A program made the translations under genes and the position numbers. DNA of 64,000 nucleotides from Eutypella sp. D-1. Taxonomy: Eukaryota; Ascomycota; Sordariomycetes; Xylariales; Diatrypaceae. Positions 1-64,000 of the stretch are shown one piece after another; the first letter of the stretch is position 1; each line of letters starts with the position of its first letter. Under the pieces are notes generated by a model that had not been told where the DNA came from, searched no databases, and saw only the letters and a program-made list of their open reading frames with translations. The stretch covers positions 434,001 through 498,000 of the forward strand of contig JAJTTP010000022.1 in assembly GCA_023313575.1 (NCBI GenBank), read 5' to 3'.

Positions 1-1812
1 AACTACCCTCTAGACCTCTAGGTAAGCGTCTCGAGCTTACGTCGGCACCTAGGCCAACGTCTCGCAGGTACTGGCTGGATATACGAGTTTCTTACAATGC
101 AGCCGTTCGGAGATTTGTGCCTCAACGTGTACTTCTCTGAAGGTCACTCTCAATTTGACTCGATCATCGTGAATGCTGGACTTTACTCACTTTGTTGGGA
201 TTACGCGCACGGTTCCGATATCTTATTAGATGAGAAGCAGGAATACCTTTCTTATTCTCAAGTATGTCGGGAGAACCTTGAGACTAGACTAGCTAACTTA
301 CCCCTGCATCTGCCTACAACCTCTACTGCTATTGCCGCACTTCTCTTCGGTGTGAGTAACCCGAGAACAAAAGTCCAGTTTAGCATGGATGCTAACCAAC
401 TTCAAGACATTTCATGCAATCAGCATTTCAAAGCCTCTGCTGTGTTGGACTTTATCGTCGAAGGCATCCGAGTTATGCCAGACCCTGGGCTATCATCGAA
501 CTACATCCGTTAAAGCGGACAAGCCCGGGGTTTTAAGGTACAAGCAATTCCTCTTCTGGAGTACCTATTACATCGACAAGAGCCTGTCCCTTCGACTGGG
601 GCGAGCCTCCACGATTCCTGACTGGGATATAACGATAGACCAACCCTCAACAACCGATCCTAACGAGCCCCTTTTGGCCTATTTTGCATTGTGGATCAAA
701 GCTGCTAGATGCCAGGGCAATATATACGAGATGTTATACAGCCCAGACTCCATGTATCAGTCCAATGATACACGGCAATCTCGGGTTCAGTGGCTCGTGT
801 CATATTTGCATGAGCTGGAGCAAGAAACCCAGGAAATTAATGTAGATCGCACTCATTGCCTAACTGACCCGTCTGCTAAATGGTAGAATCGCTAATTTCC
901 AGAGCAGGACAAATGGATAAAGAGCGCAAAGAAAACTTCCGGAGAAGACTTGATGGACTTCTACGCTATCTCTGACAATATTCTCCGCTTATCTCTCCTC
1001 ACAAACATCTACAGAGCAGCTCCGAGAGCGGTCAATTCGCCGACTACCTTCAGCCTCGATTGCATTGGGGTCGCACGCGCTACCCTTGAGAGACACCAAG
1101 ATTGCATGGAGGTTATACATAGGACCAACGGAATCTACTTTCCAACCTATGTCCATTGGTACGTACATCGTGAGGTCTTTTATGGTATTCGCAAATCACG
1201 GAAGGCAGTAAATCCCACCAATGCACGAATACTAAATCCATCACCAGGACCCTCCTGTTTGCCCCATTCATCCCCTTCATCGTAATATTCTGTTACGTAA
1301 TCGAGACACGAGATAAAACAGACTTGGACCGTCTTTATACCTTCGTTGGCTCTATGCAGTCCGCACCCGCCGTATCGGAACATGCGGCTAGGATGCACCA
1401 CCTTTTCGAGGTACTTTACAACATCGCGTGCCGTTATGTCGAATTTTCCACCCCCAACCTACAAGTGAATCAAGTAGGAGCTATCTCTGAAATGGATACC
1501 CACCTCGCCGCGTTAGGGTTCCCATCCGTGAGGGTGGGGTGCGAGCATTCGCGGGAGCAACAGCAGCAACAGCAGCAGGACCAGCAGGCAAGCTTAAGTC
1601 AAGCGTACGGTGAAGACTTAGGGCAAGAAAAGGGCCACAACAACAACGAAGGTACAGGCACCGATGACGGAATGGATTATGAGCAGTGGCCATTAAATCC
1701 GCTATTGTGGATGGGGAATGAGGCACAACTACAAGACTGGTTCACCAATAATCAGGGTACGATGGAGCTTCTTCAGGTGCCGGATCTTACCTTCTCTTCA
1801 CATCAAGGTTAA
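1..1812 (+). CDS. Fungal-specific transcription factor, 3' part (5' end outside window)
   Basis: This is the C-terminal part of a Zn2Cys6-family regulator. The DNA-binding N-terminus lies left of the window, so the call rests on the fungal-specific transcription factor (middle homology) region. Hallmarks seen are a segment reading CQTLGYHR, followed by FWSTYYIDKSLSLRLGRAS and IPDWDI. Three introns restore one frame: 352-406 (55 bp, branch GCTAAC), 842-904 and 1159-1247. A fourth probably ends near base 67, so the first about 67 bases are uncertain. The C-terminus has a polyglutamine stretch near 1558-1590 and an acidic, low-complexity tail, as in activation domains. It ends at TAA 1810-1812, about 1.5 kb before the beta-glucosidase gene. 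Whether it controls the nearby metabolite cluster cannot be read from sequence; the cluster also has its own AflR-type regulator at 24.1 kb. Confidence 0.8.
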
Positions 1813-2244
1813 GGAAGCGGTTGACCCATTTTCACGCCACGTACGGGTAAGCATAATAGCTCTGCAGAGGCCTTTATGCTTATTACGATTATAATGAGCT
1901 TTGAAAAAGCTGTCAGGGTATGAGGGCGGTGTGGTGGCAGGGATATGGGGCGCTAGTAGCGACCTCCCCCCCTATCTACGGGCTATAGTAGACTAGATGT
2001 CTATCACGCGTACAAGATTGAAGATAGATGTAGGGTAGGAATGGCAATAATAGCATGTGAAGAGAAGAGATCACTAATTGTAGGACCTGGTGGGTGTATG
2101 CTTTATACAGCAGGATTCTCGGACTTAACGTTATTTGATCTATTATCCCTGATCCGTACTGTAGAAGACCCTCACTCAAAGTGAGGCTTCACTGACATGA
2201 TAATCTCTCTACAAATAATAGTGTAGGGGGGCAGAGTTCAAGAA
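1813..2244. other. Intergenic, no gene seen
   Basis: AT-rich spacer downstream of the transcription factor. I see no conserved coding frame, RNA gene or clear repeat. Confidence 0.5.
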
Positions 2245-2575
2245 CTATTCGACCTCTACATATACTATAGCGATGGCCAGGCACATGTTCATGGTCTCGT
2301 AGAGCATGGTGAGCACAATAGGCGCCGCCGCCTTGATGGCGTTCCTAATCGCTGTTGTGCTACCATACCCCAAGATGTCAATCACGGGTGTCACTAGCTT
2401 GAAGAGAGAAAGCTCAATCGGAATAGAGCCGTTGAAAAGGGGGTGCGGCTATCTCTCTTGGGCACCCCGATGTCAAAAGGATATTCCACTAAGTAGTTGT
2501 CGAGGTTGCCATGAGACAGGGTGTCTTCAGCTATTATAACAATGTCGTGGAAGAAGGCGTCCAGGTTCGTCCTCT
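2245..2575 (-). pseudogene. Frameshifted coding remnant of unknown family
   Basis: Read on the minus strand, two adjacent frames together look like the C-terminus of one protein. The first reads FFHDIVIIAEDTLSHGNLDN and then YLVEYPFDIGVPKRDS. The second begins FNGSIPIELSLFKLVTPVID, carries a hydrophobic segment (APIVLTMLYETMNMCLAIAI) and ends at a stop at 2245-2247. The frames are offset at a CCCCC/TTTT run near 2437-2448, so a homopolymer indel fits best. No start codon or upstream exons are obvious; a poly-A run (2624-2638) and stops lie upstream. I do not recognise the family. It could be a decayed gene or, less likely, a real gene with a sequencing error. Confidence 0.35.
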
Positions 2576-3292
2576 ATTGGAATGCACTGTGCTAATAAAG
2601 GCAAAATAAAGAAGTGGGGAACGGCAAAAAAAAAAAACATACAACACCGGGGATTCGCTGGTCGTCACCGACCCAACTACTAATCCGGCCCTATCTGGCT
2701 TAACTAGGGGAGAGCGGACGGGATCCCGTGCTTTCCAGATGGTATGGTCGTATGTGATAGAATGTGTGCTTAGAACGATACTTAACCCCCCTTTCTTCAG
2801 GTGGTGGGTGGCCACATTTCTGGTGGAGTCAGGAGGCCAACTATCGCACACTCTCTTGATGCTGGGCTCAGTTAGCATCTCGCAGTCCGCCGTATGCAGT
2901 AGTGAGGCAGAGGAAGAAATACAGACCCTTATAGCGACGTCATGTTTCTGAAGAAGCCCCCGCAGTATAATACCCCGCGGGAGGGTCATATCTACCGGCA
3001 AATAAATTGGGTGTGCCACGTCTTAGCATAGCAGGGGCTGGCGTTCCCCTGCATGTATGCGATTCCGTCATCGCAATATGGAAGAGTAGATACCCAGAGC
3101 TAACAATCAAAAATTAAAGCCGGCATTGGATATATGAACACTGGAAAGAGATAATACTTAGTTGAAGGGCGGAGATCCTACTACAACGGCGTGGCTAAAT
3201 GATCGTACCCCCCCAATCGCTGTGTAGGAGTGTAGTTCCGTGTCATTCTATACACCTAAGATATTCGTTTCAGTATATCCAGACCGCGCAAC
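2576..3292. promoter_or_regulatory. Spacer and presumed promoter of the beta-glucosidase gene
   Basis: No supported gene. A long minus-strand open frame here runs through a poly-A tract and has no recognisable protein character. The last 200 bases before the ATG at 3293 are AT-rich and should include the promoter and 5' leader; I see no unambiguous TATA box. Confidence 0.35.
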
Positions 3293-6042
3293 ATGATTTT
3301 AATCATGCTATTCCCCACGATACTCTTCGCCGTCGGTACGTCAGCACAACGTTTCATCCCTGAGACCTCTTATCCCTCACCGTGGAGCTCCGGGGGGCCG
3401 GGAGGCTGGGATGAGGCGTACGAAAAGGCGCGGGAGTTTGTAGCTAGGCTCACCCTGACGGAGAAGGTGAATCTGACAACGGGGACGGGAAACCAGGCGG
3501 ACCTATGCACGGGAAACACGGGCTCGGTGCCGCGCCTCGACTTCCGCCACATCTGCCTTCAGGACGGCCCCAACGGCGTGCGCTACACAGACCTCAATTC
3601 GGCTTTCCCTTCTGGAATCACAGCTGCCGCCACCTTTAGCCGAGATCTACTTCGACGACGGGGTGAGGCAATTGGCGCCGAGTTCCGTGATAAGGGCGTC
3701 GATGTGCTGCTTGGTCCCGTCGTTGGCCCCCTCGGTCGCGACCCTGCCGGCGGTAGAAACTGGGAGGGCTTTAGCCCTGACCCGTACCTTAGTGGCGTCG
3801 CCGTCGCGGAAACAGTAGGTGGCACCCAGGATGCTGGAGTTATTGCCAGCGTCAAGCACTTTATCCTGAATGAGCAGGAGCATTTTCGAGGCGGTATAAG
3901 CTCAAACCTGGACGACAAGACGATGCATGAGCTATATCTCTGGTGAGTGCTTGCTACAGGCGTGGGCGCGACGAATCAGATATATTAGTAGAGATTCAAT
4001 ACTGATTGCATGTCGTAGGCCCTTCGCAGATTCTGTCAGGGCCGGGGTCGGATCTGTCATGTGTTCGTACAATCGAATCAATGGCACATATGCCTGTGAG
4101 AACTCGCAAGTGCAGAATTATCTTCTTAAGAATGAGCTGTCATTTCAAGGCTTCGGTATTTCCCCCTCTAGTGCGTCTGCCATCTCAATCTCTGACTTCG
4201 AATAGTGGTGTCCGATTGGGGCGCTCAGCACACTGGAATATACAGCTCCATCGCTGGACTCGACATGGCCATGCCTGGAGACGGCGCCCGAAATACATAC
4301 GGCAGCCATTGGGGAGGCGCACTCACAGAAGCAGTCTTGAATGGCACCATCCCTCAATGGCGCCTCGATGATATGGTCGTCCGCGTCATGACGGCATTCT
4401 ACAAAGTCGGACGCGACAACACCCGGGTCCCTATCAACTACTCGTCGTGGGTCAACACCACTACTGGATACCGCTATTTCGCGTCCAAGACGGGCAATAC
4501 GACGGTAAATCAACACGTAGATGTTCAGGGTGATCATGCGGAGCTGATCCGCGAGATTGGTGCCAAGGGCACGGTGCTGCTGAAGAATTCGCCGGCCACC
4601 CTTCCGCTGACAAAGCCAAAGAGCATCGCCGTCATTGGCGAGGATGCCCAGAGCAACCCTGATGGCCCCAATGCCTGCGTCGACCGCATCTGCAATACGG
4701 GCACTCTCGCAATGGGTTGGGGGTCCGCTACTGCAGAATTCCCCTACCTGGTTGCGCCTGCAACTGCGCTTGAAAGACAGGCCGAGGAGGACGGCACGGC
4801 CTTCACGAATGTCAAGAGCAACTTCGACCTTGGTGCCGCGCGAGCAGCCGCCATAAACGCGTCAGTGGCAATCGTGTTCGCCAACGCAAATTCAGGTGAG
4901 GGCTATGTGACCTTGGACGGCAACTTCGGCGACCGCAAGAATCTGACCCTCTGGAACGGCGCCGACGAGCTCATATCCGCCGTCGCCTCCGTGAATCCCA
5001 ACACGGTGGCCGTAATTCACTCCGTGGGGCCCGTGTTGATTGACCACATTAAGACGAACCCCAATATCACGGCGGTTCTTTGGGCTGGCCTCCCTGGCCA
5101 AGAATCGGGGAACTCTCTCGTGGATGTTCTATACGGCAGGGTGAACCCGCAAGGCCGTACACCATTCACGTGGGGTAAAGCCGCCGGCGACTGGGGTGTC
5201 ACTACCTTGACGAATGCCACGACGCAGATGCCGGACCAGGACTTCGAAGAGGGCGTGTTTATCGACTACCGCTATTTTGATCGAGAGGACATTGAGCCGA
5301 GCTGGGAGTTCGGATTCGGACTGAGCTACACCAAATTCGAGTACTCAGATCTCTCGATCAAGGTGGCAAACGCATCCGCCTATGAGCCAGGTACCGGCGA
5401 AACTGCACAGGCACCGACTTTCGGGACAATAGACAAGAACGCTACCGCGGCCCTAGCTCCACCCGGGTTCCTGAAAATCCCTAAATTTATTTACTCCTGG
5501 CTCAATAGCACTGATCTGCCTGACAACGGAAATGTCAGCCTTCCACAAGGAAGCAGAGACGGCTCGCCTCAGCCGCTGCCCCCGGCCGGAGGGGCTCCAG
5601 GAGGAAACCCGGGTCTCTACAAGACAGTGGTAACCGTCAGTGCATCGATCACGAATACGGGAGAATTACCGGGGACCGAGATCCCCCAGCTTGTAGGTTA
5701 GAATAGTTACGTCATACGGAGAACTACTAATAACTCCCGCGTTAGTACCTTTCCCACGGCGGACCAGGGGAGCCCAGAGCGCTCCTCAGAGGCTTCGACG
5801 AGGTAGTCCTAGAGCCGGGGCAAACAAAAACGATCACGTTCAACCTGACCCGCAAAGATATCAGCAATTGGGACACAGTCTCCCAGGACTGGGTGGTTAC
5901 AGAGTTTGAGAAGACAGTGTATATCGGGGCTAGCTCACGAGATTTCAGACTGGAGGGTGGCATTGCATGTGATGCTTGTTTACAGCTTTGTTCATGCGAG
6001 GTGACTGCGACCGTAGCGAGGGAGCGTGGGGGCAACGTCTGA
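3293..6042 (+). CDS. Secreted GH3 beta-glucosidase
   Basis: Predicted extracellular glycoside hydrolase family 3 enzyme that releases terminal beta-D-glucose. A signal peptide ([18 protein letters not shown]) precedes QRF. The catalytic (alpha/beta)8 domain shows [26 protein letters not shown] and the substrate-binding KHF motif ([10 protein letters not shown]). The nucleophile is the Asp of VVSDWG, about residue 266. The alpha/beta sandwich domain follows, then a linker and a C-terminal FnIII-like domain. Three introns (3943-4018, 4156-4205, 5693-5745) join four exons totalling 2571 bp, or 856 residues, normal for fungal GH3 enzymes. Several NxS/T sequons fit secretion. The C-terminus has an unusual Cys-rich tail ([10 protein letters not shown]). 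It sits between the left-edge regulator and the metabolite cluster; a role in the cluster is possible but unsupported. Confidence 0.93.
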
Positions 6043-6228
6043 AATGCACTTAGGAGCTGGAGAATTGTCCACCGAGTGCGCACCAAGTTGGATGTGACAG
6101 GAGCGAATCGTCGTTTGATCATAGGAACTTGCTTAACTGACACGGGAATGCTGTGAAACCATTCAAATATGTTGGAACACCCGCACACCTTTATCTACAA
6201 GCTATCATACCCTAATTCCGCTCAGCAC
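6043..6228. other. Downstream region of the GH3 gene
   Basis: Short non-coding stretch after the GH3 stop. A minus-strand open frame overlapping 5742-6188 is antisense to the last GH3 exon and is not a gene. Confidence 0.5.
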
Positions 6229-6471
6229 TCACTCACAGAAGACGTTAAAGCTCAGCCCACCAGTGACCTCAATTCTCGGCAAGAATTGCTCCGTAGTCTC
6301 GCTCGTGATGACGTTGAGAATGCCATTGAATCGTAAGCGCGATTGTAGGTTTTAGACAGAGCAGCCCTCCGCGATATCCTCGCGAGTATAGGAGCCGAAG
6401 GGTCCATTCACGATTTCGCGTCTATACCCCTCCAAGCCCGTATCACTGTAAGATCCTGCGCCCTCGTGCAC
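6229..6471 (-). pseudogene. Minus-strand coding remnant, family not recognised
   Basis: Two minus-strand segments look protein-like. Bases 6471-6352 read through GLEGYRREIVNGPFGSYTRE to a stop. Bases about 6333-6229, in another frame, read RFNGILNVITSETTEQFLPR and then IEVTGGLSFNVF before a stop at 6229. Together they resemble the last two exons of a gene whose splice junction and 5' part are gone. The 5' side runs into AT-rich DNA with no further coding. It could be a decayed neighbour of the cluster. I cannot name the family. Confidence 0.3.
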
Positions 6472-6872
6472 TTCTCAATCTTAGGTACACATTGAACGTC
6501 TACGCTATGTCCGCACGAGATGGTTTCCCGGGGAAATGCTATGCAGACCCACAAGCACTGGGATTATAGCACATGACGTACACGTGGTAGAGATATAGTT
6601 TATTTTATGTTGTATGATTACCGCTCCATAGTTGTCCCTGATAGAAAGTTCCACCTACCTAGATACCATCACACCTCTTGAGGCATAGGATACGCCAGGT
6701 TGAAAGTGGGGATGTCAGGATGGAGATGATGGTATACAAAGATTATTAATATAAATCTTTTCTGAATTTATTACCCCTGCTGATGTTAATCGTACCATTA
6801 ATATCCATAGAGTACTCATCCTATGAGGTATTTACCTCTTATGGTTTACAGCCTACAGACCTAGATAGTTCA
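6472..6872. other. Intergenic, AT-rich
   Basis: Separates the remnant from the 3' end of the first P450 gene. Very AT-rich near 6720-6800; I see no gene. Confidence 0.5.
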
Positions 6873-8876
6873 CTATGTACTAGTCTTCCACCCACCAACC
6901 TTTCTTCGAATCCTCACAGGCGTCTTCTCCGCTGGCTGCTGCGCCCCCATGCCATAAAACTTGGCGTTCATGGGCGGCGCCTTGCCAGATATGACCTCCA
7001 ACTCGTAGTATTGCGCGAACACGGTGACGCTCCCCATCATTTCTTGCTTGGCAAAGTGCCGTCCTGGGCACATCAGCGCGCCGCCGCCGTACGGTACCCA
7101 GATGCCATCGAGATGTTCCGTAGAGAAGCGCATCTTGGGTTCCTTTTTCTTTTCGTCGTCCAAGGACAACTTTGCTGTCTCGATAGGTGGAACTGACGAC
7201 GACTTGTCCTCATCAGGTACCAGGAAACGCTCGGCCCAAAACTCATCAATTGGTGCTTTCCCGCCGTCCGTGTATGGCTCCCAGGCCTTGCTGTGGTATC
7301 CGATGTACGCGCTAGATAACGTCATGTATGCTCCCTTTTTCAGAGTCCAGGGTCCGATCTGGTGGTCCTTGTGGTCCGGGCTGCGGTTTAGAAGCAGTGA
7401 GATGCGCATGCGCAATACCTCGGCGTAGACACTCTGAGCCAGTGGTGAAGACAGCACGGGAGATAGGTCGAAAGTGGCCGGTCGGTTATTGTCGCTGGGC
7501 GAGGCAGGTGTTACCACTGCTGACCGGAGCTCCGGCAGGATACGCGAGAGGAGGGCCGGATCGCGATAGATCTCAATTAAATACCAGAACGCCATGGGGA
7601 TAGCATTGGCGTTTGCTCTGGAACGTGGCAGGTTTAGTTTCCCCTCTTCATCAAGGACGACAATTGTATGGAGAAGATAATGGGTGATAGAAAGAATGTG
7701 CATTATACTTACGCAATTGTCAAGGCCAGGTCCTCACTCGCTAGCCCGCCATCGTCCATGACGTTGGTATCCTGGCCCCATCGCTGCCGGACCTTCAGCC
7801 ACAGGCTCCCCCAGTACTCGTCCCACTTGGGAGCCTCGTCGCCACAGAGCCTGTAGTCTGAGTGCTCCCGCGCGTGCGCGTGCCACCTCCTGATGTTATC
7901 CAGCATCTTGTTCCTGGCGGCATGGGCCCGCGGTGCCATCCAGGCAGGGTACCTCTTAACGAGGGTGGGTATAGAGTCAGCGAACCTCCAAAAGTCCCCT
8001 TCCAGATCCGGGTTCAGTCGTAGGAGGTGAGGGCCAAACAGCGCCGTGGTCGCAGCCGCGAAGACGCGCGAGCGCCACCATGGGTAGAAATCCTCTATAA
8101 TAACCCACTCGCCCGAGTCGGCGTGATCGCTAGGGTCAACCTTGGCCATGGCCTCGCTGAGGACTGAGGTAAAGCGTACCGCCAGACTGCGCAGAGCATC
8201 TCCCGTGAGATATTTGGCACTGTCGGCATGCTGGTTGGCCCAGATGCGCTGGTGTGTTGGGATCGAGGTACCCGGCAAGGGTTTAGCTTCGATGCCTGAG
8301 TTATCGCCCAAGTACATGGCTGCGTTTCAAGGTCTATCAGTGCGAGGTCCAAGAAGGGCTGACTGCAGGCAAGAAGAGGGGGAAGACATACGCATTACCT
8401 TTGGTGGAGTGCCAAATACATCACGCATCAGTTCGGCCATAACCTTTTTGTTACTCAGGAAGCGGGTGGCTCTTAGGAGGGGGCCGAAATGCTCGGGCTG
8501 GGTGATGAGGTAGCCTCTGAATGCAGGCAGTTGAACTGAGTAAGGGGTGCCATCACCCCAACTACGCCTATCGAACAGTCTGTTGGTATTTGCGACACGA
8601 TAGCCTTTCGTAGAGTCATACTTACAATGTGTTAGCGATGAAACCTTTGGTGTCTCGGACGAAAGGGATGGTGCTCCCCAGCACGGGGATCCAATAAGGT
8701 ATGATGGGCGGCTCCTTGCCATCTTTGCTGTTATGTTTGGTCCGGATGTGTGAGATTAGGGTGATCAAGTACGTAGTTGTAGTTAAGAGAAAAAGCGACG
8801 TCGGAAGAATGATGCGCCAGTTGTAGACTGCTTGCGCCTGTCCGGCGATCTCGACTATATCTTGAATCAAGCCCAT
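6873..8876 (-). CDS. Cytochrome P450, CYP7/8-like
   Basis: ER-anchored haem monooxygenase. The N-terminus has a membrane anchor (about residues 19-43). Further on are a PPIIPYWIPVLGS hinge, a DNSG...PLPG segment typical of CYP7/8-like fungal P450s, an ANANAIPMAFW I-helix region without the classical AGxDT, an ExxR (EVLR) and the haem loop PYGGGALMCPGRHFA with the cysteine ligand. Four exons joined by introns 8625-8580, 8391-8320 and 7712-7618 sum to 1791 bp (596 residues). At the second junction GTATGT is used rather than the upstream GTAATG, because only this keeps the frame (KVM-P-MYLGDNSG). It is transcribed away from the terpene cyclase across a 629-bp shared promoter, which suggests co-regulation. 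Likely role: oxidation of the eremophilane skeleton (inference). Confidence 0.9.
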
Positions 8877-9505
8877 CTTGGTCGAATATGCCAGAGATTG
8901 AAGGCTGAAGCAGCTGGCAATAGTCGCAACGTCGGGAGCTGTACGATAATATTAAGATTCTCGATGTCTGTGGGAATAACAGTGGTCAATGGTTTAATAT
9001 GATGCGGGCAGACGCCTTATATGTTAGTGGAAATATCCGATATGGCAGGCCCGGTGGTCTCGTGAGCGGAATATCAGTATCAGGTAAGTGCCGAATCACT
9101 TACTCATCCTACTCATCCTGCTCGCCATTTGTCCCGTCTTACTCTTGGTAGCACTCGACTTCAGCGACGTCCTACGAGGTCTATGGGCTAAAACTTTGGG
9201 GGGTTATACAGGTGTCAGGGGTGGTTTACATGTCTACAAGTTTCCGACAATAGCTAGCATGCAGACTCCCATACAATTTGTACGGGTATTTACATAGCTA
9301 ATGATGTAATATCCATATCATGTGGTGGGCCTGTGCCCCGTAATAGCTGAAAGACCCCTGAGACCCGTAAGCATCGGTGTAAAAGGGGCTGATGATATAA
9401 AGAAGGCTCCGGGCCCCTTGAGCACCCGCTTAAAATGTACGTCTAAGAGGGGATATTTCTTTATACATTTCTTATTACTTTACCCAGCAGCACTAAGGAA
9501 CCAAT
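8877..9505. promoter_or_regulatory. Divergent promoter between P450 and terpene cyclase
   Basis: 629 bp between the P450 start (8876, minus) and the cyclase start (9506, plus). It holds GGAAATATCCGATATGG (9030-9046), a motif with close relatives in other cluster promoters. A candidate TATA-like GATATAAAG lies near 9394, about 110 bp upstream of the cyclase ATG. Confidence 0.5.
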
Positions 9506-10733
9506 ATGGCTACTAAGAGCTTGACTGTGACCGAGGTCCCGAATGGGTCCTCTATCCCAACAGCACACCACGTATCGGCACCTGGTACGCCTCAAGCGTC
9601 AAGTCAGTTGGAGATACCCCCTTCGCATTTCCAACCACTCTGCCATCCGCTGGAGAAGCAGGTGACAGAGGAGGTAAATGCCTATTTCCTGAAGCACTGG
9701 CCCTTCCCGAACGACAACAGTCGGAGAAAGTTTGTCAACGCTGGCTTCTCCACGGTGACGTGCTGGTACTTTCCAAAGTCTATCGATTCCAGAATCCACT
9801 TCGCGTGTCGGCTTCTGACGATTCTTTTCTTGATCGACGGTAATTAGTCACATCGTATAATCACCACAAACAGGTAGTGTACTGATATGTCCCGGCGTTA
9901 GATCTGCTTGAACATATGTCACTCGCCGACGGCGAAGCCTACAACAACAAGTTGATGCCTATCGCGCGAGGTGATGTCCTCCCCGACCGATCGGTCCCTG
10001 TCGAGTACATGATGTATGATCTATGGGAAAGCATGCGCGCCCATGATTTGGAGCTGGCCAATGAAATTCTAGAGCCGGTGTTTACCTTCATGCGTGCTCA
10101 GACGGACTCTACCCGGCTCCGAAAGATGGATCTCAAGGAATACTTGGATTACCGGGAAAAGGATGTCGGCAAGGGGTATGTTGTGGATGCTCTTCTACCG
10201 TGACCCCTTCTCCGCCGATTGGCAGTCCTAGGCACTTAGGGAAGCTCATCTTGAACATCTGATGCGCCTTTCACCCGTGAATATTAATTGGCCTAGACGC
10301 TAATAATCAAAATTCTAGACTCCTCGCAGCCCTGATGCGCTTCTGTATGGGGCTCCAACTCTCCCCAGAAGAGCTGGCCGTCGCACGCCCAGTCGACATG
10401 AACTGCAGCAAACATCTCTCTATAGTAAACGACATCTGGAGCTTCGAGAAGGAGTTGCTCGCTTCGAAGACCCTTCACGAGGAGGGCGGCGTGCTGTGCA
10501 CTGCCGTGGCCATCTTTGCGGATGGAGCCAACATATCACCAGCGGCAGCGAAGCGTGTGCTGTACTCGCTGAGCCGCGAGTGGGAGACGCAGCATGACCA
10601 GATGACGGCCGAGGTCTTGGCTAAAGTGGACACGCCACAATTAAGGGCTTACATGAAGGGCCTAGAGTATCAGATGAGCGGGAATGAGATTTGGAGCCGT
10701 ACGACGCTGCGATATTTGGCCCCGACAGTGTGA
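9506..10733 (+). CDS. ari1: Aristolochene-synthase-type sesquiterpene cyclase
   Basis: Class I terpene cyclase that converts farnesyl diphosphate to a bicyclic sesquiterpene of the aristolochene/eremophilane type. The first metal-binding motif is DDLLE (about D111-E115), its second Asp codon split by intron 1. The NSE motif is NDIWSFEKE (about N240-E248). Other stretches match fungal aristolochene synthases closely by memory: RGDVLPDR, YDLWESMRAHD, EPVFTFMRAQTD, NCSKHL, ELLASKT and GLEYQMSGNE.WSRTTLRY. Introns are 9840-9901 and 10176-10318, and the three exons sum to 1023 bp (340 residues), close to known enzymes. The first about 45 residues are a variable leader. This is the skeleton-forming enzyme of the cluster. 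The exact hydrocarbon (aristolochene or an epimer/isomer) cannot be told from sequence. Confidence 0.93.
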
Positions 10734-11252
10734 TGGAGAATGGATGAGAGTTTTCATTCTCAATTTACTGTACATTTACTGTGTACCTAGGCACTCGGTT
10801 CTAGAGTATACAGTCGCACTCTAAGGTACCCGGATATACAGGCAATGTTGCAGGATATGACCGAGAGTGTGATAAGATAGGTTATTGTTGGTATTGAAAT
10901 CAATATGCAAGACCGCTTAGTTCGGAAGTATGGCTATCTAACTCGCTGCAATAGTGAGCGCTATCTGCACTGATCGCCTAGCAACAGGCAATCAATTCTT
11001 ACGCCTCAGATACACTTGTAGGTATTGTGAGACTCACACATGTTATTACGGGAATTTCCTCTTTGGTGATGGAAACCCCGAAAATGGCAATATCCGATAT
11101 TAATCTACCAAATTAGGTATCCCCGTGAATTCCTTTGATCATATCCTTCAAATACACGAAATGTTCCAAGCAAGTATGCGGCCTGAAGATTTTGGGTGCT
11201 GGCCAGCCTTGACAAATCGTGTGTCGGATAATAACGTCAGGACTCAGACCGT
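10734..11252. promoter_or_regulatory. Promoter region of the acyltransferase
   Basis: No gene seen. Holds two motifs shared with other cluster promoters: TACGGGAATTTCCTCTTTGG (11047-11066) and CAATATCCGATATTAA (11088-11103), about 190 and 150 bp upstream of the start codon. Confidence 0.45.
11047..11066. promoter_or_regulatory. Shared promoter box, acyltransferase copy
   Basis: TACGGGAATTTCCTCTTTGG. The copy at 18146-18165 differs at two of twenty positions. Confidence 0.45.
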
Positions 11253-12803
11253 ATGCCGTCGGCAGCCATGGAGCCGGAGCGCTTCGCCCTCAACCCGATG
11301 GACAACGTCATGCCCAGGTTTTACGCAAACTTCATCCTGACCTTTGGCCTGAAGCCTGGAGCTAAGTTCTCTGAGGTACACAGCTTGCTACAGGCAAGTT
11401 TGGACACCGCAGGAGAGGAACTCCCAATCATTCGAAGGCGCGTCTTCTCTATCCCACCTGACGAGAAGCATTCGAACGCCGGTCGGCTCGAGGCCCGGGA
11501 ACATCCGGACTGGACGCCCCGGGTCATCTTCAACGATCTCTCGGCGTCATGGCCTGAATATGACGACCTCATCGACGAAGGTCTTTCACAAGACGCGCTC
11601 GATGGCGCGCAGCTCGTCCCTTCAGTCCACGCCGAGTGGGATCTCGAGGTTGAAGGTGCTGCCGGATGCATCCCACAGGCCAACTTCATCAATGGCGGCC
11701 TCTTGCTTTCAGTATGTCTGTTCCACTCACTTGTCGACGGTATGAGCGGCTCCCTACTCCTCAAGATGTGGGCGAAACACATGCGGCTGCATCAGGATGA
11801 TGATCAGGGCGCTGCCGGCCTAACAATTACTTCAGACTGCTGCAACTACAGTCTCGTCTCGGAGGCTTGGGACGCGGCAGGAAACCAACTTCCGTCGCCG
11901 GATGAATTCAAGAACAGCGATAGTGATGCCTGGCGTCTGCTAGGGCTTTTACCGCCATTATCGCCAGAGGAGCTTGCGGAAAAGGCGGAGTTCAGCCTTG
12001 ATCCTACGATGGCACCTCCGCCGCCGCAGATGACAACCACCATCTTCTATATCTCGAAGGCCGCCTTTGCACATCTCACCGCGCTAGCGACGAATTCTGA
12101 AGGCAGTGCCATCACGGCGAATGGCACCCAGGAAGATTCCGTTAAGGAGGATAGTGGCTCGCCCCTAGTCCCTACCGCGAACGACGCCCTCATGGCTCTC
12201 CTCTGGCGCTGCATCATGCGCGCGCGCCAGACGGCCGACCCTTCCAACCCGGCGTACGCCGCGGTGGGGGCGTTGAGCGAGCTGGACACCACGCTGGACG
12301 GGCGGGTGCTATTCAGCCCAGGGTTGCCGTGGGCCTATATGGGAACACTGGTATTCATTGCGACTACGCGCATGTCCGTGTCGACGCTGACATCGCCGTC
12401 GACCCCGCTGGCGACCGTCGCCCACACCGTCCGGCGGGCTGTGGCGGCCATCACGCGGGGGCGCCTGCATGACGCCTACGGCCTCGCGGCGGCCATGCCA
12501 GACTACGCCGCCGCACGGTATCCGTTCGCCACGTTCGACGGTGCCGAGGCATGCTTCACCAGCTTCCTAGGCCTGCCGCTCATGGAGATGCGCTTCGGCG
12601 GCAAGGTATTTGCCAACGGGGGCCTGGTAGACCACCTGCGCCCACCGCGTCGCGAGTTCGATGTGGTGTGTAGGAGGTGTGTCGTCTTGCCTCCACGGCG
12701 ATCGGGTGGTTTCGAGGTATTGCTGAGTTTGAAGAGCAATGAGATGGAGGTCTTAGAGAAGGATCCGGAGTTTGCGCAGTTCGCCCAGTTTATTTGTCAC
12801 TAG
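11253..12803 (+). CDS. Tri101/BAHD-type O-acyltransferase
   Basis: Acyl-CoA (or acyl-ACP) dependent transferase of the trichothecene acetyltransferase/BAHD superfamily. The catalytic HxxxD is HSLVDG at about residue 158, after NGGLLLSVCLF, and the N-terminal NPMDNVMPRFY matches the family start. The second family signature (DFGWG) is replaced by a degenerate MRFGG element near residue 448. It is a single 1551-bp exon (516 residues). ATG 11253 opens the frame, but ATG 11268 has the better context (GCCATGG) and may be the true start. The gene lies right after the terpene cyclase. Because the cluster PKS has no thioesterase, this enzyme is the best candidate for moving the polyketide acyl chain onto a terpene hydroxyl (inference). 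An acetyl donor is the alternative. Confidence 0.88.
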   Translation: MPSAAMEPERFALNPMDNVMPRFYANFILTFGLKPGAKFSEVHSLLQASLDTAGEELPIIRRRVFSIPPDEKHSNAGRLEAREHPDWTPRVIFNDLSASWPEYDDLIDEGLSQDALDGAQLVPSVHAEWDLEVEGAAGCIPQANFINGGLLLSVCLFHSLVDGMSGSLLLKMWAKHMRLHQDDDQGAAGLTITSDCCNYSLVSEAWDAAGNQLPSPDEFKNSDSDAWRLLGLLPPLSPEELAEKAEFSLDPTMAPPPPQMTTTIFYISKAAFAHLTALATNSEGSAITANGTQEDSVKEDSGSPLVPTANDALMALLWRCIMRARQTADPSNPAYAAVGALSELDTTLDGRVLFSPGLPWAYMGTLVFIATTRMSVSTLTSPSTPLATVAHTVRRAVAAITRGRLHDAYGLAAAMPDYAAARYPFATFDGAEACFTSFLGLPLMEMRFGGKVFANGGLVDHLRPPRREFDVVCRRCVVLPPRRSGGFEVLLSLKSNEMEVLEKDPEFAQFAQFICH

Positions 12804-13329
12804 TAGGTAAACAGAAAAATACCTACAGTACTAGAGATAGGGTCTTGTCCAATTTCCATCATGATGTTCTCAAGTATCGTGCATGTTTAAATGACAGACT
12901 GTATGTATAATTTGGGTCGGACGGTTTGCATAGCAAGTAATGGATAGTATGGCGCCTTAAATTAATTCATCTAAGTAGATATTTTAATAGTCATTAGTCA
13001 CGTCAGGGTCAGATTCATCACTGAAGACCAAGGTCTATCCACTCTTTACGTAATTATCGAAAATTGCTTCAGTCATCGCCAAGGCATCGCGTGCATCTTG
13101 GCGATCATTTCTAATATCCTTGGCAGGGGTATTTGAAAGGGAGTTAGAATGGGCGATCGATAACATAATCAAGTCTACCTGTATTGAAAGAGCCCCAATG
13201 ATTTTCAGATTTTACTCCCGATTGGGAATTTGTAATGTAATAGATTCATTCTTCTAGGTCTAATTGTCTATAGTATAGTAAAGAAATCTAATAAACGATA
13301 GAGAAGATAGGGTGTTGTGCACGAGATCG
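12804..13329. other. Convergent intergenic region
   Basis: AT-rich spacer between the converging 3' ends of the acyltransferase and the FAD oxidase. I see no gene or clear repeat; it should contain both 3' processing signals. Confidence 0.5.
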
Positions 13330-14948
13330 CTACGACTCCAACGCAAAGCCATGGGCTAAATATTTCCCATAAAAGCCCTTTGGGTCGTACTTCTCCTGAA
13401 TCGACTGCAGCCGAGGTAGGTTATTTCCATATGTCGGAAACGGCTTCTGGGTGGCTCCGGCGTCGTTAAGATAGATGAAATCAACAAATAGTCCTAGTTC
13501 ACCCGTCTGACTCTTGATCTCGGCCGTGACGTCCTCACAGAACTTGTTGACTCGTTCATCATCCGCCGCATCAGTCCACTGCACAGCGAGGACCGCGGCT
13601 AGTTGTAAGAAATGTTAGCAAGAATACTTCGTATTAGACCTTGTCTATTAAATTTCAGGGTTAGCGACAACTCACCAATGAAGGTCCCGAGTTCAGGATC
13701 AAGACCAAGTGCATTGCCGCCCCGTTTTTCACTCTCGCGTAGCCATGCCGCTGAGATGGGCTGGTATGTAAGCGCGACTGCCACGTCTGCGACGTCACCC
13801 AAGTCTTCGGACGTCATGTCCATGACGGTACGGTTGGCAATGCTCATCGCGCGAGCATCGGTTTTGAAACTCACGCCCCAGAAAATCTGTCTCAAATTAC
13901 GAGCGCCGGTGGTGTTCAGGAAGTTAGGCATCGCCGTCCAAGACTCGTAGACCTCGCCACCAAGCTCAAATTCAACTTGTCCTTCGATAGTGGTGAAGTT
14001 TGCGAAAGCCGCGGGGCTGCTGTCGTTGCCAGGAGCGAATTGAGCTGTGATAACTTCGTGAAATCCTAGTGATGGCGATGCTGCGATTGATGGGATGATA
14101 GCCACGTTGGGATCGTCGACACCTCCACCGGGAGCCATGTACGCCTCTAGCGCGGCGAAGAACTGGTCTGAAGTCTTCGGCTCGGTGACCCGCCACGCGA
14201 TCATTTTCGCGAATGCGGATGTTACCTCAAAGTACTTGACGTCAAACCGAGTGACGATGGCAAAATTGTTATGCCCACCGCGGAGCGCCCAGAACAAATC
14301 TGCGTACTCGCCGTCCTCCGTCGCCTCGACGACGGTCCCATCTGCTAGCACAGCCTCGAAGGCGACCACGTTGTCGCACCCCCAGCCCTGCGTGCTAGAA
14401 AAGTATCCAATGCCTCCCCCAATAAGGACACCGCCGACACCCACGCTGGGATAGCGCCCCCCGTTGACGGCTAGGCCGTACGGCACAAGCCAGTCATAAA
14501 CCTCCCCCCAGGTCTGTCCGGGGCCGATGGAAATCGTACCGGCGTTCTCGTTGAGCGTGCGCTCGTTGAGATTGCTAAGGGAGATGAAGACACCCGGCTC
14601 AACGGACTGCGCGCCTGGTACAGGCATGTGCCCACCGGCACGGACGGAGAACTTCGAGCCCGCCTCCTGGATGATGGTCACAGCCTCGCCGATTTCCGCG
14701 GCAGATGAGGGGAGGAAGACACAACTAGGGGTGAGGAGACAAGTCTGGGACCAGATGGCGAGGGACTGGTTCTCAAACTCGGTGGCGTTACCCGTGTAGA
14801 GGGACTTAGGGAAGGCCGTAGCAAGCTTATTACAAGCTCTGTCAGCTGCTACGGTTGTCTCATTCTGCCGGCGCAGTGGGACCGCTGCGAAAGCGCAAGA
14901 TACGTAGGCCAGCAAGGCAACAGAAAGGCGGGATAATGGGTGGATCAT
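13330..14948 (-). CDS. Secreted FAD-linked oxidase (berberine bridge enzyme-like)
   Basis: Flavoprotein oxidase of the FAD-binding_4/BBE family. A signal peptide (MIHPLSRLSVALLAYVSCAFA) suggests passage through the secretory pathway. The FAD domain shows RAGGH at about residues 103-107, the usual His for covalent flavin attachment, then SIGPGQTWGEVYDWL and GVGGVLIGGGIGYFSS. The Cys that forms the second flavin bond in bicovalent BBEs is not seen (YPSVGVGG there), so attachment is probably through His only. The C-terminal BBE motif is KYDPKGFYGKYL. One intron (13675-13599) and two exons give 1542 bp, 513 residues. The start was set at 14948 rather than an in-frame ATG at 15005, because the signal peptide begins there. 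Probable role: dehydrogenation of an alcohol or ring position in the eremophilane pathway (inference). Confidence 0.9.
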
Positions 14949-15927
14949 CGTAATGGCTGAGGACTCAAAAAGGTCGTTTCGAATATGATTCCACAAAGTA
15001 AACAAGTAACTTGCTGGCCGTATGGATTCAATTTGTTTGATTTTCGTGATGAATGTTTAAGCGGATGATAGAGGGCTTAATATATCCAGCTCTCGATAGA
15101 CATTGCTAAAAGCTCTCATCATTGCATTGACTCTAGGAGAGGAAATATCCGGATGACTACGTAGATGGTATCTCTACCTCATCATACTTGGATTAACGTA
15201 GCCTGAAGCAATGAAGCCACGACGCGTATGCCTCCCTCAGCATGACAACTTGGGGGTAGAGATGTTGGACTAAATTGGGCCAGGTAGTCGCCTGAGGGAT
15301 CAGGTGCGGCTGGATCATGTGCCGCCTTAAAAGGGGGCTGAGGACTTTGCTGCAGTCCGAATGGTCGCCTGATTTCGACTCCTACTCAGCCTATACTTAA
15401 CAGGCAGCTATTAGGGTACCAAAACCGCTCTGTACTCTATTTATAGTCCATACAAAACCGTTACTAACTGCTCAGCCCTATCTCATCTAATACTCCACGT
15501 GCTGTTAATGCCAGTGCCCATGCGGTGGAACATACAGACCCTATTGGCACCAATAGCTTTAATCGTATCACCGTATAACGTCTATTACTCAGGTGGCAAT
15601 TTCAAAATACACTCAAGCCTGACCGCTAGACCTATAGGAAGATGACTGACTGCTACTTTGGCCGCTTGAGGCGGAGGTTTATGCATATAGTAGCAGACAC
15701 AGTGAGCTGAGGGACAGGACTACACCTGAACCTCCATCGGCAAGCCCGTAGTCATAATCGGAGATAGCAGGTTTTAAGAAAACAAAACAAGGATATCAAT
15801 CTAGCTGTGGTAACAATTTGCTATCTATATCATATATCTAGATTTTAACCGTTTGTCCTTACTATATGTCTTTGAGGATTTCCCTGGCTTGTTCGAACTT
15901 GCTTATAAACACCAAGAATGTATTCTA
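14949..15927. promoter_or_regulatory. Promoter of the FAD oxidase and spacer to the next P450
   Basis: 979 bp without a gene. GGAAATATCCGGATGAC at 15141-15157 is close to motifs before the terpene cyclase, acyltransferase and SDR. The right part (about 15400-15920) is AT-rich and holds the 3' end of the CYP65-like gene. Confidence 0.4.
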
Positions 15928-17793
15928 TCAAGACTCGATTCGATGTTCTTCAAAATGAACCCACACTGGAGCTTTCCACCACATGATATGGCAGTGAGAA
16001 GCTGCCTCGAGATCCAGATCTTTGCTCTCTAATGAAAATGATATGTCATACTTGAACAGCATCTTAGCCATAATAGATGCCATTTGCATGTACGCGAAAC
16101 TGTTATGCCGAAACTAGTTAGTACTCGGAGATTATTAAAGCAGACAGGAGACAGGAAGAGGGGCGCATTTGACCACGTACTTGCGCCCAATACACGCTCT
16201 GTATCCGAGAGAGAACGGCTGGCTAGCTTCCTTGACGTCGGTGCAGTCCAGATCTAGCCAGCGCTCCGGTACGAAGCTCTCCGGCTCGTGGAAGTACTTG
16301 GCGTCGTGGGTGACGGTGAATGCGCTCGTGTACACCTCGGTGCCCTTGGGGACCCAGAAACCGTCTATTTCGCACCCGGGCGAGATGCGAGGAAAGCCCT
16401 GCGACCCGGGCGGGTAAATACGCAGACTTTCGTTGAGGACTGCTTGTAGGTATGGTAGCTGCATCGCTGACTTGGCGTCGATCTCCTCGTAGGTCTTGTA
16501 CCGCGAACGGATTTCTGAAACTAACGTTTCTAATGCCTTGGGAGTCTTGAGTAGATAGTATGACGCGGCTGCGAGGCATGTAGCCGTGGTCTCACCGCCC
16601 GCAATTCTGTTGATGATATGAATGTTACTCAGGTACGACATTTGGGGGGTATAGCGAAGAAATCATCTCACATACATCAATGTGGAGGCATGAGCCGTCA
16701 GCTCCTCCTCCCACAAGGCTCCGCTCTTCACCTTGCTGACCAGGTTGGTAAGAAAGTCTTGCCGCGTAGTGTCTGCCTCTAGTCGCAGCTTAACCTTTCT
16801 CCTCGCCTCGTTCGAGTGCTTGTTCCTCACCGCCACCGTCAAGCTGGGCAGCAGCCACCTTCCCAGTGCGGCCACGACTGGGAATCTCCTCAGATTGTCC
16901 ACTAGTGTGATCTCCAGTAGGTGGTTGAGGATGAGGTCGATCCATTCGTGGTGTTCCTCCCGATCGACACACCCAAAACTCTCACCGAATGCCATCTCAC
17001 CAAGCGTATCAAAGGTAACCATTTCCATCCACTTGACCACATTGATACCCTGTCCGTTGCTCTCCGCATCCAGCCGACCAAGCTTCTGCACAAACTCTAG
17101 AGTCTAAATTAGTGCAATTCGGAGTTCGGTGGAGAGGTGCACGAACCGTCCACTACATGTTGCACAACGGCCTCTTGCTGCTCTAAAGCTTTGATACTGA
17201 ATGCGGCAGTGAGATCCTTCTTCTTGCGCGCGTGTTCCGTCGGATTGCGCTCAGATCCGATGCAGCCCGTTTTGAAGCCTGCTCCATATATATCGTAGAA
17301 CTCGCCTTTGATCAGCTGTGCCTGGCCAGGCGGTGGGTAGCCATAGATGGCTTTCCATGACGAGACGGACGCAAAGGACAGCTCGTTGGGCGACACGCGG
17401 AACACTGGACCATAGCGACGATGTTGTGCCTGGATTGCACGGTGTGATCGGCCCGACATAGTGTGGAAAAAGCGCCATAGCTGCAAGTAACGAGTATTAC
17501 TCTTAGTTCACCGAGGCATTGCAATTATTGGACCACGTATTGGGGGACTAGATCTCACTTACCAGCGATGTTCGCGCCCAAAATGGACCAGGGAATCTTG
17601 CAAGTGGATGGAAATAGAGATTGTAGATCAGCTGGTAGAGCAAAAATGAAACGATGAACCCGGTCACGATTGTAGTCACATCGCGATTGCTCAGTTCACG
17701 ATACATGCGTCCCATCTGATCGATGGTAATCCCAAACTGCGTCCTTGCAGTAGTAAGGGCTCCCTCCAACGTAATCTGCGCCATGATGTTCAA
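15928..17793 (-). CDS. Cytochrome P450, CYP65-like (isotrichodermin C-15 hydroxylase type)
   Basis: ER-bound monooxygenase. After a membrane segment (VTTIVTGFIVSFLLYQLIY) comes the family hallmark [17 protein letters not shown]. Next are an I-helix AGGETT, the ExxR motif ESLR, PERWL and the haem loop FSLGYRACIGRN. Five exons are joined by introns 17562-17481, 17146-17097, 16675-16607 and 16180-16100; they sum to 1584 bp (527 residues). The last exon (16099-15928, stop TGA) is short and easily missed. It supplies FAYMQMASIMAKMLFKYDIS after the Asn codon of CIGRN, which is split by the intron. Layout and motifs resemble the P450 at 27.1-29.0 kb, so the two look like paralogues. An in-frame ATG at 17784 is an alternative start. 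Confidence 0.9.
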
Positions 17794-18087
17794 AAAGTGC
17801 AGTCAGCTAGTTTGTAATGTTGACGATGATACTTTCGCGTCGTATGCAACGTGGGTGTTGCAGGAACTACAACAGTGTAAACGAACCCCTCAATGTGACT
17901 GCGCCCACCTGGGACCAAATTCATGGGCCAAACCGAAGTATCCTGGTTATTCAAGGAACATTTTGGCTCTCGTAGAGCGCAGCCTAACAAATCAGGTAAT
18001 TGCCGCGCGTGCTTACCACCACCAGCCTCCGGAAGATAGGAGATTGCCTATATAGGGAGACCACTCATGTCTCCAACTCGGTCCCTG

Positions 18088-18100
18088 TCGGTATTACCGA
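18088..18100. promoter_or_regulatory. Candidate Zn2Cys6 site CGG-N5-CCG
   Basis: TCGGTATTACCGA is an inverted repeat apart from the central base, with CGG and CCG half-sites five bases apart, in the divergent promoter of two P450 genes. Binding by the cluster regulator is inferred, not shown. Confidence 0.45.
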
Positions 18101-18145
18101 TATACGGACAGCAGGTTGATGGTTAACCCTCGTAAAAAGGTACTA

Positions 18146-18165
18146 CGGGATTTTCCTCTTTGATT
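18146..18165. promoter_or_regulatory. Shared promoter box, P450 divergent promoter copy
   Basis: TACGGGATTTTCCTCTTTGA, the partner of the box at 11047-11066. Confidence 0.45.
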
Positions 18166-18682
18166 ATGCTATATCAAGCCCGCCGGGGAGGGGGGGCGTA
18201 GGGGGCGTTTGTGCCCCGCTGTTAAGTGGCTTGATTTCAATAACATGTTAGAAATCAGGAGGCGGCTTATCCCTCGCGGTGGATTCAAGTCATTCGTCTC
18301 AATTCTTGATGACTGTGGCATACTCTGATGCTCTGCTACTCATAATATTCCAAAGGGGCTAGTAGGCGTAGCGAGTGACTGGGGGTCTCGTTTATCCGCC
18401 TAGAGTCACACGACAAGGAAAGGTCTGGCTATACCTGATTAATAAAGGAATATCAAGTATTATCATAAATGTAGATAGCCCCTGAAATGAGTTTGAGTGG
18501 TGTCGCGTGACAGAACCGCTCTACAGGGACATCTCAAGATGGCTCCCCATGTGCTAGCACCTTACGAGACTTGATATTAAAAACTTGGGAGTGACTATAC
18601 CTTCATTCTGTACCTCAACGAGTATGAGAATATAGTAAGTAAAAGCCGGCGACATCATCTCCTTGTGTTCCAACCTTCCACC

Positions 18683-20540
18683 ATGGCCGCCTATGTGTTC
18701 ATGGTTTTGGCCTTCGTTACTCTATCGATCTTCTACAACATTTTCAACCTCATCTGTAATATCCATGTCGCCAGGGGAACCGGCCTACCTTATACACTCT
18801 CATTCATTCACGAACTCGAAGTCTGCGCGTACTTCACAGATCCGATCTTGCGATGGCTATTTCTCCGCCGCATCCAGCGTGGCCAAGGTTGGCCCCTATG
18901 GGCGCGGTTCATGATTAAAGACTGGCACTACGAAGATCGGCGTCGTGCTCACGACCAGTTTGGAGACGTGTTCCTGGTTGTGTCGCCGGCTGGCATAGTC
19001 TGCTATGTTGGTGAGGCTACCACTGCTGCGCAGATACTTACGCGCAGGACGGCATTCATCAAGCCGCCCGGGAAGATGAGTGAGTATGCCTTTGGCATCT
19101 AAGCCGTCTCTCCTTTGTGTTTTCTCGTTCTGGTGCTGACCCTGAGCTCTCTGCAGAGATGCTGGAGCCCTTCGGTCCTAACGTCGTATCCGTTGACGGC
19201 GATCGCTGGAAATTTCACGTTGGCATCACGCTGCCCCCTTTCACGGCAGACAATGTTCGGCGTCTGGTCTGGGATGAGACAGGCCGACAGGTTGACGTCA
19301 TGGCCGCGTCGTGGAGCCGCGCTGGGGCTGAGGCCAGCATGAAGCACAACATCTACTCGCTGACCTTGAACACTATGTCTCTTGTTGGCTTCGGCAAGCA
19401 GAGCGAGTGGGTAGACGGGCGGGACGCAGTCTCCGAAGGTCATAAGCTCTCGCTGGTAGACTCGATTTATCGTGTGGTTATGCACCTGCCGCACATTATG
19501 CTGCTGCCAAAGTGGGTGATGAAGCACCTGGCACAAGAGGCGTACACCGGATATACCGAGCTAGAAGTGTACATGGAAGAACTGCTGGAACAAGAGAAGT
19601 CGCGGCTGTTGAGCGGACGTGCAGCCAAAGAGGACACCCGGCAGACGTTGCTGACGGCAGTTCTGCGTACGAATACGCGCAAGCCGGGAGGGGCCACGCT
19701 GACAGACGTGGAGGTCAAGGGTAACATCTTCATGTTCTTGCTCGCGGGCTACGACACAACGGCCAACACCATTCTGTTTTGCAGCATCACGCTTGCTCTC
19801 TACCCAGCCATACAGGATGCGATTATTAACGAGATCGACCACATCTGGGCAGAAGCTGAACGGGAAGGCCGGTCAGAGCTTTCTCTTGTCGATGACATGC
19901 CAAAATTCCGTTACCTAGTTGCTTTTATGGTTAGTACACCTCTCTCTCTCTCATATCTGGCCAGACTTCCTGCTTTGGGGTAATTAACTGACATCAGAAA
20001 CAGTATGAAGTCATGCGTGTGTTCCCCATCGTGCTGCCCATCGCGCGAGAGGCGGCAGGCCCCCAACGCCTGCGTGTCGCAGACTGTGACCATCCTCTGC
20101 CGTCTAGCATCAACGTCGTCGTTAACAACACAGCCATCCACCACGATCCGGTAACTTGGCCCAGCCCTAGCGTTATCGAGCCCAGGAGGTGGCTGGTGAG
20201 CGACCCGCATAGCTTCCATCCGGAGAAGCCCGTATCACCCCGGCACAGGGCGGAAATAAGCGAAGGCAAGGTACCGGTTCCGGGACACCGCCGCGGCACA
20301 TTCATGAGCTTCGGCGAAGGCCCGCGAGCGTGTCTGGGGCGGAACTTTGCGAGGACTGAGTTCGTAGCTTTCTACAGCCGACTACTTAGAAAGCATAGAT
20401 TAGAGCTAGGTGACGGGATGGATCCCGTGGGGGTGGAGACGATGATCCGGCTACGCAGTGGTGGATCACCTGTCACGTTGGTTCCAGCCGAGGACGTTCG
20501 AGTCGATCTAGTGGAACGGACCGACGTGGAATCCCTGTAA
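18683..20540 (+). CDS. Cytochrome P450
   Basis: Haem monooxygenase with an N-terminal membrane anchor (FMVLAFVTLSIFYNIFNLIC). The I-helix reads LAGYDTTANT, ExxR is EVMR (first residues of exon 3) and the haem loop is FMSFGEGPRACLGRNFA. Start 18683 lies in a strong context (CCACCATGG), better than the in-frame ATG at 18665. Introns 19080-19156 and 19930-20003 give three exons totalling 1707 bp, 568 residues. The first junction completes KMKMLEPFGPN and the second AFMYEVMRVFP. The protein is longer than the CYP65-like ones and belongs to a different family that I cannot number. It is divergently transcribed from the CYP65-like P450 and probably oxidises a cluster intermediate. Confidence 0.9.
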
Positions 20541-21390
20541 CAGATCGTCCCTAGCCTACCGACCAGCAGACGTGAACAACTACTGTAGTTAGAAGCTAGA
20601 CCAATGGAGCAGGTGGAGTTAGCCTCGCCGTCAAAGGATCGCTGCTAAAAGTAAAGTCCAACCCCCCTGCACTCGGGCACCTGATGGGTGGATAGATCTC
20701 GGATGTCTCGGGAACCTATTACCGCGTAATGTGTGTGTTTGTACATAGGGAATTTGGGAAGAATATTACTCGACAAGTCAGCCCAATCAATATGACGTTT
20801 GGTTCGACTGGAGCAAGTAAGCAAAAGAAAATAGACTGGGCTAGGCCTCGGATTACGCACCTACTCACGAACTTTTTTTTATCCATCCATGCATCCGGGT
20901 AAAAATGGGGTTAAGTTGCTGGCGCCCTCAAGTTGTTGTGGGCGTCTTTTATATCCATGGCTAGCCATAGATTCTGTGGGGTGGTTATATGGATGTCTCG
21001 CACAGTGGCATACTGTACCGCTAAACCTAACGAATACAACAGCTTTTGCCCTTACCATTCCTGTCCTGACAGTTCTCTTGGCACACATAAGGACCCATAG
21101 GTTTTCGTAGTTGCTTAATGGGTACCCACCTCGCAAGGCCTAGAGAGTTGACTGGGTTCATTTGGTAGCTAACTAAGTCATGACTTGGCGGTGCTTAACT
21201 TGACTTGGTGGTGATGCTACAGCATATGTGACTTCAAGACAAGAACACCCGCCGTATTCAATACTACGCATATACCTTCCTATGAAGTAGACACATTCAA
21301 CAGATAGCCAGAATGATACCAGTGTGTCGAGACCAGTCGATACGCACTCCCACCTAAATAGTAGACATGACACGATCATTGCACCTTCAT
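20541..21390. other. Convergent intergenic region
   Basis: 850 bp between the 3' ends of the P450 and the SDR. I see no gene; short open frames on both strands lack protein character. Confidence 0.5.
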
Positions 21391-22480
21391 TCAACGCTCG
21401 TACTTCGCGAATTGCTGCTCCGTCCATTCCCATAGTGTCTTCCTCAGCTCCGGATCCTCGCTCGCTTTGGTCTTATCCTCCGAGAGTATACCCACAGGCA
21501 CATAAAACCCACCACTCTTGATCTTATCATTTCTAGCTGTGATTGCCCAGAGCAGGTTGTAGGTGCCCTGTTCGGGGGTGAGCATCTGTCCGATATTCGG
21601 AAGATACACCAGCATCTTCTGGCTCCACGTCAGGTCCGTGACGAGGGACGTCTTGACGACCCCGGGATGGATGGCAAAGGATTTAATGCTGGGGTACCTG
21701 GCAGCCAGCTCACGCGCATACAGTAGGTTCGCCAGTTTGCTTTGGCCGTAGCGCAGCCACGGGCCCAGCATGGGCAGGCTTTGCTCGCTTCGCAGCTTGT
21801 CGAACTGGATGCCCCCCGTGGGCGTCCCCTTCCATGCGAGGCTGGTGACCATGACGATGCGCACGTCGGCGTCCGGGAGGGCAGCCGTCTTCTCCAGCAG
21901 AGGCAGCAGCTTTCGGACAAGGAACGAGTGACCTAATTGGTTCGTGGCGAAGTGAATCTCATACCCGTCAGTGCTGACACCGGCCGGCTTAGCCATGATG
22001 CCCGCGCAGCAGACTAGCACGTCGAGGCGGTCCGGGATGGTGGCCAGAACCTTGTCGGCCGCCGCTAGGACTGAGGTGTTGCTGGAGACGTCGCAGGAGA
22101 TAAACGTCAGCTTAACACCCTGCGGTGCTTGTGCGATGACGGCCTCGGCCGCCTTGGCATTGCGCCCGGTGAATAGTATGTGTGCTGGGTTGTGCGCCGC
22201 CAGCTCCAGTACGGTCCCACTACCCACACCAGCGGTGCCTGTTTTAGATAGGGGTGGTGTTGTCAGCAAATCATTGCTGGATGTAGAACACAGAATAGAA
22301 AACAAGATAAGAATGCCGCCGTGATGTGGCAGCGGCTTAACTGGGAAGGGAAACGTGTGTTGTGCTGTTGGCAGGTGAGACGGGCCCATTTCATGTCACC
22401 AACTTACCTCCAGTAATGAGGATAACCCGGCCTGAGAGTTCGGGAATTTCCTTCTTCGGATTGAATTTCAAGTCGACCAT
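21391..22480 (-). CDS. Short-chain dehydrogenase/reductase
   Basis: NAD(P)-dependent Rossmann oxidoreductase. Exon 1 (22480-22408) is short and encodes MVDLKFNPKKEIPELSGRV and the start of the nucleotide-binding loop. Intron 22407-22239 (169 bp, long for this locus) is followed by exon 2, restoring TGGTAGVGSG. The NNAG-like element is CCAGIM and the catalytic YxxxK is YGQSK, followed by PGVVKTSL. The two exons sum to 921 bp, 306 residues, typical for retinol-dehydrogenase-like SDRs. Reading upstream through the intron gives a longer frame without the proper glycine-rich loop, so the spliced model is preferred. Likely converts an alcohol/carbonyl of the terpene or a shunt product (inference). 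Confidence 0.88.
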
Positions 22481-24148
22481 AGTGGCAACGAAGTGAAGAG
22501 AGACGGGGGGCGGGGGAGGGCAAGGACGTCTGAAGTCAGATAACAAGTACTATCGCAGTGGGCGAATTGGGTTAACGTCATGGTGAGGGGGAAGTTCATC
22601 GACTGGGAGGAATGAGAGTGAATTTATTTGCATGACACCACTGAGGAACTAGGATTCGATGTAAGGGTGCTGGGGGTTTCCATTCTTTGACCACCGGCCA
22701 TATCCGGATGCCCGAAACATCAAGCAGCCCAACACCTTTTGGTGTATGTAACTAAATGTGTCTGAAGAGCCGCGAGCCCAGCTAGGACTTTATGACATGT
22801 ATTAATCAATCGAATATTTTGGAACCAGCTCTAAACATAATGGGGGGGGGGGGCGTGCCGTCCCCGCACGGAGCTCCAGATACCAATGCTGTGACAAGTA
22901 CTGCAACGAGTGATGCGGCACGTAAAGAGCGATGTATACTGTTAATTCCTACACTGTGTAATCCTGGAATCCGGGGTAATATTTGGGGTGACTCGCAGTG
23001 TAGCCCTGCGTGAGCCTGGAGAACCGTTTAAATAGAGCGCAGTGGCTTCGGTTGGTATTTCCAACCTGTTCTTGCTTCGTGGCTTACGGGCTCTTGCTTA
23101 CCTGGACAAGTCGTGTTCACCTATCATCGCGTAGAGTCTGCGCCGTGGCTATCTGTCAGATAAAGCGTTGTAAGAAACTCCGTGTTTAAAATAGATCATA
23201 TTTTTAAGAGAGACTTGCCTGCTTGCCCTTTTATCTTTCCCTTACTAGCGCTGTTTAAGCTAGGCCCGGGCAGTGTAAATTCTTGTCCAGCAGTGCCCTA
23301 ACCATATTTGGTATGTGACCCACTCCCCCTATTCTATGTCGCTGGAATTTCTAGATTCGCGTAAGACCATCATAGCACACCTTAATCATACGTACTATTC
23401 TGTCGCCGGGTTAAATGAAGATATTCCCAGATGCAATTGCACTATTGGAATAAGCCTGTAGCGGTTATTACGCTGCTTCTGCTATATGCGCGCGCGCTTT
23501 ACACGATTACTGGCCATCAGGCTAGTGCGCCCCGTTAGTGCCAGCGTATCGACGCCACCCATTCGCCCCCTCGCTCCCGGCGTTAACCTCCTATACCTCC
23601 CTCCCCCCCAAAACCCCGGCCCTATGTAGGTCCTGGCAATATTGTTGTCGTATCATGAAACCGGGGGTTGATTATGCTATTGTGGGCGGAAATAGGTTCA
23701 TGTCATAATATTAACCCACCATCATACAGGCATTAGCTTTAGCAAGGAATCAATAGTGGCTAGATAACCACCACTCAACCAACAACCAACTTTGCTTATA
23801 TTGAGGGATTTTCTATGCTAATTTAGTATTACGTGATACACGTGGCTTTATAACTGCGTCCTGTGCCGCTTTTGGCGGCCGGGTATATGCAAGACCTGTC
23901 TTATCATATCAAGGTGTGGTAAGCACTTCTATGGGGTCCTATACCAGTATATTAAGACCTACACACAATGAGTAGATATATACGGCTTTTGGTGACTACC
24001 CTCACCTGGCCATCGAACGTGAATAGTATAACGCAGTTCTGATCTTGTGGCATCTTTTATTGCTGTTCTTCAGTGGTCAGGGCGGCGCTCTTTTCAATAT
24101 CTTTCACTGCTAACAATTAAACCCTTGTCACTATCGACAAGTTATATC
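22481..24148. promoter_or_regulatory. Promoter region of SDR and AflR-type regulator
   Basis: 1668 bp without a supported gene. CCATATCCGGATGCCCG (22698-22714) resembles the motif at other cluster promoters. It also contains an 11-G run near 22842 and pyrimidine-rich tracts near 23570-23615. The half nearer 24148 should be the regulator's promoter. Confidence 0.4.
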
Positions 24149-25557
24149 ATGTACGGGACATGGAGATATAATTCCAAGTCCGATAATCAGGAAGTCGTCC
24201 AGGTGCCAGTTGATGCTTCCAATGCTCGACCCGTTGTTCAGCAGGCCTGCAACTCGTGCCGAGGCAAGAAGGTAAATACTGCCCTTCGAATAAGCAAGTT
24301 GCCCAGATGTTTACGCTCTTTCAGACTAAGTGTTCCGGCGAAAAGACCGGCTGTAGTCGTTGTAAAGCATTGTCCAAGCAATGCTCGTACACGAACCGCT
24401 CAGAAAAGAGAGCTACGAAGCGCAGAAGGGCAAATGCAGATGCGGATGTAGATGTAGACCCCGAGATGCAAAATGGGGAACAGTCAAGCGAGGTCAAGCA
24501 ACCAGAGCCCACACCTCAACTCCAACACGAGCTATCGTCATCATCATCATCATCAGAATGTGACCCGTCTTCACGGGCGAAGCGAGATATTGCTTCTCCG
24601 GCGGCAGCTCCATCTGATAGCAGCCCTGAAACTTCTGAGGTCGACATGGGCAATGTAGCGGCTGGGCCAATGCTTAGTTTCACGACAGCCACAGATTACT
24701 TTGAACCGATATCTATCCCGTCGTTTGAGCATCTTGGGACTGCTTCGTCACTCGCCGAAGAAATTTGCCAGTTCCCAGGAGCCGATTTCACGGCCGATCC
24801 ATCCACGCCCGAGAGCTGGTCCAGACCCATCAAGTCTAGAGCGGTATCCAACTCCCACCTAACAGGCACTATTCTCGGATCGTTTCCGTTGACCTCGAGC
24901 TCTACCGGACAGCCGTTCCATCAACTTCCAACGCCCACCTCCCATCCTGCTACCACCACCGGGTCCATTCTGGAGAACAGCCCGAAAGAATTGACCCAAA
25001 TCCGCCCGCCGAGCTCGAGCTTGAATTCAATGCCTCTTAGAGTCACAAGCCCCACTACCCCGCGCCAGGAACCCTGCCTATGCCTGCAGCACGTTGCCTT
25101 CCTCGTGCACGAGCTCGAGATGGGCCAGGCGGACAGCCTCGACGGACAGCTGGTATCCCACAGGGAGGCGGTGGAATACGGCCGGGACATGATGACCTGT
25201 GGCTCGTGCTCGTTGCGGCCCGAGAACTTGATGGTCTTCACCTTCCTGTCCGACCGTCTACTGCAGCTGGCCGAGACGATCACGGATCGTATGGTAACTG
25301 GATCCCAGCAACCAGGCAGAGAGGATCGGTTCACGGTCGCGTTCGGCGAGCTCGAAATCGACTCTGGGCCTGAGTGGGAATTGTTGGTAGCAAATATGGT
25401 GGTGCTGCAGCTGGACTCCCTCATCCAGGTCATGGATCAGCTCAAGGAAAACGCCGTGAAGGTAAGGGCAGAGATTGTTTCTACGAAGGCGGCCGAGACG
25501 GGTAGAAAGCTACAAAAACTGATAGAAAAGATTGTTTCAAGTCATAAGCGATACTAG
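24149..25557 (+). CDS. AflR-type Zn2Cys6 transcription factor
   Basis: Likely pathway-specific nuclear activator. The zinc cluster has six cysteines spaced C-x2-C-x6-C-x6-C-x2-C-x6-C (about residues 34-61); it is split by intron 24272-24324 after RGKK and resumes TKCSGEKTGCSRC. A basic region (EKRATKRRR) follows, then Ser/Pro-rich low complexity. The C-terminal domain, with CLCLQHVAFLVHELE and GSCSLRPENLMVFTFLSDRL, matches the aflatoxin-regulator (AflR) domain. Exons sum to 1356 bp, 451 residues. The start at 24149 gives a compact N-terminus; an upstream in-frame start at 24047 is not excluded. Its position inside the cluster supports control of the surrounding genes, perhaps through the CCG-containing motifs noted in their promoters. 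Confidence 0.9.
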
Positions 25558-25666
25558 ACATCAAAGCCTTTCTCCTCTCCGTCTCTCTGTCTCTTTCTTC
25601 GCAGAGCGTAGACAGGCGGCTAATGATTTATGAAAATAACACTAGAGGCTGTACTCTACAAACTAT

Positions 25667-26747
25667 TCAGGTGGTCTCCCGTGATACGGATGGACGGAAA
25701 TCTGTGGCCGCTTGTTGCAGCTGTGTGAGGAGCTCGTTGTCGCGGCCAAACCACCACGGCCTCAGGTCTGACATAGGCTCCTCAAGCTCCGTGTATGTGT
25801 CGCCCAGTGTCAGGATGACGCGACCATTCCAACGCTCTCCCTCACGGTACCTCTCGCTCATGGCCTCTTTCCCGTAGGCAGCCACGCGCCGGGGCTGTCT
25901 GGCTGTTGCCGCATAGACCAGTGCCCGACCGACGTGATCCGACGAGCTAACGGGCAAGCCCATAGCGATGATCGGAGCAGCCAAATGGGGGGGCAGCAGG
26001 CGTGTTATGGTGGCCGCTGGAGCGATGCCGTTGATGGTAATACCGTCCTCGGTCAGTGTCGATCGCAGTGAACGAATTAACCCGACAAGCTAGGATAACC
26101 AGTATGAGCCTGCGATCGTGGGAAACCGAATCAGAGAAAGGGGATAACCTACACCAGTCTTGGCGGCTGCGTACACGGGCAGGCTCTGCTCTGGCGCATA
26201 GGCCGTCGCACTGGTGGTAATGACAATGCTGCCGTGCGTACCATGCCTACGCATTATGCTTCGCGCCATCTTGACAAAGTAGACGACGGCCTTGAGATTG
26301 ACGTCCAGAACGCGATGAAAGCTGGCGTCAGGCTCGCAGAGTTGGCCGTCCTCGTCGAACACGTCGGAGAAGTAATCTCCCTGCTCCGTCACGGCGGCAT
26401 TTGCAAACGCGAAATCAACCCTCCCCACGGCAGCGAAGGCGGCGCGTAGATCCTCCCAGGAAGAGACATCACATGAGTGGAACTGTATATCTTCAACGGG
26501 CTCCGCCGGGTCGGGTTCTGATACGTCGAGGACGTGTACAGTGGCACCTTTGCGTGCGAGCAAGCACGCTGCTGCTAGACCGATACCGGATGCACCGCCT
26601 TGAATTGGTTAATATCGTGGCATAGTCGGTTAGCTTCGAGGAGGAAGAGGAAGACGGGGAATCAGACTATGGAGACTGACCTGTTATTATGGCTGTCTTA
26701 CCCTCTAGATTGGGGATGATGGATTCGTCGATCTGAAGAAACGCCAT
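25667..26747 (-). CDS. Short-chain dehydrogenase/reductase
   Basis: NAD(P)-dependent oxidoreductase of the classical SDR type. The nucleotide loop [10 protein letters not shown] is built across intron 26680-26599. HVLDVSEPD and CDVSSWEDL give the cofactor and adenine contacts, FANAA replaces NNAG, and the catalytic YAAAK lies at the end of exon 2. Intron 26152-26090 (donor GTAGGT, phase 0) leads to exon 3, which begins LVGLIRSL and ends at 25667. Exons of 67, 446 and 423 bp sum to 936 bp, 311 residues. It lies 3'-to-3' with the regulator and shares a strand with the next P450. Role in tailoring is inferred from location. Confidence 0.88.
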
Positions 26748-27079
26748 GCTTATTAAGAGTGGATATATGGGATGTGATGGAGGGCTCTGGCGTGTAAATT
26801 ACAGTCAGGGAAGATTGAATAAAGCGAACTATATCACATTCTATACGTTTCTCAATTTTAATGCTTCGCTCAGGAAATACGTAGGTAGTATTTTGACAGA
26901 ACCGGCGCCGGCTCCGGTTCCACAACAAAGGTATGTAATACAGACATGATCTTGATCGCCGCTTAACCTAATAGACATAAAGAGGTTCGCCAACTGCCTA
27001 AACTGGTTATTTCCGGTTTTACTCAGTGCTGGCTATCCGATGTGAAAAAATAGCCCCGCCACAACATCACAAGTTTTGT
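26748..27079. promoter_or_regulatory. Promoter of the SDR
   Basis: 332 bp between the SDR start and the 3' end of the next P450. AT-rich; contains a GC-rich ACCGGCGCCGGCTCCGGTTC patch near 26899-26918 with CCGG repeats. Confidence 0.35.
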
Positions 27080-28970
27080 TCATGTATTCTCTAACATAGC
27101 GCTCTCCCTCACTGCCACCATCAATCTGGGCTTCTTCCATAGCGTGTGCATCCGAGAATCCCGATGCCAGTCCAGCTTGTCATCCATCAGCTGAAGGTCG
27201 TATCTCCAGAGTAATTTGGCAAGTGTCGTGCGCATTTCCATCCACCCTAGACTATGATGGTGACAATCTCTCAGCTCGTCTTTCTTTAGCAAGGTTGTTC
27301 GGAGAGGTATTCACTTACTTGCGTCCTAGACATCCCCGCGGTCCTAGTGAGAACGGTTGGGCGGCATCCAACACGTCATCGCTCTGGTTTAACCACCTCT
27401 CCGGTTTGAAGGACTCCGGCTCAGCGAAGTTGGCCGGATCGAGGCTTGCGGCGACAGGGTTTATAAACACGACGACCTGAAAACTATCGTTAGCCTCCCA
27501 AATTTCTTGATTGCCTTTTTAGTCAAATTTACCCCAGCTGGAAGAAAATGGCCATCCACTGAGTCTCCTCCCTTGGGCACTATTCTGGGTAGACCTAAGG
27601 GTAGCGGTGGATAGATGCGCAGTCCTTCTAGAATCACGGCCCGCAAGTAAGGTAGGTGCTGTGTAGCCTGTGCGTCGATTTCGTCAGGACTATTAAATCT
27701 AGTTCTGATCTCGTCCTTCAGTCTCTGCATGGCTTTCGGTCTCTTCAATAGATAGTACGTGATGGCACTCAGCGCCGTGGCTGTGGTTTCGCTTCCAGCA
27801 AGCACGAAATCGGACGCGTGCGCCGCCAGCTGCAAATCAGAGACCTTTTCTGGGTCGCGCTGCTCCAGAATGCGTGTCATGAAGTCTTTGCGAGCGTCGT
27901 CTTTGCGCGAGATACGTCGCTTGACAAGTTTGATTGCATAATCCTCGTTTGTACGCGTGTCTTCTGTGATCTTCTGGATTTTGGATTCGAACAGGGGCAT
28001 CAGCATCGTTACCAGCTCAGGGAAACGCTTGAACATATCGGCTAGCGCACCCTGCGTTAAGGCACCCATGGCGATATCGATCCATGGGTGTGGCTTGTCT
28101 GTTGTCATTGCACATCAGATCACAACACGAAAAGGGCGGAGGGGGGAGAGGAAACGCACCGTCCTCCAAGCCGTTAAACGTCTCTCCGAAAGCCAGGTCA
28201 CCAATAATATCAAACGTCATCATCTCATACGCCTTGGCGATATCCCAGCCACCCTTCCTTCTACCGCGCTCACCTGCTAGGTCCACAAACTTGACGACTG
28301 AAGCTGCTACGAGCTCTTCTTGTTCGGACAGGGATCGGTCGGAGAAGGCATGTGAGAGATATTTCCGCATTTGCCCGTGAGCCTCTACATCTCGCTCACT
28401 CACAATGCTATGGACTCCACGGCCAGCGAAAGAGCCTCCATCGTAGAAATGACTCTTGATGAAGGTTTCATGGCCTGGTCGAAAACCATATATATCTTTC
28501 CATGACTGCGCCGAGTTGAAGGAGAGCTCGTTCGGTGCCGTACGAACCACGGGACCTAAATAACGTTCAGGCTAGGGTGCAATTAAGGCGGTATGGGTGA
28601 GAGAACAATGCACTTAAGTAGACGCACCGTACTTCTTGTGCAAGTCCAATAACTTGTATGGTTGGCGACCGCTAAAGAACCACACGCTGTGTGGAATCTT
28701 TCCGACGTTGATTAGCAGTGGAGCGGAGTGCAAAGGCGATGTTGAGTACGCACATTGCTACAAGCAGCGAGCTTAGGACCGGGGTATTTCGCCAGGGGAT
28801 GGAAATAGAGATTATACAATATCTCTCCGACGGATCGAATGGCAAACTATTCAAGGAGGCAAGACATCAGATCAACACCGAGCCACCATCTTTACTGAGC
28901 TAGAATGGTTGTATTGACTACTTACCACACAAATCAGTAGGCCGATAAGGGCAGACAAGAGCAAGAGCAT
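27080..28970 (-). CDS. Cytochrome P450, CYP65-like
   Basis: Second CYP65-like monooxygenase, built from seven exons. Exon 1 (28970-28926) is a 15-residue membrane anchor ([15 protein letters not shown]). Exon 2 carries [17 protein letters not shown]. Introns are 28925-28847, 28753-28698, 28627-28556, 28159-28099, 27532-27477 and 27318-27252; exons sum to 1500 bp, 499 residues. Motifs are I-helix LAGSETTAT, ExxR EGLR, PERWL and haem loop [12 protein letters not shown]. The last intron splits the Asn codon after CLGR, exactly as in the P450 at 15.9-17.8 kb, which supports common origin. It is divergent from the PKS gene across 413 bp, which argues for co-expression. Substrate unknown; it may act on the terpene or the acyl chain. 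Confidence 0.88.
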
Positions 28971-29383
28971 TTTGTGCAAGTTGGCGGCAAGAAGTCGGAA
29001 ACGATAATTGCTGGCGGGCTGGGAAATTTCACAACTTGTCTGGGATACTTGTTCCAGTAATAAGGTGTAGTTGTACCTGAGTAAGTACCGAAGCTATACT
29101 GCACGACGACTATGTGGCCGGAGCTGAGCTTGGCTCTGGAAGTCGATCCTACGTGGCTGTACACATGATCAAACGGCGCTTACCATGTACAGCATGGTAA
29201 GATGAAGACTTGATTTCATAGGTGTGACAAAACTCGGCATTTTCCAGATTAGGACAGACAGAATCGAGAAACAATATTGCCTATATCCTGCTCTCATCGC
29301 CGACAACGTCTTGATACAGTTCATCTCGCATCATCTCCAACAAACACATTCATTCTATCGCTGCTGACGGGTCCACAACCACC
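28971..29383. promoter_or_regulatory. Divergent promoter of P450 and PKS
   Basis: 413 bp. Contains a perfect 9-bp inverted repeat CTTACCATG-TACAG-CATGGTAAG (29179-29201), about 180 bp upstream of the PKS start. Also GGGAAATTTCAC (29019-29030) and GGCATTTTCC (29238-29247), loosely like the GGGAATTTCC box of other promoters here. Confidence 0.5.
29179..29201. promoter_or_regulatory. Perfect inverted repeat in the PKS promoter
   Basis: Nine-base arms CTTACCATG and CATGGTAAG separated by TACAG. A candidate operator or hairpin; no protein assignment can be made from sequence. Confidence 0.5.
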
Positions 29384-32300
29384 ATGACTATTAACGGCGA
29401 CAAACCCCTACCCCTGACCAATGGGATGACTGACACGAAAGCCCCTAAGACGGAGCCTCTCGCCATCATTGGCATGGCATGCCGTTTCTCTGGAGATGCA
29501 ACAAGTCCAGAGAAGCTGTGGGAACTCGTATCGCAAGGGCGAGATGCGTGGTCGACTGTGCCGGATGAGCGTTTCAATCACGAGGCTTTTTATCACCCGC
29601 AGTCCGACCGTTTAGCAACTATGTCCATGAAGGGTGGATTCTTCCTCCGCGAGGACCCTGGAAAGTTCGACCCGTCCTTCTTCAACCTCTCGTCCGAGGT
29701 AGCCGCCGCTATGGACCCGCAGATCCGGATCCAGCTCGAGATCGTTTTTGAGGCGCTCGAGTCTGCCGGGCTACCGCTATCTTCCGTCTTGGGGTCCAAC
29801 ACGTCCGTTTTCACCGGTTCCTTCACCAAGGACTACCACGACCTACAGCTACGGGACCCTCTGAACATGTCGCGGGCCTTTGTGACTGGTAACTATGCGG
29901 CCATGCTCGCGAACCGTGTCTCGCACTTCTTTGACTTGAAGGGTCCGTCTGTCGCTGTGGACACGGGCTGCAGCACCAGTTTGATGGGCTTACACCTAGC
30001 GGCGCAGAGCTTGCGGACAGGAGAGTCGGATTGTGCAATCGTTGGCGGCGCATGTTTGAATCTGAACCCGGATGCATTCGCGAACTTGTCAACACTGCAG
30101 TAAGTGGGCTGGCTCCCTTTGACTCAATTCATTCTCCTGACAGAGCTGTTCTAGAACCTGTGGACCGGATGGCAAATGCTATGCATTTGACGAGCGTGCA
30201 CAGGGGTACGGTCGTGGCGACGGTATTGCTGCCGTGATTCTCAAGCGTCTGTCTTCTGCCATTCGCGACGGGGACAATGTCTGTGCGGTTGTGCGCGAGA
30301 CCGCCTCAAATCAAGACGGAAGCACGCCAACTATCACAGCACCCTCTTTTTATGCGCAACGTAACTTGATCGAGGAGTGTTATGCGCGTGCGGGACTGGA
30401 TCCGTTAGACACGACTTTTGTCGAGGCGCATGGCACGGGAACTAGAGTTGGTGATCCGGCCGAAGCCCGGGCTATCGGCGAGTCAATGGGAAAAGGGAGG
30501 GCAAAGCCCCTGTACGTAGCCAGTGTCAAGACGAACCTGGGGCACACCGAGGCAGCGTCCGGGCTAGCGGCCTTGATTAAGGTGACTTTGGCGCTACAAA
30601 ACCGACAAATACCGCCGAGCCTGAACTTCGAGAAGGCCAATCCCGAGATCGATTTGGACGGGTTACGATTGACGGTGCCCACAAAGCTTGAGCCATGGAC
30701 ATCATCAAATGGACCTCTACGAGCATCCATTAATAATTTTGGATACGGGGGGACTAACACACATGTCATCATAGAAGAAGCCCCTTTAGTACGTGCAGCA
30801 TTCGTAGCTGCAGGTCGGATCCCATCGAGGCAACTCTTCTTCGTCAGTGCGCATAACAAGGAAACCACACAACAGATGGCCACCAACCTAAAAGATTATC
30901 TAAGGTTGTCTAAAGAGACGCTCTCAGATGCATCAGCGTTTGGAAATCTGGCTTTCACCTTGGCCGAGCGACGAACACGCTTTCCCTGGACTATCGCAGT
31001 GAGCGCCTCGGGGGTTGACGATCTTGCCTCGAGACTCGGCGAGAGTACAGTGCAGCCAGTACAGAGGCTCGAGAAACCACCACGTGTAGGATTTGCGTTC
31101 AACGGCCAGGGTGCGCAATGGTTTGCGATGGGGAGGGAGCTCTACATAGCTTATGAGGTGTACAAGGAAACGATTGATGAGTGCGATCGGATCATCCAGT
31201 CATTCGGCTCCGACTGGTCGCTCGTCGAGGAGCTCGGGCGCAGCAAGGATAGTTCGCGCGTGAATCAAGTCGCATTCAGCATGCCACTTTCGTGCGCCGT
31301 GCAGTTGGCCCTGGTCCGACTTCTACACAGCTTTGGTATCGTCCCCACAGCTGTTACGGGACATTCATCGGGCGAGGTCGCGGCGGCTTTTGCGGCCGGC
31401 GCACTCTCTCTCCACGACGCCATGGCATGTACTTATTTCCGTGGACTTATCACAGCTCGACACCTTGCTGCTACATCTAACGAAGCGAAAAGTCCGGCAG
31501 GTGGTATGCTGGCTGTCGGTCTAGGCAGCACCGAGGCACAACCGTATGTGGATGCCACCACCGCTGGCAAGGTAGTCATCGCCTGCGAGAACAGTCCTTC
31601 GAGTGTCACACTGTCGGGCGACATGGCAGGCATCGAAGAGCTGGAGTCGAAGTTCTCATCAGAAAACATCTTTGCGCGTAAACTCGTGGTGCAATCCGCC
31701 TTCCACTCGCACCATATGGTGCCGTTGGAGAAGGACTACGCCTCAGCACTGAACCAGCACATGGCCAAGCAGCGGAGCTTTGAAGAGAACGTCACTTTCG
31801 TATCTCCCGTGACGGGAACAAGGGTCCAAGATGCCCATCAGCTTGGCCCAGCACATTGGGTTCGAAACATGATAAGCCCAGTGCTGTTCTGCGATTCATT
31901 TCGGAACATGGTTGCTACAGAGCAACCGGACGGCACCATGATACAGAATGTCGACGTGGTTTTGGAAGTGGGCCCACACAGTGCTCTGGCCGGTCCTATC
32001 CGGCAAAACCTTCAAGCTGTGAAGGGTCTTTCGGTGGCTTATGGGTCCTGCCTCGAGCGTGGCCAGGATGCTGTCCTGACCATCCAAACCCTGGTCGGCC
32101 TCCTTTCATCCAAAGGTTATCCAGTCGACAATTCACGCGTGAACGCGCCTGGCGGGCAGGGGGCTCTTGAGTTTGTTCCCGGTTTGCCTTCTTATCCGTG
32201 GAATCACACCCAGCGATTCTGGCATGAGCCACGTGTCAGTATTGAACACAGATTCCGCCCAAATCCGCACCATGACCTTCTCGGAGTTCGTCTACCTGGA

Positions 32301-35300
32301 ACGAGCGATTATTCGCCCATATGGCGACAGATGATCCGTACAGGAGAGGTAAGCCATCAGTGGATGAAGAACCTCTTTTAGTTGTTCGTCGCCCATTACT
32401 AGTTCCGATTACTAACTTTTATTCCAGCTGCCCTGGGTACGCGACCACGTTGTTCAAGGCGACATTGTATATCCCGGAGCAGGATACATTTGCATGGCAG
32501 TGGAGGCTATGCGCCAACTGTATTCCTCCTCTTCTACTCCTACCGCCGTCTTAGGGTACCTACTTGAGGAAGTTGAAATTCTGCGCGCAACTATCGTCCC
32601 TGAGAACAATCAGGGTGTTGAAGTCCAGCTTTTCCTCGAACCCGCCAGCGAGAAGGCCCTCGATGGCAATAAGCGTGTCTTCCGCATCTATTCTCCGGGA
32701 CCGGATGGTGCTTGGGCTGAAGCTGCGCGGGGAATCATCGCTGCGGAGATGATTGCGAACAGATCGGGACCGGCGCTTCGATCTACCCGCGATATTAATT
32801 ATGCTGCCCTATACAATAAGACAGTGACACCGAAGGCGTTTTACGACTCGTTAGCTGCAGTGGGTGTCAACCATGGACAAGCATTCAAGGGACTGGTGGG
32901 TATTCGCACAGGCGACGGTCGTTCGGTTACGACGCTTGTTATTCCTGACTCGGCGGCTCTGATGCCGTATAGGTGGCAGCAGCCGCACGTGATTCACCCT
33001 ACCACTCTAGACGCACTCTTTCAGACCTCCTATACCACGCTCTCTCCCGAAGCACGCATGACCTACGGGACAGCAGTGCCTCGATCAGTCAAGGCAATTT
33101 ACATCTCGTCAAGCATCACCCCCGAGCCCGGTAAGCAGCTTGAGGTCCATTCCCGGTTGCAAAATTACCACCGTCAGGGCTTCGATGTATCCGTGGCGGC
33201 CCACCACTCCCAGTTCGAGGAGCAAATAGTCATTGAGATGGACACGATGAGGTTCCAGTCTATTGGTGGTGCTGATAACAGTAACGAGGACACACGGAAC
33301 AAGATCTGCGCCTTTGAAGAATGGGTGCCGAGCGTCCAGCTCAATCAACCCCGCGAGCTGTTTGGTACCCAACTGCAACGCTCTGCAGACCCAGAGCAGA
33401 TCACAATCAGCCAGGAGCTGACGCGAGCTGCTTTTTATCTAATTCAGGATGCAATGTCACAGCTCACACCCGAAGATGTTGAGCAGCTCGAATGGTACCA
33501 CCACTCCCTTCATCGCTGGATGAAGCTGCAGCTGCAGCTCGCCGACGAAGACAAGCTGGGACCACGCAGTTCTAAATGGGCGCGAGCGACACCTGGTGCG
33601 AGGGCGGCGCTCATCGATCGTGTTGCGGATTCCAGCACAAACGGGGCGCTGACGGTACGCGTGGGCCGGAATTTACTGGCCATTCTCCGCCATGAGCTTG
33701 CGCCTCTCGAGATCATGCTGGAGGGGGGGTTGCTATACCAGTTTTACCGGGAGATGCTGCATTTTACCGAGTCGACAGAGCAGCTCGCCCAGATAGCAAA
33801 AGCTATTACGCGTGAGAACCCTCGTGCGCGGATCCTCGAGATCGGCGCGGGAACCGGGGGCTGCACGGGGCCGGTGTTAGCCGAACTCGGAGGGGATGGT
33901 ACCACTCCCGCTCGCTTCAGCCACTACACCTTCACGGACATCTCGTCGGGTTTCTTCCAGGCCGCGAGAGACCGCTTCGCGGCTTGGGGCGATCTGGTGA
34001 GCTACCAGGCACTCAACGTCGAGAATGAGCCAGCTGAACAGGGCTTCACCGAGAAGTATGACCTTATCATCGCCGCCCAGGTCCTCCATGCGACTAAGAA
34101 TATGTCCGTGACCATGCGCAACGTGCGCAAGCTACTTAAGGATAACGGGAAGTTATTGCTAGTCGAGACAACGAGAGATACGGTCGACGGTCATCTGATA
34201 TTTGGCACCTTGCCGGGATGGTGGCTGAGCGAGGAGCCAGAGCGTCAATACAGCCCTAACATGTCTCTCCAGACCTGGGCACCCATTTTGGAAGGGGCTG
34301 GCTTTACAGGTATCGACTTGGACATCTGGGATTGCGAGCACGAGGCGCATCGCGCTATGAGCGTCATCATGTCGACCGCAATTCCCGAAATTCCACCCGT
34401 ATACGACAATCGGGTAGTGCTGGTTTATGACGCAACGGCTGCGGTGCCCGAGGATTGGATATCTGGCCTAGCGCAAAAGATCAAGGTTGCCACGGGCACA
34501 CCCCCGACGGTGATGGATCTTAAAAACCTAGAGATTGAAGATGAGCAGCAATGTATCTTCCTTTCTGGCTTGGATGGGTCGTCGCAAAAGATCGATAAAG
34601 ACAACTTCAACTCGATTAAGACATTGGCCACTCGTAGCAAGGGCTTGCTGTGGGTCACGACAGGTTCGGCAATGGATTGCCCAATTCCCGAGAACGCGCT
34701 ACATAAAGGCCTCCTACGGACATGCCGTGTGGAGGATCAGAGCAAGCGCTATGTGTCGCTAGATCTAGATCCGTCCGGAGCCAAGTGGAAGCCCGAATGG
34801 CAAGATTGTATAGCCAAACTGTTCGCCAACGTGTTCAACTACGCCGGTGATCTGGCGGTCGAAGATTTCGAGTTCGCCGAGCGGCAAGGCCAAATCCTAC
34901 TGCCGCGACTCGTGCGTGACAGCACTGAGAACGAGACCTTTGTTAACGATTCGAAGAAGGTTGGCATGCAGCCATTCATGCAGTCGCAGCCCGAGGGCCG
35001 GGTTCTCAAGCTCGAGGTGATGAAGCCGGGCCTGCTTGACAGCATCGTCTTCCGCGACGATGAAGACTTCGCGCAGCCACTGCCCGAGGGCTGGGTCGAG
35101 GTAGAACCGCGCGCGTACGGTATCAACTTCCGCGATATCATGAGCGCCATGGGTCAGCTCGACGAAAAGCAAGAACTTGGCGTGGAGAGTGCCGGTATCG
35201 TGACCCGCGTCGGCCCTGATAACGGCATCAGCCATATCCAGCCCGGAATGCGTGTCATTGCCCTGACGCCACACGGCCACATATCTGCCCGAGTTCGTAT

Positions 35301-37239
35301 CCCTTGGCACAACGTCGTAGTCATGCCGAACGACATGGATTATCCAGAGGCAGCCAGTGTCTCCGCCGTCTTCGCAACGGCTTATTACTCAATGTTCGAT
35401 GTTGGCCACCTTGAGAAGGGCGACACCATGTTAGTACACGCCGCTGCCGGGGGTGTAGGTCAAGCATGCATTATCCTCGCGCAGTGGAAAGGCATCCGGG
35501 TCCTCGCCACCGCAGGGACGCCGGAAAAGAGGGCGTTCCTGATGGACACGTACGGTATTCCCCAAGAGCACATATTTTCCAGTCGCGACGATTCCTTCGT
35601 ACAAGGCGTACTCAACGCGACGGGCCATCAAGGAGTGGACGTCGTAATCAACTCACTAGCCGGACCATTGCTCAACGCGACGTGGAACATCGTCGCGCAG
35701 CACGGTCATTTTGTCGAGATCGGGAAGCGGGATATCCACCAAAACAAGGCTCTGGAAATGCGTCCATTTAAGAAAGCTGTGAGCTTCAGCGCCGTAGATC
35801 TTGTCCAGCTGTGCGACACGCGTGGCCACATCGTCCAACGACTTCTTGTGACTGTCATGGGTCTGCTAAGGAGCAAGACGATTCCCAACATTGCGCCAAT
35901 ATCTGTGTATCCAATTTCCGAAATTGCAGGCGCCTTCCGGACGATGCAAGCAGGGAAGCACATTGGTAAAATTGTTGTGGTGCCCAATGCCCACGACGTG
36001 GTGAAGGTGAGTAACAGACTACTTGCTTAGCGCACTATTATTCAAGGGGCGGTTCTTGCTTACTGACAATTAATCCAGACCCTGCCACGTACAGAGACTG
36101 CGGATTTGTCGCCCAATGCCTCCTATCTTATCATCGGTGGGCTCGGTGGGATCGGACGGGTATATGCCCGGTGGATGGTCGATCACGGCGCAAAGAATCT
36201 CATTCTTCTTTCACGCAGTGCCGCCAGCGGCCCACACTCTGCAGCCCTCAAGAAAGAGCTCTCCATCTCAGGTGCAAATGTCGTACTGAAAGACTGCAAC
36301 GCCGCCGACCTGGAGAGCTTGAAGTACGTCCTTGACCAATGCACCAAGAGCATGCCCCCGGTGCGTGGCATTATTCATGGTGGGATGATGCTTAACGACT
36401 CGGTACTCGAGTCCATGAGTCCTAGTCAATGGGCCGATACACTTGCCGCCAAGGTGACGGCCACACAGAACCTTGACAGCCTTTTCCCGGGGGCCGGGGA
36501 CCTCGATTTCTTTATCATGCTCTCCTCAGCATTTGGCGTCATCGGCTCTGCGTCGCAGGCCAACTACACGGCGGGTGGTGCATTCCAAGACGCCGTGGCC
36601 CGCCGTCGCGCTGCTGCAGGCCTGCCTTGCATCACCATCGACCTGGGCATGGTTGACGGCGTAGGATACGTGGCTGAAAAGGAGGCCGGGTTGGCAGACC
36701 GATTGCTCGCCAGCGGCCATCGTCCGCTCACCGAGAGTGAGGTCCTCCAGCTGTTGGATTACTGCGTGAGGCACCCCGTACGCACGCCACGCACGGCGCA
36801 GTTAATCACAGGTTTGGCCAGCAGCGCGGTACGGAAGCTAAGCTGGGGCAAGGAACGACGCTTCGCGGCGCTGGACGACGACGACACCACCAGGGCGGGA
36901 GGATTAGGCGCCGCGGGCGGCAGCTCGGGAGGTTCCGGCGCTAGACTAAGCGAGAGCCTAACGAGTGCGGGCACCGTGGAGGAGGCGGGCGCCATGGTTG
37001 AGGATGCGGTGGTCGAGAAGTTAGCAGAGATGTTTGTGATTTCGAAAGAGGACATCGATGCCACCCAGCCGCTGTCCAAATACGGCGTCGACTCATTGGT
37101 TGCCGTAGAGCTGAGGAATTGGCTAGTACCAACGACAAAGTGCGAGATGTCCATCTTTGATCTGCTTCGTGCGCCATCTTTAAGGGGCTTGGCAGAGAGC
37201 ATTGCTAAAAGAAGTCAAGCATTGCAACTACTAAATTAG
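29384..37239 (+). CDS. Highly reducing polyketide synthase (KS-AT-DH-MT-ER-KR-ACP)
   Basis: Iterative type I PKS of 2549 residues in four exons (introns 30100-30154, 32349-32427, 36007-36078). KS: active Cys about 196 in DTGCSTS (usually DTACSSS), with HGTGT and NLGH downstream. AT: FNGQGAQW, then GHSSG with the Ser at about 643. DH: catalytic His about 977 in DHVVQGDIVYPG. C-methyltransferase: EIGAGTGG at about 1441. ER: HAAAGGVGQA at about 1974. KR: GGLGGIG at about 2181 with Tyr in QANYTAG (about 2326). ACP: phosphopantetheine Ser about 2502 in GVDSLVAVEL. No thioesterase or condensation domain follows. All reductive domains and MT keep their motifs, so the product should be a reduced, alpha-methylated fatty-acyl-like chain left on the ACP. 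Release probably needs the acyltransferase at 11.3 kb. The start codon context (CACCATGAC) is good. Confidence 0.95.
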
Positions 37240-37539
37240 CCGTTAGTTTGCGACTAACTTATAATTACTAAGAATCCTTTAAGAGGATTTTATTCAGGAT
37301 CACTTTATCCTCCTCGTTCGAGCGTGGGTATGCTTATCATGGTATAGTGTGATGGTGTAGCGGGGCTGGTCCGAGTTGACCACATGGATTGCTCCTAGGA
37401 TAGCGTCTCGTTTCAGCACCCTGGCCCCTTCGCTCCAGTGTGTCAGCGATGTTTGTCAAGTTTGGCGGGTTATATCACGTCGCTCCTCCTCCCCTTTTAA
37501 TCTGCAGTTATTGAAGACTGAACAGCTTCTTGTAGGATA
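37240..37539. promoter_or_regulatory. Spacer between PKS and HET gene
   Basis: 300 bp; 3' region of the PKS and presumed promoter of the HET gene. No other element seen. Confidence 0.45.
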
Positions 37540-39813
37540 ATGCCTTATACATACCTTCCGTTGAAGGGCGACGAGATTCGTCTCCTCACTCTAGACCCGG
37601 CATCAGCCGATGGCGCTGCGTCTTCAATCACCTGTAGCCTGGAGCATGTGTCCCTACCACCTCTAGCTGAGGCAATTCACAGCACAGGGTTCAGAGGCGA
37701 GAACCGTATCTGGCCCGAGATATATACACCATGCGACGCATCGGCACTTTTTAGGGGACGTCTAGATCCCAGTGGGCCGCCGAAAAACTTTCCAACCGCC
37801 ATTCCGACCACGTACTCGAGTACCGACCTCTCCATCGAGCAGGACATGCCCTGGAGATATGCATGGGGAGATTACATTGCTCTATCGTACTGCTGGGGGC
37901 CTTTGGAACCAAGGCACAGTATCAGCCTCAACGGACATGACTTTTCGGTCTCCCCCAACCTTTTCAATGCGTTGCTGCTTCTGCGCCAAAGTCAACGCGT
38001 CCAACAGGGATTCAAACTCTGGATTGATGCCATTTGTATCAACCAAAATGACCTTGCCGAGCGAAGCCAACAAGTACTGCGCATGCGAGACATCTACGCT
38101 TCAGCATGGCAGGTCATCACTTACCTTGGCGCCCAATCTGATGGAAGCGAGCTAGCCATGATCGCTTTCCGCTGGATGGCGTCGCGATTTCAACAAGAGA
38201 ACCCCCTAGATGGATTCTACCGTGAGCCAACGAAGATTGAGTTTCCAATGTCAGGTAGTATGGTTGTGACATGGAGTAGCATCATGCGAGGCGCTGTCTA
38301 TAAGGCCATATTCTACCTGCTAACAAGAAATTATTGGCGACGCATGTGGATTCTACAGGAGGTCGCTATGGCAAGAGAAGACGCACCTGTGGCATGTGGA
38401 GATGAATACTTGTCCTGGAGACAGATTTCCAACGCTGCCAAGTTCATTGAACTTGATGAGGGCAGGTTCGACCGCGAGGTGATCAAATACGCCTTCCCCA
38501 AGGAAGCGCAACATGCGACATTCGAGTTTGCGAGAGGAAGGCTGGGTGAAAAGGGAGGCTGGTCGTCTGAGGGAACTTGGCAGTTGTTGCTGGATATGCT
38601 GGATCTCCGCACATTTCAAAGACAAGATCCTGGTTCGGAATCTTCGATTGACCTTTTAAAGCTTCTGCTGCTTGCTCGGAAAGCCAATGCAACGGACAAC
38701 AAAGACAAGGTTTATGGAATTCTTGGCGTCAAGATGGTAGCCAAACGACTGGCCCTCACTCCTGACTACACGCTTTCGCTATCGACCATATACCAAAGTT
38801 TCTCGGAAGGTCTCATGTCCAAGGGTGACTTGACCGTTCTGCGTTTAGTCTCTCGGCACCGAGGCAGGATCCGCAATCGCTGGAATTTCGGACACTCTCT
38901 GGTTCTTGAGGGCAAACCAGTCATAAACTCGCTGCTTTCGACTGTTCGGAGAGGGCTAACCAAGGATGCACCCGATGAAAGCTGGATTGGTGATTTCTGC
39001 TCTCATGACCTCCCAAGCTGGGCGGTCTGCTGGTCCTGCAAGCCCGCTCCAACTGCACATCTTCGTGGAAAATATCGTTCTGGAGGACAGCCTAGCTTAT
39101 CGCCACCAAGAATAGTAGGCTCGCGTCTCCAGATACGTGGCATCATACTTGATACAATCAGCTCCCTAAGCAGTTTTCATCCCGAAGAGGCAGACTCCAC
39201 TTATCCTAACAATGGCTTATCAACAACGGTTAGCGCTTATGGGGATCTAGAGGCCACCAGGACCGCTTTTTGGCGTACTGTCATTGGAAATACAACCGTT
39301 GATGGCACATACCCTGCCCCGGAGTCATACTCGGTTCTTATTGATCGCTTACTATGGAAGTTTGGCTCCTCGGATGTCGAAGCAAACGGGTTCGGCTTGC
39401 ACGAATTTACGAGCCGGAACAAGGCCCTTATCCTCTCGGGATATACGCTAGAGCAGCTTGCTTTTGGGGAAAAGAAGGATTCTTGGTGGACTCATGAAGA
39501 GAAAGGGAATGGATCAAAAGATCATCGTCATCATCTTACCCCCGAGCAACTTGAAGCCATGTCATGGGCCATAAATGCTCTGGCATGGAGGCGACTTGTT
39601 GGCACTGAGGGAGGGCGCATGGGTCTGGCTTGCTCAGGAACTCAACAAGGCGATATCGTTGCTGTGCTACTAGGATGTGATGTGCCCATGATTCTTCGGT
39701 GTAGGGATGAAGGCGGATGGACTGTGGTAGGTGAGTGTTATCTTCATGGGGTCATGGATGGAGAGGCTCTAAAGATCAAGAGTGAAGATATCGGTGATAT
39801 TGTGCTCCACTAG
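37540..39813 (+). CDS. HET-domain protein (heterokaryon-incompatibility family)
   Basis: Single-exon 757-residue protein with the three HET-domain blocks: YIALSYCWG at about residue 112, LWIDAICINQND at about 160 and WRRMWILQEVA at about 265. HET proteins trigger programmed cell death on fusion of unlike hyphae or in other recognition responses. The C-terminal about 450 residues carry no domain I recognise. It follows the PKS on the same strand by 300 bp but is more likely a flanking gene than a cluster enzyme. Family placement is secure; its individual function is unknown. Confidence 0.92.
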   Translation: MPYTYLPLKGDEIRLLTLDPASADGAASSITCSLEHVSLPPLAEAIHSTGFRGENRIWPEIYTPCDASALFRGRLDPSGPPKNFPTAIPTTYSSTDLSIEQDMPWRYAWGDYIALSYCWGPLEPRHSISLNGHDFSVSPNLFNALLLLRQSQRVQQGFKLWIDAICINQNDLAERSQQVLRMRDIYASAWQVITYLGAQSDGSELAMIAFRWMASRFQQENPLDGFYREPTKIEFPMSGSMVVTWSSIMRGAVYKAIFYLLTRNYWRRMWILQEVAMAREDAPVACGDEYLSWRQISNAAKFIELDEGRFDREVIKYAFPKEAQHATFEFARGRLGEKGGWSSEGTWQLLLDMLDLRTFQRQDPGSESSIDLLKLLLLARKANATDNKDKVYGILGVKMVAKRLALTPDYTLSLSTIYQSFSEGLMSKGDLTVLRLVSRHRGRIRNRWNFGHSLVLEGKPVINSLLSTVRRGLTKDAPDESWIGDFCSHDLPSWAVCWSCKPAPTAHLRGKYRSGGQPSLSPPRIVGSRLQIRGIILDTISSLSSFHPEEADSTYPNNGLSTTVSAYGDLEATRTAFWRTVIGNTTVDGTYPAPESYSVLIDRLLWKFGSSDVEANGFGLHEFTSRNKALILSGYTLEQLAFGEKKDSWWTHEEKGNGSKDHRHHLTPEQLEAMSWAINALAWRRLVGTEGGRMGLACSGTQQGDIVAVLLGCDVPMILRCRDEGGWTVVGECYLHGVMDGEALKIKSEDIGDIVLH

Positions 39814-40325
39814 ACCAGTGACGGAGAAATAGAATACAGTATCTAGCAGAAGCTCTTATTAGCCTGGTTGAGATCTGTTAATGCTTACCAAATGGATCGT
39901 AAAGACCCGGTGGAGGATCGCCTGTATCGCCCTCAGTTGTCGATCTGGGGTTGCGAGCACCGGGCTGTCGCATTGGCATGTGGGCATCATAACAGTAAGT
40001 TGCTGTCAATGCAATCGACCGCGTTCCTCTCCGCGGCCACATTTTAGGGCCCCCAAGACAAGGGACTCCAGCTGCAGGGCGCCCCGCGTGCATTTAAGTA
40101 GCGCCCGTGCCACTGCATATCCACTAGCTCGATCTCCTCAAAGGGGCTATCGTCGGTGGCAACACTCTCGGTCCATTCTCCAGGAACGGTACTCCAAGTA
40201 CGCCACCACTGCTACGAATAACTACGGTCATAGCACTGGCTGCTGGGCAATCTGGCAGAGGGGGGGAAGGAATCGGACGGGTCTCAAAGAGTTGCACCCC
40301 ATGACCCGTCCGGTTTCTTCCCCGG
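39814..40325. other. Intergenic between HET gene and MITE-like element
   Basis: No supported gene. A plus-strand open frame of about 150 codons (39881-40339) has atypical composition and runs into the inverted repeat of the mobile element. Confidence 0.45.
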
Positions 40326-40331
40326 CCTACC
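40326..40331. repeat. Target-site duplication, left copy
   Basis: CCTACC immediately before the left terminal inverted repeat; the same six bases follow the right repeat at 40861-40866. Confidence 0.6.
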
Positions 40332-40860
40332 TACGGTAGGTTACAGTGGTCACTGTTCACATTCAACTTTTTTTAATAGGTGCACCCCAATTCAGATAAA
40401 AGGTGTACTAACGGCCAGCTGTTCACTTTTAGCGTATTTTTAAATGCATATACCTTTTTAAAACGATAATCTACCCGCTGCATACCTTATAAGTACATAA
40501 TATCATATCTTTTTATTACAAGTTATCGCAGGCCATCGCAGGCCATCGCAGGCTATCGCAAGCTATCTATCCCATCCCATCTATCCCATTCGAATAGGCT
40601 GCAATGGCTGCAGTGGCTGCAGTGGCTATAATGGCTGCGATCAAATGGGTGCGATTAAATGGGTGCGATTGAATGGCAAAATGGGTACGATTAAATGGGT
40701 GCAATTAAACAGGATTAAATGGATATAATTAAATAGGATGGATCACACCCCATTTGGCGCCAGCTGGCAGTCCAAATATATATCTACATAGGGGTGGCCC
40801 TATACACGGTTTCGGGCAAAAAAAAGGGAATGTGAACAGTGACCACTGTAACCTGCCGTA
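40332..40860. mobile_element. Non-autonomous DNA transposon (MITE-like), 529 bp
   Basis: Terminal inverted repeats of 33 bp: left 40332-40364 begins TACGGTAGGTTACAGTGGTC and right 40828-40860 is its reverse complement with one mismatch. Each repeat contains the near-palindrome ACAGTGGTCACTGT. The element is flanked by a CCTACC direct duplication. It has no coding capacity. The inside is AT-rich and full of short tandem repeats. Superfamily cannot be assigned from ends and duplication alone. Confidence 0.85.
40524..40737. repeat. Nested short tandem repeats inside the MITE-like element
   Basis: Three arrays lie in series: a 10-bp unit ATCGCAGGCC (four copies, 40524-40563), a 9-bp unit GGCTGCAGT (about five copies, 40598-40640) and a 14-bp unit AAATGGGTGCGATT (about six degenerate copies, 40642-40737). 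Confidence 0.75.
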
Positions 40861-40866
40861 CCTACC
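40861..40866. repeat. Target-site duplication, right copy
   Basis: CCTACC directly after the right terminal inverted repeat. Confidence 0.6.
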
Positions 40867-41623
40867 AAGACAATCCCAGTTCCTTGTGCCCCGGAAATCC
40901 CACTCCAATTAGTGTTCCAGCCTCGGATGTTGTGTGCTCCCTCAGCTACCGGATTGCTCCACTATCCGTCTTTGGCACACGGCTTATGACACGCTCTGCA
41001 AAAAAGGTTGTACCACAGCAGCCCAGAGAAGCGTTCACCAATACAAGCAGCCAGAATAATCCTGACAGGGATAATAGCTTCATAAGAGTGGCTGCTATAT
41101 TGACTTACACTTCCCGCAACCATGCTGGCGCGGGAAAGTTGAAGATAAGCAATGCCACTTGATATGTTAAACTCGGAAGGCAGACCAACGAAATCGCCGG
41201 GTCCTCCCGGTTTTGTTGACGAGCCTGCGCTGAGACATTCGGTTGCATTACGCATCTCTTAAACGAACCAGTTGTGGCAGAAGTCGGTACCTAATGGCGA
41301 CAGCCTGAAACCCGTAGCTCCGTGACACAACTTACGTGTTGATCTTGCGAGTGTGATGTCGAAAACGTGTTTCTATATTACCGGTGCGGTAGTACCTGCC
41401 GCAGTAAAAGAATGCACCCTACCTATCGACCGCGCCGCCAACTCCTCTGTGCCGTATAACTGGAACAATATTAAGGGCAACGCATAAGAAAAATCCCCCA
41501 CTTCCCGCCATTTCTAAATAGCAGCAAAGGGGCTCAAGATCAAGCGTTCAAATTTTACCCTTGTTGTCTGCTGTCATCACGGACATATTCGAGACGACGC
41601 CCCGAAAAGCCCTACGCATCACG
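40867..41623. promoter_or_regulatory. Spacer and presumed promoter of the MFS gene
   Basis: No supported gene between the mobile element and the MFS start. No clear TATA box. Confidence 0.4.
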
Positions 41624-43241
41624 ATGTCGATTCGAAGTGATAGCCAGCCAGAACAGAATGCGTCGTCTCACGTGACGTCCTCTACGCTAACCGGTGAAGG
41701 TCGACGTGATGGAGCCCTAGACTTCCTTGCTCAGAATAAGGAAGCGGCGACCGTCGAAGTATTGAGGATTTCTGGTCAGACTAGGAGATTACGAAGAAAA
41801 ATAGACAAGCGCCTCATACCTTTCTTATGCCTCTGTTATACCATGAACTTCTTGGACGAGGTCCTACTCAATGTACAGTTACTCCTCCTGCTTGTGTCCA
41901 CTGTCCAGTACGCAGCGCTCTTCTAACAAGACACTGTGCGTTCAGTACGCGAACATCATGGGACTGTCTGAGCAGCTTCACCTCGCCGGAAGCCAGTACT
42001 CCCACGCGTCTGCAGCATTCTACATTGCGGTACTGGTCTTCTCACTAGCCAACGTCTGGCTGCTGAACCGACTGCCGGTCGCGAAGTGCCTCGGAGTCGA
42101 CCTGCTGGGATGGGGGTTGGCCACGGCATGCCACGCAGCGCTTCGGGGGTACGCAGGGCTAGCCGCACTGCGCGTCGTCAGCGGCGCCTTCGAATCTGGC
42201 GTGCCGCCTGCGCTTATGCTCTTATGCAGCCAGTACTTTACGTACGGGGAGCAGGCCCTGCGCTTCTCCTACTGGTATGCTGGAATGGGCTTCGGGCAGA
42301 TGGCCGGAGGCCTCGTCTCCTTCGCCTTCCAGCACGTGCCCCCATCTGCCTCGCTGTCCGGTTGGCGGACCATGTTCGTGATTATCGGTTTGGTGACAGC
42401 AGCCCTTGGCGCTCTTATCCTTCTCTTCGTCCCCGACACCCCCATGCAGGCCCGGTTCCTGACCACAGGCGAAAAAGTCGCCCTTCTTGATCATGTAGCT
42501 GTCAACCAGACTGGCATTGGAGATCGGCAGTTCAAGCCACGGCAGCTCCTCGAGGGCCTCCGCGATCCGGGTTGCTGGGCCTTCTTCCTGATCGTTGTCT
42601 TGCACGCTAGCGGGTCTGGTGTCGTCACTGCGTACTCGGCCGTTCTCTTGACTAGCTTCGGTTATGCGCCCCAGCATGCGGCACTCCTCAACATTCCCTC
42701 AGGGGCCGTCAACATCCTTGCGACACTGACCTACGGCTACGCGGTCCGGCGCGGCTGCGCGAGGTGGCTCGTCTGCTCCCTGGCGGGCGCGGCGGGCACC
42801 CTCGGCGCCTGCCTGCTAGCCTTTGCGCCGCGCACACACAAAGCCGCCCTCCTCGCCGGCATCTACCTCATCAACCTTATGCCCGGAGCTACAGTCGTTG
42901 TGTTCCAATGGCGCGCGTGCAACACAGCGGGTCATACCAAGCGCGCATATGCCACGGCTGGCATGGGAGCCGCCTTCGGGGTGGGCAACATAATCGGCCC
43001 CGAGACGTTCCAGGCGCGGCACGCACCAGAATACCGCCCTGCCAAGCTCACGCTGGTCGTCATGTGGGCCACCAGCATCCTCGTCGTAGTCCTGTGTCGC
43101 TTTTATTTTGCCGCGGAAAACAAGACGAGAGACAATGAGACTGGCGGCGGCGGCGGCGGGAGCGAGGGCGAGGTGGTTCTCGAGATGGCGTATGCGGGGC
43201 TTACAGATAAGGAGAACCGGAGGTTCCGCTATCACCTCTAA
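41624..43241 (+). CDS. MFS transporter, allantoate permease (Dal5/ACS) type
   Basis: Polytopic plasma-membrane transporter of the anion:cation symporter group, which moves small organic anions such as allantoate, nicotinate or other carboxylates. Seen: a cytoplasmic N-tail, RRKIDKRLIPFLCLCYTMNFLDE leading into LLNYANIMGL across intron 41873-41945, about twelve hydrophobic spans, GAFESGVPPALMLLCSQYFT in the central loop, and a poly-Gly C-tail. The two exons sum to 1545 bp, 514 residues. ATG 41624 was chosen; an in-frame ATG at 41561 would add 21 residues. It lies 4 kb beyond the PKS, past the HET gene and mobile element, so membership of the cluster is doubtful, though export or uptake of a carboxylate is conceivable. 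Confidence 0.88.
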
Positions 43242-45114
43242 TTACGTAAAGTACAGTTTGTGCCGTGTGTTGGGTTGGGTGGCACCTTTACGATGATAGA
43301 TCTGATAGGTGCTCTAAGGGCTTGAAATTGTTAAAGACGACACAGAACTTACTTGCGAGAAAATCCGTTACGTGCGACGCGCAGTAATCTTACAACAAAT
43401 TACAACAACAGATCAGCGAATCGAGTCAACACAAGGTTGCTGCTTATACCTAACACCATTCAAAATATGGCCCCCGGGCCAGATTGGGATGGCGGCTAAT
43501 ATTAAAAATATTATCATCATTATTGCGTAACCGCGTATGAACATTTGCAACTTCCGTAAAGATCTTACCTTTCATATACAATAGCCACGTCTGTAAAAAC
43601 ATTCATAAATCCTTATCACGTTCATAAAATTAGGGAAGGCCTCATATCATCCCGTGCTTTCATATTGTTTGTCATGTTCGGCCTGCTCGCTTCCAAAACA
43701 CAATACAACTTTCGAGGCTGCACCAGCCGGCTGTAAGCAATGCTGCCGGGCCTGCAGACTGTTCTCTTGAAAATGCATGTCATTGCCAGTTCTTAGCCGT
43801 CACTCTTAAGGCATTCATCATCCTGTCGTTCTTAAATCATGCAATCTCATCTATGCAAGCTCTCATATGAGGCCAACCCACTAGTCAACCTTTCTGTTGA
43901 CGCCCGAACTATGTGGAATCAAATTTGAGGCACACCATCGGCGACAGACATTGGTCTAGCAACGCCTGTCGGGATCTGAGTAGGAGATGGCATAGGGTAT
44001 CTTGCCTTTAAATGTCCAGAAACTGAGTGTATGAGTACAAACATAACATGCGGTAACATATACTAAGACATACATTCGTATGTTCCATCATGTTACCCTT
44101 AGACCACTGTCTCACTTGGCTGTGAATCTAAGAAGCATGATAGCAGTGGATCATGATGGAGAATGCATTGATGACCCTTCACGCTCCGTTACACCGTACA
44201 GTCTATTGGCCGCTTATGGCAACATCAAGGTCAGACAAGGTCTCGGCGTATGCACTCTAACTTATGATGACAGATGTAGGTTGTACGATGGGTGTTTATC
44301 TGTCGTATATAGGGCGTGCCAATGCTGCACTGCATACGACCTATCCAAGCCCAGCATAGGACCTTCCATCAGAACTTGACATGAAGAATGAAGTTGTTGC
44401 TGTTACCGCTGACGCTATAGACAATGTGAAAGCTACAGGCATGGGGATCCTTACATCAATGATGATGCCAATATTGAGATGATGAGAACATCCTACGCTA
44501 TAGGAGTTTCAACTTCAGTGTATTGATCTTGTAAAAGTAGGTGTGAGACTGATTTACCTTGTAATGCGTCAGCGCAGGCTCGCTTAACCGATTTCATGCG
44601 GCCATGAACTGCATGATAATATTGAGTCGTGACGACGACTCGAGTGCTGGCTGTCAACCCCCGGTTGTCCCGAGCATTGCAGGTAACGGTTGCGGCCTAC
44701 AGGTGACGTACGCGACTGTGCAGCGGAAAGGGGCGAGAAGAACACATAAGTTAATGAAGCCAAGGAGAGGCTGGAACTCCGAGCTAACTTCCTGCGTATT
44801 TGGATATTAGACAGAGGAAGTCATACCATAGAAAAAGCACAAGTCTTTGTAGTAAGTACATTGAAACTAGTGCTGTACCAAGCAACTCTTCGGTGATGCA
44901 AAAGTCTAGCGAAGACGATCGGGGAGTTCGTCAAGTCTTACGTGAGGTGATTCAATTTGTAGATCGTTGCTAAATAACGTAGGTGGTTGAATTGCTGAGT
45001 TCATGACACAGCTGGAATTAACCAATGAAAGACATCAAACCAAAAAATCTCCTGCAGTAGTCGATCGGCTATCGGTATTTCTGACCGCTGAAAAGCCTTA
45101 CGTAGTATATCACA
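43242..45114. other. Long AT-rich intergenic region
   Basis: I see no gene with protein-like character. Small open frames (for example 44080-44379) show no motif, and no RNA gene is recognised. Confidence 0.45.
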
Positions 45115-45117
45115 TTA

Positions 45118-45238
45118 CCGAATAAGGCAGGTGGGCTGGGCGGGGTAAACCGTAAACCGCCCTCTCGGGCTAGTGGGGTCATTTTGATTAATTAGCTGTA
45201 TTAGCCCGCCCGGTGGAAGTGGGTCGAAATCTATTCGG
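45118..45238. mobile_element. Possible 121-bp miniature inverted-repeat element
   Basis: Begins CCGAATA and ends TATTCGG (perfect 7-bp inverted ends), flanked on both sides by TTA (45115-45117 and 45239-45241). Further in, GGGCGGGGTAA on the left matches the reverse complement of TTAGCCCGCCC on the right imperfectly. The 3-bp TTA duplication would fit a PIF/Harbinger-type miniature element. The ends are short, so this could be chance. Confidence 0.35.
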
Positions 45239-45241
45239 TTA

Positions 45242-46215
45242 ATAACTCAGGTAGGCAGCCTTATCTAAATGCGGCGACGAATGGCACCCCAGGCTTACAG
45301 CCAAGCAGGCTAGAAACACCAAGTCAACACGAATCTCTCTTTGTAGTAGGACAATTCAAACTCGGGGCATAAACCACAATTGCAACATCAGGTCTAACGT
45401 TACCTCAAATAAGCTTCGAATACAATAATATAAGCTGACAATTTTTTTTTCACTTGCTTTTGCTTAAACGAATTTGCAGATTCGCATTAAATCCTTCCGT
45501 GAAAATGCTTCACCTGCCTTTGGGGACCTAACTTCCTAAGGTAAGTAACAATAAGCTTGCTTACTAGGTAGCACATGAAAGCGGCAGTTATGCAGCCTCG
45601 ATACTTGCTAGGACGAGTTTAATCATACAATAGCTCTTACGGTATATAGCACTTTAAAATTCACTATATCTTTATATAGAAATGGGAAATAGTCCTAGTT
45701 ACACGTTCGAATACGTGGGACTTAATTCACGTGCTAATTGCACTTCAAATACCTATGATTAAGATGAAAGGCACTGGACATAGTAGGCATTGACAGTATC
45801 GGGGCAGGCTGATAGAGAGACAAATGAGAAGTAAGCTAGCCCGCCTTGGCAGGAGTAAAAAGGCAAGTTGAATGTGCAGTTTCTACCGACTGCGGAAGTC
45901 GGGGTCTGCAGTCAGCTTAGAAGGATGGCGAATAGCTACACACTCGACATCGAGGCGGGAAGGAACCTTACGATGGAACTTTCCAAACTTCGGTAGTGAC
46001 GTTACTGAGAGCATCTCAGTCTACACCATGAACATAGGACACAGAGTACGGCACTGTCCTCCAACTCTCGAATATAAAAGGCTAAGGATATCCCATCATC
46101 TCGAGCTTTTCTTTCCTCATCATCAACCAACAAGCCTTTCACATCATCAATCAACAGATCTACCAACTACTCTTCTCGTATATACTTTTTATACAACCTT
46201 TTTACAACCTTCACC
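45242..46215. promoter_or_regulatory. Upstream region of the small secreted protein gene
   Basis: No gene seen. AATATAAAAGG at 46071-46081 is a good TATA box about 140 bp before the ATG at 46216. The leader between them is rich in CAA, CATC and CT, as in highly expressed fungal genes. Confidence 0.55.
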
Positions 46216-46429
46216 ATGAACTTCTCCGCCTACTTCGCTATTGCCATCTCCATGGCCCTCAGTGTTCAGGCTCAGTGCCTTCCCAACGGCGGTAAGGGCA
46301 ATCCAAACGCCCTCGTTTAACTAGATACTAATGATATCAACAGACAACACCTGCAACCAGTCTGGCCGCAACTGCTGCAGCGGCAACTGCTACATGGAGC
46401 CCGGCTGGGAGTTCGGCGTCTGCCAGTAA
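46216..46429 (+). CDS. Small secreted cysteine-rich (knottin-like) protein
   Basis: Two-exon, 53-residue secreted protein, too small for a usual length cut-off. A signal peptide (MNFSAYFAIAISMALSVQA) is followed by a mature part of about 34 residues with six cysteines spaced C-x7-C-x6-C-C-x3-C-x10-C. This is the cysteine order of the inhibitor cystine knot fold (CC in the middle). Intron 46292-46343 (52 bp, branch TACTAAT, acceptor CAACAG) splits the Asp codon after CLPNG; exons of 76 and 86 bp sum to 162. The ATG lies in CACCATGAA with a TATA box and a pyrimidine/CAA-rich leader upstream, suggesting strong expression. Function unknown: an effector-like, antimicrobial or signalling peptide are all possible. 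Confidence 0.82.
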
Positions 46430-47473
46430 ATCTTCGAACGACCAGATTTACCGGTGCCTTCAATACAGGCGCAAGACTCTCAGGAGAGGCGGAATGTTGG
46501 TTTCAACCACCTTCTCTAGTCTTTTGGACACCAGAAGCTAGAGAGGTGACATGGTGGACGACGGGGTGAGGGTGGAGGATCAGTTGGCTAGAAAACCCAG
46601 AAAATCGCAGCCGTAGAATATCTAGATAATAATAGTATTCTTTGGACGCAACATAGTTACTGGTACTACTCGCTCGTGATTGTAGAATTGAATTACTCTT
46701 TGAAGTTTGATCCAGGGTAACGCAAATAAGATAGAACCTTGGTTTCGATCGTGCCACACATACTACCATGCAATGGCAGTGGTATTGGTCACTCAGCCTC
46801 GGATTTATACTTGTAACGAGAGTGACAGTGTTACAATCAAGGGGGAGAATGTCGACAGCCAAGGAGCTCAGATTTATATTTTTAATAGATCCCGCCTGTC
46901 TTTTGTATCTTTCACCACTGTAAATGCTACGTTTTATCTTCCCCAATATCCGCGATAAATACTACTCTTGTTATCAGTCAAGAGTTACGATATTATACCT
47001 GAATTTCATACAATTTCAACAGCCTAGGCGAAGTTAAGGTCTTTGATTGCGTGTACCCATAGCCGTTGTGTGATCTCATTGCCCTCTGCCGCGCAGGCAA
47101 TCTAAGAGTGCCTGACCTTGAAAACTGAATATCTATCCAATGGCTAGAATCTGGGGTTGAAGTAGGCGTAGCTATGGCCTATTAGATCACTGACTAACGA
47201 AGATCCCATGGCTCCCTTGTCCCTGTACAACTGTACCATTCACCGAAGTGTTTGTACTAGTCTCAACGAATGAACTTAAATATTCGACAATCCGGACGAC
47301 ATAATAATGATGTGAATCCGGTCGCAATCCAAAATACACTAAGGGCAGAAGATGCAAACCCGATTCTAGACGCTCTCTAGATACATAATCGTCATTGTTT
47401 AATGAATTCCTTGAATGAAAGAAATGGCTTCAAGTCATGGGAAGTCATACACTTCTCCTCGGAATCAATGGCT
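46430..47473. other. Intergenic, no gene seen
   Basis: 3' region of the small secreted protein and spacer to the convergent SDR. Open frames on both strands lack protein character. Confidence 0.45.
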
Positions 47474-48575
47474 CTACTTTTGCTTTGATTGAGCCAAGGC
47501 TTTTTGCAAATCTGGAACCTTAAACGCATACCACCCTACTGTATCCATGACCCATTCACCCAATGAGTGTGCCAGCCAGACGATGCTCGTTCTACCTCCG
47601 TACCAGAACCAATCTGGACGACCCAACCAACTGCGGGCGAATAAGGGAGCTTCTGGTTTCAATGACTCCCTGACTAGCTGATGAGCATACTTGTCCGTAG
47701 CCATCGTAGCGCTGTTCTGGCTGAATACCAACCGCCATTCAAAGATACCCTGTGCCGCCTTATAAAGGCTGTCTGTGGGGAGGAAACGGTGCCCGTGGCT
47801 TGCCGTATTGCTCTTCGTCGTCCCGGTCATCGTAACCATCACACGGACTCCTAATGGCGCGAGCTCGAGACGCAGTGTACGCGAATAACTTACTACCGCG
47901 CCCTTTGAAGCTGTATATGCTGCACCAAAAAGGTAAGGGGTCACGGCAGACGCAGATGCGGTATTAATAATCAAGCCTTTAGCAGCTATCAACATCTCTG
48001 CAAAGGCCTTTACCATGGACATCATTCCGAAAACATTGGTCTCAAATGTTTGTCGGACATCGTCCAGGTCGAGATCAGTTGCAGGATGGGTATGCGTACG
48101 GCCGCTATATCATTGTGAGAATCGCGGCAATGTAAGCTTCTAGTGAGAAACCTCACTTACGCGTTGTTAACAAGAATGTCCAGTTTCCCGCCAGTTATCT
48201 GTGCAACCTCTGCGTGACACGCCTTGATGCTATCGGTGTTGGTAATATCCAGCGGCAGAATGCTCATACCGTAGACATCGGCTAGCTCGCGAAGTAACTC
48301 TGGTCTGCGAGCTGTCGCGATAACATGTAGGCCTTTCAGTGTAGACGATAGTTGATCAGCAAGGACTGAACTAGCTAGCTACCTACCAGAATGGTCCAAT
48401 CGGAAGTTCACTCACCCTGTCGGTGATATTCGAGACACAAGGCATAGCCAATGCCCCCAGGCGTACAGCTGGAAATGCAATGTTAGCTGTTTTGAGTTGC
48501 TCGTTATATAGTTAGGCTTTCAAATTATTACCCTGTAATAAGGACAGTCTTCTGCCTTAGATCAGCTCCTGGCAT
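47474..48575 (-). CDS. SDR similar to 1-acyldihydroxyacetone-phosphate reductase (AYR1-like)
   Basis: NADPH-dependent SDR, probably on lipid droplets/ER as in the AYR1 group. Four exons (introns 48531-48469, 48415-48333, 48160-48105) sum to 900 bp, 299 residues. The cofactor loop is TGCTPGGIGYAL, built across intron 1. ATARRPE, DILVNNAG (intron 3 splits the Ala), NTASASAVTPY and the catalytic YTASK follow. Start 48575 gives MPGADLRQKTVLITG, a usual compact N-terminus. It could reduce acyl-DHAP in lipid synthesis or another carbonyl. It is 10 kb beyond the PKS, so probably not a cluster gene. Confidence 0.85.
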
Positions 48576-49746
48576 TGCCGTTCGCGCCTTGGTTTGACTG
48601 GAAAAGTCTACCTTAAGATTGTTCTCGTACGTAGTTGATTCGACTTGGAGTCGGTGATACTGACAAAGAGACTCGTCCGCTCTTATAATGGCGAAGAGGA
48701 TGTGACAAATATAGCAATCTCAAGCGTCAGGGATTGCGGTACATGGGCTCGGAGCGGTCCGGGTTTAAGTCTTGGTGGGATAGGCATGGTTTGCATGCTC
48801 TGCTTTTTGCGGTTTGCTGCTACGCTGTTACTTAGCCCCCATATATGTACTACAGGGTGTGTTACATTGTACAACCCCTAGCCGACCGATGAGCCCCTCC
48901 ACGCGCCATCATTGATTTCTTGGCGTCTCTGGGTATGATCAATCAGCAGCCAACTGCAGGCTCCAAGATAATTTGGGCACCAGGCCCCCAACACATCACT
49001 ATATCAGAGACGTTAGAAACCAATTACCCCTCACCAGGAAATTCCAAGATGCCGTAATGGCCACTCACCTGTCAAAAGTTCTCCTTAGCTAAGGGCAACA
49101 TTACAGAACTGAATGCAGGTATGGTACAAGCTCAAATTCTCGCGTATAACCGCCACAAACATAGCCTACCTACAGTTGACGTAGCAAGGCCGGTAAAAGC
49201 CAAGGGAGCCTGCCTGAGTTTTATCGCACCTGCCATAATATCGGTCCACTTGCATCGTCAGTGACCCATCTCTAGGAACTCAATTGAGACATAAGAGCCG
49301 AGTCGTACTCCAACGGCACCAAGACGTGGACACGAGGATTGAACGCGACTCAGTGATGGGCAACAACGGTCTATAATTACCACATATGTCTATGCTACGA
49401 ATACTAACTGCCTTGCATAATATCAGGTATTATTATATATGTAGGCTAGTAATGTCTTGGATGCAATGAAACAGTTCCATGTAGTGCATACACGAATACA
49501 GAGAAATAATTGGATTTAGGTGGTATCAAGAAACAGAAGGAAAATCGGAACAAACGCCCCGCTGGGTTATTTCAAAGATTATATGAATAGCGACAGCGAC
49601 GACCGGTATGCGTCCTGCGCCTGACAATTGAGTAAGACTTATTTCTTCGTGCTCATCAATGGTAGAGAGTCTTCACCATTTCGTATCAATCTAACCTTAT
49701 AATAAGGTCGCATGCTATGCGCTTTTAGCTGTTTCTGGCCTCCAAA
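48576..49746. promoter_or_regulatory. Divergent intergenic region
   Basis: 1171 bp between the divergent SDR and rhodopsin-domain genes. No gene, RNA or repeat recognised; presumably both promoters. Confidence 0.4.
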
Positions 49747-51166
49747 ATGGAACTAGACAAAATTTCTACGCTTCCAAAGGCAGAGAGGGAGAAAATCCTC
49801 AATGGACCAGCTCTGAAACCACCTCAAGGAGTCACGCCGAATTTTCAAACCCCACCAAATCGGAACACCATGTGTCACGGCATCATTGCCTTCTGCTTCG
49901 CGATTTCCCTCTTCGCTGTTCTTGTCCGGGCGTATTCCAGACTATTTCGCTTTAAAAGCATAAAAGTTGAAGACTGTGAGCTTAAAATTTAGCCACTTGG
50001 ATTTGAGTAAGACTGATATATCTAACCCTGTTCCACGGTCCTAGATCTACTAGTTGCCGGCCTTGTACGTGATCCATGCAGCGCCACTTGGAATCTGATA
50101 TCTGACAGTTCTCGCCTATCATCCATCCAGGGTTCATATATAGCATTCGTGGTATATTTATACCGCTTCACGCTCAGCGTCGGAGGATTTGTTCACCAGT
50201 GGGATGTCCAGGTGAAGAATTTGGCATCTCTTTCCTATGTACAATGCCCAAGCATTCCGTGCAACAAGAAAGTCTTGCTAACCGATGGTTGTAGACCGTC
50301 TTCATCTGCAGGATACTGTATTCCGTCAATTTGATATTTGTTAAAGCATCCATCCTGATGGATTGGGCCCGCGTATTCGTCCCCACAGGCACTCGCAACA
50401 CTTTCTATTGGACTTGCTGGCTTCTTCTCTGGGTCAACGTGCTCTACTATACAGCTATCGTCATCACTTCAAATCTGGCTTGCACACCACGAGAAAAGAT
50501 TTGGGATCCAACCGTACCCGGGGGAAAATGCATCAACCTCAAGACCTCATTGGTCGTCTCTTCAAGCACTAACGTCGTTTCTGATATTCTTATACTGCTT
50601 CTGCCTCAACAGATAATATGGCATTTGCAAATGCCACTGAAGCGCAAAATTGGGATCTCATTAATTTTCGTCGTTGGTATCGTGTAAGTTCCACTCCTAC
50701 CCTAGTCACTTATCCTCACATGCAAGCGGTTCACCAGCTACTGATTGATGATGTTGTGTACAGTACCGTTGTCTGTTCGTGTTTTCGACTAGCAGCCTCT
50801 GTTGACTACTACCACTCGAACGACTCGACCTATACCATAGCACCGCTATCATTGTGGGCGCTGGCGGAGATGACATGCATATTTCTCGTATCATGTATGC
50901 CAGCAGCTCCAAAGGTCTTCAGAGATAGCAAGTGGATAAAAAAGCTGCTGGACGTGATGAAGTCGTTGACACGGTTTCCTACAAAAGCTTCAACGAACGA
51001 AACTTCGTCTACATGGCCCCGTCCAAACCACCATGCCTTTGAAGCGAGAAGTGATTACCACAAGCTGGAGGGTGGTGATGGTTTACCTCTGGAAAATTCC
51101 TTGTCTGTGCCAAACACGACTGGCGATCATATAGAGCTAGCTGTCGTTCCTAATAGCCGATCTTAG
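49747..51166 (+). CDS. Fungal rhodopsin-domain integral membrane protein
   Basis: Seven-span membrane protein of the fungal 'rhodopsin domain' family (PTH11-like receptors and relatives). Five exons are joined by introns 49976-50044, 50065-50130, 50239-50294 and 50684-50763; they sum to 1149 bp, 382 residues. Exon 2 is only 20 bp. Intron 3 was placed by its GCTAAC branch site and TTGTAG acceptor, which joins HQWDVQVKNLASLSY to TVFICRILYSVNLIFVKASI. Later hallmarks are ILMDWARVFVPTGTRN, FYWTCWLLLWVNVLYY, the CTPREKIWDPTVPGGKC loop, LPQQIIWHL and LSLWALAEMTCIFLV. A hydrophilic C-tail (about 80 residues) faces the cytoplasm. Ligand and function are unknown. Confidence 0.82.
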
Positions 51167-52599
51167 GCACGAAAGATCTATGGTTTTTAAAGAAGCCCAG
51201 ATATATCGCAATCGACAAACGATGTAGCCTTCACTTGTACGGGTCCGATGAGTTGTGAAAACGAAGCAATATGACTATAATTGGCGTTAAGATTGCGGTG
51301 TTGACATAATAAATTATAAATAATCCATCAAACACCAGGACTAGTAGTAATTATCGTCCACAAACATTCTAGATTGCGCCTGTTATGTTAGACGCTTATA
51401 AGACGCCTATTAGTTAGCCTTGAACTACGTACTAGATGTTCTGATTGATTAACAAATGGGCTATTTTTTGCATTTTATAATGAAAGTGAAGTTAACCGAA
51501 GGCATACCAGTATGAGACTCGGCAGGCGAATATGTAGGCAGAGCAGTATGTGCTTCTCCCACACCGAGCTAGCGCTTATTATATGTTACCTCTCTCCCAG
51601 CGCGTCGTCTCCAGTGATTTTATTAACTATTGAAAATGAAATCTCTCACCACTCCAAGCATCTGCGTTTGGGTATGATTAGCCGCAACAAGACAGCGTGC
51701 AGTTAGTGCTTATTGGACCAATAGCTTAAAGGAGAGGAGAGAATATTAAAGTCTACTGGGGTTAAAATAGGAGAAAGCCCCCGCATGATGATTCAGTTTA
51801 ATGATAGTTATTATCACACGGAGGGACACTATAGGCCAGGACCCCCTGTTAGTCACGTAATAGCGGACGGGTATATCAATGGGCCTGTGCGGGGTTAGGA
51901 GACTTCTCTTTCCCTTCTTCTTCTTTTTCCCAGGGAGCTTGGGACCATAACCGTTTATTATCAAATGAATAGACGTATCAAAGAATACAGATATTCCAAG
52001 CCGGGACAGCCCCCCCTTGTGACACGGGCAAAGAGCTAGTCATCATCGCCTCAAGTACTCCAATGGCAGGGCTCGCGCTCGACAAGATCTGCGGCATGTC
52101 CATGGTTTAAACAACTTCGCCAGATCCACATTGTGGCCGCGAAATTGATCCACTGCTAAGGCCTACGCAATCGAGGATTCCCGCAGCCCTGGGAAATGGG
52201 GGACTTAGGAGATCTTCGGGAAATGGGAAATAGGTACATCTGTGGTTCCCCAAAATGGGTGTTCTACGCCTTACCGTTTGCGGTAATGCCTAAGGTTATC
52301 GCACCAACTGGGTATCAATAGATAGAATAGATCGCACAGATAGATCCCATTCTTCCCTTTTCAATATACCATGCAGACGATCCCTACGAATATTGTGTTT
52401 ATAAGTGGGTCTACGCGTTTACGCGAATGGGTCTCGACGGGAGGTCGGAACTGGCGCAAAAGGTACATATGTACTTGATTAATAGTACGAAATACGTAGG
52501 TAGGTAGTTGTTAAAATCTAGATCCACGACGTGACCTTCCATTCAAGACTTTTCGCATTCCCATTCACCAAATTTTGTACGATAATGGATGTACATACA
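51167..52599. other. Long AT-rich intergenic region
   Basis: I see no gene. Scattered short open frames only. Confidence 0.45.
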
Positions 52600-52619
52600 C
52601 GCAATCCATGCAATCCATA

Positions 52620-52960
52620 CAGGTGCCCCGGGAATGGATTGCATTGCTGAGATCTCTCTGCATCTTTAAGTTGATGGCCATCAACGCACAGAGCTTCAGG
52701 GGGTTCCCCAGGCCCCAGTTCCAGGACATCGTGGTTCTTACAGGCGGCCAGGTCGAGAACTGGCCTCGGCCTCAGCTGCCCCTGCGAGATCATCGTCAAG
52801 CACAAGACCACGGTCGCCAAGAACCCCCCGCCAGTGCCGCATATCCAGTTTTGACGCTGAACAGCAGCACAAGTTGAAGGCCTTGGCGACAATCATAGTC
52901 GGCGGTGAACATCATCCGAACAGGGCGGGAGCCAAGACGTTGTGTCAAAGGCCAAGCCAA
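52620..52960 (+). pseudogene. GC-richer island, possibly decayed coding sequence
   Basis: Within AT-rich DNA this patch reads protein-like in successive plus frames: QFQDIVVLTGGQVENWPRPQ, then EIIVKHKTTVAKNPPPVPHI, then KLKALATIIVGGEHHPNRAG. The frames are offset by single-base shifts and interrupted by stops. No family is recognised and there is no start or splice structure, so this may be a relic or chance. Confidence 0.2.
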
Positions 52961-54114
52961 GGGACCGGCCGCGCGCTAAAGTAGAAGAGCAGGGATCCTA
53001 CAGGGGTAACAAGAGGCAGCGCGCGTCAAAGGCCTTGCGGGAGTTGTTAGGCAAGCAAGAGAGTACTTCGTAAACTCTGCTACCACATTATAAGTATAGA
53101 GTAGTTGGCCTTTTGCATAATTAATTTGAGTAGAGCCATCGGCTAACAAACGAGGCTTCGAGTATGGTAAAGGGATCTAAGAGTCGGAACGCTGCCTACA
53201 GCGTGCTGATGCTTGCCATCTGTCTGGTTTGTGTAATCAGCCGTAGCAGAAGCGGAGGTGTGTCACGACTACTACTTCGGAGAGCAGCGGGCATTGTTTC
53301 CCAAGCAACGAGAGAGTTATGATTCACCTGGGCTTTACTACACTGGCATCATATGAGCAAGCTGCCTGTATTGAAACATTTGCCCAAACCACATGGCTAG
53401 AACGCTATCCGAAATTGTAAGGGCGCATCCGGCACCAATGTAGCAAGATCGGACATATTTCTCAATCAAGCAATGTCACTTCAAGCAAACTCCCGGCCAA
53501 GACACGGCAACCTATTATGCTCGACGTCCTCACTCTCATCACACGCATGCTACGTGCCTTCTGCTAGGCTACCGGTTTCCTCCTCTGCTTACCGTTACCG
53601 TCGGGTCTAAGACGAGAATTCATTGGATTACATATTGAGGTTGAGTCTTGACAAGTCGGGTGCAGCGATGGCGAGGCAGGTTTAAATTCCTAGTGGGCCC
53701 TGGCCTTTGATAGTCACCATAGTACTTTTACCTACAGCTTGTTCGGAAGAAGGCTCTAGATAAATTGTCGGTGTGTCGTCTCATTGGCTGGGTAGCTGCA
53801 GATGAGGATGGCGCTGCCAATAAAAATAAGAACCCAACGCTATCGGAGGCAGGGCAGTTTTCGACAGAAGATAGCCCTGGTTAGTTGATGGCCGAGATAT
53901 CTTTGTATACAATCCCACTGCCCCCCCCCCCCCCAACATTTGTTCAGTCCTTGCAGGGTCTAAAGAATTTCTTAACACACGCTCCCCTGGTTATATACGC
54001 ACCCGTCTACGCACCCGTCAAGGCGAGAACGTCTCTAGCATCAAAGTATTGTCATCTATCAACGTCAAGAAAGATTGACGAGGCCCAAAGATCAAAGCAA
54101 CGCTCACCTATGCC
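52961..54114. promoter_or_regulatory. Spacer and presumed promoter of the second HET gene
   Basis: No gene seen. A homopolymer of 14-15 C lies near 53923-53936. Two near-identical short repeats (ACGCACCCGTC/ACGCACCCGTC around 53998-54020) precede the gene. Confidence 0.4.
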
Positions 54115-56202
54115 ATGGATCTCTACGAGAATCCCGTCGTCACTTCACCCTCAACTCACAGGCCAACCGGCGTCAGCCCGACAGAGAAAACTGATGAGTC
54201 CTTGCTCTGCCCCAGGTGCTCTGACCTGGACTTCGATAAGATCGCAAATGACGCCCCAGATGGCACAGACAAGCTTCAATTAACCGTCGATGAAGATCTA
54301 CCCATTCAGCTTAATCCCTTCCCACATTGTCCCCTCTGTCTATTCTTACTGGAAGCTACCTCTTATTACGAAAAAGAGCACACTGAGGATTATAACATTT
54401 ACGGGTTCATCGAAAACAATTGTTCAAGTCTGCGGGAGACAAGGTCTATTGGTCATTTCGTACATATCACCCCACTGGCTACACCCAGCTCCAGAGAATG
54501 GACTCGCAGTCTCCAGATAAATCCAAATTGCATTGACTACACGACCCTGAGAAAATGGATATCCGACTGCAAAGAGAATCACACAGAATCCTGCGCCAGA
54601 ACCAGGCCGTTGCAGGTGAAGAACTTCAAGGTCATAGACTGTGTGGAGCGAAAAATCGTTTCATATCCTGGGCCTGGCCTCGATTACGTTGCACTGAGCT
54701 ACGTATGGGGGGTTCCTAGTGACAACCCAATCGTGGCCGAGTCCCCGAACGCAGGACTTTCCAGTGAGCTTCCAAAGGTAGTGGAGCACGCTATCGTTGT
54801 GACACGGAACCTAGAACACCGCTATCTGTGGGTGGACCGTTATTGCATCCCGCAAACGCATGATGAAGCGTCTACGAGAATAAGAAAGCATCAGATTGGG
54901 CTTATGGACCTTGTTTATGAGAATTCTATTGTCACGATCATTGCTGCAGCGGGAGAAGGAGCTGACCACGGCTTGCCGGGTGTCGATGGCCCCTGTTTGC
55001 GCAAAAGCCGACCTGTTTTTACTCACAAGACCTGCTTGCTCACTGCCTTCAAGTCTCCCGTAGAGGAAGTCCGCGAATCAAAATGGGAGACAAGAGGCTG
55101 GACGTATCAAGAAGGTGCCCTCTCCCGGAGGCGGCTCGTGTTCACAGAAAGTCAGGTATACTTCGAATGTCATCGGGCGCAATGGATCGAGGGACTGTCT
55201 GCTCCATTGCCACTTGTGGACGTACTCACTAATCAACCCGTCTTCCAAAGGGAGGAGCCGCATGAAGTAGCACGGTGTTCACAAACGACTCTCTCGATAT
55301 CGGATTATGCGAAACGAGACCTGACGAAAAAAGAGGACAAGCTGCAGGCCTTCCTTGGAGTTCTCAATAGGCTGAAGTCAAATGAGCCAGCTATATATCA
55401 TCTTCTTGGGCTACCACTTTTTTCTTTTACAGCAGTCCAAGAACCGCGAAACCACAGGCGGAATGTTCAGGCATTCATGGTCCCAGAGTCTGTATCCAAT
55501 GAGCTTGTTCTTGCTCTGGCTTGGAGATGGATGCTGAGCCCGGAGATGGGAGACTCGGAGACGGGAGACTTGGAGAGAGGAGATTTTCCGAGCTGGACTT
55601 GGCTCGGTTGGAAGGGGAAGCGGATGACTTACCAATCCTTCGACCCTTTCTACCTTGAAGGCGCTGCCAAAATAACAAATCATGTCACTTCGATTGGTTT
55701 GAGTGGTGCGGATGGAGTCCTGGAGCCATGGAACAACCCATGGGATAAACTTTGCAACAAGTTCGCAACGCGAGCTGATACTTCGATTCACATCACCGGA
55801 CCTCTCTGTGCCCTACCAGCCGGATTCGACGAGTATGGCACGTTAATAATCCCTTACTCCGGCGAGGATACATATCTAGATCATCCTGACATTCAGCATC
55901 TAGACTTCAACCAGAACAATCGATATATGCGAACCGTATTTGGCGAGCACCATTGCATTACCTTGGCCTGCCTACTTCTACTGTCAACCATTCAACCGAT
56001 TGACCGGGCGTATGCTTCTGGTCCTGAAACGTGCTCAGTCCATTTCTGCGTTTTAGTCCTCAGAGAATTACCCGAGAAATGTGTGTATGAGCGGGTACAC
56101 TGTGCCACACTCAAGATAGATGGGAATTTACAGTCAAAACCCGGTGGGAAGACTTCGATTGGGCTTTTTGAGTTCCAAGAGCGCACGGTCATTATCAAAT
56201 AG
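54115..56202 (+). CDS. HET-domain protein, second copy type
   Basis: Single-exon 695-residue HET-family protein. N-terminal CPRCSDLDF and CPLCLFLL cysteine pairs suggest a small zinc-binding lead. HET blocks follow: YVALSYVWG at about residue 190, LWVDRYCIPQ at about 238 and RGWTYQEGALSRRRLVF at about 326. This subtype (short HET with WVDRYCI and TYQEG) differs from the HET gene at 37.5 kb, so they are not recent duplicates. It probably acts in recognition-triggered cell death; the individual trigger is unknown. A tandem ETGD/ERGD acidic repeat lies at about residues 479-493. Confidence 0.9.
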   Translation: MDLYENPVVTSPSTHRPTGVSPTEKTDESLLCPRCSDLDFDKIANDAPDGTDKLQLTVDEDLPIQLNPFPHCPLCLFLLEATSYYEKEHTEDYNIYGFIENNCSSLRETRSIGHFVHITPLATPSSREWTRSLQINPNCIDYTTLRKWISDCKENHTESCARTRPLQVKNFKVIDCVERKIVSYPGPGLDYVALSYVWGVPSDNPIVAESPNAGLSSELPKVVEHAIVVTRNLEHRYLWVDRYCIPQTHDEASTRIRKHQIGLMDLVYENSIVTIIAAAGEGADHGLPGVDGPCLRKSRPVFTHKTCLLTAFKSPVEEVRESKWETRGWTYQEGALSRRRLVFTESQVYFECHRAQWIEGLSAPLPLVDVLTNQPVFQREEPHEVARCSQTTLSISDYAKRDLTKKEDKLQAFLGVLNRLKSNEPAIYHLLGLPLFSFTAVQEPRNHRRNVQAFMVPESVSNELVLALAWRWMLSPEMGDSETGDLERGDFPSWTWLGWKGKRMTYQSFDPFYLEGAAKITNHVTSIGLSGADGVLEPWNNPWDKLCNKFATRADTSIHITGPLCALPAGFDEYGTLIIPYSGEDTYLDHPDIQHLDFNQNNRYMRTVFGEHHCITLACLLLLSTIQPIDRAYASGPETCSVHFCVLVLRELPEKCVYERVHCATLKIDGNLQSKPGGKTSIGLFEFQERTVIIK

Positions 56203-57256
56203 AAGAAGGACACAGCCGTAATTAATGGGCATCTCTGCCGTCACCCACACGACGACCACAACTACACAATAAACCCGAACCCGTTTAGGGTAGTCCCTGG
56301 CACCGTATTAGGAACTGGAATTGTCCTCGTCAAATATGATATATCTTGACAACAGCTGCGTTGCCAGGGCCCATTTCAAAGATATCAGATCTCGACGATC
56401 ACTTCGTCATAATGACAGTGACATTGAAGAAGGCTCAGGAAGTTAAGGGAGAGGTGGGGCTTCGGCCGAAGGAGTACCACCTGAATTGGGGGTGGCGGCG
56501 ATGATGGACCCGGGTGGGGCTCTAGGTGGTGATGATACCTCTTAGAATATTGAGGTCATTCAGACCGAATCTGCCCAGAGAAGCAATCATGATGAGGAGG
56601 ATATAGGAGATTGAATGGAATGGTGATGATGGTGATAATTTGAGGGCCAAAGGAAGCTGCATGGGCAAATATCATGAAAAAGCCAGATCGTGGTCACTAT
56701 TCTCCGTGCGTGCGTTGCCATGCGAATCGTATTCTTAGCTTGTACGTTAGTGCTGAAGTTTTGTGGTACATAGGGCTGTATGGTTGGAACGATATGAATC
56801 TTTGTCCACATCGCCTTGTCTCGGGATAAAGATCCTTGTGGTCATCTTCTAGACAAGCTGACAAGACGCTAAGTCTGCAGGGGTTAGGGAAGAGGCCCAC
56901 TAGCTAAGCCCTAAAGCTTTAGTTCAGAAGCTTATCGCAAATTTGTTTCTAGCGGCAGTCTAGAAGGAACCCACCCCTTTAATAGATAAGCGAGCAATGT
57001 CACGCGGGCTGCTGATAGAGAAAAAAAGGGAGAAAAAAACGATGACGATGCTGACCCAGGGAAGAAATAACATTGTTGGTAACATTCACAATCACTGACA
57101 AAATTTATGTTATCGGCCTCAATTAGTTAATACAGTGAGGTCTTGGCATCTACTAGGGCAAGACCAATCATTATTTTAAGTCCGAGCGCACTTTCCCCTT
57201 TTCCGGACATCGCACGGACGTAGAGTGCCGGGGTGCCACTTTTTCTCCGATTCGTC
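56203..57256. promoter_or_regulatory. Spacer and presumed promoter of the NCS1 permease
   Basis: 1054 bp with no supported gene. GA-rich in the left part and AT-rich before the start. Confidence 0.4.
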
Positions 57257-58968
57257 ATGACTTCACGTCCGGATATCGAGAACAAACCCTCCGGAACCAA
57301 CCAAATGCATGACCCGGAGAAGGCCGGTGGTCGCGTAGATGATGCTTCGGAACCGCGATCTGGCGTGTCGAGGCGCTTGCGTGACATCCTCTCCAGGGCC
57401 CTTTACGCCAGCCCCGTCGAGATTCGGGGCGTTATGCCCGTGCCCCTAGAAGACCGCACTTCCACGCGATACTCCAGCTACTTCTCTATATGGGCATGCA
57501 TGAACATCAACTTGCTACCGTGAGACTTGCCTTCGTCCCCATGAACCTGAACTCTTATTAACATTGTTAAACCCTTAGTATCACGTTTGGGATGCTTGGT
57601 CCAAGCTTCGGACTAGGTCTGCGGGACTGCGCCCTCGTCATCGTCTTTTTCTCTCTTCTAACCGCCGCTGCCCCCGTCTACCTAGGCACTCTAGGTCCCA
57701 AGACCGGTCTTCGGCAAATGATTCAAGCCCGATACAGCTTCGGCAGGTACCTCGTCTCGGTACCGGTCGCGCTGAACCTAGCGACTCTCACCGGGTTCTG
57801 CGTGGTTACCTGCGTTATCGGCGGGCAGTGTCTCTCAGCTGTCTCCGACAAGGGTGTGTCTGAGACGGTAGGCATAGTCATTATCGGGGTGCTAGCACTG
57901 CTTATCTCCTTCTGCGGCTACGATACCCTGCACCGCTACGAGCGCTTCGCCTGGATTCCGGCTCTGGTATGCTTCGTCATCGTGACTGGCTGCGGTGGAT
58001 CGCGACTCAAGGAGCAAGCGGTTACCGAGCCCGCCACTGCGGCGGGGGTGCTTTCCTTCGGGATGATCATAGCATCATACATGATCCCCTACGCCGCTCT
58101 CGGCTCCGACTTCACCACTTACCTCAACCCCAAGTTTCCATCGTAAGCAATTCCGTGTTGGTTTTCACAAACGCTTAGCTAACATTGCGCAGCTGGCGGT
58201 TATTCCTGTACGGCTACGCTGGTCTCGTGGTTACGCCAGTGCTCCTGCTCATCCTGGGTGCCGCGATTGGCGGCGCCGTCTCGAGCGTGTCCGAATGGGA
58301 GGCGGGGTATGAGAAACATGCTGTGGGGGGAGTCCTCGGGGCCATGTTGGCGCCCGCCGGCGGGTTCGGGAAATTCGTGCTTGTCTTGCTTTCTTTGACG
58401 CTACTGGGAAATCTCGCGGCGACGATGTATTCGACGACGCTCAACTTCCAGATCTTGATCCCACAGCTGATCGTCGTCCCTCGCTACATCTTCTCGATTG
58501 TCATCACCGCTATGTCAGTACTCCTCTTCGCTTGTTGCTCCCTACTCTCGGAATACCAGCAAATCTCTATCCATGTATACTAACACAGGTAATAGCGTGA
58601 TACCAATCAGCATCAAGGCAGCGGTGGACTTTTTCGTTAACCTCGAGAACTTCATTGCCATCATCGCATACTGGTCCGCCGCAATGGTGGCCGTGCTGCT
58701 GGCCGAGCACCTCGTCTTCCGCCGGGGCCGGTACGAGACGTACGACCACGACGCCTGGAATTGTGCGGCGAGGCTGCCACCCGGCATTGCGGCGCTCGCC
58801 TCGGGTGCTTTGAGCTTTGGTCTCGTAATCCCCTGTATGTCCCAGACGTGGTATGTCGGCCCTCTTGCCGAGAGCACTGGTGACATTGGTTTTGAGATGG
58901 CTTTCATCGTTACTCTGTTGCTTTACCTGCCCCTAAGAGCATGGGAGAAGAAATGTTTCGGTCGGTAG
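57257..58968 (+). CDS. NCS1-family purine/cytosine-type permease
   Basis: Plasma-membrane nucleobase:cation symporter-1 transporter of the Fcy (purine-cytosine permease) branch. It has a hydrophilic N-tail of about 75 residues, then TSTRYSSYFSIWACMNINLLPITFGMLGPSFGL, GPKTGLRQMIQARYSFGRY, ALGSDFTTYLNP and IKAAVDFFVNLENFIAIIAYWSA, all characteristic of the family. Introns 57520-57578, 58143-58192 and 58514-58595 give four exons totalling 1521 bp, 506 residues. The last acceptor (AATAG before CGTGATACC) was preferred because the CACAG eight bases upstream gives an immediate stop. Start 57257 was chosen over an upstream in-frame non-ATG extension. Probably housekeeping nucleobase uptake, unrelated to the cluster. 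Confidence 0.88.
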
Positions 58969-59207
58969 ATTAAAATATGCGATAAACAGAATAGCCTTAG
59001 AGAAAGCTTTGCAGCGACTGGAAATAAGCTAGTGGCACGCACGGCTAGTTACATTTTTTGGCCCTGTCTCAGATATGCTATGCCTCTTAGTGTGAAGATT
59101 CGTACGTAAAACAGGTCACTTTCTCGTTCTGCCTCCTGGAGCCGTCTGTATAGGAAATCGTTGCTTTCGCGAATGAGGCTCTCCTCCATAACCCTTCCCC
59201 TGCCCGC

Positions 59208-59979
59208 CTAAGGCTGGGAGGCTATGGCGGGTTTTTCCCGAGGGGAAGTCGACGCTAAAGGGGGGGTACTGCCCGTAAAGAGTGTCCTACGGGGCGTCTT
59301 GGCCGGCGGAGACGCATCGTAGTACTCGTGCGCCTTAGAGGTGTCGACGTCGACCAGGGGGACCGACTGCCCACCCGTTGACTCGCTGGCTTCCACAGGG
59401 ACCTCCTGTTCGTACCACGTTGGCGCCACATGGCTAGAGCCTTGCGACGAGGGCACCGGCGGCAAGGGGTTATAGACCGAGGTTTCTGTGGGTGAGGGTT
59501 TTGTTTGTAAGCTTTCCGTTTGGTGGGAGTGTCCTGGGTCCTCCTTTACCACTGTACTGGGGGTCTTAGGCGCCTTGTAGGGTCCCGAGCCTCTGAGTTG
59601 GCGCAACAAGTCCACAGAAGTAGCCTCTGTACTTTTGTATGGGCTGTTTGGCCGTACCGTCACCGTCACCGGTGCCGTTGCTGGTGCCGGCGGCGGGTTC
59701 CCACGGGGGAACACTGGGTAAGCCCGCCGCCATGGAGTTGACCTACCTACAGCTAAGGAGGACTGTATAGCTGATAGGAAACTGGAAAGCCTCAAATACG
59801 CCAGGACAAAATTTTCTTACACAATATGTACCATCTTCGCTTCTAGCGCAGGAGGTCCGCATAGCATTTGTACTGCCTTCTACTTTGCTACCTAGCTGGC
59901 CTAGGCAGTTTTCTATCCGACAGCCGCACGACAGGATAGTTGTCCATAGATGGATATCCAGGTCCATGACGGGCGACAT
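59208..59979 (-). CDS. Hypothetical Pro/Ser/Thr-rich protein (tentative two-exon model)
   Basis: The minus-strand frame 59762-59208 is open for 185 codons, GC-rich and dense in Pro, Ser and Thr, but has no internal Met. It can be joined through intron 59820-59763 (donor GTAAGA, acceptor ATACAG, phase 0) to an ATG-led exon 59979-59821 encoding about 53 residues that include MSPVMDLDIHLWTTILSCGC. The sum is 714 bp, 237 residues. No domain is recognised. Composition bias alone could produce such an open frame, and the first exon is not strongly protein-like, so the gene is uncertain. Confidence 0.3.
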
Positions 59980-61729
59980 TGTCGGGCTACATACAATACC
60001 TACCTAGATATGCATTGCACGGTCTCCGACTGATCTCTGATCCAAGGTGGGTATTAGAAATATCCAATCATTGTGCTTGCCACGTGCATATCCCAGTAAC
60101 TTGAACAACCTCCCAAGGTCACCATAACCTTTTAACCCGACCAACCTATGTGGGTCTCAATCAACTGGCTTGGCGGTCAGACTGGCCGGTATGGTTGTTA
60201 ATTGGTTAGGGTTATGCCAGATGGCAGTCCAGTAGAAATTTAGCTATAAACAGTGAGGGTTATGGGACCGGGTGACCTTGCCCAGGTGGCAACAGAAGGG
60301 GCTATGCTGTGGGAGAAAGTCAGAAAGCCTGACGGGTTGGAAGAGCTGACCCACCCAATCCGATGGTGGAAGTCGGCCTGTGCCATGTGGTACCCATCTG
60401 GAATTGGCAGAGGGAACATGTACCCGACTTCGTATGGGGCGTATGGGGGCGGGAATATGCCATCTTATTAGTGTCGATCCAGGCGCGTGTGCATGGATTC
60501 CACCAAACCGTGGATACTGAAATTGGACCACCAATCACAGTGTGCGCGTCTTGTCCCATAATGGCCCCTGCATCTCATACATATGTTACAAGGATCCACG
60601 ATCCCGCATTGAAACTAGGAATCCCTATATGGCCGGACCTAGTACAGAGTACTTAGTGCTTTATTCGTCAAAGTTACAGGAGATAGGCGACCTCGGGAGC
60701 TTGATGATACCTGCCTTAGGTAGAAACTACCTACCTAGGTAGGTATGCTATGTCGGTAGGTAGAGCTGATAAGGACCTAGAGTAGACACCCGGGTATGTA
60801 ATTTGGGGATCCATTCTCTCTTCACTTGGACACTCGGGGGAGGCCAACCAGCTGGAAGAGTAAAAAGGTGGCTTAACTTTGTCATACCTCCCTAGGTAAG
60901 TGCCTAGATGTAAATAAGAGTTAAGATGCAGGGTCCCTCGATGCGCCCCACCCGCCCCCCCCCCTAATCATTCCCCGCCTGGACCCGAAGAATATTCTGT
61001 TTCTATTTCTCGCTCTTGATGATCAATTGCCTAGGTAAGCTACATAGGTTAACAGAATATCCACTCTATGTACCTTACGTGCGTCTCCCATCCTGGCATC
61101 TTCATCAACCATTTCAATTCACAACCACGTCATACACCTAGACATCTTCCTTTGTCCTTTCAGTTCTATCAAGGAATCCCGACTTCTGACAAACAAACAT
61201 GACAAGGCCAAAGGCCCTCCGCATTTTTCGCTTGACCTTTCCAGTAGTCACTATCTGCTGTATTCCTTCGGCTACTTATCCAGAGAAAGGAACCCCTGAT
61301 CGATCACTACTATTGTCGTCACCATCATGGTGCTATCGACTTCCTCTACCCTCGTTTTAACTATGGCCCTGGATTCAGGTAAGTACGCCTAATGTAAGAT
61401 TCAATTTTTGTATGTTTCTGTCAGTCTGCCACATTTACGTTGATTATATATACCCATCCAACCCCCCCAGAACACCAACGATTCTAATGATGCATACCTC
61501 TTCCCCCAAATATTCCCAAACCCGTGAAGTATACCTACCAGCCTTAAGAAGTAGAACACTTTGTCTGTCTCCAGTCGACTTTCTTCATAAGCGCCTGTCC
61601 AGTCTTTGGTGTCCCTAGACCACGAGTCGTCCTCCCTTATCCTACAAATTCTGATCTGGATATAGACGCCCCGCAACGTCTGTTGCGAAGGCTCTTCATT
61701 CCTGTGCATCGAACTCCCCTCCTACCAGC
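59980..61729. other. Intergenic with CCTAGGTA-type short repeats
   Basis: No confident gene. Several copies of CCTAGGTA/TACCTAGG words occur (around 60730-60765, 60890-60910 and 61030-61037). A 56-codon frame starting at ATG 61199 has no recognised features. The region before 61730 is the promoter of the small membrane protein gene. Confidence 0.4.
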
Positions 61730-61997
61730 ATGGGATTATCCACTGAAGCCATCATTTCTCTCGTCGGCGTAGTGGTGGCTTTGCCCCCTGTCGTGCTCAT
61801 TATTCGAAACTGGATGAGGGCGAGAGACCGCCGTCGTTAGTCTTCACGTCCACCATACCATTGAAAGCCCTACGACTAACAGACAATCTCCACCAGAAGG
61901 ACCAGAACTGGCACCGTTTTGGGTTCTGCCCCCAAATTCCCGAGGTTGGGTTATAGTCGCCCAGGAGAATCTTCGCTTCGGGGGCTTCCATGAGTAA
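61730..61997 (+). CDS. Small single-span membrane protein, copy 1
   Basis: Tiny gene beginning MGLSTEAIISLVGVVVALPP with a hydrophobic span (about residues 7-26), followed by a basic stretch (RNWMRARDRR). Without splicing it stops after 36 residues. A good intron, 61836-61896 (donor GTTAGT, branch GACTAAC, acceptor CACCAG), instead leads to an exon reading GPELAPFWVLPPNSRGWVIV and ending FHE at 61997. The spliced CDS is 207 bp, 68 residues. The ATG context (CAGCATGGG) is acceptable. A homologue starts at 63937. Function unknown; likely a one-pass membrane peptide with a cytoplasmic basic flank. Confidence 0.55.
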
Positions 61998-63936
61998 AGG
62001 ATAATGACGGGGCTTATCTGGGTATGTGCTGCTTTACAAGCGAATAGATATAGGTATCTATGTTGGTGAGGAATGAGGGTAGTCAAAGGATACCAAGATC
62101 ACCGGGGCGTGCGTGGTTACGTCTTATCTGGAGTTCAAAATCCTCCCCTTCCACTAATAGAAGCACGAGTTCAAGGGATCTCATCAACAGGGCATATAGA
62201 ATGTGTTTTCGTATTCGCGACTATAGACTAAACATATTGCCTCGACCCACCTATTCGCCCTCTTCATTTGTAGCCCAGACCTACGCCTATTATTCGCGTC
62301 GTCCTTAGTAGCCGAGATCTTTTCTATAGGTAACCAAGTTGTGTCTATGTCCCTTTTAAGACGATATACTCATTCTAAATGACCACAGCATACAGCATAA
62401 ACGGGGCCGGATGTAAGAAGTATCCATAGTCGAGACTTCCATGCCTACTGATGTATCCAAAACTATATACTAATCTAGCTTCCAAGGAAAATACATAGGA
62501 TACTAGGATACTCGCCGTGGAGTCAACTGCTTTTAAAGGGCTTAACCCTTAGGCCACCAATGGATATATATGCGTACTGAACTAGTTAGTATGTATATAT
62601 AATTTATACTCAGAGCTACTATAATTTATCAATACGCTCTTTACGAATTTAATGCCTACTTAAGTAGGTATCGTGTTAATCCCTTAGCGGTGCAACTTAT
62701 TTCCCAAGGTTGGAATGCCTACCCATATTTTAATCCCCTTTAGTAGTTAACATGATCAATGGTAATAGATATTTATACCTATCATAAATGAATAACACAA
62801 TAAAGATTTATATGGCAGTATGAACTTTCTGCTGCTTGTAATGTAAATAAGCATGGTAGACAAGTTGATTATGCTAACTAAAAATGCACATCGCAGTCGT
62901 ACTTGGTAGCCTTGCAGCTACGGAGATAGGTGCAACGAAGCCATCACCACTGGTCTTGATAACAGATGGCATTTAAGAGATAATACTTAGACTTATCGCC
63001 GGCTAGTTAAGGGAGTGACTATCTATGATGGGTGATGGTCCATATCCTTATATACCTATCCATCATCCTCGTCGCATCGTTGAAGGAGGTCGGGACCAAA
63101 AGTAAGTAGACTCATGGCCCTCCAGCCACAGGATGGATTAATAAATATCTTGCCGTATTTCTTAACTTCTCTTTATTATAGTAGTACTTTAGCGCCACCT
63201 TGTTAAATAGCTGCTGGGTCGTGCGCTGTAAGTACTGCTAAAGCCAATCTTTTAAACGGACCCGCAGACCAGACATGCCAATATACACTGTGGCTCCTGT
63301 CCTACCAGGGGTATTCAGGGTGCCATGCGTGCGTTCGTTAATAACTTAATACTCTACATAACATAATGCACAGCCCTCAATGGCCTGACGGCTGAATTGG
63401 AGCCAGATCAGATGAAGGCCATCCAATCGGCAACGCTGAAACGCAGAATTGGGTGGTCTGGTAGATCCGAACCAGTCAAGTGGTGCTTATATTGCCAGTA
63501 TCGGTTTAGCGAGGTGGCTGCATCTCCGTGGCATGCACCTGGGACTGCGACTGGGATCTATTTTACTTGCATACATCGCCATGGAAGGGACCCGCCAACA
63601 AGTGCGGATGTGATTAGCCACTCGAGTCGCCTTATTAGAATATATAAAATGCCCATGACGACGACTGGAACTCCTTTATCTCTATTCTGTATAGTTCAAC
63701 AATCACAGGCGATGATTACAGTTTTATTAACATTAACTGCCGATCAATTGACTTCACACTGTCTGGCCGACCTTCTTTATAAGCGGATATCTAAGTTTCG
63801 GTACGTGCATAGGCCCCTTACAACCTCGAGTCGGTCATCTGCTTAACTCTATGCATCTATAGCCTAGACTCTTCGCAGCGATTGTTACGAAAGCTTTCCA
63901 TACGCTTAATTCAAATACCGTCCTCTTCCTGTCACC
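61998..63936. other. AT-rich intergenic region between the two small-protein copies
   Basis: Very AT-rich, with many TAGGTA/ATATAT words and no supported gene. Bases about 63870-63936 resemble the region just upstream of copy 1 (CGCAGCGATTGTTACGAAAG against CGCAACGTCTGTTGCGAAGG). Confidence 0.45.
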
Positions 63937-64000
63937 ATGGGACTATCCAGCGAAGCCATCATCGCCCTGGTGAGCTTGGCAGTCGCTTTGCCCCCTGTCA
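63937..64000 (+). CDS. Small single-span membrane protein, copy 2 (cut by window end)
   Basis: The first 21 codons read MGLSSEAIIALVSLAVALPP and then V, matching copy 1 at about 15 of 21 positions, with ATG in a strong context (TCACCATGG). The rest lies beyond the window. Upstream similarity to copy 1 supports a segmental or tandem duplication about 2.2 kb apart. Confidence 0.6.
   Translation, partial: MGLSSEAIIALVSLAVALPPV

What the first reader, a model, noticed from the sequence alone, without database searches (positions are those of the whole stretch)
6873..37239. Hybrid sesquiterpene/HR-PKS cluster predicted to make an acylated eremophilane
An aristolochene-type cyclase, four P450s, a BBE-like oxidase, two SDRs, a Tri101-like acyltransferase, an AflR-type regulator and a complete HR-PKS are packed in 30 kb. 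Seen directly: all key motifs of these families. Known: fungal eremophilanes such as PR-toxin start from aristolochene, and Xylaria-type metabolites such as integric acid carry a methyl-branched polyketide ester. Inferred: this locus makes such an ester.
Basis: partly seen in the sequence, partly recalled or inferred. Interest (0 to 1): 0.85.

Follow-up and report, generated by a model that had tools for sequence, protein, structure and literature searches.

The report
Fungal acylated-eremophilane gene cluster
A fungal gene cluster that very probably joins an aristolochene-derived terpene to a methyl-branched, fatty-acid-like chain; it is an intact new example of a cluster type already described in Xylaria and its relatives, not a new kind of system.

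Summary
Eleven intact intron-bearing or single-exon genes fill 6873-37239: four P450s, an aristolochene-synthase-type cyclase, a BAHD/TRI-like acyltransferase (AT), an FAD-linked oxidase, two SDRs, a Zn2Cys6 regulator and a 2549-aa HR-PKS (KS-AT-DH-cMeT-psiKR-ER-KR-ACP). "AflR-type" is not confirmed. The cyclase matches aristolochene synthase at 193 of 286 aligned residues and keeps every catalytic residue checked. Relatives of cyclase, PKS and AT share contigs of identical length (TC+PKS 25, PKS+AT 23, all three 13), so the trio tends to travel together; this supports the hybrid-ester reading independently of motifs. Two papers already describe such architecture: the putative eremoxylarin cluster of Xylaria hypoxylon (PMC10686045) and an Annulohypoxylon truncatum cluster (PMC8403587). 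The window's closest kin (73-79% identity) form a lineage apart from the X. hypoxylon-type PKS/AT (47-54%), scattered over Sordariomycetes and Dothideomycetes in a way that suggests transfer between classes. The methyltransferase is intact here but degenerate in 7 of 8 rows of an Aspergillus/Penicillium/Microsporum-type PKS clade, predicting branched versus unbranched acyl chains. Product, acyl site and acyl-transfer step are inferred. New member of a known kind.

The parts
6873..8876 (-). P450a, 575 aa, exons 8876-8626, 8516-8392, 8319-7713, 7617-6873; only weakly like Pfam p450
   Evidence: PF00067 E 5e-10
9506..10733 (+). Aristolochene-synthase-type terpene cyclase (TC), 340 aa, exons 9506-9839, 9902-10175, 10319-10733
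11253..12803 (+). Acyltransferase of the PF02458/TRI-like (BAHD) superfamily, 516 aa, HSLVD motif
13330..14948 (-). FAD-linked (BBE/VAO-type) oxidase, 513 aa, N-terminus looks like a signal peptide by eye
15928..17784 (-). P450b, 524 aa, five exons
18683..20540 (+). P450c, 568 aa, three exons
21391..22480 (-). SDR1, 306 aa, two exons
24149..25557 (+). Zn2Cys6 transcription factor, 451 aa, zinc cluster split by an intron
   Evidence: PF00172 E 1e-7
25667..26747 (-). SDR2, 311 aa, three exons
27080..28970 (-). P450d, 499 aa, seven exons, paralogue of P450b (41% over 314 aa)
29384..37239 (+). HR-PKS, 2549 aa, KS-AT-DH-cMeT-psiKR-ER-KR-ACP, exons 29384-30099, 30155-32348, 32428-36006, 36079-37239

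Best explanation
A hybrid terpene/polyketide cluster. The cyclase turns farnesyl diphosphate into aristolochene; P450s, SDRs and the FAD oxidase oxidise the eremophilane core (a P450/SDR pair at C-8 and a P450/FAD-oxidase pair on the side chain are likeliest, by analogy with the four pathways of PMC10686045); the HR-PKS builds a reduced, methyl-branched short chain; and, since the PKS has no release domain, the acyltransferase moves that chain onto a hydroxyl of the core, giving an eremoxylarin- or integric-acid-like ester. Shown: gene content, intactness, motifs, co-occurrence with relatives elsewhere. Inferred: product, order of steps, acyl site, direct ACP-to-terpene transfer, control by the Zn2Cys6 regulator.
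For: Cyclase: best PDB matches are aristolochene synthases (E 1e-132), 193 of 286 aligned residues identical, D90, D91, E94, R175, N219, D220, S223, K226, E227, R314, Y315 kept (their roles are recalled). PKS: full domain set and motifs, intact cMeT, no thioesterase, reductase or carnitine-acyltransferase family found in its exons. Acyltransferase: 72 of 73 matches are 36-98% identical and the last only 24%. Co-location by equal contig length: TC+PKS 25, PKS+AT 23, TC+AT 14, all three 13, among 120 listed TCs (of 322), 118 PKSs with a contig length (of 120 listed, 5413 found) and 73 ATs. All three sit on one 36-kb contig in Decorospora gaudefroyi. Published parallels: PMC10686045, PMC8403587.
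Against: No product, transcript or knock-out. The 13 AflR-independent checks for co-regulation are absent: seven promoters hold no TCGN5CGA site (about 1.3 expected by chance, so uninformative) and no convincing shared word. Equal contig length on megabase contigs is not proof of adjacency, and most listed cyclases (95 of 120) have no equal-length PKS contig in the capped lists. The only X. hypoxylon cyclase listed (g326, 57%) is not beside its PKS g3631/AT g3637. Orthology of the P450s and SDRs to those of known eremophilane clusters could not be tested.
Confidence: 0.78

Rival explanations
1. Two neighbouring but separate pathways: a PR-toxin-like eremophilane cluster with an acetyltransferase (about 6.9-28 kb) and an independent HR-PKS whose product is released on its own.
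For: The AT is distantly related to trichothecene 3-O-acetyltransferase (E 3e-4); PR-toxin clusters hold an acetyltransferase (PMC10686045); no shared promoter motif was found.
Against: TC, PKS and AT families share equal-length contigs across many genera and near-adjacent locus tags; P450d lies between SDR2 and the PKS, leaving no gap; the PKS has no release domain.
Confidence: 0.12
2. The cyclase makes another sesquiterpene than aristolochene (for example another eremophilane or a germacrene), and the ester is built on that core.
For: Product of a terpene cyclase cannot be read from sequence with certainty.
Against: 193 of 286 aligned residues identical to aristolochene synthase, all checked catalytic residues and the four pocket aromatics kept.
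Confidence: 0.07
3. The eremophilane carbons come from the PKS plus a prenyl unit, as proposed for the acremeremophilane (amm) cluster of Trichoderma virens, and the cyclase is accessory.
For: A deletion of an HR-PKS abolished acremeremophilanes (PMC9430172, passages and Results section).
Against: This locus encodes a complete aristolochene synthase; aristolochene is the published precursor for four related pathways (PMC10686045).
Confidence: 0.03

Closest known systems
Putative eremoxylarin cluster xhR3-xhPKS of Xylaria hypoxylon (Sun et al. 2023, PMC10686045; whole main text read)
   Same: Aristolochene-type cyclase, redox tailoring genes including P450 and SDR, and a PKS assigned to the ester chain.
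   Different: X. hypoxylon PKS E0Z10_g3631 and acyltransferase E0Z10_g3637, which I take to be the same cluster without proof, are only 53-54% and 47% identical and fall in other clades. Gene-by-gene comparison was not possible.
Annulohypoxylon truncatum putative meroterpenoid cluster (Kuhnert et al. 2021, PMC8403587; passages)
   Same: hrPKS, aristolochene-synthase-like cyclase, acyltransferases, P450s, FAD enzyme, oxidoreductases; an A. truncatum PKS (P0132, 59%) joins the window's larger PKS clade.
   Different: Described with two acyltransferases and three P450s; here one acyltransferase and four P450s.
PR-toxin cluster of Penicillium roqueforti (known from PMC10686045 and recall)
   Same: Aristolochene cyclase, P450s, SDR, an acyl (acetyl) transferase.
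   Different: No PKS named in its description in PMC10686045; sequences not compared here.
Squalestatin tetraketide synthase (P0221)
   Same: HR-PKS with the same domain motifs including intact cMeT, ER, KR; 43-44% identical. That it makes a dimethyl-branched C8 chain is recalled.
   Different: Another PKS group in the tree; its join there is flagged as a long-branch meeting.

Membership tests
Fungal aristolochene synthase | Metal-binding DDLLE and NDxxSxxKE motifs and associated Arg/Tyr/Lys residues | tested here: met
Fungal aristolochene synthase | Close sequence relation to solved aristolochene synthases | tested here: met
   (193 of 286 identical); tree
Fungal aristolochene synthase | Product is aristolochene | not testable with these tools
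   needs expression and GC-MS
Highly reducing type I PKS | KS, AT, DH, ER, KR, ACP with catalytic motifs, cMeT present | tested here: met
Eremoxylarin-type cluster (PMC10686045) | Aristolochene-type cyclase together with a PKS and P450/SDR tailoring genes | tested here: met
Eremoxylarin-type cluster (PMC10686045) | Orthologues of the common C-8 P450 (XhL7) and SDR (XhL6) | not testable with these tools
Eremoxylarin-type cluster (PMC10686045) | PKS and AT orthologous to those of X. hypoxylon | tested here: inconclusive
   53-54% and 47% identity, separate subclades; which X. hypoxylon genes are xhPKS was not verified
Trichothecene 3-O-acetyltransferase (Tri101) family | Close homology to Tri101 | tested here: not met
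   same superfamily only: TRI-like_N E 1.7e-6, PDB Tri101 E 3e-4 behind plant BAHD enzymes
AflR-type regulator | Zn2Cys6 binuclear cluster | tested here: met
AflR-type regulator | AflR-family domain outside the zinc cluster | tested here: not met
   no second family at E up to 0.5; that Pfam holds an AflR model is recalled

The most novel reading that the evidence does not exclude
The locus represents a separate, horizontally moving lineage of cyclase/HR-PKS/acyltransferase clusters in which the acyltransferase family is a dedicated partner that unloads the branched polyketide straight from the PKS carrier domain onto an oxidised eremophilane, giving an ester class distinct from the eremoxylarins.
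Probability: 0.35. Interest if true: 0.45.

Novelty: new member of a known kind. Interest (0 to 1): 0.3.

Why it matters
Eremophilane esters from Xylaria include antibacterial compounds (eremoxylarins; passages of PMC10971283 and PMC13293291). In the papers seen here the PKS and acyltransferase steps of such clusters are assigned by gene content, so an intact, compact example with an unambiguous acyltransferase partner is a useful test case. The methyltransferase comparison gives a simple prediction: methyl-branched acyl chains from this lineage and from the X. hypoxylon type, unbranched ones from most of the Aspergillus/Penicillium/Microsporum type.

Tried and rejected
Cyclase and acyltransferase as one gene (gene-finder output): rejected, the cyclase frame ends in a stop at 10731-10733 and relatives encode them as separate proteins. 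PKS fused to the next ORF (37522-39813), considered as a carnitine-acyltransferase tail: rejected, that ORF is a HET-domain protein. First cyclase model (312 aa with one extra intron): replaced by the 340-aa model after aligning five relatives; searches used the older model. A first P450d model failed at the last splice junction and was mended by choosing another AG acceptor. AflR sites and shared promoter words gave nothing usable (background mostly genic, 31,200 patterns tried, three of the seven promoter stretches overlap coding or 3' ends by about 20-100 bases). Whether a second cyclase/PKS pair lies on C6 (cyclase at 219 kb, KS at 244 kb) stays open; the C6 PKS piece is only 28% identical to the window's. 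The host species and class were not identified; the 98% identical acyltransferase P0242 has no name.
Full report
Setting. The window is G000:C15:434001-498000 of an unnamed 48.5-Mb assembly of 72 contigs. A simple gene finder trained on the window and own-genome stretches plus hand splicing gives the gene list in 'parts'. To the left is a GH3 glycoside hydrolase (3305-6042); to the right a HET-domain gene (37522-39813) and an MFS transporter (41871-43241). Whether the MFS gene belongs to the cluster was not settled.

Cyclase. The corrected model has 340 aa; alignment with five relatives shows that a stretch first taken for an intron is coding. The best solved matches are aristolochene synthases (2e4o E 1e-132, 1dgp E 3e-117; that these are the Aspergillus terreus and Penicillium roqueforti enzymes is recalled). 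193 of 286 aligned residues are identical. In the numbering that puts the first Asp of DDLLE at 90, D90, D91, E94, R175, N219, D220, S223, K226, E227, R314 and Y315 are kept, and so are the four aromatics of the pocket (printed there under numbers six lower; roles recalled).

PKS. 2549 aa in four exons with KS, AT, DH, methyltransferase, NAD-binding psi-KR, ER, KR and ACP families and no thioesterase, reductase or carnitine-acyltransferase family. Twelve of the 120 listed relatives were aligned: KS, AT, DH, ER, KR and ACP motifs agree throughout apart from small variants, and the cMeT motifs agree in nine and are lost in three (P0171, P0174, P0175). Its best solved relative over the 1200-aa middle frame is the lovastatin nonaketide synthase (E 4e-60).

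Acyltransferase. One exon, 516 aa, PF02458 plus TRI-like_N, HSLVD motif. PDB neighbours are plant BAHD enzymes (best E 3e-7) and trichothecene 3-O-acetyltransferase (E 3e-4). Of 73 protein matches, 72 have 36-98% identity and the last 24% (only the 7996 candidates sharing most words were scored). In its own genome the next match has 28%.

Co-occurrence. The answers give each hit's longest contig. Among 120 listed cyclases (of 322), 118 PKSs with a contig length (120 listed of 5413) and 73 acyltransferases, equal contig lengths occur for TC+PKS 25 times, PKS+AT 23, TC+AT 14, all three 13. On a 36-kb contig of Decorospora gaudefroyi all three sit together. Locus tags are close in Xylaria multiplex (TC 398, PKS 405), Cercophora (TC 2952, AT 2953, PKS 2959), X. 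hypoxylon (PKS 3631, AT 3637), X. arbuscula (526, 532) and Penicillium digitatum (7811, 7815). Caveats: equal length on megabase contigs does not prove adjacency; Viridothelium virens gives different contig lengths for cyclase (56 kb) and PKS (97 kb), and Apiospora kogelbergensis appears with different records for PKS and AT; no X. multiplex or Madurella acyltransferase is in the list; the lists were capped, so counts are lower bounds.

Phylogeny. In trees of 53 cyclases, 48 PKSs and 42 acyltransferases, each the window plus rows I chose from the hits, the window's nearest rows are X. multiplex, Viridothelium virens, D. gaudefroyi and Apiospora kogelbergensis and, for the acyltransferase, Trypethelium eluteriae and X. 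digitata besides an unnamed 98% match. These are 73-79% identical to the window. The X. hypoxylon PKS (54%) and acyltransferase (47%) are in another clade. Several long branches were flagged, none near the window. In a careful 21-row PKS tree the copies of Viridothelium and Decorospora (Dothideomycetes, recalled) are nested among Sordariomycete ones; holding the 15 other, presumed Sordariomycete rows together is rejected (p-AU 2.9e-9). Reservations: the window was counted among the 15 although its class was not established, the group was named after a first tree had been seen, and contamination of lichen or small-contig assemblies, or old duplication with loss, is not excluded.

Methylation. 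cMeT motif I fits in 105 of 120 listed PKSs, fails my pattern in 14 and has no sequence in 1. Seven of the eight rows of the Aspergillus/Arachnomyces/Microsporum/Penicillium clade are among the 14 (P0163, P0169, P0170, P0171, P0174, P0175, P0218); Arachnomyces (P0155) keeps the motif. P0173 and P0219, not in the tree, are also degenerate; the other five of the 14 are small variants with the HATK motif kept (P0157, P0204, P0229, P0236, P0237). So this lineage should methylate and most of that clade should not.

Tailoring and regulation. P450b and P450d are paralogues (41% over 314 aa of a partial P450d); the others are distant. Which P450 does which step cannot be told. The regulator has only a Zn2Cys6 domain. 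Seven promoter stretches (5590 bases) hold no TCGN5CGA site; the background rate of 0.23 per kb would give about 1.3, so the absence says little, and the most enriched of 31,200 words are AT-rich against a mostly genic background. There is thus no evidence here for or against co-regulation.

Own genome. Three other aristolochene-synthase-like loci exist (C6, C1, C34; 43-53% identity over pieces); acyltransferase matches elsewhere are at most 29% identical. So this is the only copy of the trio seen in the assembly.

Literature. PMC10686045 (whole main text; supplement not seen) proposes the X. [quoted passage not shown] of that cluster it reports expression of xhR1 only. PMC8403587 (passages) describes an A. 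truncatum cluster with hrPKS, aristolochene-synthase-like cyclase and two acyltransferases. PMC9430172 (passages and Results) claims a polyketide origin for acremeremophilanes. Six searches (listings) showed me no functional proof of the PKS or acyltransferase step; I did not open most listed papers, and subscription journals are mostly not held. That integric acid carries a branched polyketide ester is recalled.

Verdict. Observation confirmed; interpretation supported (0.78); new member of a known kind; interest 0.3.

Noticed in passing
P0163, P0169, P0170, P0171, P0173, P0174, P0175, P0218, P0219 (PKS relatives): Methyltransferase motifs are degenerate in PKSs of the Aspergillus/Penicillium/Microsporum type that share contigs with the same cyclase or acyltransferase families, predicting unbranched esters.
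   Followed up: partly
P0123, P0125 (PKS), P0243, P0247 (AT), P0002, P0003 (TC): Dothideomycete (lichen and marine) copies are 73-79% identical to the window's and nested among Sordariomycete copies: possible transfer of the cluster between classes.
   Followed up: partly
G000:C6:218939-219843, C1:4164558-4165608, C34:1805632-1806733: Three further aristolochene-synthase-like loci in the same genome; the C6 one has a ketosynthase 25 kb away.
   Followed up: partly
G000:C21:16222-23664: A distant acyltransferase relative (27%) lies about 2 kb from a ketosynthase whose downstream piece is the closest PKS relative (38%) in the genome.
   Followed up: no
window 37522-39813 and 54115-56202: Two HET-domain (heterokaryon incompatibility) genes flank the right side of the cluster.
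   Followed up: no
window 44001-52000 and 62001-64000: GC drops to 43-47% against 50-56% in most of the rest of the window; possible decayed repeats, not examined.
   Followed up: no
literature, PMC9430172: The amm cluster's 'prenyl transferase' beside an HR-PKS and an O-acyltransferase might be a misnamed terpene cyclase; its sequences could not be checked here.
   Followed up: no
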